A DNA stretch of 64,000 nt, taken from Auricularia sp. M13 (taxonomy: Eukaryota; Basidiomycota; Agaricomycetes; Auriculariales; Auriculariaceae). A model generated the notes under the pieces. The model saw only the letters and a list, made by a program, of their open reading frames with translations. It did no database searches and had not been told where the DNA came from. The stretch spans positions 2,728,001-2,792,000 of the forward strand of contig CM073193.1 of assembly GCA_037042915.1 (NCBI GenBank). The letters are read 5' to 3'. A program made the translations under genes and the position numbers. Below, in pieces: positions 1 through 64,000 of this stretch. The first letter of the stretch is position 1, and each line of letters begins with the position of its first letter.

Positions 1-83
1 TGAGAGAGAACGACACAGGCAGAACGACAGAGAGATAGAGGAATGCTGCGCAGAAACCAGTTCTTTCCAGAAGAACACACACT

Positions 84-1481
84 CTATGGGGCGCCGCTGT
101 AGTTGCGGGCGTTGCGCTCCATGATATCGCGAAGCGAGCCCAGCAAGCGGGTGAAGGCGGCCACGCCGAGCACGGCGACCTTGAGCTTCGGCTCCAACGC
201 CTTGTTGGAGCGCACGACAGCGCGGACCGTTGCGGCGCGAGGCTTTACGTGCAGCAGCGAGAGTTCTGCGGGAAGGGTGAGTAAAGGGAAGAACACAGGT
301 AGTGGCTACACACCTCCGAAATAATCGCCCTTTTTATGGTGGCCGACGATCACTTCGTCGACCTTGCCGTTGTCATCAGGGAGACGCTTTGTCGCGACGG
401 CCTCGCCGGCTTCGATGAAAAACATGGACTCGCCCTTCTCGCCTTCGACGACGACTGCCTCGCCGTCTTCGAACTCCTTAGGCTGCAGCGCATCGGCAAT
501 CTTGCCGCGGTCTTCGTCGTTGAGCGCGGAGAGGAGCGGGACGTCGCGCAGGAAGGTCTTGTACATTTCGCGGATGCGGTGGCGCGAGTTGAGCACGATG
601 ATGCGGAAGGTGACGCGGTCGATCTTCCAGAGCGTGCCGGGTTCAGCGCAAACGACAGTCGCAGCGCGCGCCTGGGCGTACATGAGCGCGAGCTCGCCGA
701 AATAGCCCGTGCCTCTGATCTCTGCGACCTTCTTGCCGTACGGCGCGGCGCCGTTGACAGCATGGTCGAAGGCGGGCGGCAGGGTCTGCGCGTCGCCGTT
801 GCTGTGGCCCTCGCGCGCGTAGACGTCGAAGACGCCGGACTCGGTGACATAGAAATAGTCGCCCTCGTCGCCCTGGCGGATGAGGACCTCGCCGGGGACT
901 GCGAGATGCTCGGCCATGGCGGCGATGACGCGGGCCTCCTGGTCGTCGTTGAGCTCGCGGAAAAGGAAGCAGTCCTGGATGGCATGCTTGATGCGGGCCG
1001 TCTGCTCGGGCGTCTTGGGATCGAAGGGAATGTTGGCGTCGGAGTCGGACGTGACCTCGAGCGACTCGGCGGAGACGGACGTGCGTCGGCCCAGCGCGGA
1101 CTGCGGCGGCTGCAGGAAGTCTGTCGGGCTGAACTCGGCGGCCTGGGCAGCGCCAGAAAGCGGCGAGCCGGGGCTGAAGTTGAAGCTGGGCAGCAGCGCG
1201 TTGCCGGGCACGTTGAGGGTGCCAAAGGGCGAGTGGACCGTGGGCGCCGACGAGCGCGTGCTGCTGGAGAACGAGGGAAAGCCGGAGCCGGGCTGGTCGA
1301 CGAAGAAATGCGGCGGCAGGTCGGGCGGCGGGGCGGCGGCGGCGAGCGCGTCGCGTATGCGCGTCCGCTGCTCCTCGAGCCGGTCCTGGAACCAGCGGGC
1401 GCAGTACTGCAGCGCGTCCTTGGGCTGCACGCGCTCGACGTCGCGGCGCAGGTCCTCAATCAGCGTCTCGAACGTCGACAT
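84..1481 (-). CDS. cAMP-dependent protein kinase regulatory subunit
   Basis: Binds cAMP and holds the PKA catalytic subunit inactive. Two exons (1481-314 and 265-84) give 449 residues; the 48-nt intron falls inside the second cAMP site, and splicing restores FGELSLL. The N-terminus (about residues 1-45) resembles the dimerisation/docking helix pair. RRTS near residue 132 fits the inhibitor/phosphorylation site. cNMP domain A carries FGELAL near 261 followed by RAATV; domain B carries FGELSL and PRAATV near 390-405. The length fits fungal Bcy1/PkaR proteins. The start is the first ATG of the open frame, just before the dimerisation segment. The strong overlapping plus-strand frame is a codon-bias shadow. 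Confidence 0.96.
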
Positions 1482-2322
1482 CGCGGGGAAAGACGCGTGC
1501 TTGGCCTTGTTTTCCGAGACTCAGACCGGTAAACTCAGCTCCTGCCACTTTGACTCGTCCCGCCACCACCATTGCCGTTTTGTTTCCCCCGCCCAGCCCA
1601 CGTGGCGCCCACGCGAGAACAAAGCCTTCCCAGCACGTGCTTGTTGTTCTTTCTCGGCGCTTCCAACTCCGTCCGCTACTCATCCAGCAGCCGCGCTCCC
1701 CAGCTCGCATCCTCTTCCTCGCTTTGCCACCTCGGGCAAGGCGTGAAACTCGGACACAGCATGCTCGGCTCCACTCGATGATTCTCGCTTGGCTGCTTTG
1801 GGTTGGCTCGCGCGCGGCATTATTCAATTGGGCACCGCTCTTGTTCATCTCGATTCGCCCACCTCGGGTCTGATGCTGCCCTTCTGGCTGCGCATTGCTC
1901 CGCCAGTGCTGGTTCTGAACTGTGTGCATCTCCGGGAATTCGGTCGTTCTGGAATCCATGCTCGCCGCGTGCAGGTTCCACAGATTTGCTGGCCTCCTTA
2001 TTTGAACAGAAGTTCGGATGTGTACTCATCTTTCAGTTGCCCTGCCCTGGTTGTGTTCTTGCCACAACCGCACTGGTAGCGCAGATTCAATGATAGTTTC
2101 TGCAAGGTCTCTTGGCCGTGCCCAGGAGGTTCAGTCGTACAACTTTGTCTCCGGTATCACATTGCTCCTAGGAACTCAGAAACGCGTTCGCAGTCAAACA
2201 AGCGGGTTACTGCGTGGATATTCACTCACGCCGGTCCTTATTTCATCTACTAGCTTCTTCGCCTGATGCACGGTTTACTAACCGCTTGTCATCCACGACG
2301 CAGTACGTAGGTATGTCACTGG
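1482..2322. other. Intergenic stretch, no gene seen
   Basis: Open frames here are short, lack family motifs and have no splice pattern that extends them. It probably holds the promoter of the PKA regulatory subunit gene and upstream sequence of the short-chain dehydrogenase pseudogene. Confidence 0.5.
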
Positions 2323-2329
2323 TATAAAA
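2323..2329 (+). promoter_or_regulatory. TATA box of the SDR pseudogene
   Basis: TATAAAA lies 67 nt before the ATG at 2396, so the core promoter of the decayed copy still looks intact. Confidence 0.5.
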
Positions 2330-2395
2330 CGACAACGACATTCCTCCATCTCCAGCATCTTATCAAACCACCTGACGACCCATCCTCAAGGTTCA

Positions 2396-3313
2396 ATGCC
2401 AAACGTCTGGGAGACCTCCTTCACCAAGACCATCCACCACAGCAGCTATGCGTCAATTTTGCCACCCCCGTCTCGAGCTTTCGGCTCCTGGGAAAACCAT
2501 CCTCATCAGCGGCGGCGGGCGGGGTTGGGCGCGGGCATCGTCGAGGCCGTCGCGCAGGCGGGCACTGCGCACGTCGTCATCACCGGCCGGAGCGCGTACA
2601 GTCTCCGCGCGATGACAACGTGGATCGAAGCAACTTACCCCTCGACGAAGCTCACCGCAGTCTCCGGCAACGTCTCCAGAAACGCAGACGTCGCGCGCGC
2701 ATTTGCTGCGGCACAGCAATTCGACGTGGTCGTCGCGAACGCCGCCCACCTCGCCGCGGTGCAGCCCGTGCCGCGCGCGTACGCGGGCGACGAGGACGAG
2801 GTGCAGGAATGGCGGCGCTCGTTCGAGGCGAACGTCAAGGGCGTCTTACCCCTCGCGCGCCACTTCCTCGCGCACGCCGCACCGGGCGCCGTGTTTATCC
2901 GTCCGCCACCGGGGCGCACGCCTGCCCGCCCGATGTTGACCGCATACACGAGCTCGAAACTCGGTCGTGCGCGTCGTCGAGACGTTGCAGGCTGAGAGCC
3001 CGCGTTGCGGTTCTTCAACGTCCATCCGGGCGTGGCGAAGACGGAGTTGCTGGTTCAGTCCGGTTGACGATGCTCTCAATCCTCCCATGGACGACAGTGG
3101 GGACCTTCTCTTACCCGGCTATTCAGCGCTGGGCATCTAATGACATTGCAGTTGACCTTCCCGGCAACTTCATGGTGGTTGGTCAGCTCGGAGGCCACAT
3201 TCTTGAAGGGGAAGTTCTTGTGGGTAAATTGGAACGTCAATGAGCTAAAGGCCAAAAGGTAGGAGATCCTGAGCGGGAATCAGTTCGTCACAGGTCTGCT
3301 TGGTTGCGAGTGA
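2396..3313 (+). pseudogene. Decayed short-chain dehydrogenase (tandem copy)
   Basis: It is clearly related to the intact gene at 3936-4880: same N-terminal WETxxTKTxHH block, same GGGRGLGxGIV nucleotide-binding loop, YPSTK and EANVKG blocks, and LPGNF near the end. The frame is broken repeatedly. It shifts near 2465 and back near 2520, again near 2970 and 3000. It reaches TGA at 3065-3067 after the block matching the parental KSG, and a substitution gives TAG in the last exon (near 3261). The active-site region reads YTSSK. Some shifts sit in short homopolymers and could be sequencing errors, but the in-frame stops argue for real loss of function. The intron of the intact copy seems to be kept near 3100-3150. 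Confidence 0.85.
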
Positions 3314-3935
3314 GTTCGCGCATAACCTCTTTACTTGGAATCCGAGAGTTTGCTGCAAATACGTAGCTGCGCGACTCTCGCCGAAGTTTCTCATGGGAGT
3401 GTCTGCTCTAATCCTGGGCGCAATCCACCATGCGTAAGCGCTTAAACAGTGGCACAACATCCCTATGACTCGTGTGTTTGCCCTCAAGCGGGTCCGAGGA
3501 ACGTGACTAGGGCCGAGCACGTGACCTCTGACAGAAAGCGGACGAAATCTGTGAAGTTGCTACAGGTGTTCGAGTCGCTTAACCATCACAGAAAATATAG
3601 GTGAGATAAATTCAACATACTGTTGGGGGAGAAGCCTGAGGGGGCGTGCGTACTCGCGGCTTGATACTGTGTAAAGCGGCTCGAGTCAAGTTGTAAGTCC
3701 TTCGGGGCCGCTCAGACTGCGCAAGAAGCATTCCCAGTCTTCTAGACATTGAATACCATTTGTAAGGGAGCGCTGAAGATCATCCATCTCCTCTGCCAAA
3801 CGGGGTTGACCAACCATTAGTAATCCAACGCAGGCGCCTCTCCGGAAACCGTCCGCTGGAGACAGGATAAAGGACGCTTAGGATTACTACTCCTTCAAGT
3901 TCGAGACATCTCCAAGCTTATCGTCTTAGCTCACG
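3314..3935. other. Spacer between tandem SDR copies
   Basis: No convincing open frame. It separates the pseudogene from the intact copy and should hold the promoter of the latter; I see no clear TATA box. Confidence 0.45.
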
Positions 3936-4880
3936 ATGGCACACCCGTGGGAGACCGACTACACCAAAACTTACCATCACCACACCTACCCCGCCATCTC
4001 GCCGACTCGCCCCGAGCTCTCAGTCTCAGGCAAGGTTGTCGCCATCAGCGGTGGAGGTCGTGGCCTGGGCACCGGAATCGTCGACGCCTTCGCACAAGCA
4101 GGTGCCGCGCACATCCTCGTCACTGGCCGCAATGCCGCGAACCTGCAGGCGATCGCAGCAAAGACCGAAGCTGCGTACCCCTCGACCAAAATCGTCGTCG
4201 TTCCCGGCGACATTTCGCGTGAAGACGACGTATCCCGCCTCTTCGTCGAGATTAAGAAGGTCGCCCCCGGCGGCATTGACATTTTCATTGCCAACGCCGG
4301 CTATATCGCCGACACGGTTCCCGTCACGGAGGCGCGGGTGGACGACTGGTGGCGTGCGTTCGAGGTCAACGTCAAAGGCACCTTCTTCCAAGCGCGTCAC
4401 TTTGTCGCCGCTGCAGCGCCCAACGCCGTCTTTGTCAACATTTCAGCCGGGGCGGCTCACCTCGCCCCTCCGCTTCATGGCTTCTCGGCATACGCGAGCG
4501 CTAAGCTAGCCGCGGCGCGCGTTGTGGAAACACTCCAACTCGAGAACCCTGCGCTGAGGTTCTTCAACGTGCAGCCTGGCGCCGTCAAGACAGACATGCT
4601 CACCAAATCGGGGTTCGAAGACTTCAATCCGCCACCTCCACTTGATGACCGTGAGTATGCTGTGCGGCTTTATAAGCACTGTGGTTTTGATGGCTGACCA
4701 TGTTCAACTGCAGTCGAACTACCCGGCCACTTTCTCGTGTGGCTCGTCAGCCCAGAGGGCGAATTCCTGAAGGGCAAGTTCCTGTGGGTCAACTGGGACG
4801 TCGACGAGCTCAAGGCCAGGAAGGAGGAGATACTGACTGGGAATAAGCTTGTTACTGGGCTGGTCGGCTGGGTCGTTTAG
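3936..4880 (+). CDS. Short-chain dehydrogenase/reductase (SDR)
   Basis: NAD(P)-dependent oxidoreductase of the classical SDR fold; the substrate cannot be told. Two exons (3936-4650, 4714-4880) give 293 residues. Residues 38-46 hold the glycine-rich cofactor loop SGGGRGLGTG, 119-122 ANAG, Ser170 the likely catalytic serine in VNIS, and Tyr186/Lys190 the YASAK active site. The C-terminal exon carries the LPGHFLVWL block. There is no signal peptide or membrane segment, so it is probably cytosolic. A decayed copy lies directly upstream in the same direction. The start sits at the first ATG and matches the start of the pseudogene copy. Confidence 0.93.
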
Positions 4881-5284
4881 TGTCCCGCGATGTCATTGAC
4901 GGATCCTCCTCGCTTGTACAGTAATGCTCGCAACTGATTCAACGCGAATGCTCAGACGTTTGAATAATGGCTTGTGTCAAGGTCACCGTTCCATGACTCG
5001 ATTAAAGTTTCCAAATCACTTGCCTTCCTTCCCGCTCTTGCGGCCACAACGCTCGACTCAGCGCTCAGCGCTTGTTGCCCCGCCACTTGTTTGGCCCATT
5101 CTGCCTTGGATTCTACGCGCATATGTTGCGGCGCGTCGTTTCTGGGCTGAATGTCGTGCTTGCACGTGACGGATGCAAACTTGGGAGGTACTCCGTGTCG
5201 GGACTTGCGCGGTCAGACCCGCGCCTTGCCCATTGCAAGCGCAGCTCTGATACCTTCACATCGCGACCATCGCAGAAGTCAAAC
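4881..5284. other. Intergenic stretch, nothing recognised
   Basis: Contains the 3' end of the SDR transcript and upstream sequence of the peptidase gene. Open frames are short and without motifs. Confidence 0.45.
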
Positions 5285-6926
<1,642 letters not shown>

Positions 6927-8876
6927 GTAATTTGTGGGAGAAACGATCTCTTGTAAATTCCGTGGGAACAATGCACGAATGCTCAGAGCGCTGGAAAAAC
7001 GGTTTCCGTTCTGAGGTGTTTGGGCATTCTTTGTTTACGGCACACTGGCGCAACCATTCGACGTCGAGGATCGAGGCTAATCAGAACACAAACCTTCCAG
7101 GTCGCTCGTACGGGCTCAATGTCTTTTGGCTGCATGTAACGAAGGTCAGCGGGGCTTCGGCCCCAAAATACCGAAGACTCAAATCTGACTCTGACTCAAA
7201 AGCCTGGCATTCCCGGCTCGCCGCCCGAATGAATCGGAGTCGGAGGTTACCAGGAGGTTACACGCTATCGTCGCCGCGGATTAATTATCAATCGTGCATG
7301 AGCTCTTGATGGCCGAAACCACTGCACCATGCACTGGGTTCTTGTGTGACTAACCGGGACCGCTGTTTCGATGGCCAGAATCATCAGTTGGATGGCCTGA
7401 TATTCGACTCGATTCCACGATCATGCAGCGGTGCGCTGTCTGACGCAGGGCGCCCGCGTTTGCGGAGATACTCTCTAAATCTTATGGCCAGTTAAAACCG
7501 ATAGCAGAGATAATGAGATGAGACTGGATGAAGTATGATTATGAGGCGCTAGCAGTGGCAGAATCCGGCGTGGCATCCATAGAGCCACTTCCGGTATGAT
7601 CCTGGAACCTGAGGTGGTTGAGGATTGCGTGAGCAAGCGCTTGGATAGTGGTACGATCGGAGCAGCAGCGAACCGATAAATTCGACCGAGCTGGTACAAC
7701 CCGGTGCATCCGACGAAGAAGTTTACCTGTTGGTGTGAGGGTTTGTTTTGTGTTGACTCGACTGAGACTCACTGCAGCAAGCGGATAGTTCTTCGGGATA
7801 ATCACCAAGCTCCAGCGTGTCCATATAAACCTGCATTATGCTGAATGAACGGTGGGAATTACGGGCATACGGCGAGCAACTTGCCCTGTGCCGGCGAGTG
7901 CTGTCGGGCCGGTGTCGGCCATCAGCGCCAACGGGGTTGGCCTCATTGGACCATCATTACGACGCACCGACATTCTGCGAGACACTGAGCTTGTCCACGG
8001 GCCTTTGTAAGTCCTTGAGTCCAGCCAGGACTAGACTCCATTTGACGATGGGCCCCCAGAAGAACACCTGTTACGAATCTGTCGGCGCAATGATCTGTAG
8101 GGTGAAGCGCTCGACGGACTGTCTTTGGGCCTGTAGCATCCCCGCGCTGAGTACAGCGAACAGCTCAATACACGCAGTACACACCCACAGGGTGGTTCCA
8201 CAGCGCCTGCGCACGTGCGACGACTGAAGAGGATGCAGGACCGGACATGAGAGCGCTCAGCAGCCGCTCGACCTTGGCCGTCGCGTTCGTGGGCGCGTGA
8301 GCAGGCTCGCTTGCTCGGCTATCGTCCTAGGTGCCTTGCTCTGTGCGCCGGCGTTCGTGAAGCTTCTGGCCTCCTGCTTGTGCTCGTGACGCTCTGCCGG
8401 CGCCGAACAGCAGCCATGACGCGTGGCGTCTTGCGTGTGAGAATCCCGACCCACTGCTTCGGCGGCCGTTCGGGTCTCGTCCTGCTGTCTTTCTTGCTCC
8501 CGGCGCAACTCTCCTGATACAGGCTCGCGATGCTCGTTGCGCACGCTATCTCTGCGATAATAAATCTTGGGCCTCCTGCACCTTCATGCGCCTAGCTCAG
8601 ACGCTGACCGATGGGTTGACGAGGAGGTCGGGATTTCACGGGAACCCTTGCACCGATTGTTTTGATCTGCCGAGGCGAGTCGGAACCCCGGGTTAACTAT
8701 CCGCTGAGTCACCTTGCACAGATGTCAGCGGCACGCAACCTTCATCGTTGCAGTGGCCGGTTTACTCAGCCTGCTCCTCGCGCGTTTATATCTCATGTTC
8801 TGGACCATTCGGCGCCGCACACAAATCGCGTGCCCCTCCCCTCCCTCCATTCGGTGTCTCACTCCCTCCGCCCCCC
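6927..8876. other. Long intergenic stretch, no supported gene
   Basis: Almost 2 kb with only short unrelated open frames on both strands. I could not join them into a recognisable protein and saw no inverted repeat or transposon end. A CT/CCTCC-rich run just before 8877 is probably the leader of the next gene. Confidence 0.45.
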
Positions 8877-10789
8877 ATGGCGCACTCGCACGGCGGTCAC
8901 AGCGGGCCTGCTGCGATGTTCAACGTCACGGAATACGATTTGACACACGGCCCCGACCCTCTGTCTTACATCTCGCACGACTTCTGGCCTGAGGGCGACA
9001 CTTCAGCGTGGCCCTCGTTGATGATTCTGCACGTCGTCACGTTAGGCATCGCGTTTTTCATCTTGCTGCCCGTCTGTGCGTTCAATCTTTATCTTGCCTG
9101 GCGCCAACGTCTAATCAAAGATTTTCATTTCGCGCCGTTAGCCATATCCTTACGCTCCGTCAAGCATCGATGGCATTTGCCAACCCTTGTCGCGTTCCAC
9201 GCGTTCTTGACCGTTGGCCTTTTTAGCGCCACGCTGTACAAGAAGGTCACGCCTAATCTGTAAGTGCACCCGTCGTGGCTCATGTCGATCCTTGGCTAAA
9301 CATACGGCAGTTATGAAGGATCTAAGCACGGCAAATTGGGCTGGGCCGTAGTTGCTCTCGTCGTCGGACTCTCCGTAACAGAGGCTCTTGGTGTTATTCG
9401 GCGCCTCGCTCAGTACCTTCTGCGGACGCCAGTATCGCAATGGGCGCTGACTCCAATTTTGGCGGTCATCCGTGACTCGGATGGCGAAGACGCGCATGGC
9501 AACCAAGCCGAATACGCGGGTCTTATACAACACGACGATGACGTACACGAGGAAACACTAGAGGCACATCCTGGGAACGCAGTGCCCATGCACGAGGTCC
9601 GGCATGTGCGCATGGACAGCATTTCTCCCACGGAGAGCGATTTGGAAGCCGGCGCCACCGAGCATTGGGTCAGGGGCCAGTCCCTGCCCTACTCCCCTAC
9701 TCTTAACCATTCGGACCTGACGCTGCACGAGCCTTCTGGACCGCATCTTCGGAAGCACTCGCTCGCTTCTTTGTCGAAGAGCAGTCTGCTCCGTACCGCA
9801 GGTAACGTGCTCTTCCACACCCTAGAGCACGCGCTCGTCCCGTTCGCCTTCGCTGCAAGCGTTAGTGGCATGACGATTTACACGGGGATCTGCCGCGGAG
9901 GACAGATAAACGGGTGTATGGCGCATCTGATCAAGGGTGGCATCTTCTGGTGCTACGGCCTGCTCAGCTTCGCACGCTACCTGGGTGCGTGGCGCGCTCT
10001 CGGATGGGCATGGAACCGGCGCTCTTCCAATGTGCCTTCCTGGACGCCTACGGCGGAGATGGTCGAGTGCAGCGTCATCTTCCTGTACGGCGCGACCAAC
10101 ACCTGGATGGAACGATTCGCCGCCGCGCCGGGCGACCCGTACACGACCAAGCAGGTGCAGCACATTTCCATTGCTGTCATGTTTTGGTTCGCCGGTTTGG
10201 TCGGGATGGGCGTCGAGTCACGCACGCTGCGCCGGTGGCTCTCGCCCTCGTCAGCTTCGTCGATGCTGCCGTCGGGCAATCCGCTGCCCGGCTTGGTCAT
10301 TGGTGTCACAGGGCTAGCCATGGCGGCTCATCACCAGGCGTACGTCTTCTCGTCCAGATTCACGTGCTATGGGGCGGTCTTCTCGCTGCGTTCGCCGCGC
10401 TGCGCTGGATGACCTACTTCCTGCTGTTCGCGCGCGCGAAGTCTCGGGAGACCGATCTGGATGACGAACCAAGACGCCCGCCAACCGAGTTACTCGCGAG
10501 CTTCTTCCTCTCCTGCGGCGGGCTCGTCTTCGCGCTCAGCGTTGAGCCTATTGGGCTGTATGCCATGCGCAATGGCCGTGGTACGTGTTTTCGTTTTCGT
10601 AAGGAGGGCACGTGATTGACGCGTTTGTTAGATGACGTGATGATGTTCCTGAACCTCTCGGTGGCAGTGACTTGTCTTGCATTCACCTGGATGCTTGGCA
10701 TCATGGCCGTCAACGGGTATTTGAAGACGAGGCATGCCGCCACGACTGCAGCGCGACGACCGGCTCCACGTCGTTCGCAATCGTTCTGA
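8877..10789 (+). CDS. YTP1-like multi-pass membrane protein (frame break)
   Basis: Exons 8877-9259, 9311-10580 and 10632-10789. The protein has an N-terminal His-rich stretch, an N-terminal module like DUF2427 with several hydrophobic helices, a long hydrophilic loop (roughly residues 200-290), and a C-terminal helical block like Ytp1 that includes GLAMAAHHQ and IHVLWGGLLAAFAALRW. Homologues are membrane proteins of unclear role. The frame moves by one near 10347-10350, inside the conserved block. No GT-AG intron with the right phase removes it, and the exon sum is one base short of a multiple of three. A lost base is the simplest reading, as a sequencing error or a mutation. Family assignment is by recognition. 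Confidence 0.75.
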
Positions 10790-11190
10790 ATACTCAACAT
10801 CACGAGCTCCGACATTTGCTCTTAACGACACCTTCAACGGTACATAATGAACTAATCTTCTCGTGTAGTCTAGCACCCACTGTAGCGCTGTCTGCTTTTT
10901 TGTTGCCGCTTTCGGGGCGCTGTGTTGTGTACATGTCGGGCGATGAAGGAATTGCTCGGGAAATGAAAGAATGCAATCAGAGGAATGATCAACAAATGGC
11001 TTTGTCCCCACTTGTCGCACGAGCTAATGCCGTGTCTCGCAACGCGTCCATTGGGATGTGAACCAGCGCTGGTATGCTATGAGCGGGCCCGCGGCAGTCA
11101 AGACCGCAACGGAGGTCTCGGAAGCGGCATCTCTTTCAATCGAGGCTGACCAGTGTAGCCTGTCTCAATCGCAATCTCACCCGATGTTGC
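10790..11190. other. Intergenic stretch
   Basis: Short frames only. It holds the 3' flank of the YTP1-like gene and upstream sequence of the small secreted protein. Confidence 0.45.
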
Positions 11191-11196
11191 TATAAA
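11191..11196 (+). promoter_or_regulatory. TATA box of small secreted protein gene
   Basis: TATAAA lies 79 nt before the ATG at 11275. A clear TATA box fits an inducible or highly expressed gene for a secreted protein. Confidence 0.55.
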
Positions 11197-11274
11197 GCGA
11201 GGCCTCAGCGGACCATCTCATCACCAACAACAGCCAAAGCATCAGCCTTCAGCTCACACACACTCAGACGAACA

Positions 11275-11667
11275 ATGCAGTTCACCAGCATCGCACTCGC
11301 CCTCTTCCTCGCCGCCACGTCGGCCATCGCCGCGCCTTGCCCCCTGCGCAGCCCGCTCGCGCCGCGCTCTGTCTGGGACCCGCGCGTCACGTGTCCGCAC
11401 GCGGGGACGGTGTGGAAACGCGGGACGACGCACACTGTCAAATGGGACGCAAGCCACCCGCCCAAGGACGGCGTGAGCAACGGCGCAGCCATCTACCTCC
11501 GCAAGGGCGACTTGACGCTCATGGAGCACCCTCTCGCCGAAGGGTTCGACCTCCACAAGGGACACCAGGACGTCATCGTGCCCACTGACATTGCGCCGGG
11601 CCAGGATTATCGCGTTGTCCTCTTCGGCGATTCGGGCAACTGGAGCGAGCAGTTCACCGTCATCTAA
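11275..11667 (+). CDS. Small secreted Kre9/Knh1-type protein
   Basis: Single exon, 130 residues. Residues 1-20 form a signal peptide (hydrophobic core LALFLAATSAIA, cleavage likely after AIA-A). The mature part shows the beta-sandwich pattern of the Kre9/Knh1 N-terminal family: TWKRG-type turn, HTVKWD, a charged strand, a PTDIAPGQDYRVVLFGD block and a final SEQFTVI strand. Fungal relatives act at the cell wall or in glucan assembly. Here there is no Ser/Thr-rich tail and no GPI signal, so it is a short, freely secreted version. Intron-free, unlike nearly all its neighbours. Confidence 0.82.
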   Translation: MQFTSIALALFLAATSAIAAPCPLRSPLAPRSVWDPRVTCPHAGTVWKRGTTHTVKWDASHPPKDGVSNGAAIYLRKGDLTLMEHPLAEGFDLHKGHQDVIVPTDIAPGQDYRVVLFGDSGNWSEQFTVI

Positions 11668-11808
11668 AATATGGCGCATCTCGATACTGCTACACTGCTG
11701 CAAGAGATGTCATATTAGCCATATCTATTCAGTCCAAAATATCTAGCTATCAAACAACTATTTTTATATATGAGTTTAAGCCGTGTGGTGATAATGAATG
11801 ACGAGCCT

Positions 11809-12648
11809 TCACTGCGCTTTATCCCAGGCGGATCTGGTCAGTTCCATCGTGACTTGAGACCAGCTGAAAAGGCCGAGCGGTTCCACTGCCTCCTGCTCTT
11901 GCGCGGGTTGAAAGTGGGCTTTACGGAGAGCGTTGTAAACATAGGGCTCGAGCGCCGGACACACACGAGCACGGACTGCCTGCAAGTCTTTTGCCTCTGA
12001 GAACGCACGCGTGAGGGTGTGGGCCAGGAGATCGTCTTGGATGCAAGCTGGAGGAACACGGAATGGCCCGTCGACGTAGAGCACGTCAAGAGTTGCGACA
12101 CTGGATGCGCTGCGCGAGATACCGGCTAAACCGATAGCGCGCGCGCCAAACTCGAGGATGAAGAGTCCTGAGCCACTATTACTGGCTTTGGGGAGGTCAA
12201 GAGCTCGTACTCGTTTGGACGAAAGGTCTTCAAATTGCCAGCGCTGTTTCCTGGGTCGTCCTTAGACGAAGATATACTTCATGGGCACAGTTCAACATAC
12301 CAGTCTACGGCAAGCATTACGGGAAATGCTACAACAGCGAAAGCGGGCAGCGGGCGCAGGTAACCAAGGATGCGCCAGATGCCATCCAGGTCGGTGCGCG
12401 GCCACCAGTCCATAGCGGTCATGAACACGGTCGATAGGCCGGCCCACAGTGCCAGTGTCAACGGTTTGTTGTATGCTGTACGCGCTCCTGTCAAAAATCC
12501 AGCGCAAAACGAGTGAATTACCAGCACCTTTGCTGTTGGCGACAGCCAGCTGCTCAATGACCGCCCTGGCGACGAAAAGACGGGCGGTTGGAGCGTCGGC
12601 CTGGGTGCAGGGCCGTATCCGCGCGTCTGGCGGCGCAGAATTGGACAT
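11809..12648 (-). CDS. GNAT-type N-acetyltransferase-like membrane protein
   Basis: Exons 12648-12528, 12475-12301 and 12250-11809 give 245 residues. The start begins with an IRPCTQADAP segment, which is how many GNAT proteins open. Residues about 55-100 form two hydrophobic segments separated by MDWWPRTD, like membrane-anchored NAT8-type or fungal GNAT proteins. The C-terminal half has LFILEFG and GLAGIS strands and an LYVDGPFR block where the acetyl-CoA site is expected, but I do not see a clean Q/RxxGxG/A motif, so catalytic ability is uncertain. An upstream in-frame ATG at 12717 would add 23 residues. It is divergent from the nuclease gene, with about 100 nt between starts. Confidence 0.7.
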
Positions 12649-12748
12649 GGCGAGCAAGAGGCCGACCTGGTCGACATCGCGGACTTGGAAGATGGACGCT
12701 GCAGGGATCGAACGCACGTGCGTTCAGATTCCGACGCGTCTATCCCTC

Positions 12749-13972
12749 ATGCCACCCACCCGCGACGCGCCGTTGCCGTTGCAATACTGGCCCCAGTCGT
12801 GGCCGCAGCCGTCGACGGAGGTCCTCGCCGGCGGGGCCGCTCTGCTCGGTGCTGTGGGCGCGCTCGCTGGCGCCCGCGTATACAGACGGTACTTCAAGCG
12901 GTACCCCAGTGTCGACGCGTTACCAGCGGATGTGTACCAGAAGAAACGGTGGTTAAAGGGCTATGTGACCAGGTACGCGCTCGCCGTTTCCAGCCGTGCG
13001 CTCGCCATTCGCTGACGGTTGCGCAGCGTCGGAGACGCCGGTGCGTGATCGCGTGCGCGTCTGACGGCTGCAGTATCTCACCTTCAAGTCTGCATAGCGC
13101 AGATAACTTCAGGTCAGCTGCACTATTGGTCGATGCGCTTTTGAACTCACGCATTTCGTCAGATTGTATCATACTCCTGGCCCGTTCTGGTACTGGCCCT
13201 TGAAGCTTCGACGCATACCCAAGACCGCGAAAGGTATAGCTAGCCATCGTTGTCGTTGATGTCTGTCCAAAGCTGATTCCATTAGCGTTGCAGGGGCAAA
13301 CGCTGCATATTCGTTTGGCAGGCATTGACGCTCCTGAGGTGTGGATAGTCGATCGACACCAGTTCGAAGTTAATGCAACAAACCACAGGCTGCACATTTT
13401 GGCCGACAAGCCCAGCCGTACTCGGAAGAGGCACTCACGTGGCTGCGGAATACAGTCCAAGGACGCGTCGTATGGTGTCAGCTTCTCTCTCGCGACCAAT
13501 ATTCGCGCAATGTAGGTCGTTTACCCATTCAAATGGCCTCACGCCGCTTCGTCTGATTTTGCGACGCCTCCTTAGGTAGCAATTGTCGTCCTCGCGCCGT
13601 GGCTTCTCCCTGGCTGGCTGAAGTCCGGCAAGAACGTCTCTCTGGAGATGCTGAAAGCGGGATGGGCAACAACGTACGATCAATCAGGCGCAGAATATGG
13701 TCAACGGACGAAGGAGCAATTCCAATTGGTTGAGGCCGAAGCCAAGTGCGTATTGATCTCCCAACCACGGCTGTCATCCGCTCAACCTGAACCCTAGAGC
13801 TGCGAAGCGAGGAATGTGGGTACATGGCACGAAGGGCGAGACCCCCGCCGAGTACAAGCGCCGTTATGCACGTGCTGGCTCTGTCGAGGAGGCCGAGAAG
13901 GCACTGAAGGCGCCCGCGACGCCGAGGCAACCCAAGCAGACAAAGCAGAAACGGTGGTGGTGGCCGTTCTAA
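12749..13972 (+). CDS. LCL3: Lcl3-type staphylococcal-nuclease-fold endonuclease
   Basis: Membrane-anchored nuclease related to staphylococcal nuclease; yeast Lcl3 is mitochondrial. Eight exons (12749-12972, 13027-13040, 13103-13112, 13163-13233, 13286-13338, 13389-13511, 13576-13745, 13798-13972) give 279 residues. One hydrophobic helix lies near residues 27-47, followed by YRRYFKRYP. The nuclease core shows [23 protein letters not shown] (metal and substrate side), [12 protein letters not shown] and the KAGWATTYD block. The C-terminus is basic and ends in WWWPF. Two exons are only 14 and 10 nt long, yet the frame and conserved motifs run straight through them, which supports them. Confidence 0.92.
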
Positions 13973-15095
13973 ATCACAAGGCCAGGATCTGTATGGGCTT
14001 ACTGTCAACTTCACGATTTGAAACGTCCTGATTCAGACTTAAGTGTGTCGTTATTTGAATGCCGTGCGTGATTCCGCCCCAGTCTGGTCATCGGTTGACC
14101 ACAGTCTAGTATTTGCACGTGTTTGCCCGAGATAATGTCCAGATGGTGGCCCGCCAATTTGGGACTCCTCGATCAACGGCTCGAGCTAACGTGGCCAAGG
14201 TCGTGATTTCTCTCTACCGGTACCGTACGGCAAGATTCCCGAATCAAACACAAACTGAAGTGGTGGCACTGAGGAACCATCATCACGGACGGGTGCGATT
14301 GACTTTCATTGCACATGAGCAGTACCGTCTGCATGGTTAAACCGACGGAGCGGTGAGGGTTCCGCTCAAAGTCCCCGCCGCAGTCTTTGGCACATAGGAA
14401 CGACACGCCGGGCAATCTGTCCGTGGGAGCTCCTAACGCCTTGTCGGGACTCAGAAGTGATTGACGGTTCGCGTTACCACGTTGCCGGCCAATCGGGGAC
14501 CCGGCGACACGGAGCGTCGTTTATTCTTTCCATTCGAGAGTTGTTCTTCTCTGGTGGCAGCGCTCCGTGCTACAATTGCAAAAGGGGCCAGCTGCCTTGG
14601 GAATCCGCATATGTTCTGAGCTTGGCACACGATTCATCGACTCGTATTTCCAACAGTCCTCACTGGCTGACTGCAGCCCCTGTATGACCCTTCAGAGTCT
14701 TCGTCAGTCATTCGTCCTTGTTCGACGATTTGCGTATGGCTCAGAATTCCGATCTGTCATGCCCCGCTGTGCTCGCGTGCTACAAGGAGTCTCCAGAGGT
14801 CTTGGCACGACAACAGAGGATCACGAGCGAGGAGTTGACTTCATTCGGAGAGCCGTTCCCCCGTTCTATTTCAGCTTTCTCACACAGTCTTGCCGGGCGG
14901 TACGAATTCCACTGGCACAGTGAACCTGCCGGCATCCATATCTCGTCGGGAGCTTCAATTCCCGCACGTTCACGTCCGCAGCTCTAGCGCTCAGTTCTCA
15001 GGGTCTGTCAAGGATGATTTCTGATGTACGGAGAGAGCCCATCTGCTCTCGTTCAGGCTCTCACGAACCCCCCATCCGCATTGGGACGGGGAAAG
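13973..15095. other. Intergenic stretch, no supported gene
   Basis: About 1.1 kb with short frames only; no motif, repeat or RNA gene recognised. Confidence 0.45.
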
Positions 15096-15102
15096 GTATA
15101 TA
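15096..15102 (+). promoter_or_regulatory. TATA box of the PKD-domain secreted protein gene
   Basis: TATATAA lies 104 nt before the ATG at 15206. Confidence 0.5.
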
Positions 15103-15205
15103 AGAGGTGTGCTTGCAAGCGACTCACCATCGCATTGATCATTCACATCCAAGAGCACGACCCCAGCCTATCCTCTCGTTACAGACCGAGGCTTCAGTCG
15201 TTATT

Positions 15206-17686
15206 ATGCTACTCCCACATTCCTTCCTCGCGTTCCTTGTCCTCGTCGCGTCGGCTTGGCCGGTTGTGTCAACGCCGACTCCTGTTCCCTACGACCCCTC
15301 TCCCTTCATCCTCTACGGACAGGTCCTTGAGTACGCCCAGCTTGAAACGTCCTTGCCCGATTCTGATATTCTTAAGTGCGACGGTGGACGACCCAACGGA
15401 CATCCTGTCCGGCGGGACCATACTCGTCAACGACCAGCGCCTGATCGTTCCCAAGAACACCATGGTCGAACTCCCGTCGATCTTCGTGCCCTGGACCGAG
15501 ATCTTTCGCGAGACAAACGGGACCTGGGTACCTGACCTGCCCAACTGGGCTGCGGGCGGTTCAGGCGGCCTTGGCTGGGAAGTATCTGTCAGTTAAATCA
15601 TTAATGCTCATTTGATCGCGCGCTCGCTCACCGATGTTTGGCAGGTCATTGGCAACCGTGTGAATGGCCAGCATATCGTCGGCATTATCTACCTCTTCCA
15701 GGAACTCCTCGAGACCCAAGGCGGGTTCGTCACCTCCATCGACTACACCACTGGCACCTTATTCATCGGGGGAGACGGCGGTTCTCCGGATACCGGTACG
15801 TTTGCTTCAGAGTCAGACTTCGCGGTCACCTTGATTGATGCCGCGATAGGTGCAATTAAGGCGATCCTATCCGACCCCGAAGGCGTTTTTGGGCTACCTC
15901 ACGGCGACTACCCGCTGTGGACTACGGACACGGAGAACCCCAGTGTGCGCGCATCGACTGGATATCCTGTCTGTATTCCACGCGTAGATCCGACCGTGGA
16001 CGACGACCCACTCTGCCCAAGGAAGAATCGTCCGGTCGACTCGACTGGACAGCCACTTCGTCAATTGTCAGTCTACCAGAGCCCTCCTGTAGTGAGAATG
16101 TGTTCTCACGGTTTGCAGTACCTTCCCTCCCGCATCGAACGATACCACTCAACCCGACCCGCACTTCTTTGCTCCCATTGTCGTCGGCGACTATGTGGAC
16201 ATCTCCGGCGTCTGGGTCCCAGACCCGTCCGCTCCCAATGGGCGACTCCTCGTCGTCTACACCCTCGTCGACAACTTGGGATTCTACACTACACCGGGCA
16301 CGTATCCCGCATATCTCACCATTGAGGTAGCACAATGGGGTATCGTGGGAGACCCTGCTGGCGAGGTCGGCAACACCAGAATTGAGGGATACACCACGGA
16401 TGAGACGGCGCAGGTCGAAGTATTCGCCGTGGATGTTGACCCTTGCACGGGGATTCGCACTCGCAGGACGCTGGGTGTCATAGCGCCTCGCCTCACCGGT
16501 CGCCGCGGACAGTGGCGTTGGCGGCCCACAGTCGACATCCCGCCCGACTACACTCGCGAAGTTGGCGCGAAAATGGCCGACATTCCCAGCTCTGGTTCCA
16601 TTATTACTCCCAACGGCGTAGAGGCCGGCGTGTTCGAGACCCCGGTTATGGACGAGGGATTCCTCTTCCCCGAGCTGATTTTGTTCGGCGCCAACATGCC
16701 TGTCAACGAGTTCAATCTTCTGCGGTTCCTCGCGCAGGGCTATGGACCGTACCTTGGCAATGTACCGGGTCGCCAGGTGAGAGTATCTGTTGATTCTCAC
16801 GTGCAATTCATCAACTCACTTGCTCACTTTGGACAGGGCCCTGCGACCGCACCAATTGTCGGCCAGCTTCAGCCCTGGCCAGGCGCGATCGCTCCACAGA
16901 AGGCGGTCTGCGGTCCGACCACGCCAGGTGTGCCCATCGCGAACGCAGGACCCGATGTCTCTGTTCGCCCTGGCACTATCGTCACGTTCACCGGGTCGTC
17001 CGACTCCGTCGATATCCCAGGTACGCTACGATTACCGCAGAGCCTGAATATACACTGATTTTGCTGCTCACAGAGTCGGATGTGTCATTTTCTTGGGCCC
17101 AGACAGCGGGGCCCAATGTAACACTCCTGAATCCCACCTCGAAGAATGCTTCGTTTGTTGCCCCGCCAGTGACAGCCGCGACAATGTTCACCTTTGAACT
17201 CACGGCGTCAAGCGCGGGTGGCAATGGCACAGACGATGTCAACGTGATTGTTAGCACGACTGCGGTGGATATGGCAAGTCCAGAGTCAACAGCATGGAAC
17301 GCTTATTGAGACTCAATGGCGCCTGATATAGGTCCGTGTAGTCTCTGTGACAGTCGACAAGAGTCGCGGCGACGAAACATTGAACGTCATTGCGGAAACG
17401 AGCGTGACGGATGGGTCTGTCTCGTTGGAGGTTTCGGTAAGCAGGTCCTATTTCTTGTGAGCTAGCGCTCAGAGTGCATGCAGTCGACGGGATCGCGGCC
17501 AGACATCCCATTCACCCAGATGACCCGGCAACAAGGAGGGAGGTACACCTTCAGTGCTCCAGTTGATAGGGATCCCACAGTTGGTACGCTGAACTTTATA
17601 TCCTGCTATGATGTGCTCACGACATGAACGCACCAGTAAATGTTCGATCTTCGTGGGGAGGATCTGCCACATGGATACCTGCTTGA
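15206..17686 (+). CDS. Secreted protein with PKD-like C-terminal domain, unknown role
   Basis: Multi-exon gene (first exon 15206-15330, second from 15377; stop TGA at 17684). Residues 1-23 form a signal peptide (FLAFLVLVASAWPVV). The next part reads GQVLDATVDDPTDILSGG and then LIVPKNTMVELPSIFVPW. I associate this with large uncharacterised secreted proteins of fungi but cannot name the family. A middle region has the VDPCTG motif and a FPELILFGANMP block. After WPG comes an Ig/PKD-like domain starting PIANAGPDVSVRPG and holding SFSWAQTAGPNVTLL. A short beta-rich tail ends in SATWIPA. No transmembrane anchor is seen. It may be a wall-associated or substrate-binding protein; no catalytic motif was recognised. 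Confidence 0.8.
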
Positions 17687-17971
17687 TCAATGTCGTATTC
17701 CGTCTCAGGGCATGTTGACTACCGACCGAATGTAAAGTATGGCTGCCGCAGAAACAACCGTCATTCACTCAGAACCTTGATGGGCATCTCCTCGTCCAAG
17801 TAGTATCTGGCGGAGCACTATTTGGATGAGGATCGCATACGGGAGATGCTAGTCTTAGGCTCCTTTGCAGACTTTAATGGAAGACAGTCATTCATTTTGG
17901 GAGATGCGGACAAGCAGAAATTTAAACATCTTATGTACGGCAGAAAAGGTTTCATCACGGGAAAATGGGAA

Positions 17972-19252
17972 CTACACTGGGGAAGAACTCGGTGCCGCTG
18001 ATATCCAGACGGGTGCGCGTAGATCCTCTAAGCTGAGCTGTGAAATCATTTCCCGCATTGACGCTAGCACGTCTCCGGCTATAGGTCTCTCTTCCGGTAA
18101 GCTTGAAGTCATTCTCTTTATGAGATCGAGGAGAGGTGCAGGCATGTTATTCGTCTACCCTCCGATCAGCAAATATCCTGAGATAAAACGTGGCACAGAC
18201 CTCCGATATATGAGAGAAATAAGTTCCGAGCTGCCAGATGTCCGCACGAAAGGGATTGTGGGGCTCAGGCTTGTCCATTTCCGGTGCGGGCGGAACGTTG
18301 TACTTCCATGCATCCGGGTCGTCGGGCGTGTTGTACGGTTGGGGTCGTCCCCACACGAGGTGGGTACTGGGATCAGAGTCGAGATCGAAGCATGCAGCAC
18401 GTTCGAAGTCGATCAGATAGACCATGAAAGGGAATAAAGAGCGCAGTGGCCGAACCCTACGCCCAGGGGAAGGAGGATCGAAACTCGTGTCGAGGTCCGC
18501 CGCGCCGTAAAAATTGCAAAGGAAATTCCCCTCAAAAATATCCTGCAGGCATTAGAATGAATAATACCCTTCAGAAAAAGCTTACCCTGTGTGCCACGAG
18601 CCTTGAATGACAGAACTCGACAGCCTACGGAAAATCAGACCAGCATTTTCATCATACCTTATTCGCACCTCAATCATCTGGTAGAAATGCTGCACGAGGT
18701 CGCGCGTATCTTCATACAAGTAATCGGTCGTAGGATCGAACATCGACAAGAACGGAAACACCGCAAAAAAGAGGTCCTCCAGTGTCAGCCATTGCAAGAC
18801 AGGTATCGTGTGGTTGCCAATGACCGATGCAATGTTCCCCGTTGCGAGTCGTTCCAAGGCCATCCTATGGTGAATTCCGTCCTGGCCTATCGAAATCAGA
18901 CGTATCACGACGTCTCGTCCGTCCCTCGTGCGCGCCGGGCAGATGAAAGGAGACTATCGATAATCAGATTTCAGATACGAGACGAAGTCGTACATACCGA
19001 TTGGCAGAAATCGTGAACTTTGTCCATATCGTCTGGCCATCGATAACTGAATCCATCCGGTGCGCGCGCGCGCGCATCGGGGGGAGTCAACTGTGACCTG
19101 CTTTCCGGAAGGTGGTTCCAGAGGGTCAAACCGCGAGAAAGGAAGAATGGCTCTAACGCAGCCCAGACCGTTCGCAAATTGAAAGTATCATGAAAGCCCT
19201 CTTTACGAGTGATTTCTTTCAGCGCCTTGAGAGAGCGAGGGAACTGGTCCAT
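17972..19252 (-). CDS. Kinase-like protein, family copy A (probable pseudokinase)
   Basis: Five exons (19252-18998, 18953-18669, 18624-18586, 18542-18201, 18154-17972), all phase 0, 367 residues. The N-terminal block MDQFPRSLKALKE precedes a kinase-like domain. DVVIRLISIG takes the VAIK place with Arg for Lys. FCHSRLVAHR joined to DIFEGNFLCN is an HRDxxxxN catalytic loop, with Phe where HRDLK has Lys. YLIDFE replaces DFG, PAPEM stands for APE and DIWQLG for subdomain IX. The tail has ERPIAGDVLASMREM. It binds an unknown partner or nucleotide; activity is doubtful without the Lys and DFG Gly. The best matches are the other copies at 22-23, 28-29, 36-37 and 38-40 kb. Confidence 0.85.
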
Positions 19253-19670
19253 GGCAAGCAGGGGTAAACAAACAAATCGGCACTTGACCGTACCGTAGAC
19301 CGACTCATAACCTTCCGCCTCGAGGCATAACTTCGCAATTCCGTGCAACCTCGAGAAATTGCGATACGATCTTCGGGGATATGAGTCGACTTGCAGTACA
19401 GTGCAACTTGATGGCGCAGGGTCCAGGGACAGTCCGGGACGACAAAACTCAACTCTTCTAGCACCTCTATTGTTCCAGCAAGCTCCCGGGAGACGAAGTA
19501 GGTGCGTGGGGGAGGACGGATCCGGCGAAGGGTTAACTTCTCACATGTCACAGCTGACAGGAGCGTGGTTCCCGGGTACTATTGGTGCCTTCTGGGTCTA
19601 TAAATCCCCGAAGAGCTGACTTGGAATATTCATCCTTTCATCTCGCTTTTCGTACTCGGATACTTCACTC
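19253..19670. other. Intergenic stretch upstream of kinase-like copy A
   Basis: No supported gene. A TATAAA lies at about 19599-19604 on the plus strand, 65-70 nt before a possible small gene at 19671. Confidence 0.4.
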
Positions 19671-20097
19671 ATGGCTGACGCGTACTACCTTGTTGTCTCC
19701 GGACCGCCTCGGTATATCGGAAGATATGGCAAACAGCTTACCGACTAATCTGACACGGATGTATGTCCTCGACGTGCGCACCGCCGTGGGTATCATGATC
19801 CTGATTCATATCTGGATTGTAGACAAAGGGCGTATTCAAGCTCAAGCTCAAGTTTAAGGACGGTACCACGGAGTACTTCGCCATCTCTGAGATTGAATAC
19901 GACGGCAAGTGCGTCCACTTCGTACCCTCTCTCGATGATAGCAAAAGATGACCTCGAATTCAGCGTCACCGCGGCCACTTGAACGTTCCAGCGCTTCGAA
20001 GCGAATGTCGTGTGCGCTGCGTGGTGGGATGTGGCAATGTACCGCGATGTGTTCGAGCCGTCTGTCCACACCGTGGGCTCACCATGTCTTCCCAAAT
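19671..20097 (+). CDS. Possible small spliced gene, structure unresolved
   Basis: A TATAAA about 70 nt upstream, an ATG followed by ADAYYLVVSGPP, and a downstream frame reading VFKLKLKFKDGTTEY and AISEIEYDGK look like one small beta-rich protein. The pieces are not in one frame, however: an intron from 19712 does not reach an acceptor with the right phase. Either a base is missing, as in several nearby genes, or this is a relic. No function can be assigned. Confidence 0.28.
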
Positions 20098-20714
20098 GTA
20101 ATATGAATGTCTTGTCTTGTCATTTGGCCACCCGAGTAGCTGCAGAGTGCATGCTTTGGACCACGAGATGACCCAGGAAGACCGTGAGGGAATATTGCAA
20201 GCGTGATGACACAGTACCATCGATGTGGCTAAGGCTCCAATCGATGGAGAACAGCGGAACCACAACCACCACGACACGTATCGCCGGGTGACAGGTCTTC
20301 CTATTGCTCCTGGAAGCGGTTGCACGGCACTGAGGGCTTCCTGCTCAAAAGTCCGAAACACGAGTCCCCGCCAACTGTTTGGCGCCAACTGTTTGGACGA
20401 GCCAGAGGACCAAATTTCGAACGGGGTGAGCCTGCAAAAGAAGAAGGCACAGAAGCCGTTGGCGGGTGGGGGGTGTTGCGGGTTGAAGCATGGCTGGAAT
20501 CGCAGTGTACCCAGGGCGCAGTTGTCGCCAGGTCGGTTCCAAGGCTTTAAGAGCACTGTTGGACAATAGCGTGAAAATGGCAGGAATCGGACCGGTCAAG
20601 ACCATCCGATGCAATGCGAATATTATAAGATTAGTACGACAACGCGATAGCGACCACGTCCTATGAACGTATGAGCTCAGGGTGACACAGAACGAAGGAA
20701 AGCTGGTCGCACCA
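20098..20714. other. Intergenic stretch, nothing recognised
   Basis: Short frames on both strands; likely 3' flank of the uS11m gene. Confidence 0.4.
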
Positions 20715-21569
20715 TCATAATCTACGCGTTTTCTTCGCCCGCGTGCCACCAATCTTTATCGGTGTGCAGTCGACAAGCCATCGGACCATCTTGGCCGTTT
20801 CCGCACCTTCCTGCGTGAGCAGCGCACGGTAGACGGCGTCTCGTCCCGGACCAAAGCCGTCAAACTTGAGAGTAAGCTCTATGTTGTGAGTTGGTGTCCT
20901 TTTCTCGGCAGCAGCTTTCGCAGCGGCAGCAGCAACGGCAGCGGCGCTCTTCGTCAGAGCGGGTTTCTTCGCGTCAGCAGCGGTGGCTCCGGCGGCGTTC
21001 GTCCAACCGTTGAGCTCGTTGTATTCCTGGGCGATCCGCTTGAACATGTATGCCGCGCACTGGTAGCCAGCCTCGTACGACGAGCGGTTCGATTTTCTGA
21101 ACTTGAGCAGGCCGGCAGAGACCCAGCCCTTCTTGGGCACCTTGCCGCGCGGGTCGGTCAGCGTGAGCATCGTGTTGTTGGGGCTTGCGTGAATGTGCAG
21201 CGTGTACGGCAGCACGTTGAGCCTCGGTGCCCTGGCGAACGACTGGTTCGTCTGCACGCCGAGCGGCAGCGAGTCGAGGTCCGGTCCTGTCGGCGGCTGG
21301 GTGTCCGCTAATGGCACCTCCGCAGAACCGAATGGGGCAGCCGACGCAGCCACCTCTGCAGCCTCGATGTCGAGCTCCTTGCCGCCCAGCGGCCGCAGAG
21401 GCTGCACAGCGGGGGCGCGTTTTGCCTCGGGCGGCGCGCCCAGGTCGGTGAGTATGTTGCTGACTACGTCGGACACGGCGGACGGCTTCGGGTAGTTCAG
21501 GACGCGTCTGGATGTCGAGAATGCGGCATGGCCATGGACGCGCAGAGCGCGACACCCGACGCGGAACAT
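20715..21569 (-). CDS. Mitochondrial small-subunit ribosomal protein uS11m
   Basis: Single exon, 284 residues. The N-terminus (MFRVGCRALRVHGHAAFSTSRR) is a typical mitochondrial import signal. After a variable linker, the S11 fold begins with YTLHIHASPNNTMLTLTD and continues GWVSAGLLKFRKSNRSSYEAGYQ in pieces. It ends with the conserved basic tail TPIKIGGTRAKKTRRL. An Ala/Lys-rich insert of about 40 residues lies in the middle of the S11 domain, as in other basidiomycetes. It is the counterpart of yeast Mrps18 and human MRPS11. Head to head with the Qcr9 gene, 68 nt between starts. Confidence 0.93.
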   Translation of the reverse strand: MFRVGCRALRVHGHAAFSTSRRVLNYPKPSAVSDVVSNILTDLGAPPEAKRAPAVQPLRPLGGKELDIEAAEVAASAAPFGSAEVPLADTQPPTGPDLDSLPLGVQTNQSFARAPRLNVLPYTLHIHASPNNTMLTLTDPRGKVPKKGWVSAGLLKFRKSNRSSYEAGYQCAAYMFKRIAQEYNELNGWTNAAGATAADAKKPALTKSAAAVAAAAAKAAAEKRTPTHNIELTLKFDGFGPGRDAVYRALLTQEGAETAKMVRWLVDCTPIKIGGTRAKKTRRL

Positions 21570-21637
21570 TGACTGCCTGTCGGAGGTTCAAATCTGGACT
21601 TGATAGCTCTCGACCTTCGTTCATCCAGCTGCCAGCC

Positions 21638-21992
21638 ATGGGCGTACGTTCAGACCCGTTCTGTTGAAATGGCTCTGCGTGCTGAATCTGCCCATTTGTT
21701 AGCTTGCCGACGTCCTCTATAACACCATTTTCCGCCGCAACAGTTCGTACGCTCTCTTCCACTTGAGCTCTTGCTGACTGAGTTGCTCAGGCGTCTTCGT
21801 GACTGCCGTCTTTGCCGGCGCATTTACATACGGCGTCGGATTGGACGTGGGCGTCACCGCGTTCTGGGACAGGTGGAACAAGGGGGTGCGTCCTTGCTTG
21901 CACTCACCGCCGTTCTTGCTGACGCCCGACTGTAGAAGCAATGGAAGGACATCCGCCACCGCTACATCCAGCAGGAGGATAGCGACGAATAG
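21638..21992 (+). CDS. QCR9: Cytochrome bc1 complex subunit 9 (Qcr9)
   Basis: Small single-span subunit of respiratory complex III in the inner mitochondrial membrane. Four exons (21638-21643, 21703-21742, 21791-21885, 21936-21992) give 65 residues. LYNTIFRRNSVFVTAVFAGA opens the helix; the family hallmarks GVGLDVGVTAFWDRWNKG and KQWKDIRHRY follow. The first exon encodes only two residues (Met-Gly). The second intron starts with GTTCGT, a weak donor, but splicing there restores the family sequence exactly. It shares a very short divergent promoter region with the uS11m gene, so two mitochondrial components may be co-expressed. Confidence 0.93.
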
Positions 21993-22316
21993 ACCTGAAT
22001 CTCTCATACAATACACCGTCGTGTTGCTATTGCTGCAATTTTGCTGTGACTGAGCTGCACTGACCGCTGTCAGCCAACACGCACGCTCGTGAGCGTGAAT
22101 CTGTAAGTGTTCCCTCATATACCGCGCGTTAGGCCTGCTCAATGGCATACTATTCTTTAGAAATATCCCCCGGGAAGTGCAGCAAGTAACCAGGCCTGGT
22201 TCATAGGCCTACGTCGTTGCCTTGCGGTAGTCTTTCGCGTGCCAAAGCGCACTGCAAGTAGACATATTCAGATCGTTAAAGTCAAGTGCCGGGTTGTTCA
22301 ACTACCACTGCTCGAC
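21993..22316. other. Intergenic stretch between Qcr9 and kinase-like relics
   Basis: No gene seen. It contains the Qcr9 3' flank. Confidence 0.4.
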
Positions 22317-22505
22317 ATGGACCAGTTTTCTCGCTCTCTGAAGGCACTGAAAGACACCACTCGTACAGAGGGCTTTCATGGTTTCTTCAACCTGAGAACG
22401 ATCTGAGCGCCGCTGGTGCCATTCTTCCTTTCTCGTGGTTTGACGCTCTGGCAGCACCTTCCGGAAGGCAGGTCACAGTTGGCTCCCTTCAATGCGCGTG
22501 CGGCA
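22317..22505 (+). pseudogene. Kinase-like family, N-terminal relic (B1)
   Basis: The ATG is followed by DQFSRSLKALKD and TEGFHGFFNLRTI, nearly the same as exon 1 of copy A. A TGA then interrupts the frame where A has the codon before AAL. After it, FFLSRGLTLWQHLPEGRSQL continues the match. There is no exon 2 behind it; instead a second N-terminus of the family starts 130 nt further on. It is a non-functional fragment closest to copy A. Confidence 0.85.
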
Positions 22506-22631
22506 GTATGAATTCAGTTAACGATGACCAGACAATCTGGACAAGCTCTCTGGTTTCCGCCAAGTGGTATGTGCACCCTGCAGCCAGGCATGTCCGAGCT
22601 GCCGCTTTGTTTGTTCATTTCGTTGCTTGAC

Positions 22632-23520
22632 ATGGTACTGTCATGTTTGCCTCGCTCGCTTGAAGAGCTGAAGGACGATGCATTCGACAACCATGAGCTG
22701 CGCAAGAACTGGGATCCGCTCGAGCCGTATTTTCGCTCCCAAGGTCTCGCGTTGTGGGTGACACCACCGAACAACTGGCCGGGCAGCGGCATCGTTCTCG
22801 CTCATTTGTACCAGATGGCCGAGGTGGGCATCTTAACCCGTGAGGGATTGGCATTCTCTCATGTAGTACCAGGCTGTAGAGTTCTGCCATTTGAAGCTCG
22901 TGGCTCATAGGGTGAGCCTTCTCTGCCTGTCCAACTGAATGCTTTGTCTAAATGCGCGCAGGACCTCTTCGAGGAGAATTTTCTCTGCGATTTCTATGGC
23001 ACAGGGGACTCCGACTCACGAATCAGCCCTCCTCCCCCAGGACGCGCCGTCAGGCCACTGCGATTTTTCTTCCCATTCACGGTCTATCTCGTCGATCTCG
23101 AACGCGCGGTCTGTTTCGCCCTCGATTCCGACCCCGCCACACACCGTCAAAGGCCGCCCGCTTCCATATTTCGACCCCAATGCCCCGGCGAAGACTCAAT
23201 GGTAATATAATGTTCCTGTCGCTCCCGAGATGGACAAGGACGAGCCTTACAATCCCTTCCCTACGGATGTTTGGCAGCTGGGGACTTAGTTCTCCCACCT
23301 AGAAGAGGTCTATCCCGCGCATTGCCGTAGCGATCCAGAGCTGACGTATTATCCCAGAACAACACGCGCGCAGGTGCTGGCCGTCATTCGACGGATGACT
23401 GCCGAGTCGCCTTCGGATAGGCCGGCGGCCGGAGAATCATTGACTGCGATGCGTGACCTCAAGACGCAGCTCAGTCTGGACGAGCTGCGTGCACCAGTGT
23501 GGAACCCTCCGAGTGCCGTG
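22632..23520 (+). pseudogene. Kinase-like family copy B2, deleted and stopped
   Basis: Starts like the family (LPRSLEELKDD, then LEPYFRSQGLALW). It jumps within one exon from the end of exon 1 to LYQMAE, the last residues of exon 2, so the APDGF block and the whole N-lobe including the VAIK-like strand are gone. The 39-nt exon (AVEFCHLKLVAHR) and DLFEENFLCDF are intact. DFG is DLE here. The activation region is frameshifted, and DVWQLGT is followed by TAG. The last exon (RRMTAESPSDRP, LRAPVW) is still readable. It cannot give a folded kinase-like domain. The right end is approximate. Confidence 0.85.
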
Positions 23521-24870
23521 CTCGTTGTTTCTCAGTCCCCACCAAAGATGTCAAGTCCTGCCCAATCCAACCGTTCTTGGTGCTGCCTACTGCACTTCTT
23601 GTCGATGCAAATGACGGTTGATTCCATACAGCACCGCGAGGAAGGTGCGTCCCATACCACGCGCAGCTCCAGAGCTGCAATTGCTTCGCCGCGAAGCCTG
23701 CACCACAGATATAACACCATCAACGACTTGAAACTATCCACGACGCTGCTGGCAGCACACAATGCTCATCTACCCATCCCGTCCAGCGAAATGTTGCCCC
23801 AAGGCGACCAGAAACACCAGAGCGGGCAAGTGCCGACAGCCCAGAGTTATAATCTGTCCCAGCTTCGGCTCTGCACAACCCGGCGCTATGGGTTACAATG
23901 GTACCAGGAAGAAGAACGACCGGAAAACTATCCAAGCTCCGCCGCCCTTCTTCGCTAACTACTATGCAGCGCGAGCTTTGCACCCTCAGGTTCTTATAAA
24001 ACCTCATTTATTAAACTGGTTGCCGGCGACGGTTACTCGGGATAACTGCAATTATAACTGCAATGACCACGAACTATCCACGACCGTTCAAGCATCCAGT
24101 TCGCACAACGTTATTCACGCATGATCTGGTGGTCCGAGCGCGCTTCTTGACCAGCAGAACCTATTACCCTTATATTAACCATATGACGAACATTAGGAAT
24201 TCTGGTCTGTGTTCTTAGTCTGCTCTAGGACCGACGGTGGGGTCGCTCTCACTGCCGCTTCTTATATACACAACTGAAACTCTGACCCATGACCGTCCGC
24301 GGCCCAATATTAGGTCCGTCCGTCTCCGGTGTCTTGAAGCTGGTAACTGACGTAAATACCGTTGCCGTAGTGGTGTCCTCAACATATCTGAAAGTCAGGC
24401 CAATACTATTACCATGTACGATTCACCTTGGTTCAAACAATGACCAGTTGCTCAGAACTATTTTCACTGAGGTGATGAGTGTTCACATTGACCCAGTCTC
24501 TACCTCTGCTCTACGCGCCTGAGACAATAGTATTTCCCACCGCCGCCACGCTTGAATAAGCTGTGCTCTGGTTCCCTCATACTCCAACGTAGTCTAATCA
24601 TCGTATTTTCAGCTTTGCCGCTCATTGTGCCGAAGCGTCGCGAGGCTGAGTCTTGTTCAACACAAAGATACTTCGAGGACGACTTCAAGACACTTCCTGG
24701 TTGATGCATGGACTTGAAGCGTAGACTCCGTAGAGTACGTCTATTTGATGCTTATGCTAATGGATACAAACTCTACAATGAGTAGTTTTATTGATTTCGT
24801 TGCTGCAGAAGACTTGTTAGTCTCAAGGTGATGTTTGCTACTGTATGGCGTGTAGACATACTGACATGAT
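23521..24870. other. Intergenic stretch, nothing recognised
   Basis: About 1.3 kb of short frames. An open frame continues from the B2 relic but has no motif beyond it. Confidence 0.4.
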
Positions 24871-25445
24871 TCACTGCTTTCCCAAGCCGAGCTTATCCAT
24901 TGCGCCACCCACTGCCCGCTCTGCCTTGGCTACAAAGACCGTCAGCTGGGCCGTCGTGCAAGCGAGTGACGCCGTACCCTTGATACCAGGCTGGTCGTTG
25001 CGCTCCCTGTCGGCCGTAGCAGTGTTCGATCCGAACATGCTTTCGTCAGTCGCGCCGGATGCGCGCCCGCCATAGGCGCCAGTCGGCTCGCCCGCGACAG
25101 TCGAGCGGCCAGTGACACCATTGTTGGCGTAATTGTCCGACGTGTCGCGGAAGTTGGCTGCGTCGGACGTGCCGGTAGACGTGCCCGAGAAGGCAGGGTC
25201 GGGCACGCTGGGCAGCTCGGTGCGCGGCTGCGCGGACGCGCGCGTGCGGTCAATGTTCGCGTTGGGGTAGCCAGACGAGTCCGCGGGGAAGTGCGCGCGC
25301 GAGGTCACGTCGCCCTCGTTGCCAAAGGACGCGTTGTCCACTGCGCTCGAGCGCTCGGACTGAGGGGCGTAGGTGTTGACTGCCGACAGTCAGCGCCGGC
25401 CAGCGGCAGGAAACACTGAGAACGCTCACAGTTGTTTGTCGACAT
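24871..25445 (-). CDS. Small hydrophilic disordered protein, stress-type
   Basis: Exons 25445-25430, 25379-24978 and 24929-24871 give 158 residues. The sequence is rich in Ser, Thr, Asn, Asp and Gly, lacks hydrophobic segments and cysteine (after correct splicing), and should be disordered. It ends in a short amphipathic segment (KAKAERAVGGAMDKLGLG) resembling the end of fungal stress-induced or CsbD/LEA-like small hydrophilic proteins. The second intron (48 nt) removes a stretch that would otherwise read SLACTTAQLTVF, out of character with the rest. A TATA box lies about 50 nt upstream. Function not known; protection under stress is an inference from composition only. Confidence 0.75.
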
Positions 25446-25491
25446 GATGGTTCAGGTTCAAGTTGGAGAACGGCAGGGGGCGGCGTCGCGG

Positions 25492-25499
25492 TTTATAGA
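25492..25499 (-). promoter_or_regulatory. TATA box of the hydrophilic protein gene
   Basis: On the minus strand the sequence reads CTATAAAC about 50 nt before the ATG at 25445, which fits strong or inducible expression. Confidence 0.55.
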
Positions 25500-27615
25500 G
25501 CCCTGTGGGTCACCTACGTCACCGACGATATGCGTGCTCCAACGCGCAACAGCCAATGCGCCGCCAACGGACTCCGAAGACGCGCGATTCATTTATGCAG
25601 TATGGTCACCATCGAGTACAGGTCCTGAACAGTCAGTTGTCGCGTCGTTCTTGCTCTATATTTTTACAGTAAATGCAGCTGGTTCGCCCATCGAACTGCT
25701 GCAACGAATGGGCTATGAGGTCGACTCCAAACTGTACTCGCACCAGGGAAGCCACATATACTCCAACGTTATATCATATATTGATTGAGGACTATTACCG
25801 CACAGCTGGCAACTATGACGGAGCTTCCCAACTTGGCTGTGCCACGCGAACCACTCAACGAACACGAAAGCTTGCCTCCATTCCTACTCGGGAACGCTCA
25901 ACTCTGAGAGTCCATCCTCATACATCACTGGGAGGGCGCCTGCACGACCCTACGGGGGAGACACAGCCAGAGTTTAATGTAAATTCCGGCCCTTCGCGAG
26001 GTTAGTTCATCCGGGAGTGACAGCTGTCGCCAAAATCACCAAACATACCTGTCCGGTGCGCGAGGCGGCGATTTCACTAGCCTCGCTTCCTGTCGTGCGC
26101 TTGCTGGCAGATAGTACTCCAGTGGGAGGAACTTTACTGCCTTCTGCGAAGAAAATACATCTATTACACAACAGCTGTCACGCCTCATCTATTAAATATG
26201 GAAGGGTGAAATAAACTCATTCAGACGAGCATTTCGAGTCCTTGGAGAATGTAACTCCCCAGAAAATGGTTCACTGCCATTGGTTGGACGGGACATGGAC
26301 TCGGATGTTCCGAGTCTGCTCTTTCCGATACGTCCGCGATGATGCCTGCTGCCTTGACCGACCTCGCGTCCGATTTCACGGCCAAGCTCTGGCATCCGTC
26401 TACCCACGGCGCTCATACCACGTCAGAAATAGCTCCAGAAATCACGATGACTCGAGACATCTGCCTTCCGGCCCCTTCGAAGTTCGCGGCAGTCCAATCT
26501 CTCGACGCACCACTTCTATGCAGTGCGCATGCAAACACCGTCGCACGTGCCCTTCTACCACAGGCAATATGACTCGTATTTTACTCCGGGGTTGCGCGCA
26601 AGGTTGCAGAAACGTTTTTCTGCCGGATAACTGCTCTATCGCGAGTCCATTAACATGTCAATGGTGGACTAGTTTCCTCATAAAATCCGACGACATGCAA
26701 CGACTCTGAAACCATAGCTTCTGTCCACCACATTGGCCGAGATTCGTAGATTCGTCCGCGAGCATGGCTGGTTCCATATGATCGAACGCGTTTCCGGTGC
26801 CGCCGAACAAACTCATGACTGTCAATCCTGGCGAGAGCTCTCTTACGAGAACTCTTTTTGCCGCATTTCACAATGACAATGTGTACGGCTCGCATGTCAA
26901 ATGCTCTCAACTACGCCGCCTGCTCCAGGCCTCCTCCCATTCCGATAAATCGTCGTCCTCTTATCCCTTCTGCCGCGCAGGCCTGCGCGGTCAATAGGTT
27001 TCCGGAAGTCTGTGGAAGCCGTGGTGCTAATGTTTGGTCCTTCAGGTCAGGACCGTCAGGTGGCATGTTGCGCAAGGCCCGCAGGGTTTTCGGGCTCTGC
27101 TTATCGATGGGCTTTGTCTCTGCTTCGAAATTTCCCCACGGTCTGGCAGTGCGCGGCCATTCCAACGACATTTTGGCACCCCCGGACTTGCCTACTTGTG
27201 GTACTATAGCGATGGCTACCGTTGACCTGAACGCCTCTGACAACGCTGTGGTACATTGGCCAGCCCGACTAGAGGTCCTGCTTTCATCTAGGCGTGCGAT
27301 TGTTACTCCAGGCTGTGCGGAAGACTCCTCCCGGGAGATGCATCATCGCATGTGACACTTCATCGATTTCCCAGGGTGGTGTAGCCACGATTTTGTACCA
27401 ATACGGCTGCCATCGATAACAGGCTCGTCCCACGGATTGTTCTAGCTCATGGGGTGCTCATCTCGAGTGCAGCATAACGGATCGACTCATGGGTCATTGA
27501 CCTGACTTCGGACACGAAGGTAGCATTGGAAAGTACATTGGCGCGGACTACAACAGGTTATGACGACAGGTTCAAAGCTAATAAGCGACACATTCTTCAG
27601 GTGGGTGCCACGATA
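25500..27615. other. Long intergenic stretch, no supported gene
   Basis: More than 2 kb with only short, motif-free frames. I found no transposon ends or RNA gene. Confidence 0.4.
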
Positions 27616-27889
27616 CTAGAACATGGTCAGCTCGCATCGTAAACGTTCGAAGACTGGAACGTACTGCGGTGGGGCAGGGTCGAGATTCACCAGCGGAAGG
27701 CGCACTTTCACGCCGCTGGCAAACTGGAGCATGAATTCGGCACCAAGAGGCTGTAGCAGACGTCTTTAGTGGCTATGTAGATGACATGAGGAGGTTACCC
27801 ACGCCTGGAGCTGATTCATTGGGGATATGCTTGCCGTATTTGCCTTGGTAGGCAGCAGGTCCAACTCTCACGAAGTAGAACAAGGCCAT
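27616..27889 (-). CDS. Possible small membrane protein or 5'-truncated gene
   Basis: Two exons (27889-27803, 27750-27616; donor GTGGGT, phase 0) would encode 73 residues. The open frame extends upstream of this Met without a new ATG and reads VATFIPYPAATILYSILMA, so the true start may lie in an earlier exon. That exon would have to overlap the promoter of kinase-like copy C at 28056. The first part is hydrophobic; the second exon reads FASGVKVRLPLVNLDPAPP. A TATATAA-like box (27965-27972, minus) is present. I do not recognise the family. It may be a gene cut off by the duplication that brought copy C. Confidence 0.32.
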
Positions 27890-28055
27890 GAGTATGGAAT
27901 AGAGGATCGTTGCAGCGGGATATGGGATGAAGGTTGCAACTGGCTGAGCCGGAGTTCCCTCATGGTTTATATGCCCTCTCCGTTAGTTTGTGCGCATTTG
28001 GTTCAATGACGCCGGATCCGACCGATTGTTGACCTGTGGTTGTCACGCTTCAGCG

Positions 28056-29355
28056 ATGACTCAATTTCCTCGCTCGCTCAAAGATCTGTGCGATGCTATT
28101 CAGACCACCAGCGATTACCGGTCTATATGGACGCCGCTCGAACAGTTTTTCGCGTCGCATGGATTCACATTGTGGTTGAATGCGCCGGACGGATGTGGGC
28201 AGATGGTTCCGCCTGACAACCGTTCGAGAGCGCCGGATGGCTTCAGCTATCGCTGGCCGGACGAGGTGGACATGTTCTATCACTTTGTAATGACGGTAAG
28301 CTGTCGAGCTACCTACGAGACGAGTCAGGGTCTGAATATATACCCACAGAAATCAACATTGTGTCCAGCTCGCTCCCTGGATGGGAGGGACGTAGTCATC
28401 CGCGTTGTTTCGATTGGGAAGGAAGGAAGCAACCAATTGCAAGCCTTGAAACGACTTGCCACCGGAAACATTGCGTCTGTCATCGGCAACCACGCGGCAC
28501 CTGTACTGCAATGGCTGCACAGGGATGACATTACGTTCGCTGTGCTACCATACTTGTCTCACGGCGACCCTACGTTGATGTATCTTTACGAAAACACCCA
28601 GGATCTCCTGAATCATTTGCTGCAAATGGTGGAGGTTAGTCCGTTTCGCTGCCAAACTTTCGACTTTCTCACGGATTTTAGGCTGTAGAATTTTGTCACG
28701 CGAGACTCGTGGCTCATAGGGTAGGCTGTTGGCCTCTTAGGCTTTCTCTTTGCTGAAAATTGCAGGATCTCTGCCAAGAAAACTTTCTCTGCAATTTCTA
28801 CGGTGCTGCTGGTGTCGACGTAAACTACAATACGCAAGCTCGAGGGCGTCTAGTCCGCCCATTGCGCGCGCTCTTTCCCTTCAAGGTCTATCTCATCGAT
28901 TTTGATCGGGCCGTCTGCTTCGATGAGGGCTCCGACCCCCAGTCGCACCTTGTGACAGGTCTACCAATCCAATCTTTCGATCACGATGAAGTGCAGTGGG
29001 CCCGACCCGTCGCGCCGGAGGTGACCTCAGACAAGCCGCACAACCCCTTCATGACCGACGTCTGGCAGCTGGGAACATATTGGGCCGAGGTGGAGGAGGT
29101 AAGATCATGTCAGGTCAACGTCAGCGTCTAGGACTGACGCAAAGTCGCCAGGAGAATCGCATGCACGAGTCACTCCAAGCATTGATCGCTCGCATGACTG
29201 CGACCTCGCCTGAGGATCGTCCGACTGCGAGAGAAGTAATGCTGAATCTGCGCGGCATCCTGTCTCAACTCAGCCTGGAGGAACTGAGATCACCTGTGTG
29301 GAAGGATCCCTCTCTTCAGAATAACCAACCCCCCAAGAGCAGTATTCCAGTGTGA
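28056..29355 (+). CDS. Kinase-like protein, family copy C (probable pseudokinase)
   Basis: Exons 28056-28295, 28350-28634, 28682-28720, 28766-29098 and 29152-29355, all phase 0, 366 residues, no internal stop. MTQFPRSLKDLCD opens the protein. RAPDGFSYRWPDEVD comes before the kinase-like part. DVVIRVVSIG has Arg for the VAIK Lys. AVEFCHARLVAHR joins DLCQENFLCNF to form HRDxxxxN. YLIDFD stands where DFG should be. VAPEV and DVWQLG follow. The last exon (RMTATSPEDRPTAREVML, then SQLSLEELRSPVW) resembles subdomain XI. Closest in its tail to copies A and B2. No signal peptide or membrane segment; cytosolic or nuclear. Confidence 0.86.
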
Positions 29356-29484
29356 CGGTTTTGCATGCACCATGGCGGGTCTGGTAGTCTAACGCGATCG
29401 TGATGAATCCTGTGTACAATAGCCACTGCAGCTGCAATTGAGATGCGACGCTTCCTGCGAAACCATCAAGAGTCAAAGAGGGCA

Positions 29485-31198
29485 TCATCTCTTCTTGCTT
29501 CGTTTACCAGGACTCTCCCCAGGAGCAGCGCGAATCGCACGCAACACGCTGTCGTCAATATTCTCCAGGGACACCGCCGGTGCATCTTGCTTGACCCTAG
29601 TCCTCGGTTTCAAGTTCCTCGCAGCGCCCTCCGGGTCATGCTCAGCGCCCTCAGCAGTAGCAGGAGCCCTTTTCTTCTTGCTCCCAGCGGCAAACAGCTC
29701 GTCGATCTCGTCTTCGTGCCGTTTCCGCTTCTTCTTCTCCTTTTTTCCTTTTCCGCGGCAGGCGGAGCAGCTACTGGAGGAGGGGCAGTAGCCGGAGCTG
29801 GAGCTGGAGGTGGAGCGGCCTTTTGCGCCTGCGCGCGTCGCCAGTCCTCCGGCCGGTGGACGAGCAGCGGCAGGTTGACCGCGCGCGCGAAGAACCGCCC
29901 GAAATGCGAGCCGGTGAGGAACGCCTCGTGCGGCAGCAGGCTCCGCGCGACCTTCTCCTACACACAGTCATCAGCAGATGAGGGGAGAGCGGAAGGGAAA
30001 GCGGAAATCTCGTACTTTGAGGTAAGTGTCGGCCGGGGCCCACGCGCGCTCGGCGACGCGTGAGCCGATGCGGTCGTCCGCGAGCTGGTGGAAGTGCCCG
30101 ATGTACTGCCCAACGAGCTTCTTGCGTGTGCGCGGCGCGACGGACGGCGAGAACGCCTCGTCGAGCACGCGCGAGCTCATCGGGTGGTGCGCCAGCTCCA
30201 GCAGCTCTTCGGGGGCCATTGACAGGAGACTACAGTCGAAATCGATGTGAGCAGAGCTTCAGTCACATGGGAGGCAAACGGCGGCCTGACCTGTCCACGA
30301 CGAGCGCCTGGTGCGGTTCCGCGAGATGCAAGAGCGACTGGAGGAGGAGTGCGCCCTGTATTCGCGGTTCGAGAGGATTCGAGTCCTGTCTTCGTCTCTT
30401 CGCGGGACGCTCGTCTGTCGCGTCATCGCCAGCGTGCTGCAATTTGGCAGAAGTTCCTGTGTGGCAAATGTGCAAATGTCAGGAAGTAGACTTGGTGCTG
30501 AGGTGCAGACGGACCTTGCATGCGTCGAGAACGAGCGTGGTCAGCGTTCGCAGGGAGCCGCTCTGGGCGTGTGGCTGGGAAGGATGCCGCGGGTCTCACG
30601 CGATATGGTGTGCCCTGCAATCGAAAAGATGGTCTGGCATACATGCGAGCCAAAGCGGTGCGAGACAAGCTGCTCAAAGCTGCAAGGTCATGAGCACACT
30701 GTGGGACGGCACGGAACTGGTTACGCACGAGCCGCTCAGTCGGTCGACAAAGACGCGTTTAAGGAAGTCGTCCATCGAATGCAGCATGCGCTCAACAATG
30801 CCAGCGCAGTCAGGGTCGGTCGCGAGCTGGAGTTCCTTTCCAGACATCTCGCTCAGCGCAGCGACCAGAAAATTGCGACGGTCTGCGCAGGGCAGCATAT
30901 GAGCGCCAGCCACGCGATCTTTGCATATGTACGCGCCTTCCTTGGGGTCGACGCCCTCCTGGATCTCGCCGTAGTCGTCTTGCCATTCCTTGAGCTGGGC
31001 ATCGACGCTGCGGAAGTACGCCTTCACATCGGGATCGACAAGGCCGAACGGCGCGTCCGGCGCACGGTCGTCCTGCAGCGCTGCGTCGTCCGGCGCTGCT
31101 GCTGCAGGCTCTTCATAGTATTCCGGCTCTGGCTCTGGCTGCTGCTCAGCCTTTTGTGGCTTGTGCTTTTTGCCGCGCTTTCGATTTTCCCGCGGCAT
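29485..31198 (-). CDS. NOP9: Nop9-like Pumilio-repeat nucleolar protein (shortened, frame breaks)
   Basis: Nop9 binds pre-rRNA and is needed for the small ribosomal subunit. Exons 31198-30729, 30679-30515, 30436-30291, 30229-30016 and 29957-29485 carry Nop9 sequence in order: basic N-terminus [13 protein letters not shown], a PDVKAYFRS block, [92 protein letters not shown] and a basic tail. Two things are odd. The frame shifts near 30570-30590 and at a run of six T at 29741-29746, each cured by one base. The central repeats seem to be missing, leaving about 490 residues where I would expect about 700. Confidence 0.8.
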
Positions 31199-31310
31199 GA
31201 CGGGAAAGGCAAGAGAGGAGCACGGACTTTACACCGCGTTACGGCCGCGTGTTTATGTATCGCACTGTACGCAATTATTCGGTCAGAACCGACGTTGCCT
31301 GAGCTGATGC

Positions 31311-32248
31311 ATGTGGCCCAGAATTACCGATGATGAGCAAGACTGGGTCCTCCAATCCGAAGAAATGCAAGAAGGACCAGCTGACCAAGCAGACAGGTGC
31401 GTCCACGAGCCTAGCCCGCATTCATGACGCGAACTGACTGCTAATGACAGCAATGGCGAGAATTCCGGAATAGAGCGAGATGGAGAAGCAGTTGATGAGG
31501 AAGCGCTGCTTGACCGGTAAGCCATTTCGTGCAAGAGTCCTTCAGATTCAATATCTGAGCACCGAGTCAGACATCAAGGGCGGTTCTTCGTTGCCGACGA
31601 CGAGCAAGGAGACGCCTATCGTGAAAGTGACCACGATCTCGTGTTATATTGTCCGTCTGCTTCGAGCCCAGTCCCAGAGTAAGCAGAATAATGCACCGCT
31701 TTGTCGACGCTGCAACTGATACGGCAGGAGCCCATCGGCCACTCCGATACGCAACTGTCCGGCCTTCACCTCGCTCTTCTCGAATATCCGAGTAGACAAC
31801 ATGGTCTCTGGTGACACTGGAAGCAGGACTCGAGAACAACGACCCTGCGGACGTGTTTGACAACAGCCCAAAGCCATCGGACGAGACAGCTCTGCCGGAA
31901 ATCGTGCCAATGATCGAGCTGAGCAACGTTATCTCGGGCGATATCCTGGATATATGTGATCGCGGATCTACCGCAGAGACGACGACGGCCAGCACGCTGG
32001 ACGCGGACACCAACGCAGAGAATGAAGGGCCTGTGTTTGAGAAAACCGTTTCCGCTGGCACAAATGAGGGCGAGTTGCAGCAAGAGGACGCCATGGACGT
32101 CGACATAGACGACCTAATTGAGGCCAAGCTGAGGAGCAACGAAGAGGACGACTCGGAGCAGGAAGAAGAAAGCGTTGAAGTCATCCTGGAGGACTATGAT
32201 TTTGTCGATGTCGACAGCGAGCTCGAGGAAGGCGAGATCCGAGAGTGA
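31311..32248 (+). CDS. Acidic protein of unknown function
   Basis: The start at 31311 reads MWPRITDDEQDWVLQSEEMQ. Exon 1 (31311-31396) joins exon 2 (31451-31516), which reads NGENSGIERDGEAVDEEALL, and exon 3 from 31571 (HQGRFFVADDEQGDAYRESD). The last exon (from about 31798 to the TGA at 32246) is very acidic and ends in SELEEGEIRE. How exon 3 joins the last exon is unresolved; a TAG at 31795 sits exactly at a possible acceptor. The acidic composition and lack of membrane segments suggest a nuclear or chromatin-linked protein, but I recognise no domain. Head to head with Nop9 (112 nt between starts). Confidence 0.6.
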
Positions 32249-32550
32249 AAAGAAGAGCATAAGAGAGAGAGAGCAGGCGCTGGATGCCCCGAGTCTTTGC
32301 ATGTTAGATTGTTAGCCCGAAGGATGAACAGAAGCAAAATAGCAGCGGTTGCTAACAGTTAGCGTTTGCATGCCGATCGAAAGATTGCGAGACGCTCACG
32401 CAGGCAAGCTCTGCTGCTGAGCGCTGTCTCCAATGACTGATCAGTGAACAGCCCCGCGTAATGATATGTGTATCCTACACCTCCGCTCGCGTACTGTCCA
32501 CCATTCCATCTATGCGCGTGAACGATTTTCACCTACCAGAGCGGCCGTAA
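32249..32550. other. Convergent 3' spacer
   Basis: About 300 nt between the ends of the acidic protein gene and the Per1 gene. A short GA-rich run at 32260-32275; no gene. Confidence 0.5.
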
Positions 32551-33682
32551 TCAAGGTACGATCCTGTCACGTTCCCATCCCCATGCAGAGTCTTGAGCGT
32601 CCTGTATCAAGAACCCGTACCAATACACCACAATAGGCGCGGTAGCCAAGTGCCAGAGGGCATGAGCATCCAGCACCCGACGCCACGGCGGAAAATCCAG
32701 CAGCTCCAGGCTCATGGCGAGCATGGTCAGGGTTACGGCGATGAGCGGCTTGCTGGCATATGGTGGGCGATACTCGCGCGTACGTGCGGGAAAGAGACGC
32801 AGGGTGGGGAATGGTGGCGAGGAGTTGTATAGCAGCCAGACGACGTTGTGCAGCATCCCGATCGCGACTGAGGCGCGCATATTGTACCCATAGTCAAAAC
32901 GCGGTGCGGTGGAAAGATATAGGATGTGCAGGGAGTAGAGGACGCCGCATAGCAGAGCGAGCAGGACGAGCGGGCGGGTGCGATCGTTTCGGTGTTGCAC
33001 GTAGCCCGATGTCATCCGTGTCCGCGAGACGGGAGGATAGAGGCCGAAGACACGTACACAGGCCATGAAGAAGCCGTACATAATACTCGCAGCCGCCGAG
33101 AAATAATCCAGTCGTTCCGTCCATGGCTTGTCTGTTGCATTGTGTGAGCAACCAGCCAGACAACGAATCTGGAGCATGCATACCACGCGTATGAAATATG
33201 GCACTCCATATCCACGCGTTTAGTCCGACATAGGCAAACATGAGCAGGAACGGACGCATGGGATGGCCGTGGGCTACCTCCCGCCGCACGCGTCGCAGCC
33301 CGTACGCGTGACCAGCAAGATTCAGCAAGGAAAATACTACAGACGCCGGTTCCTGCGCGCCCAGGTAGCGCCAGAATGGCCATTTGCCGTAGTACTGGTG
33401 TATTCGCGTGTCTTTCGAGTTGGGTGCCAGCGCAGCGTCCGTGAGCGCATGCATGCAGGTGTATTTGCAGTCATCTTCGCACGACCATTTCGTAAGACGC
33501 AGCGCGAACGACTGGCGGGGGCGTGCCCACGGCGTCGGACACGAGGTCGCGGTGCAATGCGACAGACAGTGCTGGAAGCCCGGAATCCGGTCGCCAGAGG
33601 AGGCCAATGCACATGGCGCAGAGAATAGCACGGCTAGAGTGAGGCCGGCACTGGCACGCATCGCAGCGGGCGCAGTGAACAC
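32551..33682 (-). CDS. PER1: Per1-like GPI-anchor remodelling enzyme
   Basis: Per1/PGAP3 proteins remove the sn-2 fatty acid of GPI anchors in the ER. Exons 33682-33184 and 33131-32551 give 359 residues. A signal peptide (LTLAVLFSAPCALA) is followed by the Cys-rich lumenal part (FQHCLSHC, then TKWSCEDDCKYTCMHALTD). Then come the family block QYYGKWPFWRYLGAQEPASV, seven or so membrane helices, the AIFHTRDKPWTERLDYFSA motif with conserved His and Asp, and a final HALWHLATAP motif. All CREST-superfamily catalytic-type residues look present. The start could also be the second Met at 33661. Its start faces the m6A methyltransferase gene, only 44 nt away. Confidence 0.94.
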
Positions 33683-33726
33683 CCAGTTCGGCTGTTTCCA
33701 TTGCGCATCGCTCAGCGTCCACTGCC

Positions 33727-35550
33727 ATGTCCGACACCGCGTTCGTCGAGCTCGTGAGCGCCCAGCTGCGCGCGTACCTAATTTCTGGCGACGCCCAGCT
33801 GCCTATCAAGTCCTTTGACCTCCTGCGCACGCTCATCCAGCGCCAGAGCAGCCGCGGCCATGCCTCGCCCGATGCTGACCGACGGCGAGCGCGGCTGCGG
33901 CTTACGGACCTCCAGAAGCTTGAAGCCGCGCTAGATAGTTTGTCGGACGACTGGGAGTACGGTCACCTTGAGGTCGCCCACGACGTGCACGGCATTGTCC
34001 TCGTCGACGCCCAGGTGCTGGCTGGTGGCGCATCAAGGAAGCGCAAACGCGACGAGCCCGAGGACCAGATCGATTCTGTGGCCATACCGAATGCCTTTAC
34101 ACCCGCGCTGAAGAACGGCAATGGCCTTAGGGAGGTCTATGCGCTCCTCCAGCACGGCTCGGCCAAGCGCAAGCTCATTGCGGAGCAGGTGCGCAAACTG
34201 TCGTTCTTGACGTCTCAACTGACTCTTGCTAACAGTTCGCCTCGCCTGATCCTACGTACGCGTTCGAGCCCATCTGCCCCCACATCACCAAGGAAGAATG
34301 CGCCGCTACGGACGCCTCGAACCAGTACTGCGAGAAGGTCCACTTCCGGCCACTCATCCGGCCGCACACGGACGCCGCTCTGGGGCACTGCTCCTACCTC
34401 AACACGTGTTACTCCGAACCCACATATGCCATGTCGCCCAGTGTACACGTGAGTGCCATGAGCACCAGCGGCGGCAAGACGCTTCCCAGTGGTCTCGGTG
34501 CTGGTGGCCGCGGCAAGGAGAAAGCGCCCTGTCGATACCTGCATTTTGAGGTCGACTATGACCCTCAACAGGATGGGCCTGCGAGGAGACCCGCTGCCAA
34601 GAAGGAAGAGCATAGGCTGGAGCTTGGACTGGGCCCCGATCGTGGGCTCAAAGACCCAGTACGTCGTCGAAGAACGTTGGTTTTCCGGGATCGAACTCAT
34701 TGCCTGCGCAGCTACCACCACAATGGATCAATTGTGACATCCGCAGGTTCGACTACAGCGTCCTGGGCAAGTTTCACTGCATCATGGCCGACCCACCATG
34801 GGATATCCATATGAGTGTGCGTTCGATGGAATGTGTTCCTTCGCCGCCAATGAACTGAACTCTAACAATAGCTTCCCTATGGCACCATGACGGACGATGA
34901 GATGCGTAGCATGCCAATTGCATCACTTCAAGACGAAGGCCTTCTCTTCTTGTGGGTCACGGGCCGCGCGATGGAAGTCGGGCGTGAATGCCTACGCGTG
35001 TGGGGCTACACTCGCGTGGACGAGGTGATATGGCTCAAGACGAACCAGCTGCAGCGCGTCATCAGGACCGGCCGCACGGGGCACTGGCTCAAGTACGCTC
35101 TTTACCTTGCGCTCCTCGGAGTGACGGAAGTATTAACGCAGGCCCGGACGCAGTCACACGAAGGAGCACATGCTCGTCGCCGTCAAGACACACTATGACG
35201 CGCAGGGGAACCTCAAGTGGCCCAGCTGGTGCAACCGCGGCGTCGACACGGACGTGATCGTCAGCGAGGTGCGCGAGACGAGCCGCAAGCCGGACGAGGT
35301 CTATGGCTTGATCGAGCGTATGTGCCCTGGAGGGCGTAAGATAGGTTCGTGAACTTCGGTCATGGCTACCTCAGGCTGAACTTTCGCAGAGATATTTGGG
35401 AGGAAGCACAATGCACGACCAGGGTACGCGTCAGTGTGTTTCCTGAAGCGCCTGACTGACGGCTACTTCAGCTGGCTCACTCTTGGAAACCAACTTGGCG
35501 GGGATCAAATACACGAGCCGGACCTGGCCCAGCGTATCGTAGCGCGGTGA
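33727..35550 (+). CDS. IME4: m6A mRNA methyltransferase, METTL3/Ime4 type
   Basis: Methylates adenosine in mRNA with SAM; in yeast Ime4 drives entry into meiosis. Exon 1 is 33727-34188; the last exon ends at TGA 35548. The N-terminal region has a basic patch [11 protein letters not shown]. Two CCCH-type zinc fingers follow (CPHITKEEC with YCEKVHF, then GHCSYLNTC) and a later CRYLHFEVD element. The catalytic domain has [25 protein letters not shown] with the DPPW catalytic motif, [35 protein letters not shown] after splicing, [16 protein letters not shown] and [18 protein letters not shown]. All are characteristic of METTL3 rather than METTL14. It looks intact. Confidence 0.94.
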
Positions 35551-36348
35551 GTGATTCGAATACCGTCGAACATCGAACTTAGGGCTCAATTATCCCGGGA
35601 CGGCAGATATCCCGAACGAGCGGCAGCGCAGCTTGTGCCCTCTGGGTCGCAGCACTGAATTTACTGACCCTCATTTCTTCCGCTTCATATTCGACAGATG
35701 TAAACATCGGAGCATCGGACGTTTCTCCATAGCGGATATAGAATGCAGTCAACATATGGACCAGAACGCTCACGCTCTGCACGATTCTCACCTCGCTGCG
35801 GACCGTCGATAATGAAGATCTCACCCAACTTGACGTTATCTGTTTCCCGCACACGTGCACGACCGCAGGGACACCATTCAAGCCAGTGAACTATCAAAAA
35901 CGCAGGAGGCGGTAGGCGTTCATGGATATTGATTGAGGCGGATGGTTAACAGGACATCGTTCTCTTCAACCGACGTTGATCAGGGACTGATTTCTTGATA
36001 GGCGATTGAGACGAATAATATTGACGAAGACTGCGACCACATTCTCATCAGGTCTTCTCTGAGAATGGACCGGGCTGTTTGACTCTGAACTGTGATTGGC
36101 TGGTTGCCTTTTTGACAGTGAAAGGGGCTGACAGAAAGCAAAACGGCTAACGCCGAGAGATGTCAACCTTCACCTCGTTCGGATGCGGGAGGTCCTTTCA
36201 AAAATCGCATGTCGTGAACTCTTGAAATCGTGTCTGGCAGTCGCAAAATATCCGCCGGTACTCCACATAGCGAATCATTCTCGGGAAGCCGATCTCGTTA
36301 AATGAGGAGTCAGAGGCGACGAAAATCCCCGTTCTGGTTGTTCTAGCG
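35551..36348. other. Intergenic stretch upstream of kinase-like copy D
   Basis: The only sizeable frame (minus, 35881-35579) has no recognisable motif. I looked here for the missing N-terminal exon of copy D and did not find a convincing match. Confidence 0.4.
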
Positions 36349-37464
36349 ATGATCAAGGACGGAGAGACTAACACCGCGATCAGTCGGGCGCCTGACGGAT
36401 TTCATTATCGTTCACTGGGAGCTGTTGACTGGGAGCAGCCATTCCTCCGTACTGTACATCGGTTATCAGCTGAACATTGTCGTTTCACTAACGCTGTCGC
36501 AGTCACCAACGTTGTGTGCTGCCCGAACCACCGATGGCCGAGACGTGGTGATACGGCTCGTGGCAATCGGCGATGAGGGACTCCAGCAAAAGATTGCGCT
36601 AGAGCGACTGGCTACGGGGAACATTGCGTCGGTCATTGGAAACCACGCAGCACCAGTGCTTCGCTGGTTACATCTGGACAACCTTACCTTCGCCGTATTC
36701 CCTCACTTATCTCTTGAGGACCCGACGATGCTGTATCTTTACGAGAACCTGCAAGATATCATGGGACATCTCCTGCAAATGCTTGAGGTATGCCTCCGAC
36801 GAGCATGGTCAATGTTGCTCACGCGCTTTCCCCCAGGCCGTGGCATTCGCACACTCGAAACTAGTAGCTCATCGAGTATGGATCAGTCATTTTCCCCTGA
36901 CAGTTGCTGATTGCATATCAAGGACTTATTCAGCGGCAACTTCTTGTGCAATTACATCGGCGGCCCTGACTTCGACACGGTCGCCTGTGAATGGTATCCC
37001 GATGCAAAAAGGATGATCACACCATTTCGCTCACTATTTCCCTTCACGATCTATCTCATCGACTTTGAGATGGCAATATGCTTTGATCCCGACTCAGATC
37101 CCGCAACGCATCTGGCATCGGGCTTACAACCGCTCGGTCGGAAGCCCGAGGGTTATCTTCGCCCCAAGGCCCCGGAGCTGACTCGCGATGAGCCGTATAA
37201 TCCTTTCTTGCTGGATGTGTGGCAGCTGGGAACGTACTTCGCACAGCTCGCGGAGGTGAGACTATCAGTAGAAGTTAGCTGGTCCTTTCGTTTGCTAACA
37301 TCTCGCAGGCCAACGACATGCCTTCTTCCGTCCTTAACCTCATTCAGAGGATGACAGCATCCGTATCGACCGAGCGGCCGACCTCTGCTGAATGCCTGGA
37401 AGAGTGGCGTAGGATTATATCGAATCTTACCAAAGACGAGCGGTTGGCTTCCGTCACGCTGTGA
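36349..37464 (+). CDS. Kinase-like protein, family copy D (N-terminus short)
   Basis: Exons 36349-36453, 36503-36787, 36837-36875, 36923-37255 and 37309-37464, all phase 0, 305 residues. The kinase-like part is complete: CAARTTDGRDVVIRL (Arg at the VAIK Lys), AFAHSKLVAHR joined to DLFSGNFLCNY, YLIDFE for DFG, KAPEL and DVWQLG. The tail (ERPTSAECLEEWR) is closest to copy E. Compared with A, C and E, the first 40 or so residues (xxQFPRSL, then FFxSHGLxLW) are missing. The frame upstream only vaguely recalls that block, so the 5' end was truncated or has decayed. The start at 36349 is the first usable ATG. Confidence 0.72.
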
Positions 37465-38591
37465 CAATTTTGGAGCTTCCACCACGGCTATGTTGTCTTC
37501 CTTCAATTGTATAAGCAGTACAGACAGGAGGTGCATGTCACTCAAAGAAATTGAATCATAGGACTGCACTGATATTGTGTGGAGCATCTACCATTACTCC
37601 GAGTCGATGGATATTATATAGACAATTGAACACATTCTCATCGCAAGTTACAAGTCATGAAGAGTGTTGGCAGCTAATCGAGGGACGTGCAATCTTCAAG
37701 AACGTCCGGGAAGAACCAAGGTATCGCTGGCACGATCGGTAAGCTCATTGGCAACTCCAGTTTCACTCCTTAGCGCTTACCTCTACACCAGTTCGAGCTC
37801 GCTAAATGCGAAGAATGCCTGTTTTCCATCTAGAAACACGAGTCGAATGTAAAGCACGCCGCCCTTCGTATGCAATAAGCCTTCAGCTCGATGGATACAA
37901 CCTTGGCAAACGCACCAATTTTTGCGAAACGCCCATGATTTGTGTCCCGGTTCTACCGTAGAAAGGACCGTACTTCTTGACAATGTACTGCGGTGGCGGA
38001 GACGACATGTTTCGCGTCAGAGGAAGTTGGCGTACGGGGAGGAATGCGGCGTGCAGGTGAGCGACTCCTCCGATGCCCAACCGCCTTTTGTAGGAAGTCA
38101 GCCGTGGTGGAGTGCTTGTCAAACAGTCGGAACCATGCGTGCCAGGCTGATGGAATGGTAATCCGTGGTGAGAGAACTCCGTTTTGTGCCCATTTGCCGT
38201 GGGTTCTCTCATGCTCGTGGCTTACTTGCACCACGTCGGAAAACGTGCCCAATCGCGCTCACGCGTCCCTGAGGGGATTTCAGTCAATCCAAAGACGAGC
38301 TCCTGTAACAAAAAAGCAGGCAATTCTCCCACCGATGAGAAGTCCATATGATAATGGCGAGGCAGTTTGGACACTGCATAAACTTGCAGTTTCGAGTAGC
38401 AGGCGATGCCTTAGATGCACCACGCTCCGTGGTGATCAATATCAGTCAGAAAGCCTGATTGCCGTCTAAAATGACATCTCACGCATCGTGGCAGAGAACT
38501 GCGGTTGCACCACGACAAAAAGGAAAGCACTTACCGGTAAGAGCAGTGGCGGCAAACACCGTTCGTTCTCAACTTCTCTCTCCTGACCGTC
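37465..38591. other. Spacer between kinase-like copies D and E
   Basis: About 1.1 kb. No gene and no further fragment of the family recognised. Confidence 0.4.
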
Positions 38592-39825
38592 ATGGAGCAA
38601 TTTCCAAAGACATTCAAGGACCTCTTCGCTCGAGATTCAAGTGGAATACACCCTCGTGCCATTTGGGATCCTCTAGCTGAGTTCTTCAAGTCCCACGGCC
38701 TTGTTCTTTGGCGCATGGGAGACGAAATCCGGACATCCGATCCACCTGACAGTCGCATCCGAGCCCCGGACGGTTTTCATTACCTCTCGGCTGAAAACAT
38801 CGATTGGACGCATCCATTTCTTCACAAGGTATGCATTCACCTGGTTCTGCAACCCTGTCTCAACGGCGTTTCGCAGTCACCCACGTTGTGCCCTGCTCGC
38901 ACCACGGACGGTCGCGATGTGGTCATACGAGTGATATCTTTTGGATCGGATGGCCATCAACACAAGCAGGCAATGGAGCGTCTTTCGACAGGCAACGTAG
39001 CCTCTGTCATCGGGAACCACGCGGTGCCGGTTCTGCAATGGCTACACCTGGACGACACGACATTCGCCGTATTCCCTTACCTATCGATCCTCGACCCGAC
39101 CATGAGGTACCTATACGAGAACGTTGAGGATCTCATGGCGCATATGCAACAAATGCTAGAGGTGGGATCTCATCGCTCACGACCTTCGATCGCCACTAAT
39201 GGCTTTGTAGGCCGTTGCATTCTGCCACTCCAAACTGGTCGCTCATCGGGTTAGTCGACGAGGAGCTTCTATTATCACTGCTGACAATGCAATCAGGACA
39301 TCTTCGACGGGAACTTCCTATGCAACTTCGTCGGCGGCCATGAGTTCGACACGTTCTTTTCTTTGCCACTGAACGGGCGACCGGTCAAACCCTTCCGCTC
39401 CCTCTTCCCTTTTACGCTCTACCTCATCGACTTCGAGATGGCGGTATGCTTTGATCCTGAGTCTCCTCCGTCTACGCATCTCGTCTCGGGCGCACCAACA
39501 ACGGGCGACTACGAATACGCACGTCCAAAGGCCCCAGAGCTTCTGACAGACCGCCCGTACAACCCGTTTCTACTGGACGTGTGGCAGCTTGGGACATTCT
39601 TCGCAAATATTGGAGAAGTGTGTGGGTCCATAGCGCTTTCTAGCTTGCTCATGATGATTCTAGAGCAATGATCTACCTCCCGCTGCTGTCCGCTTGATCG
39701 AACGAATGACAACCGCGGTGCCATCCGAGCGTCCAGACGCCGCAGAATGTCTGGCCGAATGGCGTGCCATATCGTCTCGGCTTACGATGGACGAGCGAAA
39801 GAGGGCTGCGGTACGTGAACATTGA
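38592..39825 (+). CDS. Kinase-like protein, family copy E (probable pseudokinase)
   Basis: Exons 38592-38828, 38877-39161, 39211-39249, 39297-39617 and 39664-39825, all phase 0, 347 residues. MEQFPKTFKDLFAR and LAEFFKSHGLVLWRM form the N-terminal block. DVVIRVISFG has Arg for the VAIK Lys; AVAFCHSKLVAHR joins DIFDGNFLCNF (HRDxxxxN); YLIDFE replaces DFG; KAPELL and DVWQLG follow. The last acceptor is TCTAG before AGCAATG; the alternative three bases later would give an immediate stop. The tail ERPDAAECLAEWR pairs it with copy D, 1.1 kb upstream in the same direction, so D and E look like a tandem duplication. Confidence 0.85.
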
Positions 39826-40242
39826 ATTCACACGAACTCCTTGCACATGAAGAAAGATTATCCCCATTGAACGTCGTCTGTATGCTCCTTCGTCTTACAA
39901 TACACGTATTTACCTTGACCCGACGTACGAACATAGCATTAATCATAGACCGAACATTGACGATGAATCGACAAGTGCAGCGACAGCCAGCGACTCGTCA
40001 AAGCGATATTCGTATCATCACGAGTGGAATAGGCATGACCAAGCGGTTCAGAAGCCACTCATGGTCGCTCATGGACATTGCCCAAGGTTGTTCGGCAGGG
40101 AAAACGCATGTATCCAACTTTTGGTTTCCTTTATTAATTCGTACACCGGAAAACACGAGTGAATCAAAGCAAGGACCGAGGGGTCGCAGGTCTAGATGTG
40201 CGATGAAGCGAGGTATTCAGATCGGGATGTGAAGCCATGGGC
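39826..40242. other. Convergent spacer, no gene seen
   Basis: Lies between the end of copy E and the end of the thiolase gene. Only short frames. Confidence 0.45.
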
Positions 40243-41769
40243 TTACAGCCGCTGGATGATGATGGAAGTCGCGCCACCGCCCTGCAAAGGATCGTTTCAG
40301 TGAAGGTTGCGCGACGCTTTGATCGGTCTACTTACGCCGTTGCAGACACCAGCGGCACCGTATTCGCCGGGCTTCAGCGCGTGTGCGAGCGACACGACGA
40401 TGCGGCAGCCCGAGTTGCCAATGGCATGCCCAAGCGCGACGGCCCCACTGTCACAATTAAAAACATCATCAGTCTCCGTGCGAGTGGTGACGCTGCAAAT
40501 TATTCCGCGCACCCGTTCACGTTGATCTTTGCCGGGTCGATGTCGAGAATCTTCTCTGCCGCGCGGACGACGACGGAGAACGCCTCGTTGATTTCCCACA
40601 AGGCAATGTCGGAGGTCTTGAGGCCGGCGCGCTTGAGCGCAATGGGCAATGCGACCGTAGGCGCCGTCGGGAAGTCGACAGGTGCGACCGCGGCATCAGC
40701 GTATGCTGTTCAGACAGACGCTCAGCATGACGCGCTTGTCCCGATGTGGCGCAGCGGTACTCACAGACTATCTTTGCGATGGGCTTCAGGCCGAGCTCCT
40801 GCGCCTTCGCATACGAGGTCAGGATGACAGCGGATGCGCCGTCGTTCAGCGTCGAGGCGTTGGCGGGCGTGATGGTGCCGTCCTTGAGGAAGACGGGCTT
40901 GAGGGTGGGGATCTTGTCGAACTTGACGTTCTTGTATTCCTCATCCTCGCGGATGACGGTCTCGCCGCCCTTCTTGTCCTTGATGACGACCTCAGCGATC
41001 TCGTTCGCGAACGCGCCCTCCTTCCATGCGCGCGCGGCGCGCTTGTAGGACTCGATGGCATGGCTGTCCTGCGACTCGCGGTCGATGCTGTGCTTCTTGG
41101 CTGTCTGCTCGGCGCAGTTGCCCATGGGCACCTGGTCGTAGACGTCGAACAGCCCGTCCGAGACCAGCGAGTCCTTGGCCGTCATGTTGCCGAAGGCAGG
41201 GTTGATGCGCGGCACGAGGAAGCTGTAGCAGCATGAGTTTCATCCTCTAGCGCGCGGCTGGAAAAGGGAACGAAAAACGCACGGGGCATTGCTCATGCTC
41301 TCCATGCCGCCGGCCGCGACAATGCTGCGCTCGCCGAGCTTGATGCTCTGCGTGGCGAGCGTGATGGCCTTCATGCCGGATGCACAGACCTTGTTGATGG
41401 TCGTAGCCTCTGTCGAGTGGGGCAGACCGGCGCCGATGACAACCTGGCGCGCTGGGGCCTGGCCAACGCCAGCCTGGACGACATTGCCGAAGAGCACCTC
41501 CTCAATGGCCTCAGGCGCGACGCCAGAGGCCTTGATGGCGTGCTTGAGCGCGACGACGCCCAGCTGGGGCGCCGTGAGGGCTTTGAGCGCGCCGTTAATG
41601 GAGCCCACGGGCGTGCGCGACGCGCCGACAATAACGACGTCGTTCGGGGCGAGCTGGGACTGTCGGTGGGCGTTAGACAGGGCGCACATAGGCCGACAAG
41701 ACTGACCATGTTGCGGACGAGGCGGGGGAGGGTGGAGGTGAAACGGGAGCGTGCAGAGAGGAACAGCAT
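40243..41769 (-). CDS. Acetyl-CoA acetyltransferase (thiolase II)
   Basis: Condenses two acetyl-CoA to acetoacetyl-CoA, the first step toward mevalonate, or acts in the reverse direction in mitochondria. The exon 1 peptide [21 protein letters not shown] is basic and Ser/Thr-rich, like a mitochondrial import signal. The thiolase core follows: [23 protein letters not shown] with the acyl-accepting Cys, [22 protein letters not shown] with the NEAF motif, [13 protein letters not shown] with the catalytic His, and [16 protein letters not shown] with the second catalytic Cys. The last two blocks come from small 3' exons. All catalytic residues are present. The targeting peptide suggests the ACAT1-type mitochondrial enzyme; a cytosolic Erg10 form from a downstream start cannot be excluded. 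Confidence 0.93.
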
Positions 41770-42162
41770 GTCTCGTCCGACTTTTATACAAGACCGGCAG
41801 CTGGGCGGTGGTACGACTCCTCGAGTGACAACAAAAAGTGGTCTGAGCGCAGGATAGCGTCTTTACCGCTCACAGTCAGCCGTTGGCGGCTTGGACGAGG
41901 GTGGATGGGGCGAACAAGACCCCTTTGCAGCCTGTACATTCACATGACTGCCGCCGGCCGGCTCATCCGCAACGACACTCGTGCAAACAAATGTACCAAT
42001 ACTGTCAGCAAAACCGATACATGCGCGTCAGGGCTTGGCAGCCCGTCTGCAGATCATAATCCACTGAGTGAGCCTCCAGGCGGGCTGTATAAGGAATGTG
42101 TAATACGAGTGCCTTACAATCTACAACTCTAAATGTCCCAATATGCGAAAGTCCTGTCTGAT
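41770..42162. other. Intergenic stretch, no gene seen
   Basis: Promoter side of the thiolase gene and 3' flank of the Pch2 gene. Short frames only. Confidence 0.45.
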
Positions 42163-44070
42163 TCATGCAACTCCATTCCCCGTCAAACCCTTGAACTCGT
42201 GGTTCGTAATGACGCGATCCATCGCATCCAACCACAGCTCAACCGGGCTGGCGTTGGCTCGTCGCGTCTGCGTAGGGCCCTTGCGGCCACGCGTGACACC
42301 GTTCGAGCTGGCAGAGACGTCCTCCGGGACGTGCTCGGGTTGCAGCCCCAGGCCGATGTATCGAGCGTGCGCGAGAACGGCAACCTTCGTAAGCTTCGAC
42401 CCGACATTCCCTAATGTCACAGGTCAATAGATGCACTTCAACCAGGACACAAGCATACCTTGCAGCGACTTGCCATCAGCTCGAGCCGGGTCCCAACCAG
42501 TACAGACCGACGGAGATCTTCTTGTGTCACAAGGTCGGCCGGTGGCGGTTGCTTAACGGCCGTCGCAGTTGGCACTTCCTGACGTACGGTCAGCAACAGA
42601 CAGGGCCTGCCAAAATGATTGTCTATTCACCAGTTTCTCAATTATGCCTGCGCGCATGAGTTCGAGCAGACACGAGCGCAAATCTCATATATGGCGTCCG
42701 ACGAGGGCAGGCCGATATATTGGACGATGTCCGCACGGTCCATGAAGGCATCGTCTGACACCGCGTTAGCCGGTGGGCGTGTAGCTGGATGACTGCATAT
42801 ACCGATGGCTTTGGTCAGATTAGAGGTTGATATGATCAGGACATTCTTCCTTCGCTTCAGCTTGTCGAGTTGCGTCAAAAGCGCGTTCACCACCTGTCGT
42901 GTTATGTTATTCCTCACCCGATATCGCGCAGCACCTTCACGTACTCGCAACGCGTCCGAGGGTTCGTTACCGGACATTGCACCGGCACGCGCAGCAGTCA
43001 GACTTTCGACCTCGTCTTCGAGCACATCAGGATGAGCAAAATGTGGCAGCAAAGATGCACACCGATAAGCACAACAACGAAGCAGTCATCATCGTCGGCC
43101 AATTCATTCACGGTGCCGAACAGCTTCTGCACGAGCTTGCCCGACTCCGAGAACCAGCGACTAAACAGGGAATGCGAGTTGATTTCTAGCAATGTGGTGC
43201 GGCTGTAGCGTGAGCCGAGACGTATCGACACCTTTTGTGCCAGCGCGCGTGCTAGTGAGGTTTTGCCTGTCCCTGGTCTGACGCGCGCGGTCAGTGAAGG
43301 GTGAAGGATTCATGAAATGAATTCACATACGGGCCATGCAGCAAAAGCACACTGGACACCACACGCGTGAGCTGCGTCTCGAAACATATCAGAAATATGC
43401 CTACCGATTCCATGATATCAGGTTTGCTATCCCAATATATGCATTAGCCCGAGGCTTGATTCACGGCGCGGCATGAGACTCACAGTCAACGTCCGCGTCA
43501 GAGAATATGAGCGTGGCGTAAATGTAGTTAAGCAGCTTCGTCTTAATGTCTTCCTCGTAAACCAGCGTTTCCCAAAGGCCCTCCCACGCGGAGTTGGGCA
43601 GCTCGCAGGAGTTGGCGGCCATGACTTCCTCGCCACCTTCGTTTATGGCTTCCTGCCCGTCGAATGGGTTGTCGTTGTTGACGGCATATACATGTATCTC
43701 CAGCTGCGCTTCTTCGAGCGAAATGGTGGTTCCGGAGTATGCTGGAGAATGGTGTTTGAGGCTGGCGACAGGCCACGGTCATAAGACAGGACGCACACGA
43801 CTCCGTGACGAGTATTCTATCGACAATGGTGCCCAGAAGCGGGTGGTCTTCCCAGCCAATTAGTACGCCGGGGATGTAGAGGTGGGTTTGGTTGCTGTTG
43901 ATGAATCGCTGGATTTCCTGGCGCACGACGTCGGCGCGCCGGTTTGCGCCAGAGTCTGTCAGCCGTACTTCGACTGCAGCAGGGATTTAGAAGATTTCAC
44001 GCGCGTTTTGTAGATGCAGCATACTATGCACAGGCCATTTGAGCGAAGAGGAGGCCATTGTCACGTCCAT
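42163..44070 (-). CDS. PCH2: Pch2/TRIP13 AAA+ ATPase (two frame breaks near the 3' end)
   Basis: Remodels HORMA-domain proteins in the meiotic checkpoint. Exon 1 (44070-44025) and exon 2 (from 43973) join as [18 protein letters not shown]. The N-terminal part has [14 protein letters not shown] and [13 protein letters not shown]. The ATPase has LLLHGP joined to [15 protein letters not shown] (Walker A), [37 protein letters not shown] (Walker B), [20 protein letters not shown], then [12 protein letters not shown]. The end has [11 protein letters not shown] and AHARYIGLG. The frame shifts by one near 42670 (after CARV) and near 42375 (after LRRLPF); each is cured by one base. Conserved sequence continues past both, so errors in the sequence are as likely as a dead gene. 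Confidence 0.83.
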
Positions 44071-44389
44071 GGCGGATAAACGGACGCGTTTGTGGCGGGA
44101 GAGAAGAGCAGATGGAGCGGACTTTCGACTTGGATCGCCTCTTCCTCTCATTCCACCACGTCTTACAAATTGACCCATCGTCAAAATGGTATGCATATCT
44201 CCGTATGCCATTGTGAAGCCTCATAACGTCTCTAACAGCGCCTTCACGCACAAGATCCAACTGCATATTGCACCCAGTTTTTCTCAGAGGTAGAAACGCG
44301 TCATTGGCGCATTTTCCCTGCTGACCTTTACCCAGAATCATACATCACAGTGGGATGAGCTGACCTTAGAGAACAATCCTGCGAGTGAT

Positions 44390-45849
44390 ATGGTACTGAA
44401 CGCAGAAATGACTGCCAGCGCCACGTCGCCAGATGAATCCGTTCTGATGCATGAATCCTCGCCGCCCTCCTTCTGCGACCCGATGCTGAACGTGACCTCT
44501 TCTTTTGCTGCTATTGCCTCGACCCAGGACTCTATTCTTGACGATCAGGCTCCACCGACGCAGCTTTCTGTCCAAGAATCACCCGCCATCACCAACGCGT
44601 TTTCACAGAATGGTTCGGACGTGTCATCCCTAGCGCCGGCAGCTGTAGAACGAGTCTGCGCTTCTATGCCGCGGACCTTGGGCTTGGAACTAGAACCGTC
44701 GTTGTCCCCGTGCCCTTCTCCTGCGCCGTCGTATCCCAGACCTTTGGTTGCGTCGTCTTGCCGCTCGACTATAGTGCCCATGTCTCCTTCGCCAATTGCT
44801 CCTGAAACTGCTGCCAAATCGTCCTCCGTTGCTCCTTCGCGCCCTGCTCTTGAGATTCATGACACCGAAATGCTTAACGAAGAAGCCAAGGTACGATGGT
44901 ACGATGCATGCACATCAAGATATATACTTACTATAGTTTACTCAGGCCGAAACTCCAGTCCAAGCTGAAGAACCAGCGCTCAAAGAGAAAATCAAGCGCA
45001 AAGAACCTGATTCTGAAGCGAAGGTTCAGTACAACGTTCTTCATCGAAACGAGCTCTGCTCTGACACGTGCTTTAGTTACCTTCTCCAAAACGCCAACGA
45101 ACCGAGACCCCCGTACGCGTTGCGCCTAAAGACAAACGAATGAGTGCGTCTGCGAGAGACATGGCCGCTTCGCGCGTCAAGTCGATGAAGAAGCTTGCAA
45201 CGCCCTTCCGCTCCCCGCTCGTCGCCCAATCTAGAAACGCCGGTGTCGCCTCTCCAACTCAAACACCCTCCGCGTCGACTTTCAAAAAACCCGCTGCTGT
45301 GACCGTTTCGCGTCTGGTAAAGGAGACAACGGACACGGCGGTCACCTCCCCCTTCCGTCCTCCCATGCCCAAGGCGCCGCCGACGAGCCAGCCGTCCGTC
45401 CTCACCGTCCAGACGCTCGAAAGACGTCTGCAGCTGCTTAAGAGGGCGATTAAAATCAAGGACGAAGGGGCGATGCCGAACTTGAGAAGCTCGCGCTGAA
45501 GTGGAAGAACGCCGCGCGCGTGGCAAGCTGGGATCTCTGGGAGCTTGTGAAGAATGGTGCGGGTACCGCTGCCGACCAGCCGACGCAGGGCGGCTGGAAC
45601 GACAATAACAACTGGGGCTGGGGCGACGACGACAAGAAGCAGCAGTTTGGATCAGACGGCACCTGGGACGACCGACGCACGTCCGACTCGACTGGGGAGC
45701 ACGATCATGATGTTGACATGGATTCCGAATCCGATGCTCATGCGCTCGAGAAAGCTGATCCCTCCGTGGGCACGATGCTCGCAGAACTCGGCATTGCGCC
45801 CGCTGTCCTTGGCTGGAAGGAAGACGAGGGCGATTTCTCGGAGACTTGA
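44390..45849 (+). CDS. SFR1: Sfr1/Mei5-like recombination accessory factor (one frame break)
   Basis: Sfr1/Mei5 with Swi5/Sae3 helps Rad51/Dmc1 in strand exchange. Exons 44390-44890, 44946-45023 and 45077-45849. A long Ser/Pro-rich disordered N-terminal half leads to basic linkers (KEKIKRKEPD, LPSPKRQRTETP). The conserved coiled-coil core comes last: LERRLQLLKRAIKIKDEG, then AELEKLALKWKNAAR and ASWDLWELVKN. It ends with an unusual Trp/Asn/Asp-rich segment and an acidic tail. Between KDEG and AELEK the frame shifts by one at about 45472; the exon sum is one base short of a multiple of three. An upstream exon is possible, because the frame stays open before 44390. Divergent from Pch2, 319 nt apart. 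Confidence 0.8.
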
Positions 45850-47499
45850 CCGAAACGCTCTGCTCATTGCTACTGCTGATTCTGCTCTGCTTTGTTCTCG
45901 CGCCCTCACGCATTGTAACACTATTCATCGATTGCCCGCCGTCCTCGGTTCGCTTCCTATACCAGTTTCTGGGCGTAATCATACTGGTCCCTTTCGGACG
46001 ATTGCCACCTTAGGTTTCACCTCTGCATATGCCGTCCCACCAGGGCTATTCACTGCTCTCGTAGCGATGTTCTGTTAGCAGTTATGCTCTGCTAGTGGAA
46101 TGTCAACCCGTCAACGGCCGTGCTCCGTCCAGGCAATGCATGGGCACTGTCTCAGTCCTCATGGCTACCTCATGCAGGCTGTCAGGCGTTTGCTCCGCCG
46201 ATCTGTTACCAATCACCGATGCGTGCACGCCGCAAGCGATTCGTACTGGACTCGGGCTAGCATGACGCTTCCATTCCTTGCCCAAGGGATCTCGTATTTC
46301 ATCCGTCGCCGAAGCGTTTGCAGATCCACGCTTGTGTTAGAACGCGGTCACGGCGAGTTGGTTGTTCTCCAGGGGTCAGTTGTACTTACAGAGGGAGCTT
46401 TGACGGTGTGCGTCGGATAAGTCTCCAATGGGGTGCATCTAACCATTTCTCGTCCTAACGAAGCACGGAGGATAAGCAACGGCGCTGGTTAAACCCTGGG
46501 AGACCATAACCCGAGCTCCCCAGCAAAGGCGCCGGTACTGAATTGACTGGATCGCTTGACGCAGGGCCAAATCAGAACCTTCATATCAGTTTGACTATGC
46601 AACACCACTGGACACGTCTCGCCGGCCAAGTTATCCGTGGCAATCTCCCTGAGCGTCAACTCACCCCTGGGGGATTTCTCCGCCCCCATGAGTTTGTGAT
46701 AGGAATCTCGCTGCGTGGCTCACACGTTGCTGCATCAGTGGGAGGACGAAATGGAGCGGAGGATGTTCCGAGATATGCGTGACCGGGAGACCTGCGAGCC
46801 TCGGTTACTCTTGGTGCGCAATTTCCCTATTTACAGCTCTTGCTGGCCGTGCCGGTGCCGAGCTGGTGTTTTATCCAGCGTGAGTCAAAGCGTGAGAATA
46901 CGGTAGAATAGAGCGTCGAGCGGCATGGGCTCTTCTTGACGCAAGTTCTTGGTCGCTGCCGCTGCGCAAGAACCGTCAACACCAGGAATATTCTGGTACG
47001 TGAAAGAATACTCTGAGATAGGTCACTGAATGCGGGGCTTTGCTCGAAATGCGAGGGCTGAAGTGATGTAATCGATATACGGATAAACGCCAGATTTCGG
47101 GAAAGTTGCTCCTTGAAACGATAGCTGGCCGGTATCGTCCTCCTAATGTTTGTTGATTAGCAAAACGCATGCGTGGAAGGTGGAAAGGTTCGTTGCTCCG
47201 TCCGGCTTGCGGTCGTCGGAAATCCGAGGATTTGCTGGTCTCGTCCGGAGCTCTTTCTCCGTGCCAGCTCGCATGCTTCACTCTCGCCATGAGGCACAAA
47301 CGATGCCTACAACGTCCGCAAACATGACCCATTCCAGTCTGTCGGGGTTCGAGTTTGCATTTGGAGAAATGGTGAGTGTAAGTATTACGACGCATCCAGA
47401 CGCGATGCTCCAGTCTCAACATTACAAAGTTGCATCAAGTAACAGGACAGGATTCCTCAAACTCGGATCGATCCTTGTCTGCGGGACAGGTCACGGCGT
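45850..47499. other. Intergenic stretch, no supported gene
   Basis: About 1.6 kb with short frames; nothing recognised on either strand. Confidence 0.4.
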
Positions 47500-49538
47500 T
47501 TAGTGCAGGAAATCCATGTCCGCCTCGTCATTATCCAGCATCACTGGCAATGGGATGTCTGGAATGGTCGGACGAGTGTTATCCGCGTTCAGCACGCAGT
47601 CGACAAACTGCTTCATCAGTCCATACGCGCGCTCGGCGACAGGAGCGGGTAGGAGAGACCCGAGGGCTACCAGTGCGCTGCGCAGATCATCCGGAGCTAC
47701 GCTGTGCTCGCAGTCGCTGTGCATCGCGAGGAGGGCACCAGCTACGAGGATATGGTGCGGGGCCCACACAAGCCGCCCTACGGGCATGCTCATATGACGC
47801 AGGATGCGGCCCAGATCCTCAGTCGCCTTGGTCACGATGACCTTCGCGGACTGGAGCACAACGTTGCGCGCCTGGATGGACCCCTCGGTCTCGTTGAACA
47901 TTGGGCTCTGGCTGGTCGCTGCATGGCGTGGGATGTATGGGGCGAAGAGGACTGCCCGCACGTGGTGGCCGATGAGGTGCAGCTCGATGCCCTCGAATGA
48001 GCTGCTCTGAAATTTGCTTTGCAGCTGGTCGATCCATGCGACAATGCGGCTGTTGTGCTCCAGCACCACGTGAAACGGGAGAGCACGCAAAGAGGAAATA
48101 TCTGTGAGAATGTCGCCCAGTAGGTTGGAGAACAGGAAGCTTTCAATATGGAATTTCCACTGGATACTCGGATGATTAGGGTCGTTGGCGTTGGCAGGAG
48201 CAATGGGAAGCTGGACGTCGGCGTGATCGCGGTTCCGCAGCGCAGCAGGTCTTCCCGTGAGTAATGCGAGCCATCTGAAGGAGTGATCAGCTGGTTCAAA
48301 CTCGGCTACCACCCAGGTCCAGTCCACCCGTCTACAAGAGCAACATTATGCAACGCCCATCTCCTCCTTACCGCGTCGTCCTCGCTGAAGACGATGTGGG
48401 GCTGGTATGACTTCGGGTCCCGGTGAAGGCCTAGACGATGAGCCATTCGAGCGCATGTACCGGCTACACGCCAAGCCTCCTCCACGTCAGTGCGCGCGGT
48501 GAAGAGGAACTGCAACTGCAACATCATCGCCTCAAGGTTCGCGATGTCCGTCCCAAAGCTATCGCTGCGTTCCTCCACCCAGAGAGCATCTTGTGCTTGG
48601 CGGAAAACTCGTTCCGCATTGGGTGCACCGTTCGGGGCGTGCAAGAGAGCCAACGCGCAGGCGAATAGTACGAGGGCCGAGTTGGGGTGCGTCGAGGCGG
48701 CGATCAAGAGGGACGCAGGATCGGTGAAGAGGAATTCGAAAGTGCAGTATTGGACATATTTGCGCACAAGGATGTGAGCAAGATTCGCGTCAACGTCCGT
48801 GAGAGAAACGGGCGATGGCAAGCTTTGCAGTTCTCCTGTGAAACTGCAGTCGATTAGGGCTAATTTCTGGTTGCTGAAAGCGAGTCCGAGACCCGTAGAT
48901 GTAGGTGTAGGTGAAATGAGAGTGTATGCGGATAGCGCACTCCTTCCCACAAAGCTGGCGCTCTGGGTAAGGGTGTGCGATTGCGAAATGGGTAAAAGTT
49001 CCTCTGCAAACGTCAGCCTGTGTCTCGCCACCGACAAGACCTAATTACCTCGAACTGAGATTGTCGAAGCACAGAGGACAGCCTCGACATCGCACAGGAC
49101 GCCCCGCATTGACTTGGCTAGGTGAGGTAGACTTTCACTTTGCGCCGAACTAGATTGATATGCGTAAGGTTCCACACATGCAGAGAGAAGATGTGCATGC
49201 TTACGGCTCAGGAAGAACTGGAGGCTGGCCGTCGTACTCGCAGGTAAGTTGTGATTCAATACAACGGCTGCATCGTGGTCGACCTTGGTTGCAGGTCACC
49301 TTTCTGCCGCGGCACGATTTGCAGGCCGACTTCCTCTTGGCCCTGCGAGACGAGCGGTCAGTATGTATCGCGAAGTTTTTGCCAGGCCATACTTCGAGTT
49401 TGTGCTAGAGGCGGGGGAGAGTTCGAGATTTGAATCGCCAGAGGACGGTTCAATCTTAACGTCCAGAGGGGAGCTGGCTGCTGAAGTCTTCCTACGTGCC
49501 TGGAAGGCCTTGGGAGACATGTTGTGGGGCGGCAACAT
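47500..49538 (-). CDS. Zn2Cys6 fungal-specific transcription factor
   Basis: The start MLPPHNMSPKAF at 49538 opens a Ser/Pro-rich exon; a second in-frame Met follows at 49520. A 51-nt intron leads to the binuclear cluster ACKSCRGRKVTCNQGRPRCS and RCIESQLTCEYDG, with the six cysteines in C-x2-C-x6-C then C-x2-C-x6-C order. Small exons then join to EELLPISQSHTL and the fungal_trans middle homology region (CTFEFLFTDPASLL, VEEAWRVAGTCARMAHRLGL, DDAVRRRWALHN, WLALLTGRPAALRNRD). The last exon runs to TAA at 47500 with an acidic end (DNDEADMDFLH), as in activators. The target genes cannot be told from the sequence. Confidence 0.88.
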
Positions 49539-49781
49539 GTGCAAACCCCGGCATCCTCTTATTTGTAGCGATTCTCGCTGTGACCTGTGACTGGTGCATT
49601 CGGGACAGTCCGGAGACACCTAAAAGAGACGGCGGAGATGAGATGAGATAAGCCGGATCTACGGACTTACCTCATGAAGGTTGGAACGTTCTGGAACAAT
49701 TCTGGAACGCGTCGAATGCGAAAGCTAAAGACCGGCGCGAGCACCCGACTTGCACCTTGACCTACAACTTCAACGAGCATT

Positions 49782-52253
49782 ATGAGCGACGTGAGTAACG
49801 AACGGTTCCGGTGCTCTAAACTGCTGCTGATACCTTGCGTTGGCAGGCAAACGCACTCAAAGACCAGGGCAACAAAGCCTTCGCCGCGAAGGAATATGAC
49901 ACGGCCATCGAGCTCTTCACCAAGGCCATCGAGCTCGACCCGTCCAACCACGTATTGTACTCAAACCGTAGTGCTGCCAAGGCTGGCAAGCGTCAGTGGG
50001 CAGAGGCGTTGACCGATGCGCAAAAGGTCAGGCTGCAACTGGGGGCGTCGTCAGCCTCGCGCTGACCAACGTCGTATTCAGTGCACGGAAATTGCGCCTA
50101 AATGGGCTAAGGGATACGCACGCGTTGGTGCTGCGCTCCACGGCCTTCATCGGTACGACGAGGCCATTGCCGCCTACGAACAGGGCATTGCCATTGAGGA
50201 TAGCCCTGCCTTGCGCAAGGGCTTGAAGGAAGTCCAGGACGCAAAAGGTACGTGGATTTTTATGCGTTTGCGCGCTGGCCACTGACTCTGTGGCTGCAGA
50301 GGCAGAGGAGGCAGGCGGCGATGGTTTCGGAAAGCTCTTCGCAGACCCGAACCTTTTCGCCAAGCTGGCCGCAAACCCAAAGACGTCTGGTTTCCTCTCA
50401 GATACCGCCTTCATGCAGCGTCTCGCGATGATTCAACGGAATCCGGCCTTGGCCCAAACGTATGTATTATTTGCATAAAGGGTCGCTATTGTAACTAATC
50501 AGCACTTTCAGAGCACTGAACGATGCTCGGATGATGTAGGTTTACAACAGTTAGAGATGGACGACATGTATTGACCTATCTGTAGCACCGTTCTGGGTGT
50601 ACTTATGGGTATAGACATGCAAGGATTCTCGCGCGAAGAGGGTTCGGACGAGCTGCCTCCTGGTGTTCGCAGGGACGACGAGTCTCGGTTCGCTGCAGAG
50701 CCGTCCTCTCCGCCCCCACAGCCGAAGCAGCCTCCGGCACCCGACGTGCAGATGGCCGAGGCAGAGCCCGAGCCCGAAGACGACGAGGAGGCAAAGGCGA
50801 AGAAGGAGGCCGAGGCGGAGAAGAAAAAAGGCGCCGACGCATACAGGGCAAGGCAATTCGATGTCGCTGAACAGGCCTTCTCCAAGGCGTGGGATCTATG
50901 GCCGAAGGACATCGCTTTCCTGACCAACCTGGCTGGTATGTTGAATTGTCTATCCTACATTAGCTCTCTCATTCACGAGTGATGCAGCCGTTTATTTCGA
51001 GAAGGGCGATTATGACCAGTGCATCTCGACGTGCGAAAAGGCGATCGACGAGGGCCGTTCTGTAAGTACCCCACCCTGTGCGTTATGTGCGCTCACCGTT
51101 ATACCAGATACGCGCAGACTACAAACTCATTGCCAAAGCCTTTGGTCGTATCGGCACTGCTTACCACAGAAAAGGCGACCTCGTCAACGCCATCAAGTTT
51201 TACGAGAAGTCGTTAACAGAGCACCGCACACCTGATGTGCTGAACAAGCTGCGTGAGGTGCGTGCACCCACCCAAGCAGTGCTGCGAGTCTCCTAATAGA
51301 GCATACAGGTCGAGAAAGAGAAGGCAGACGCAGACAAAAGGGCCTACATTAACCCTGAGCTGTCCGACAAGGCACGCGAGGAGGGCAACGCACTCTTCAA
51401 GGTGTGAATGATATAATAGCTAGCATAACATTTCGCTAAGACTTCGCGCAGGCTGGACAATTTGCGGACTCGGTCAAGGCCTACACGGAGGCGATTAAGC
51501 GGTTACCTTCTGACCCGCGCGCGTACACAAACCGCGCGGCGGCGTACACCAAGCTGGCGGCGCTGCCTGAAGCGCTGAAGGATGCCGACGAGGCCATCAA
51601 GGTTGACCCAACCTATGGTGCGTACCGCCTTCCTGTGTCTGACTCGGGTTCGTCGAAAGTAAACTAACATTCGGTGCAGTCAAGGCGTACATTCGCAAGA
51701 GCTTGGTTCTGTTCGGCATGCGGGAATACTCGAAGGCGATGGCGGCAGCACAGGAGGTACGGTTCAGCCGCACATCTCCGGGAAATGTTTGGCTGATTTT
51801 GGCTTTTCGCGTGACGTATGATCTCTAGGCGACAGATGCCGACACGGAGAAAAAGCACACGAGGGAAATCGAGGAGCAGATGACGAAGATAGCCATGGCG
51901 ATGCAGGCTGAGCGGGCGAATGAGACGGAGGAGCAGACGCTGCAGCGCGCGATGCGCGATCCCGAGGTCGCCGTGCGTATCCGTCTTTATTTTGCCTGTT
52001 TTTTCATTCAATTTCCTGACGGATCCCCTTTCGCAACAGAGCATCATGAACGACCCCGTGATGCAGCAGGTGTGTTTCCCTAATTTCTTTCAGGCAAATG
52101 TTTGCACGTTTACTGAACATGCGTTTCCCTCGTGCCCAGATATTGCAACAAGCGCAGGGCAACCCGGCCGCGCTGCAGGACCACATGAAGAACCCGATCG
52201 TCCGCCAGAAGATCCAGAAGCTCGTCGCGGCTGGCATCATCCGCACTCGCTGA
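49782..52253 (+). CDS. STI1: Hsp90 co-chaperone Sti1
   Basis: Bridges Hsp70 and Hsp90. About ten exons; the first codes only for MSD, then [20 protein letters not shown] opens TPR1. TPR1 is followed by a DP1 domain ([19 protein letters not shown]). A charged linker holds many Glu/Lys and [21 protein letters not shown]2A starts near [18 protein letters not shown] and TPR2B near [18 protein letters not shown]. The C-terminal DP2 domain reads [20 protein letters not shown] and ends [17 protein letters not shown]. Domain order and length match Sti1/Hop throughout and no frame break was needed. Cytosolic. Confidence 0.95.
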
Positions 52254-52968
52254 ACGGCTCGGACGTCGGCCGGCTGCTCAGCCAGTTTCTTCGGGACTTG
52301 CACTGCGCGTTTGGAATCATCGGGACTGGGGCATTTACATCTCTGCAACTTGAACATGTTTGTTTTGTTTCGTACTACCCTGAAATCAATGAAAGACAAG
52401 TCGACTCCAATCACTGCTTGCTTTGGTCGCGTTTGCTCAAGTTGGTCTCGGAAGCAACCAGAATGTGTGACGCGGGGCCGATGAACCATGGGCGGTTGCT
52501 ATTTGCTCGCCCCCAAACCGCCTAAGGATAACTGATAAACTGCAAGCGCAAAATGGGGCGCGTCCAGTAAATCCGGCTGTGTTTCGGCTAGCTTGCCTGT
52601 GTACGCGAGTCTCCCCTTCCGGGATAACTCTGCGCGCAAACATGCCCTGCAGCCTGTTTCCCGGTTCGAGTCGAATCGTGTTCTTCGGGAGCCTGAGCCG
52701 ATTGGACTTCTATTCTTCTGAGCTGTTGGAATCCGGCTGTATTATACCTTTTAGACGTTGTTATCGTGGGAGAGCTTCCGAAGCGATGGGCGCTGATGCG
52801 TTAGGACTGCTGGCTGTAGGCACCTACGATATCAGACCCAGAGAACGCGCGGAAAGCGATCTACGCATGGACATGGGAGCTGCTGCGCTTGCAGTGCACC
52901 TGATCTGCCACTGGAGTCTCCGTGCGGACCTCGGCGGAAGTTCGACTGGTAGGAGCAACTGTACAGTA
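52254..52968. other. Intergenic stretch left of the transposon
   Basis: Sti1 3' flank, then about 700 nt with short frames. A GGTTCGAGTCG near 52663 resembles a tRNA B box, but no tRNA could be built around it. Confidence 0.4.
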
Positions 52969-53000
52969 TGTCTCAAAAAGTGTGTAGACCCTATCGGGCT
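52969..53000 (+). repeat. Left terminal inverted repeat
   Basis: Its first 14 bases match the reverse complement of the right end perfectly; similarity then continues with gaps to the shared ATCGGGC block. Confidence 0.75.
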
Positions 53001-53296
53001 GTCTCGAGGTCAATCGACCCCGATCTGGTCGTCTGGCCGCTCATAGTCCAGATCTGGGAAGCAAAGCCCCGACCGATTCACCTTTGGCATGATCGGGCCA
53101 GACACCCAAATCTGCACAGATCTGGTTCGGTCAACGTCGATCTGGTTGGGGGCCTGTATATAAGAAAATACTAGCACCCCACTTGCCCGACTCTTTCGGG
53201 GCTCTTACTACTTACCAGGGTATTACAAGCTCTTACGATTACCTTCTACATTTCAATGTTAAACTATTCTACTAGTTGGCTGTGTACATTAATTTT

Positions 53297-53376
53297 GGAC
53301 TTGAGCGTATTCGAACCTACGGCTCTCCACCAGCCTGTGTGGAGTCGCGCGCATTAGACAACTGAGCCAATGTGGA
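53297..53376 (-). other. tRNA-like Pol III unit or relic inside the transposon
   Basis: On the minus strand TGGCTCAGTTG fits the Pol III A box and GGTTCGAATAC fits the B box except near its end. The order and spacing resemble a class II (Leu/Ser-like) tRNA with a long arm. A clean cloverleaf does not form: the invariant C after the T loop is missing, and the expected anticodon loop lacks its U33. A CTCCAC/GTGGAG hairpin takes the place of the anticodon arm. Probably a tRNA-derived (SINE-like) sequence, not a working tRNA gene. Confidence 0.4.
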
Positions 53377-54035
53377 GACTGTCTGGAATGGAGCTTCCGG
53401 AACCATATTCTGCTCCACAACGCGCCACCTACTGTATTCCGAGTTGAGGGTCGCGTTTGGCACACGCTGCAAATGATGTACAGGGCATTGGCCACAGGTT
53501 GTCCTGGCAGCTGCGGCGACAATTCACGCGCTGCAGCGCAGCGCAGCGGAGACAAACACAATGAGGACAATGCGGCGCGCGCGATAGCCAGATGTGCCTC
53601 CTACTGCATACTATTTCTGCACCTCAGGCCTCCTCGCGCTCATTTAGCTCAGCTGATGGCGAGCTCAGCATCCCGATTTACCTTGTCAATGAGCGGGGTG
53701 ATGTGGGCTCGATACCGAACGTGAGTTCAACTCATCGGCGAGTTTGATGCCCTCTTCCTTGGCCTGGCATTGACATATGTTACAGTCTGCCCTGTGCATA
53801 CAATACTCGCTCTGTTGTCGATCACATGGGCAGTGAGGTGTTTCTCGGCAAATGGAACGAAGTTACTTACTTCAACTGAGGTGGTATGTATGCTCACTAG
53901 GTTGTGTAAGTACAACATCCTACTATGCGCTGCATTCTCACTGTATACATGATCTTGCCCGAACGAGCCAGATTTTGCCAGATATGACCCATGCTGGTGC
54001 ACGATCTAGCCAGATCTGGTTATCTGGCTTTGTCT

Positions 54036-54067
54036 GGCCCGATCGGCCTCTCGCACTTTTTGAGACA
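54036..54067 (-). repeat. Right terminal inverted repeat
   Basis: Reverse complement of the left end; ends ...CTTTTTGAGACA before the flanking TA. Confidence 0.75.
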
Positions 54068-54628
54068 TATCATCTGCTTCCGTCCGCTTGGGTGGAAGCG
54101 AATGAAGCATAATGTCTCTTAGGTCGGGATTGCACTCATCAACCTGTGCCCCAGTAACTCTGTCTACCCAACTACTCTCGGAGGAGGCAGCGGACGTACA
54201 GTCCAGACCCCCGAGCTGGACCAGCTTGGTGCTCATCAATCGAGACCTCACCTAGACCTCGCACTGAGACTTTATATACCGCCTCCCTTGCATCATTCAG
54301 TCCCTTTCTGAATTCCACGACATCTCAGCGACCCAGTCCGCTGTCGCAGAGCGCGCTATGAAGTCATCACTGTCCCGCGGTCCTCCGTGCAACGTGCCAC
54401 CGTCTCAGCCACCCACCGAATAGCCCGAAATTTCGGGCCTCCGTCGTATCATGCTCGTGAAGACGGGCCGCTAAGTAGCTCGCTGGCACGCGTGAGCGGG
54501 CGACCCGTATCCACCCGCTAGACGCCGGCGACGGGAATCACAGGAATAAGACGGGCGCCTGAAAACTCCGAACGATCATCCAACGTTTTTGCACGTCCCA
54601 CCGTCACACCCATTACACTCAGCAAGCC
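54068..54628. other. Intergenic stretch right of the transposon
   Basis: A TATATA motif at about 54275-54280 has no convincing gene behind it. It holds the upstream region of the complex I subunit gene. Confidence 0.4.
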
Positions 54629-54987
54629 ATGTCTGCCTCGTTCCTCCGCCGCGGCTTCATGAAGCACTGGTTCGCCGTCGAGGCCACGCCGATCTACGTT
54701 ATTGTCCTGGGCGCGGTGGGCGGCGCCGGCTGGTACCTCACGCGCCTGGCGCTGCGTCCCGAGGGTGCGCTGCTGTCGCGATGAAGTGTGCACAATGCTG
54801 ATTGAAGGCTGCAGTCGTCTGGACGAAGAACAACCCCACGCCGTGGGCGAACGTGCAGCAGGACCAGACGACCAAGCTGTACCACGGCCACCACCGCTTC
54901 GAGAAGTCGTGCGTCCCTTCGTTTTCTGTGTTCATGATGACTGGTGCTCATCCTACTGCTCTCAGCTGGTCGCGCGAGAAGCTCTGA
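54629..54987 (+). CDS. Complex I MLRQ/B12D-type subunit
   Basis: Exons 54629-54764, 54815-54908 and 54966-54987 give 83 residues. MSASFLRRGFMKHWFAVEAT leads into a single membrane helix (PIYVIVLGAVGGAGWYLTRL), then VVWTKNNPTPWANVQ and a short polar end (EKSWSREKL). This layout, with one helix near the N-terminus followed by a W-x-NxNPxPW motif, is that of the B12D/NDUFA4 (MLRQ) family of small subunits of mitochondrial respiratory complexes. It lies in the inner mitochondrial membrane. The adjacent gene in the same direction is an unrelated reductase. Confidence 0.85.
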
Positions 54988-55132
54988 GCGAATCTTTCTT
55001 GCTCAGCCTGTAGAGGTTCCGTTAGATGCGAACGGTAGACTCCATAGAGCTCTGTACATCACGAGTTGAGACGCCCGCCGGACTCCGTAATCCCAGCTCA
55101 CTCTCCGTGCTCCCTGTATCCTGTGAAGCGCC

Positions 55133-56539
55133 ATGTCGTGTGCGCCGCTCGACTCGCCCCAGCCGACGTACAGCCCGCCCGCGCAGGTGGCTGATACGGA
55201 CGAAGACAAGCCTCTGCCGGGCGCTCAGCCGGTGGGCCGCTGCACCCGTGGGGACCTGAGCGTTAAGCTTTGTGTGCTTGCAGAAGGCCATCGGCGCGCT
55301 GGGCTATCCTGAGCTTGTCTTTGGCGCCGCGGCGCTCAGCGACTCGTACAACGACGATGCGACGCTCAACAGCGATGTGCCGCTGCGCACCGTGCGGCTT
55401 GCGCTCCGGTGCGTCCTCGGCCGCTGCATATCCAACCTCTGAACCTGAGATTACGCAACGCAGCTATGGCATCGCAGCGTTTGACACCTCGCCGTACTAT
55501 GGCATATCGGAGATCATACTGGGCAAGCTGCTCACCGACGAGCGCATCGCCAAAGACTTCCCGCGCGCCTCGTACAAGATCGTCCGTCGACCGACTCCAT
55601 CCACATCTCAGAGCTAATCTCAATATCGCTGCAGACGACCAAGTGTGGCAGATACGGCCCCGGCAAAGCCCAGTTCGACTACTCGCCCGCGACGCTGCGC
55701 GCGAGCGTGCAGCGCAGCTTGCAGCGTCTTGGGACGGACTACGTCGATGTGCTGCTGCTGCACGACGTCGAGTTTGTCTGCGAGAGGGTACAGCCGCCCG
55801 CCGCCGACAGGCACCTCGACGCGCTTGACGAGGCGCAATCGGCGGAATGGGGGCTCTCGCCGGGCGACGAGGGCACCGTGCGCGGGCCGGGCGACGAGCG
55901 CATCCTCGTCGCCGTGCGCGAGATGTTCAAGATGAAGGACGAGGGGCTCGTGCGCGACGTGGGCATCAGCGGTATTGCCTCTCCTAGCATTCATATCTAT
56001 AACACGGTCACTGACGCTGCGCGTTCGCAGGTTACCCGCTGCCGACGCTCCTGCGGCTCGCGCGCCTCATCGCGGCGCACGTCGCGCCGCTCGACACCGT
56101 GCTCTCGTACTCGAACCACAACCTGCAGAACGCATCCTTCGCGCCGTTCGCGCCGCTTTTCCGCGGGGCGGGCGTGCGCCAGCTCGGCACCGCGTCGCCG
56201 TTCAACATGGGCCTGCTCACGCCGAACCCGCCGCCGTGGCATCCCGCGCCGGCCGCCCTCCGGGACCTCGTGCGCACGGCCAACGAGGGGCGGAGCCTGC
56301 CGAATGTCGCGCTGGGGTTCAGCTTTCGCCGGCGCGAGGGGCTGGAGGATGTTGTGCATGTTGTTGGGCTGAGCAAGTTGCGCGAGGTGCATGAGACTGT
56401 GAAGGTCTGGCGGGAGGTCGCTGGGGATGGAGGTGGTCGGGATGATGAGAGGAGGAAGGTTGAGGAGGAGGTGAGGGCTCTGTTCAGGGAGGCCGGGTGG
56501 GAGGATCGGTGCTGGTCTTCGCCGCCGGAGGATGCGTAA
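55133..56539 (+). CDS. Aldo/keto reductase, D-arabinose dehydrogenase (Ara2) type
   Basis: NAD(P)-linked oxidation of D-arabinose or a related sugar; in yeast Ara2 feeds erythroascorbate synthesis. The first exon is short (ATG at 55133, ends before 55181). Then come ELVFGAAALSDSYN, YGIAAFDTSPYYGISE with the catalytic Asp and Tyr of the AKR tetrad, TTKCGRYG with the Lys, YVDVLLLHDVEF with the His, and VGISGYPLPTLL. The end has VVHVVGLSKLREVHE and a charged C-terminus. An insert rich in Gly, Asp and Glu follows the catalytic His, as in Ara2 and plant L-galactose dehydrogenases. Intact through several introns. Confidence 0.88.
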
Positions 56540-57975
56540 TCCCCAGGCCAATCGTGTGTGCTGCTTTACTCGGGAACCTGAGCACATGTGTCGTCCTACG
56601 TGTACTCTTTCTCTCCATGCGTGTATCTCTCAATGTACTATAGATGCCCTTACTGCCAGCAGCAGAAGGCTGACAGGCAGGGCAATGTACATCCCCAACT
56701 AGAACCTTTGTCTGCGCCTGCCATCTCACTTCATGACTGAATCGTCTTACTTTCTGACTGAACGAGAAGCTCTTTGACTGGGACGTCAGCTAGATTTTCG
56801 CACCTGCTGAGACATGGCAAAGCGCACACTTCCGATGATGTATGAAAAACCAGCACAATCAGATTCGCAGTTCACAGGCTCACTTCATCACCATGTCCAG
56901 ACTTCTCGAAGGACATGGAAGTGGTGAGGTTGCTGTTATATGAGCGGGCCTTGTGGAGACGTGGTCCTGTGGCCAGTCTGAGACTCGGAGCAGTAACCGC
57001 AGGACGTCGCAGTGACATTCCAAAAGGACATGAATTAGTTCGTTGCTCTGCGAAACCCGTCTCGACTCCATAGGCGCCGCTCTGCAGAGAATATCTTTTG
57101 CAATCGAGCCTAGCCTTCGGAGGCGTTAAGGAGACAGCTTCAAGTTCTCGCCAACGGTCAACGTCGTGCATTCAATATCAGAGATTTGACGTTCAATGAA
57201 AAGCTCTCTTCCATGCGAATGATGACAGGAAGACAGTGAGAACTGATTTGCGAGTACTTCGACTCTGAGCAATCGCAGTCTCTGGTCAGGATTCCTGTGG
57301 ACCCTTGTGCCACCAGTGCCAGTGCCAGTGCCAATGGAAGTATGCACCCGGAGAACAAGCGTCGCCAGCAATCCGCTGACCGGCAAGGCTCAGGAAGAGG
57401 TGCTCGAGCTGCGATTGGAGATGGCATTGACGCCTGCAACAACACGTTGCGCGGCGGAGGGAGCGTCGAGTTCTAGGAGGATTTGCATCCGGGTATCTGG
57501 ATTAGGCATCGGGGGAGGTCCATGACCGCCGCCGTCGAACATAGAGTGCTGGGTTGACTGTTCGACGGTGTTGTGCGAGATCGCGATCCGGCGGGCGGTG
57601 TGGGGAGTTGTGCGCCGCAGGACGTGTGAGGACAGGGTGCTTCCTCTGCCGCTGGGTCATGGGACCATGCATGCGGGGAATGGAAGCCGTGTGGATACGA
57701 TGTCACTGTGGGGGGCGCTGGCTGCGGCGGAAACGAGCTCAAAACCAGAGCAAAAAAAAGGATGGAATTCAAACCGAGTGAGTAGCAACGAAGAGGCTGT
57801 CTGGACTGCATGCATTGAGAAAACGCAGTCTCCGGCGGGTGTCAGTTGGGATCTCGATTGATGGTCGGCGGAGCGGAGAGGTGCGAGGTGCGGCGGAGAA
57901 TCGGAGCGTGGGTGTTTGTGTCCTGCGGCCGATATCATTTGGGTGCTTCGCGCGCGCCGCTCCGCCTCTTGGCTT
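56540..57975. other. Intergenic stretch, no supported gene
   Basis: About 1.4 kb with short frames. It should contain the promoter of the LaeA-like gene. Confidence 0.4.
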
Positions 57976-57980
57976 CCTCC

Positions 57981-58000
57981 CACCACCACCACCACCACCG
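57981..58000. repeat. CCA trinucleotide repeat
   Basis: A run of about six CCA units 10-30 nt before the ATG of the LaeA-like gene, thus probably in its 5' leader. Confidence 0.6.
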
Positions 58001-58011
58001 TGCTCGCTGCG

Positions 58012-60504
58012 ATGGACGTTGTCGACCAGATGCACGCGCTTTCGCTCGCCGACCGCGGCTACTACCCGGGCCAGTCCTCCGGTAGCTCCGAGGGCGCGTC
58101 CAGCGACATGGACGCCATGAGCGTCAAGGCCCCGTCAGAGAAGATGGACATGGACTCGACCCGCGGATGCAGCCCGGCGCCGTCCATCTACTCCTTCCAC
58201 AGCTCCGTCGACGGCTGCGCAGTGCGTCCCCCAGCCCGTCTCTCACCGTCCTTGTGCTCACTTGTGCTTTGCAGCTGCGCGAGGTCCACGGGCGATACTT
58301 CAACTCGCAAAATGAGGTACGCCGGCATCCGAGAAACGCTGAACAGCCAGTGCTCACAGCGTTGTATCCAGACCTACATGTTGCCAGCCGTGCGTGCCTG
58401 GATCGACGCGCCCCCGTTTGCCATCTTTTTCGCTCACATCAATCCCAGGACGAACCCGAGCGCGGCCGTCTCGGCCTGCAGCACGACGCGCTCCTGCTCT
58501 CGCTGGGCTCGCTCTACCAGAACGCAGAGGCCGTGCACGAGGTGCTCGCCCCGCGCCCGGGCTACACGCCGTCCATTATCGACATTGGGACCGGCACCGG
58601 CACCTGGTACGTCTTCGCAAACAGTGCGCGCTTCCTGCCCCGGCTGCCGCTGACAATGTCGCGCAACGTAAAGGGCGATTGCAATGGCCAAGCAGTTCCC
58701 GCACTGCGAGGTTGTCGGCATTGACCTCGCCCCGCCGAAGCCCCAGGAGTGCGTGGCAACTGCGATTGTGCCTGCATCTCGCTAATGTTTTGTGTGTTTC
58801 AGAGCCATCCCGCCGAACTGTCGGTGAGTATCTGCCTAGCAGCGAGTTTTTCCTCCGTCTGCAGTTGGTGCTTACGCAAAATTACTCCCGCGCAGCTTTG
58901 AGATTGATGATGTGCGTTCCTGTGCTGGTGGCAGTGGACCGAGCTGACGATCTTTGTTGCACAGGCCAACCTCGGATTTCCCCACTTCCGCGAACGCTTC
59001 GACGTTGTCCACACGCGTTCTATCTCCGCAGGGGTGCGTAATATATACTTTTCATGAATCTTGAGTGCTGAGTGCTGGCAGATTGTCGACTATCCGTTCT
59101 TCCTGCGCGAGTGCTCGCGCATGCTGCGTCCCGGCGGCGTCTTCCTGTTTGCTGACGGCGACCTGCAATTGTACAACGAGCGCTTCGAGGCGCTGGCCGC
59201 GTGTGAGGAGGGCGAGGAGGACTACAGCTGGCTGCAGCGCATCTTCTTCGCCACCTATAACAGCATGAAGAACCGCGGAGCTCAGATTGACGGTATGACC
59301 CTGGCGTGCGTCTGCTTTTCCTTGCTGTCACCCGTCACGTCAACACGTTCTGACCTGACGCTGGGATAGTCCGAAGTGGATCAAGGAGATTCCCGACTTT
59401 GAGGATGTGTGCACGCAGGACATTTATATTCCCGTTGGGTCGTGGCTTAAAGGTATGTCATCCAAGGCTTGAAATGATGGATTGGGTTCGATGACGCGTT
59501 TACTAGGCGACTCGAGGGTTGAGGTTGTGTCCGACCTCATTCGCAAGGATGCCATGCTCGTCATCGCAGGCATGAAACCGATGCTCATGTCGGAAGGATG
59601 TAAGCTCCAACGAATCGCATTGCCCTTGTTGATTCTAATGACTGGGAATTGTTTAGACTTTGAAGATACAGTGGACCTTTTCATCGACGAGGCGCTTAAG
59701 GAGATGAACGCGATTTCGATCCGCATGTACTCGCTCTGGCACTATTCGTGGGCGCGCAAGACGTTGCTGCCGACGATGCCCGACGAGGAGACGCTGACGG
59801 CTATCGCGAAGCAGAAGCAGCAGCAGCCGCAACTCTCGACCGCGCAGGTCATGTCGCCGACCAACGCGCCGCCCGGCACAGCGCCCATCTACCCCCCAGC
59901 TCCGCCTCAGCTTCCGCCCCAGACGGTGGACAACACGCCGTCGATTGACCGCGCGCCTGCTCCCGGCGGCTGCAGGCCCGTCGTGCCGCACGCGCGCAGC
60001 AGGTACGACAACTACGTGCCACACGTCGCGCCGGTCGACCCCTTTGCGCCCTTCGACTACGCCGCGTACCACGCCAACCCCGACCCGGCGCGGTACGGCG
60101 TCGCGCCGCTGCGGCCGGTCGTCCTCCCGCGCGTCGAAGGCGAGGGCGCGGGCCACAGCCTGGCGGCGCTCGCGCAGCTGCAGCCCGAGGTGTTCGGGCC
60201 GCATTGGGCGGAGCACCAGGAGCGGATGCGGCAGCGCGAGATGCAGGAGCAGATGTACCGCCAGCAGCAGCAGCAGATTTGGCTCCAGCAACACCAGCAA
60301 CAGCAGGAACAACTGCTGCAGCAGCAGAATTGGTACCCGCAGCACGCGCAGTTCCAGTCCCAGTATGTGCAACAGCAGCAGCAGCAGCCGGCGGCCAGCT
60401 ACGACGAGGAGCTCGCGCGGCATATGCAGCAGCAGTTATACCTGCAGGACCGCCAGGCGCAGCCCGGGTTTGGGGAGGCTGGTCCCTCCAACTACCAGTA
60501 CTAA
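58012..60504 (+). CDS. LaeA-like SAM methyltransferase with Gln-rich tail
   Basis: Multi-exon gene. The N-terminal 75 residues are Ser/Asp-rich. The class I methyltransferase domain begins with HGRYFNSQNE-TYMLPAD, the Umta/LaeA-family opening. Motif I reads IIDIGTGTGTWAIAMAKQFP, then VVGIDLAPPKPQ, FDVVHTRSISAGIVDYPFFL and RMLRPGGVFLFADGD. A helical part (WSARKTL-type block near 59750) closes the fold. After that comes a long low-complexity tail rich in Pro and Ala, then in Gln (several runs of five or six), ending GPSNYQY. LaeA relatives regulate secondary metabolism and development in fungi; the tail suggests a nuclear regulatory protein. Its substrate is unknown. Confidence 0.86.
60229..60459 (+). 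repeat. CAG-rich low-complexity region inside the LaeA-like gene
   Basis: Repeated CAG/CAA codons give five or more separate glutamine runs in the protein tail. Confidence 0.8.
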
Positions 60505-62329
60505 CCGCAATACGCCTTTCCTTCCATTTCTTGCACATTCCCCTCGTGCCATTTCTTGCCATTGCCCATTGCACATTTGAGTCATTATCGGTCCATATAC
60601 CTGCGTATTCCCCACCCTCTGCCCGTCGCTTGTTGTTTGGTTTGCATTTGTCCCCCCCCCCCCCTCCTGTCGTCGTCGTCGTCGCTTTGTGCTGTTGCTC
60701 CTGCTGCTGCTGCTGCTGATTCCTCTGCTGCTGTCTTCTCCCCCGCCCACCTTCCTTCCCTGGTCCGCTGCCCCCGCCTGTGACGTGTCTCCATCTGCAC
60801 TGTCTTTTCCGCATCGCATACTTACTTAAGCCTCAGTCAATGTGTCTCGTGTATCTAGTCTCCTCTGCCATGATTTAGTTTCGTACAGTGGTGGAATTGG
60901 GAAGTGTGAGAGTGCGTTGGCTTCTCGATTCCTTTTGTCCGAGGACGTCCGTCGGCATCTGTGAAAACTCCGCTTGATGTTGCCCAAATCCTGACAGTGT
61001 TCATCTGCGTGGCATCTAATTGTTCGCCGTGAGTCTTTAACCAGTGGAAGCCGACTCTAGCCTTGTTGCTGCTTATTCGAAGGTCTTGCTCCGTGAGATC
61101 GCGCGCAGCACCAAGCTCAGGTCGGTTCGAAAGCAAGAGAGCTTCCCGTGCCACCGCGGTGCTGGGCTCTTCCACCATGCGGCCCAAGGAGAACTTGATA
61201 GCGCTGTTGAACTTCGACGAGCAACCGCGTTATAGGTAAAATTTGTGATAAATCAATCAGTCGCGCCTCAGGCATTTTTCTCTACTGTACTGGTAACCCT
61301 GGACCCGGAACGCGCTATGAGCGAGCGAGCCCAAGTTCATCCTCAGATTCCACATGCCGACAATTTTGCCTTGACATTGCCACAGCATGTAAACGAGCGG
61401 AACGCAGCGGTGCCAGTGCGCTCGGCGATGCGCTGAGACTTGCAGACCGACCATGCGCCGACGTACGTTGACCTGAGAGTAGAGGGCGGTATAGAGTACC
61501 GGGCGAAACAAAGGACGGTCAAGCCAGGTACGACGACTTGAAACTCGAAGCACGAAACAAACAAAGCATAAGACGAGTCAGTCGGCGCAAAAATCAAGCA
61601 CTCGCGCCAAACCGTCGCTCATAGGGAGATCATATTCCGTAAACAATGCATGCAATGCAAGCGTAAAAACCCAATGCAATTCGGTTCCAGCTCGGGAAAC
61701 AAGACTACCAGTGCAGTAGTGCGGGGCCGCCCACCGTGACGACGACAAATGGCGAGCAAGGCAAGGGCAACGGGCGAAAGCGCAACAAGGGGGGGTCGTG
61801 CATGAGGATGAGGAGGGATAAGAATACAGCTGCCGGCGAGACGCATGCGTGTACGCTGGAACGAAGCCGTTGCAAAAAAAAAAGTGGAGGGGCGGAGGAG
61901 GGAGGATGGAGATGGGGGGAGTCGCATGGGGATGGATGTACGAGTGAGCCACGCGAGCGGGGCGGGGGAGTCATAATCGGTTGTGTGCGCGCCTGTAGTG
62001 GGTTGTGGAGGGGATGCTACAAAACTCGTCATGACTTTGGGGTAAAGAGGATAAGGAAAGAAAGGAAAAAAAAAAGGAGAGAGGGGGAACGAATAAGTAG
62101 GGAGCAAGCGATGGAACAAAAAAGACAGAAACCAAGACGAGGCAGCCTCAGGCGGTCCTTGTGCGGTCGGGGGTCGTGTAAATGTACAGATGCAAACAAA
62201 GCACTGGCGGTGCCCAAGATGTGACATGAACAGTTGGGGATCGGGATCGGGAGATGGGACACAGTTGGCAAGATGAGAGAGAGAGGAGACGGGGTGTATG
62301 GAGGGACGGATGGGGGTGATGCCGGCGCG
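60505..62329. other. Convergent 3' region with simple repeats, no gene
   Basis: Contains a run of about a dozen C near 60652, GTC repeats (60668-60682), CTG repeats (60700-60718), A/G-rich tracts near 61870-62080, and otherwise short frames. It probably covers the 3' ends of the two converging transcripts. Confidence 0.5.
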
Positions 62330-64000
62330 CTACAACTCTATAGTGCCTGTAGACGAGCACTGCGCGCATTTCCCGCAGGTATCGGGCCACACCCACGTCT
62401 GCGCTCGCCGCTCGCCCCGCATCTCGGCCCGTAACCTGTCCAACTGCCGCATCGCGCGAAACCTTTGCAGGCTCGCGCAGAGGCTCGACGATGGACGTTA
62501 ACGGACCTAAGAGGCTGGTGAAAGACGACAAGCGCGACACGAATGGGGATACGGGAGTCCATGGACCGGGACTTGACAGCGACGCGGGCGCGGACGGCAC
62601 GACGGAAGAGGATGGTGGAGACAGAGAGGACGACGGATGAAGTTGCACAGAACAAGACGAAGATGCAGTCGGCCGCGGCAGAGCACGGCGACCGAATTCG
62701 AAGGACGTGAAGGGCGTGGCAGAGGTCGTAGCAGAAACAGACGAAGACTCAGGCTTGGGCGTCGCTTTTGCTCGCGACGAAGACGCAAACGTGCCTCCTG
62801 GGGCCCAGGCCGTGCCGGCCCGCGCGTCGGCCACAGTGAGCGTAAGCTTCGGGCGCGCGGGCGGCAGTGGCGAGTCGTCATCCTCTACCAGCGGGAAGCC
62901 GCGCTGAAGCGCGGGAGCTGGACCGTCTGCGGCTTGTTCAGGATGCGGCGCGGAAACTGCGGTCGGCGGTGAGGTTGCGGTCGGAGTAATGCTGCGAGAC
63001 GAGTTTACCGAGAACTGCAGCGGCTGAGGCTTGCTTTCCGCAGGGATCTTGAAGTTGATGCCTTCATCCTCTTCCTCATCCTCCTCCACGACGGTGATCT
63101 TCTGGGGCGCCGCAGCGTAAGGCTGGGCAGGGAGTACAAATGGCGGGAGGTCGTCGTCGTCTTCGTCCATGGCCGCGCCGAAGCCTCGGCCAAAGGCGAA
63201 GCCGCGGTTGGCGCGGGTGAGCGTGTCTTCGTTCATGTCGCGGTCGTCGGCGCTGAACTCGTCCTCCTGGTCGTCGAGGCAGACAAAGAACTTGTCCACC
63301 TCAGCAGGGCGGCGCTCGGTGCGAGGCGCGGCCGCTGCGGCCTTGAAGCTCCATCCCTGCGAGAGCGACGAACGGCGCCCGTGAGCAGGGGACGGAGACA
63401 CAGGCGACGGCGAGGGCGAGCGCGTGGGCGCGTCGACCGAAAGCGCGACCGAGCACGCCGAGTTGGTGCGCGAGCGCGAGTAGAACGAGTCGTCCGAGTC
63501 GTCTTCGTACCGCGCGACGCTGTCGTCGTACTGGCCGAGGTCCGCGCAGACATCCGGCTCCTCCTCGACGACGGCCTTGAGCTTGAGCGCAAGGCCGGTC
63601 GCGAGGGACGAGCGGTGCGACGCGACGTCGTCGACGTCCGTAGCCGAGCCGAGCGAGTCGATGGACTGGAAGCTGAAGCCGGTGTTGTGCGAGCCGACGT
63701 ACTTGAGCGCGGGGCGCGTACGCTCGCGCATGGAAGCCAGCTCGCGCTGGGCCTCCTCGCGCTCGCGGCGCGCCTGCTCAAGCTCAGCCTCGAGCTGGCT
63801 GACCTTGTTGTTCAGCTGGCCAATGGTACCATTAAGCGTCGCGTTTTCCTTCTCGAGACCGGTCTTCTCGATCTGCAAGACGCCGAGTTGCTCCCTGACA
63901 ACCCAGGCCTCCCGGCGCTCCATCTCGACGCGGTTCATCAGGGTGCTGGACTGCTTCTCAAGGTCCGCGATGCGGCTCTTTTGGGCGATCGCATCACGTT
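62330..64000 (-). CDS. Coiled-coil, Ser/Pro-rich protein, 5' end beyond the window
   Basis: The frame is open to the right edge, so the start is missing. It opens with a heptad-rich coiled coil (EMERREAWVVREQLGVLQIE, then LNNKVSQLEAELEQARRERE). A long disordered Ser/Pro/Asp-rich middle follows, with VCLDDQEDEF and VVEEDEEEDEGINFKIP. Near 62500 the first frame runs on without sense to 62148. Another frame reads a second helix (FRAMRQLDRLRAEMRGERR) and WVWPDTCGKCAQC, ending at TAG 62330-62332, which looks like the real end. The two frames are offset by one, so a missed intron or a lost base lies near 62470. The role is unknown; a cytoskeletal or signalling scaffold is a guess from composition. 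Confidence 0.7.

Follow-up and report, generated by a model that had tools for sequence, protein, structure and literature searches.

An expanded kinase-like family with a recurrent set of ATP-pocket substitutions in the fungus Auricularia sp. M13

Pseudokinases are known mostly from animals, plants and apicomplexans. A 64,000-nt stretch of the Auricularia sp. M13 genome (GCA_037042915.1, CM073193.1, 2,728,001-2,792,000, forward strand; hereafter the window, within which the loci below are numbered) contains several kinase-like loci with altered ATP-pocket residues, and raises the question of whether their products are active kinases, proteins that act without catalysis, or the remains of decaying genes.

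Kinase-like loci of the window

The loci that the earlier note had described as kinase-like lie exactly at the coordinates it gave and can be resolved into four genes that splice (A, C, D and E) and two fragments (B1 and B2). Each of the four genes has five exons, with GT..AG introns that are all in phase 0 in the spliced models. Gene A (17972..19252, minus strand; exons 19252-18998, 18953-18669, 18624-18586, 18542-18201 and 18154-17972; 368 codons including the stop) carries the motifs VVIR, HRDIFEGN, DFE, APE and DIWQLG, and gene C (28056..29355, plus strand; exons 28056-28295, 28350-28634, 28682-28720, 28766-29098 and 29152-29355; 367 codons including the stop) reads VVIR, HRDLCQEN, DFD, APE and DVWQLG. 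Gene D (36349..37464, plus strand; exons 36349-36453, 36503-36787, 36837-36875, 36923-37255 and 37309-37464; 306 codons including the stop) has VVIR, HRDLFSGN and DFE but lacks the N-terminal block, roughly the first 45 residues; inspection by eye of 35900-36500 in all three plus-strand frames showed no QFPRSL block. Gene E (38592..39825, plus strand; exons 38592-38828, 38877-39161, 39211-39249, 39297-39617 and 39664-39825; 348 codons including the stop) carries VVIR, HRDIFDGN, DFE, APE and DVWQLG. Its exon 2 (38877-39161) encodes the beta strands and alphaC of the kinase N-lobe, with the VAIK-site Arg codon at 38928-38930 and His at the alphaC-Glu site. The 39-nt micro-exon (39211-39249) ends in AHR, and exon 4 (39297-39617) then opens with the HRD Asp and holds the catalytic loop D....N, IDFE (acid codon 39435-39437), APE and DVWQLG; a micro-exon before the HRD Asp belongs to the gene anatomy common to the family.

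Fragment B1 (22281..22572, plus strand) lies in the orientation opposite to A, contains an in-frame stop, and is 80% identical to a piece of A exon 1 together with about 36 bases of upstream DNA. B2 (22638..23562, plus strand) is a pseudogene that retains part of exon 1, exon 3 (22873-22911) and most of exon 5 (23368-23502, with weak similarity to 23562); exon 2 is missing, and exon 4 is disrupted by two stops and by a shift of frame near 23140. The Arg in place of the VAIK Lys and the DFG motif without its Gly, both claimed from the raw sequence, are borne out by the models: VVIR is read in all four spliced genes, and the DFG site is DFE in A, D and E, DFD in C, and DLE in B2 (VDLERA). HRD....N, APE and D[VI]WQLG are likewise present in all four, and inspection of these models by eye revealed no glycine-rich loop.

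Homology to protein kinases was examined with the Pfam Pkinase profile (PF00069; curated cut-off 31.7 bits). Genes C (41.8 bits, E 1.1e-10) and E (40.3 bits, E 3.3e-10) exceed the cut-off, and A (29.1 bits, E 8.4e-7) and D (31.1 bits, E 2e-7) fall narrowly below it; given these E-values, the resemblance is not due to chance, and the genes are kinase homologues. The window genes share HRD, APE, D.W..G and the C-lobe Arg with this profile but lack its beta3 Lys, alphaC Glu, DFG Gly and the Lys after HRD. A search of PDB sequences gave 912 matches at E up to 1 (best 1.2e-7), and the best 60 of these are all named protein kinases, one of them a GST fusion. AlphaFold2, run on four window exons including the N-lobe exon of E, gave a pLDDT of 67.8, and the 50 matches listed by Foldseek all belong to protein kinases, though none has E <0.001; the predicted structure of an exon 4 ORF taken alone (pLDDT 37.2) is uninformative.

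Other affiliations were also considered. FunK1 (PF17667; cut-off 24.1 bits) is likewise a fungal kinase-like family, but its profile matches none of A, C, D and E at E up to 1. The scores of three sister members, L074, L061 and L025, are 20.9, 19.7 and 15.7 bits, all below the cut-off, and none of the four FunK1 matches in the genome (three over the cut-off) coincides with a locus recovered in the searches for the family. The likeness to APH/choline kinases is one of motif only, among the four genes only D matching APH (PF01636; 13.7 bits against a cut-off of 23.2, E 0.053). Scans with the alignment of the window subfamily for a viral or a prokaryote source returned 64 and 61 pattern matches, respectively, among which no relative was confirmed.

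A genome-wide family and its pocket residues

The earlier note had regarded these genes as a local family, which proved wrong when copies were counted. Across the 52-Mb genome, one exon query found 47 matches and a second found 49, which together represent 49 places. These counts are lower bounds, and at two places neighbouring genes were fused when the matches were merged. Four places look K-type (three spliced, one because a K query scores it higher), three were not placed, and the remaining 40 or so are of the window type or sister types by similarity; 26 rows from these have been spliced and read. The copies nearest to C lie beyond the window, at C1:2822-2826 kb, with dS of 0.12-0.15. The family in this fungus is large and expanded, as judged from sequence similarity. 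The same genome contains 16 Peroxidase_ext matches, which suggest a white-rot Agaricomycete, and a single weak Hydrophobin match that contains a stop, fewer than would be expected.

For comparison of residues we used 54 rows: A, C, D and E, and 50 relatives whose genes were spliced from this genome. They fall into three groups: R (n=26, including the window genes; membership hand-listed from the alignment and tree), K (n=16) and HLD (n=12). In the alignment, R has a fixed combination of altered pocket residues. The VAIK Lys is replaced by Arg in all 25 readable rows (one row is gapped), with all six codons (CGC, CGT, CGG, CGA, AGG and AGA) in use, and this residue (Arg97) lies among the 28 invariant columns of 309. 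His or Gln occupies the alphaC Glu site in 24 of the 26 rows (H16, Q8, S1, E1), and the DFG Gly site is acidic throughout (E19, D7). Among the 25 Arg-bearing rows, 24 have a non-Glu alphaC residue and 25 the DFG-site acid. The HRD Asp (25/25 readable) and the DFG Asp (26/26) are retained, as is the catalytic-loop Asn in the window subfamily; in the L053-type subfamily, Glu stands at the Asn site in all seven rows. The K rows have the canonical Lys, Glu and Gly at every readable site. In HLD, the VAIK Lys is kept (11/11 readable), Ser or Thr replaces the alphaC Glu (11/11 readable), and Asp or Glu replaces the DFG Gly (12/12); the Leu at the HRD Arg is not independent evidence for this group, because it defines the group. 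An hhalign comparison of seven window-subfamily rows with three K-type rows gives a probability of 99.7 (E 4.6e-27).

Under the bioinformatic definition of a pseudokinase, in which at least one of the VAIK Lys, HRD Asp and DFG Asp is missing, the Arg at VAIK places the R group among predicted pseudokinases. The earlier note had named, as a finding against its view, an ordinary active kinase family with a lysine elsewhere in the pocket. No column reaches 50% Lys across the 26-row R group, so the alignment gives this objection no support; in the window subfamily (14 rows), Lys occupies seven rows at each of two columns, and one of these adjoins the alphaC site.

A tree built without the pocket columns supports the R group at 100/100 and the HLD group at 100/98, and places the window and L053-type subfamilies together at 81/68, the program having warned of long branches meeting inside R. 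R and HLD stand apart in the free tree, on which the DFG-site acid needs two changes. Constraining them to one clade is 8.5 log-likelihood units worse, but the AU test does not reject a single origin for the acid (p-AU 0.11). Just two independent pairs are available, too few for significance. The micro-exon measures 39 nt in all 22 R rows that were fetched, against 38 nt in 23 of the 28 K and HLD rows (it was not found in the other five); without polarity, this difference favours neither one origin nor two. We tentatively suggest, while regarding it as somewhat doubtful, that charge was relocated within the kinase pocket by changes fixed under selection and possibly repeated, with an acid at the DFG Gly wherever the alphaC Glu is lost, giving some 40 loci of one pseudokinase design in this genome, of which 26 rows were examined.

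The N-terminal block had been held not to belong to a usual kinase. This is borne out in part: a counterpart to its W..F..FF..HG..LW stretch (FW..LQPFLLQRGYALRPRY and the like) can be seen by eye ahead of the three K-type genes inspected, and this stretch is therefore probably ancestral to the wider family.

Selection and the possible roles of the altered pocket

One account of altered pocket residues would be that these are relaxed, decaying paralogues whose substitutions are damage rather than design. B1 and B2 are broken, the best models of L023 and L065 contain stops, and most of exon 2 is missing from L057. Among the window loci, damage is confined to B1, B2 and the missing 5' end of D. 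The earlier view of a young, partly decaying cluster is wrong for the intact copies, synonymous sites being saturated between A and C (pS 0.765) and between D and E (pS 0.745). Moreover, all 16 R-type pairs whose dS can be measured have dN/dS values of 0.09-0.33 (0.10-0.26 in 13 of them), although these pairs share rows and dS exceeds 0.8 in seven. On this coding-sequence evidence the R-type family is maintained by selection, with which decay fits poorly; the same substitutions are fixed over 25-26 divergent genes, while the codons of the Arg vary synonymously. We consider decay very improbable.

Since the exchanges of residues in the ATP pocket follow a fixed pattern, the proteins probably signal by shape and not by phosphorylating targets. 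Our preferred reading, to which we assign a probability of roughly 0.6, is that of constrained pseudokinases in an expanded family, with alphaC held out, the Arg forming a pair with either the DFG Asp or the acid gained beside it, and an allosteric mode of action. With its alphaC-Glu partner lost, the beta3 Arg would pair with the DFG Asp and/or the adjacent acid, and this pairing may keep alphaC out, by analogy with KSR2 and HER3. Proteins of the window type would then not be efficient phosphotransferases, although nucleotide and one metal might still bind through the retained Asn and Asp, and they could serve as shape switches or scaffolds for partners, perhaps including K-type relatives.

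An active atypical kinase, in which a different but working pocket is built from Arg and the extra acid, the acid aids metal binding, and the HRD Asp, Asn and DFG Asp catalyse on a protein or small molecule, seems to us unlikely, if worth considering. The window subfamily does retain those three residues, IDFE is like the APH/choline kinase motif, and D has its sub-threshold APH match. According to a review, KSR2, with Arg at the beta3 site, is reported to phosphorylate MEK1, and the Asp at the DFG Gly site of RNase L to contact a cation (PMC4718504). The same review, however, states that the beta3 Lys or a replacement Lys is absolutely required for catalysis in the kinases tested (PMC4718504), and R has no conserved Lys; the Glu at the catalytic Asn site of the L053-type subfamily also argues against activity. 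Less probable again is a nucleotide or metabolite sensor, which would bind nucleotide through the Asn, Asp and extra acid and report it by conformation without catalysis. Metal ligands are retained and an acid is added, and nucleotide-binding pseudokinases are well documented (PMC4718504), but the four models lack a glycine-rich loop visible by eye.

Comparison with known kinases and pseudokinases

In this one fungal genome, canonical, Lys-kept-plus-acid and Arg states stand side by side with gene anatomy in common, so that which change abolishes catalysis is directly testable. The same set allows tests of whether an acid at the DFG Gly makes up for the missing alphaC Glu, and of what leads mushroom-forming fungi to retain so many kinase-like genes. 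If the charge-relocation reading is true, the family would be a natural series for a beta3-alphaC bridge rebuilt as a beta3-DF[E/D] bridge. A search of the open-licence literature found no paper combining pseudokinases with Agaricomycetes, and none that we recognised as describing this family.

Compared by residue pattern with the review text, KSR2 resembles R in having Arg for the beta3 Lys and in retaining the HRD Asp, Asn and DFG Asp; it belongs to the animal Ras-MEK pathway, and the portion of the review used describes no change of its DFG Gly (PMC4718504). Precedents for an alphaC-out state are given there, with Arg near the DFG Asp in KSR2 and an alphaC His in HER3 (PMC4718504), the latter at the Glu site as in 16 of the 26 R rows. 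JAK JH2 has a bond from beta3 to the DFG Asp, in common with that inferred for R, but in both HER3 and JAK JH2, unlike R, the beta3 Lys is present and Asn replaces the HRD Asp (PMC4718504). TRIB1/2 (SLE) and RNase L (Asp), like R, have an acidic residue in place of the DFG Gly; TRIB differs from R in having lost the DFG Asp as well, and RNase L in its reported nucleotide binding through otherwise conserved residues (PMC4718504). Among fungi, FslK of the Agaricomycetes is likewise an expanded, uncharacterised kinase lineage of mushroom-forming fungi, and differs in being described as predicted to be enzymatically active (PMC3937382).

Gene structure and kinase relationship

Spliced models give the four readable kinase-like genes, A (19252..17972, minus strand), C (28056..29355, plus strand), D (36349..37464, plus strand) and E (38592..39825, plus strand), five exons each, with all introns in phase 0 and bounded by GT..AG. 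Exon 2, which encodes the kinase N-lobe, carries VVIR, the 39-nt micro-exon 3 has AHR as its last residues, exon 4 begins with the HRD Asp, followed by D....N, DF[E/D], APE and D[VI]WQLG, and exon 5 encodes the C-lobe Arg. Identity to E is 52% for C, 53% for A and 64% for D, which is without the N-terminal block. The B2 fragment (22638-23562 at most) is missing exon 2, and its exon 4 is disrupted by two stops and a change of frame. Fragment B1 (22281-22572) and the 5' part of A (18992-19288) form an inverted pair, 80% identical including about 36 upstream bases, which we read as the trace of a past inverted duplication. Five of nine neighbouring ORFs scanned exceed the cut-off for ordinary families (ribosomal S11, NOP9, Per1, two thiolase pieces); a sixth matches SR-25 below threshold, and the other three match nothing.

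The kinase-likeness proposed in the earlier note is borne out by profile search, which places the A, C, D, E family in the kinase superfamily as judged from sequence. The FunK1 profile, suggested there as a check, was also run, and the profile matches identified the family neither as FunK1 nor as APH. The link to relatives with a canonical pocket (K-type) is strong because of the hhalign score (probability 99.7, E 4.6e-27), the micro-exon at the same place in both types of gene, and a common N-terminal block, FW..L.P.L...GY.L (by eye, three K genes). FslK kinases of Agaricomycetes (PMC3937382) may correspond to some of these genes; we found no open-licence paper naming both pseudokinases and Agaricomycetes.

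Searching the genome (52.1 Mb, 14 contigs) with two ORF queries gave at least 47 and at least 49 matches, merged into 49 places, two of which each contain two genes. Removing four that look K-type and three unplaced leaves about 40, a lower bound, as the genome-wide copy count that the earlier note had called for; a K-type query gave 77 matches. Loose clusters of family members lie at C7:1077-1123 kb, C11:873-1016 kb, C2:3943-4019 kb, and C5:2257-2348 and 3905-3954 kb (contig:position). The 16 Peroxidase_ext (class II peroxidase) matches in the genome and the window GC of 56.6% fit a white-rot Agaricomycete; the one Hydrophobin match in the whole genome, weak and with a stop (G000:C4:3365019-3365285), fits less well.

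Pocket residues in three groups

Fifty-six fetched loci were spliced (30 + 8 + 18); six were left out (L023, L034, L059, L060, L065, L099), and the others were aligned with A, C, D and E (54 rows). In the R group, whose 26 rows take in A, C, D and E, the previously noted Arg at the VAIK Lys holds in 25/25 readable rows, and Gly is likewise found in none at the DFG Gly site (Glu 19, Asp 7). The alphaC Glu site has His in 16, Gln in 8, Glu in L061 and Ser in L057, a damaged copy. The HRD Asp is kept in 25/25 readable rows and the DFG Asp in 26/26. In the best spliced model of L066, exon 4 opens with NFLCN and so omits the HRD Asp together with the residues just after it; either these were truly lost or the splicing is mis-modelled.

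The K group (16 rows) keeps Lys (15/15 readable), alphaC Glu (15/15) and DFG Gly (16/16). The HLD group, whose defining feature is Leu in place of the HRD Arg, comprises 12 rows on contigs C5 and C8 (L079, L081, L083-L087, L090-L092, L094, L100); Lys is kept in 11/11 readable rows, the alphaC site is Ser/Thr in 11/11, and the DFG Gly site is Asp in 8 and Glu in 4 (DFD/DFE/DLE). The alphaC Glu of this group is possibly shifted, because in several rows a Glu lies one or two positions past the site; such a shift would weaken the pocket pattern for HLD. Within R, the 14-row window subfamily keeps the catalytic-loop Asn and both Asp, through which it may bind nucleotide. A sister subfamily (L053, L054, L055, L067, L072, L025, L036) has Glu at the Asn site in 7/7 rows (HRDFSxxE and like), with NDFE or NDLE as its metal-site motif.

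Constraint, age and origin

All six Arg codons occur at the R-group VAIK site, including AGA/AGG, and Lys occurs at none of these sites although AGA/AGG are one step from it; codons at the DFG Gly site are GAG, GAA, GAT and GAC. This Arg (Arg97) is among 28 invariant columns of 309. A lysine elsewhere in the pocket, which the earlier note had counted against its reading, reaches 50% in 0 R-group columns; in the window subfamily, Lys is present in 7/14 rows at two columns, one beside the alphaC site. Of 21 dN/dS pairs computed, which share rows, 17 have measurable dS, eight of them rough (dS > 0.8). Values are 0.09-0.33 in 16 R-type pairs, 0.05 in the K pair L069/L070, and 0.12-0.33 in the nine pairs with dS < 0.25. 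The observation is real, and a kept family of pseudokinase-like proteins is well supported. Four pairs are saturated (A/C, D/E, A/L066, L064/L069), and the recent duplicates of C (L051, L052; dS 0.12-0.15) lie outside the window. From the dN/dS and saturation results, the window copies are therefore old, not a young expansion as first described.

A tree built after removal of five pocket columns supports R (100/100) and HLD (100/98), and requires two changes for the DFG acid, three for alphaC Glu and one for Lys/Arg; R and HLD as a single clade are not rejected (p-AU 0.11). The micro-exon is 39 nt in 22/22 fetched R rows and 38 nt in 23/28 K and HLD rows (not found in five), a one-base difference between the clades at its downstream intron boundary.

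Comparison with known pseudokinases

A bond between the beta3 Lys and the alphaC Glu is the canonical kinase arrangement. The simplest reading of the R-group residues is a pseudokinase with alphaC out, in which the beta3 Arg would pair with the DFG Asp and/or the extra acid; we infer the path from residue pattern to conformation to function. In one review (PMC4718504), KSR2 is reported to have Arg at the beta3 site, as the R group does; this Arg lies near the DFG Asp, alphaC is out, and the protein is nevertheless active on MEK1. In HER3 the residue at the alphaC site is His, as in 16/26 R rows, and there is a Lys-to-DFG-Asp bond; TRIB1/2 have SLE; and in RNase L, which shares an acid at the DFG Gly site with the R group, that Asp contacts a cation (PMC4718504). 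The R group unites such changes, namely Arg, His/Gln and an extra acid.
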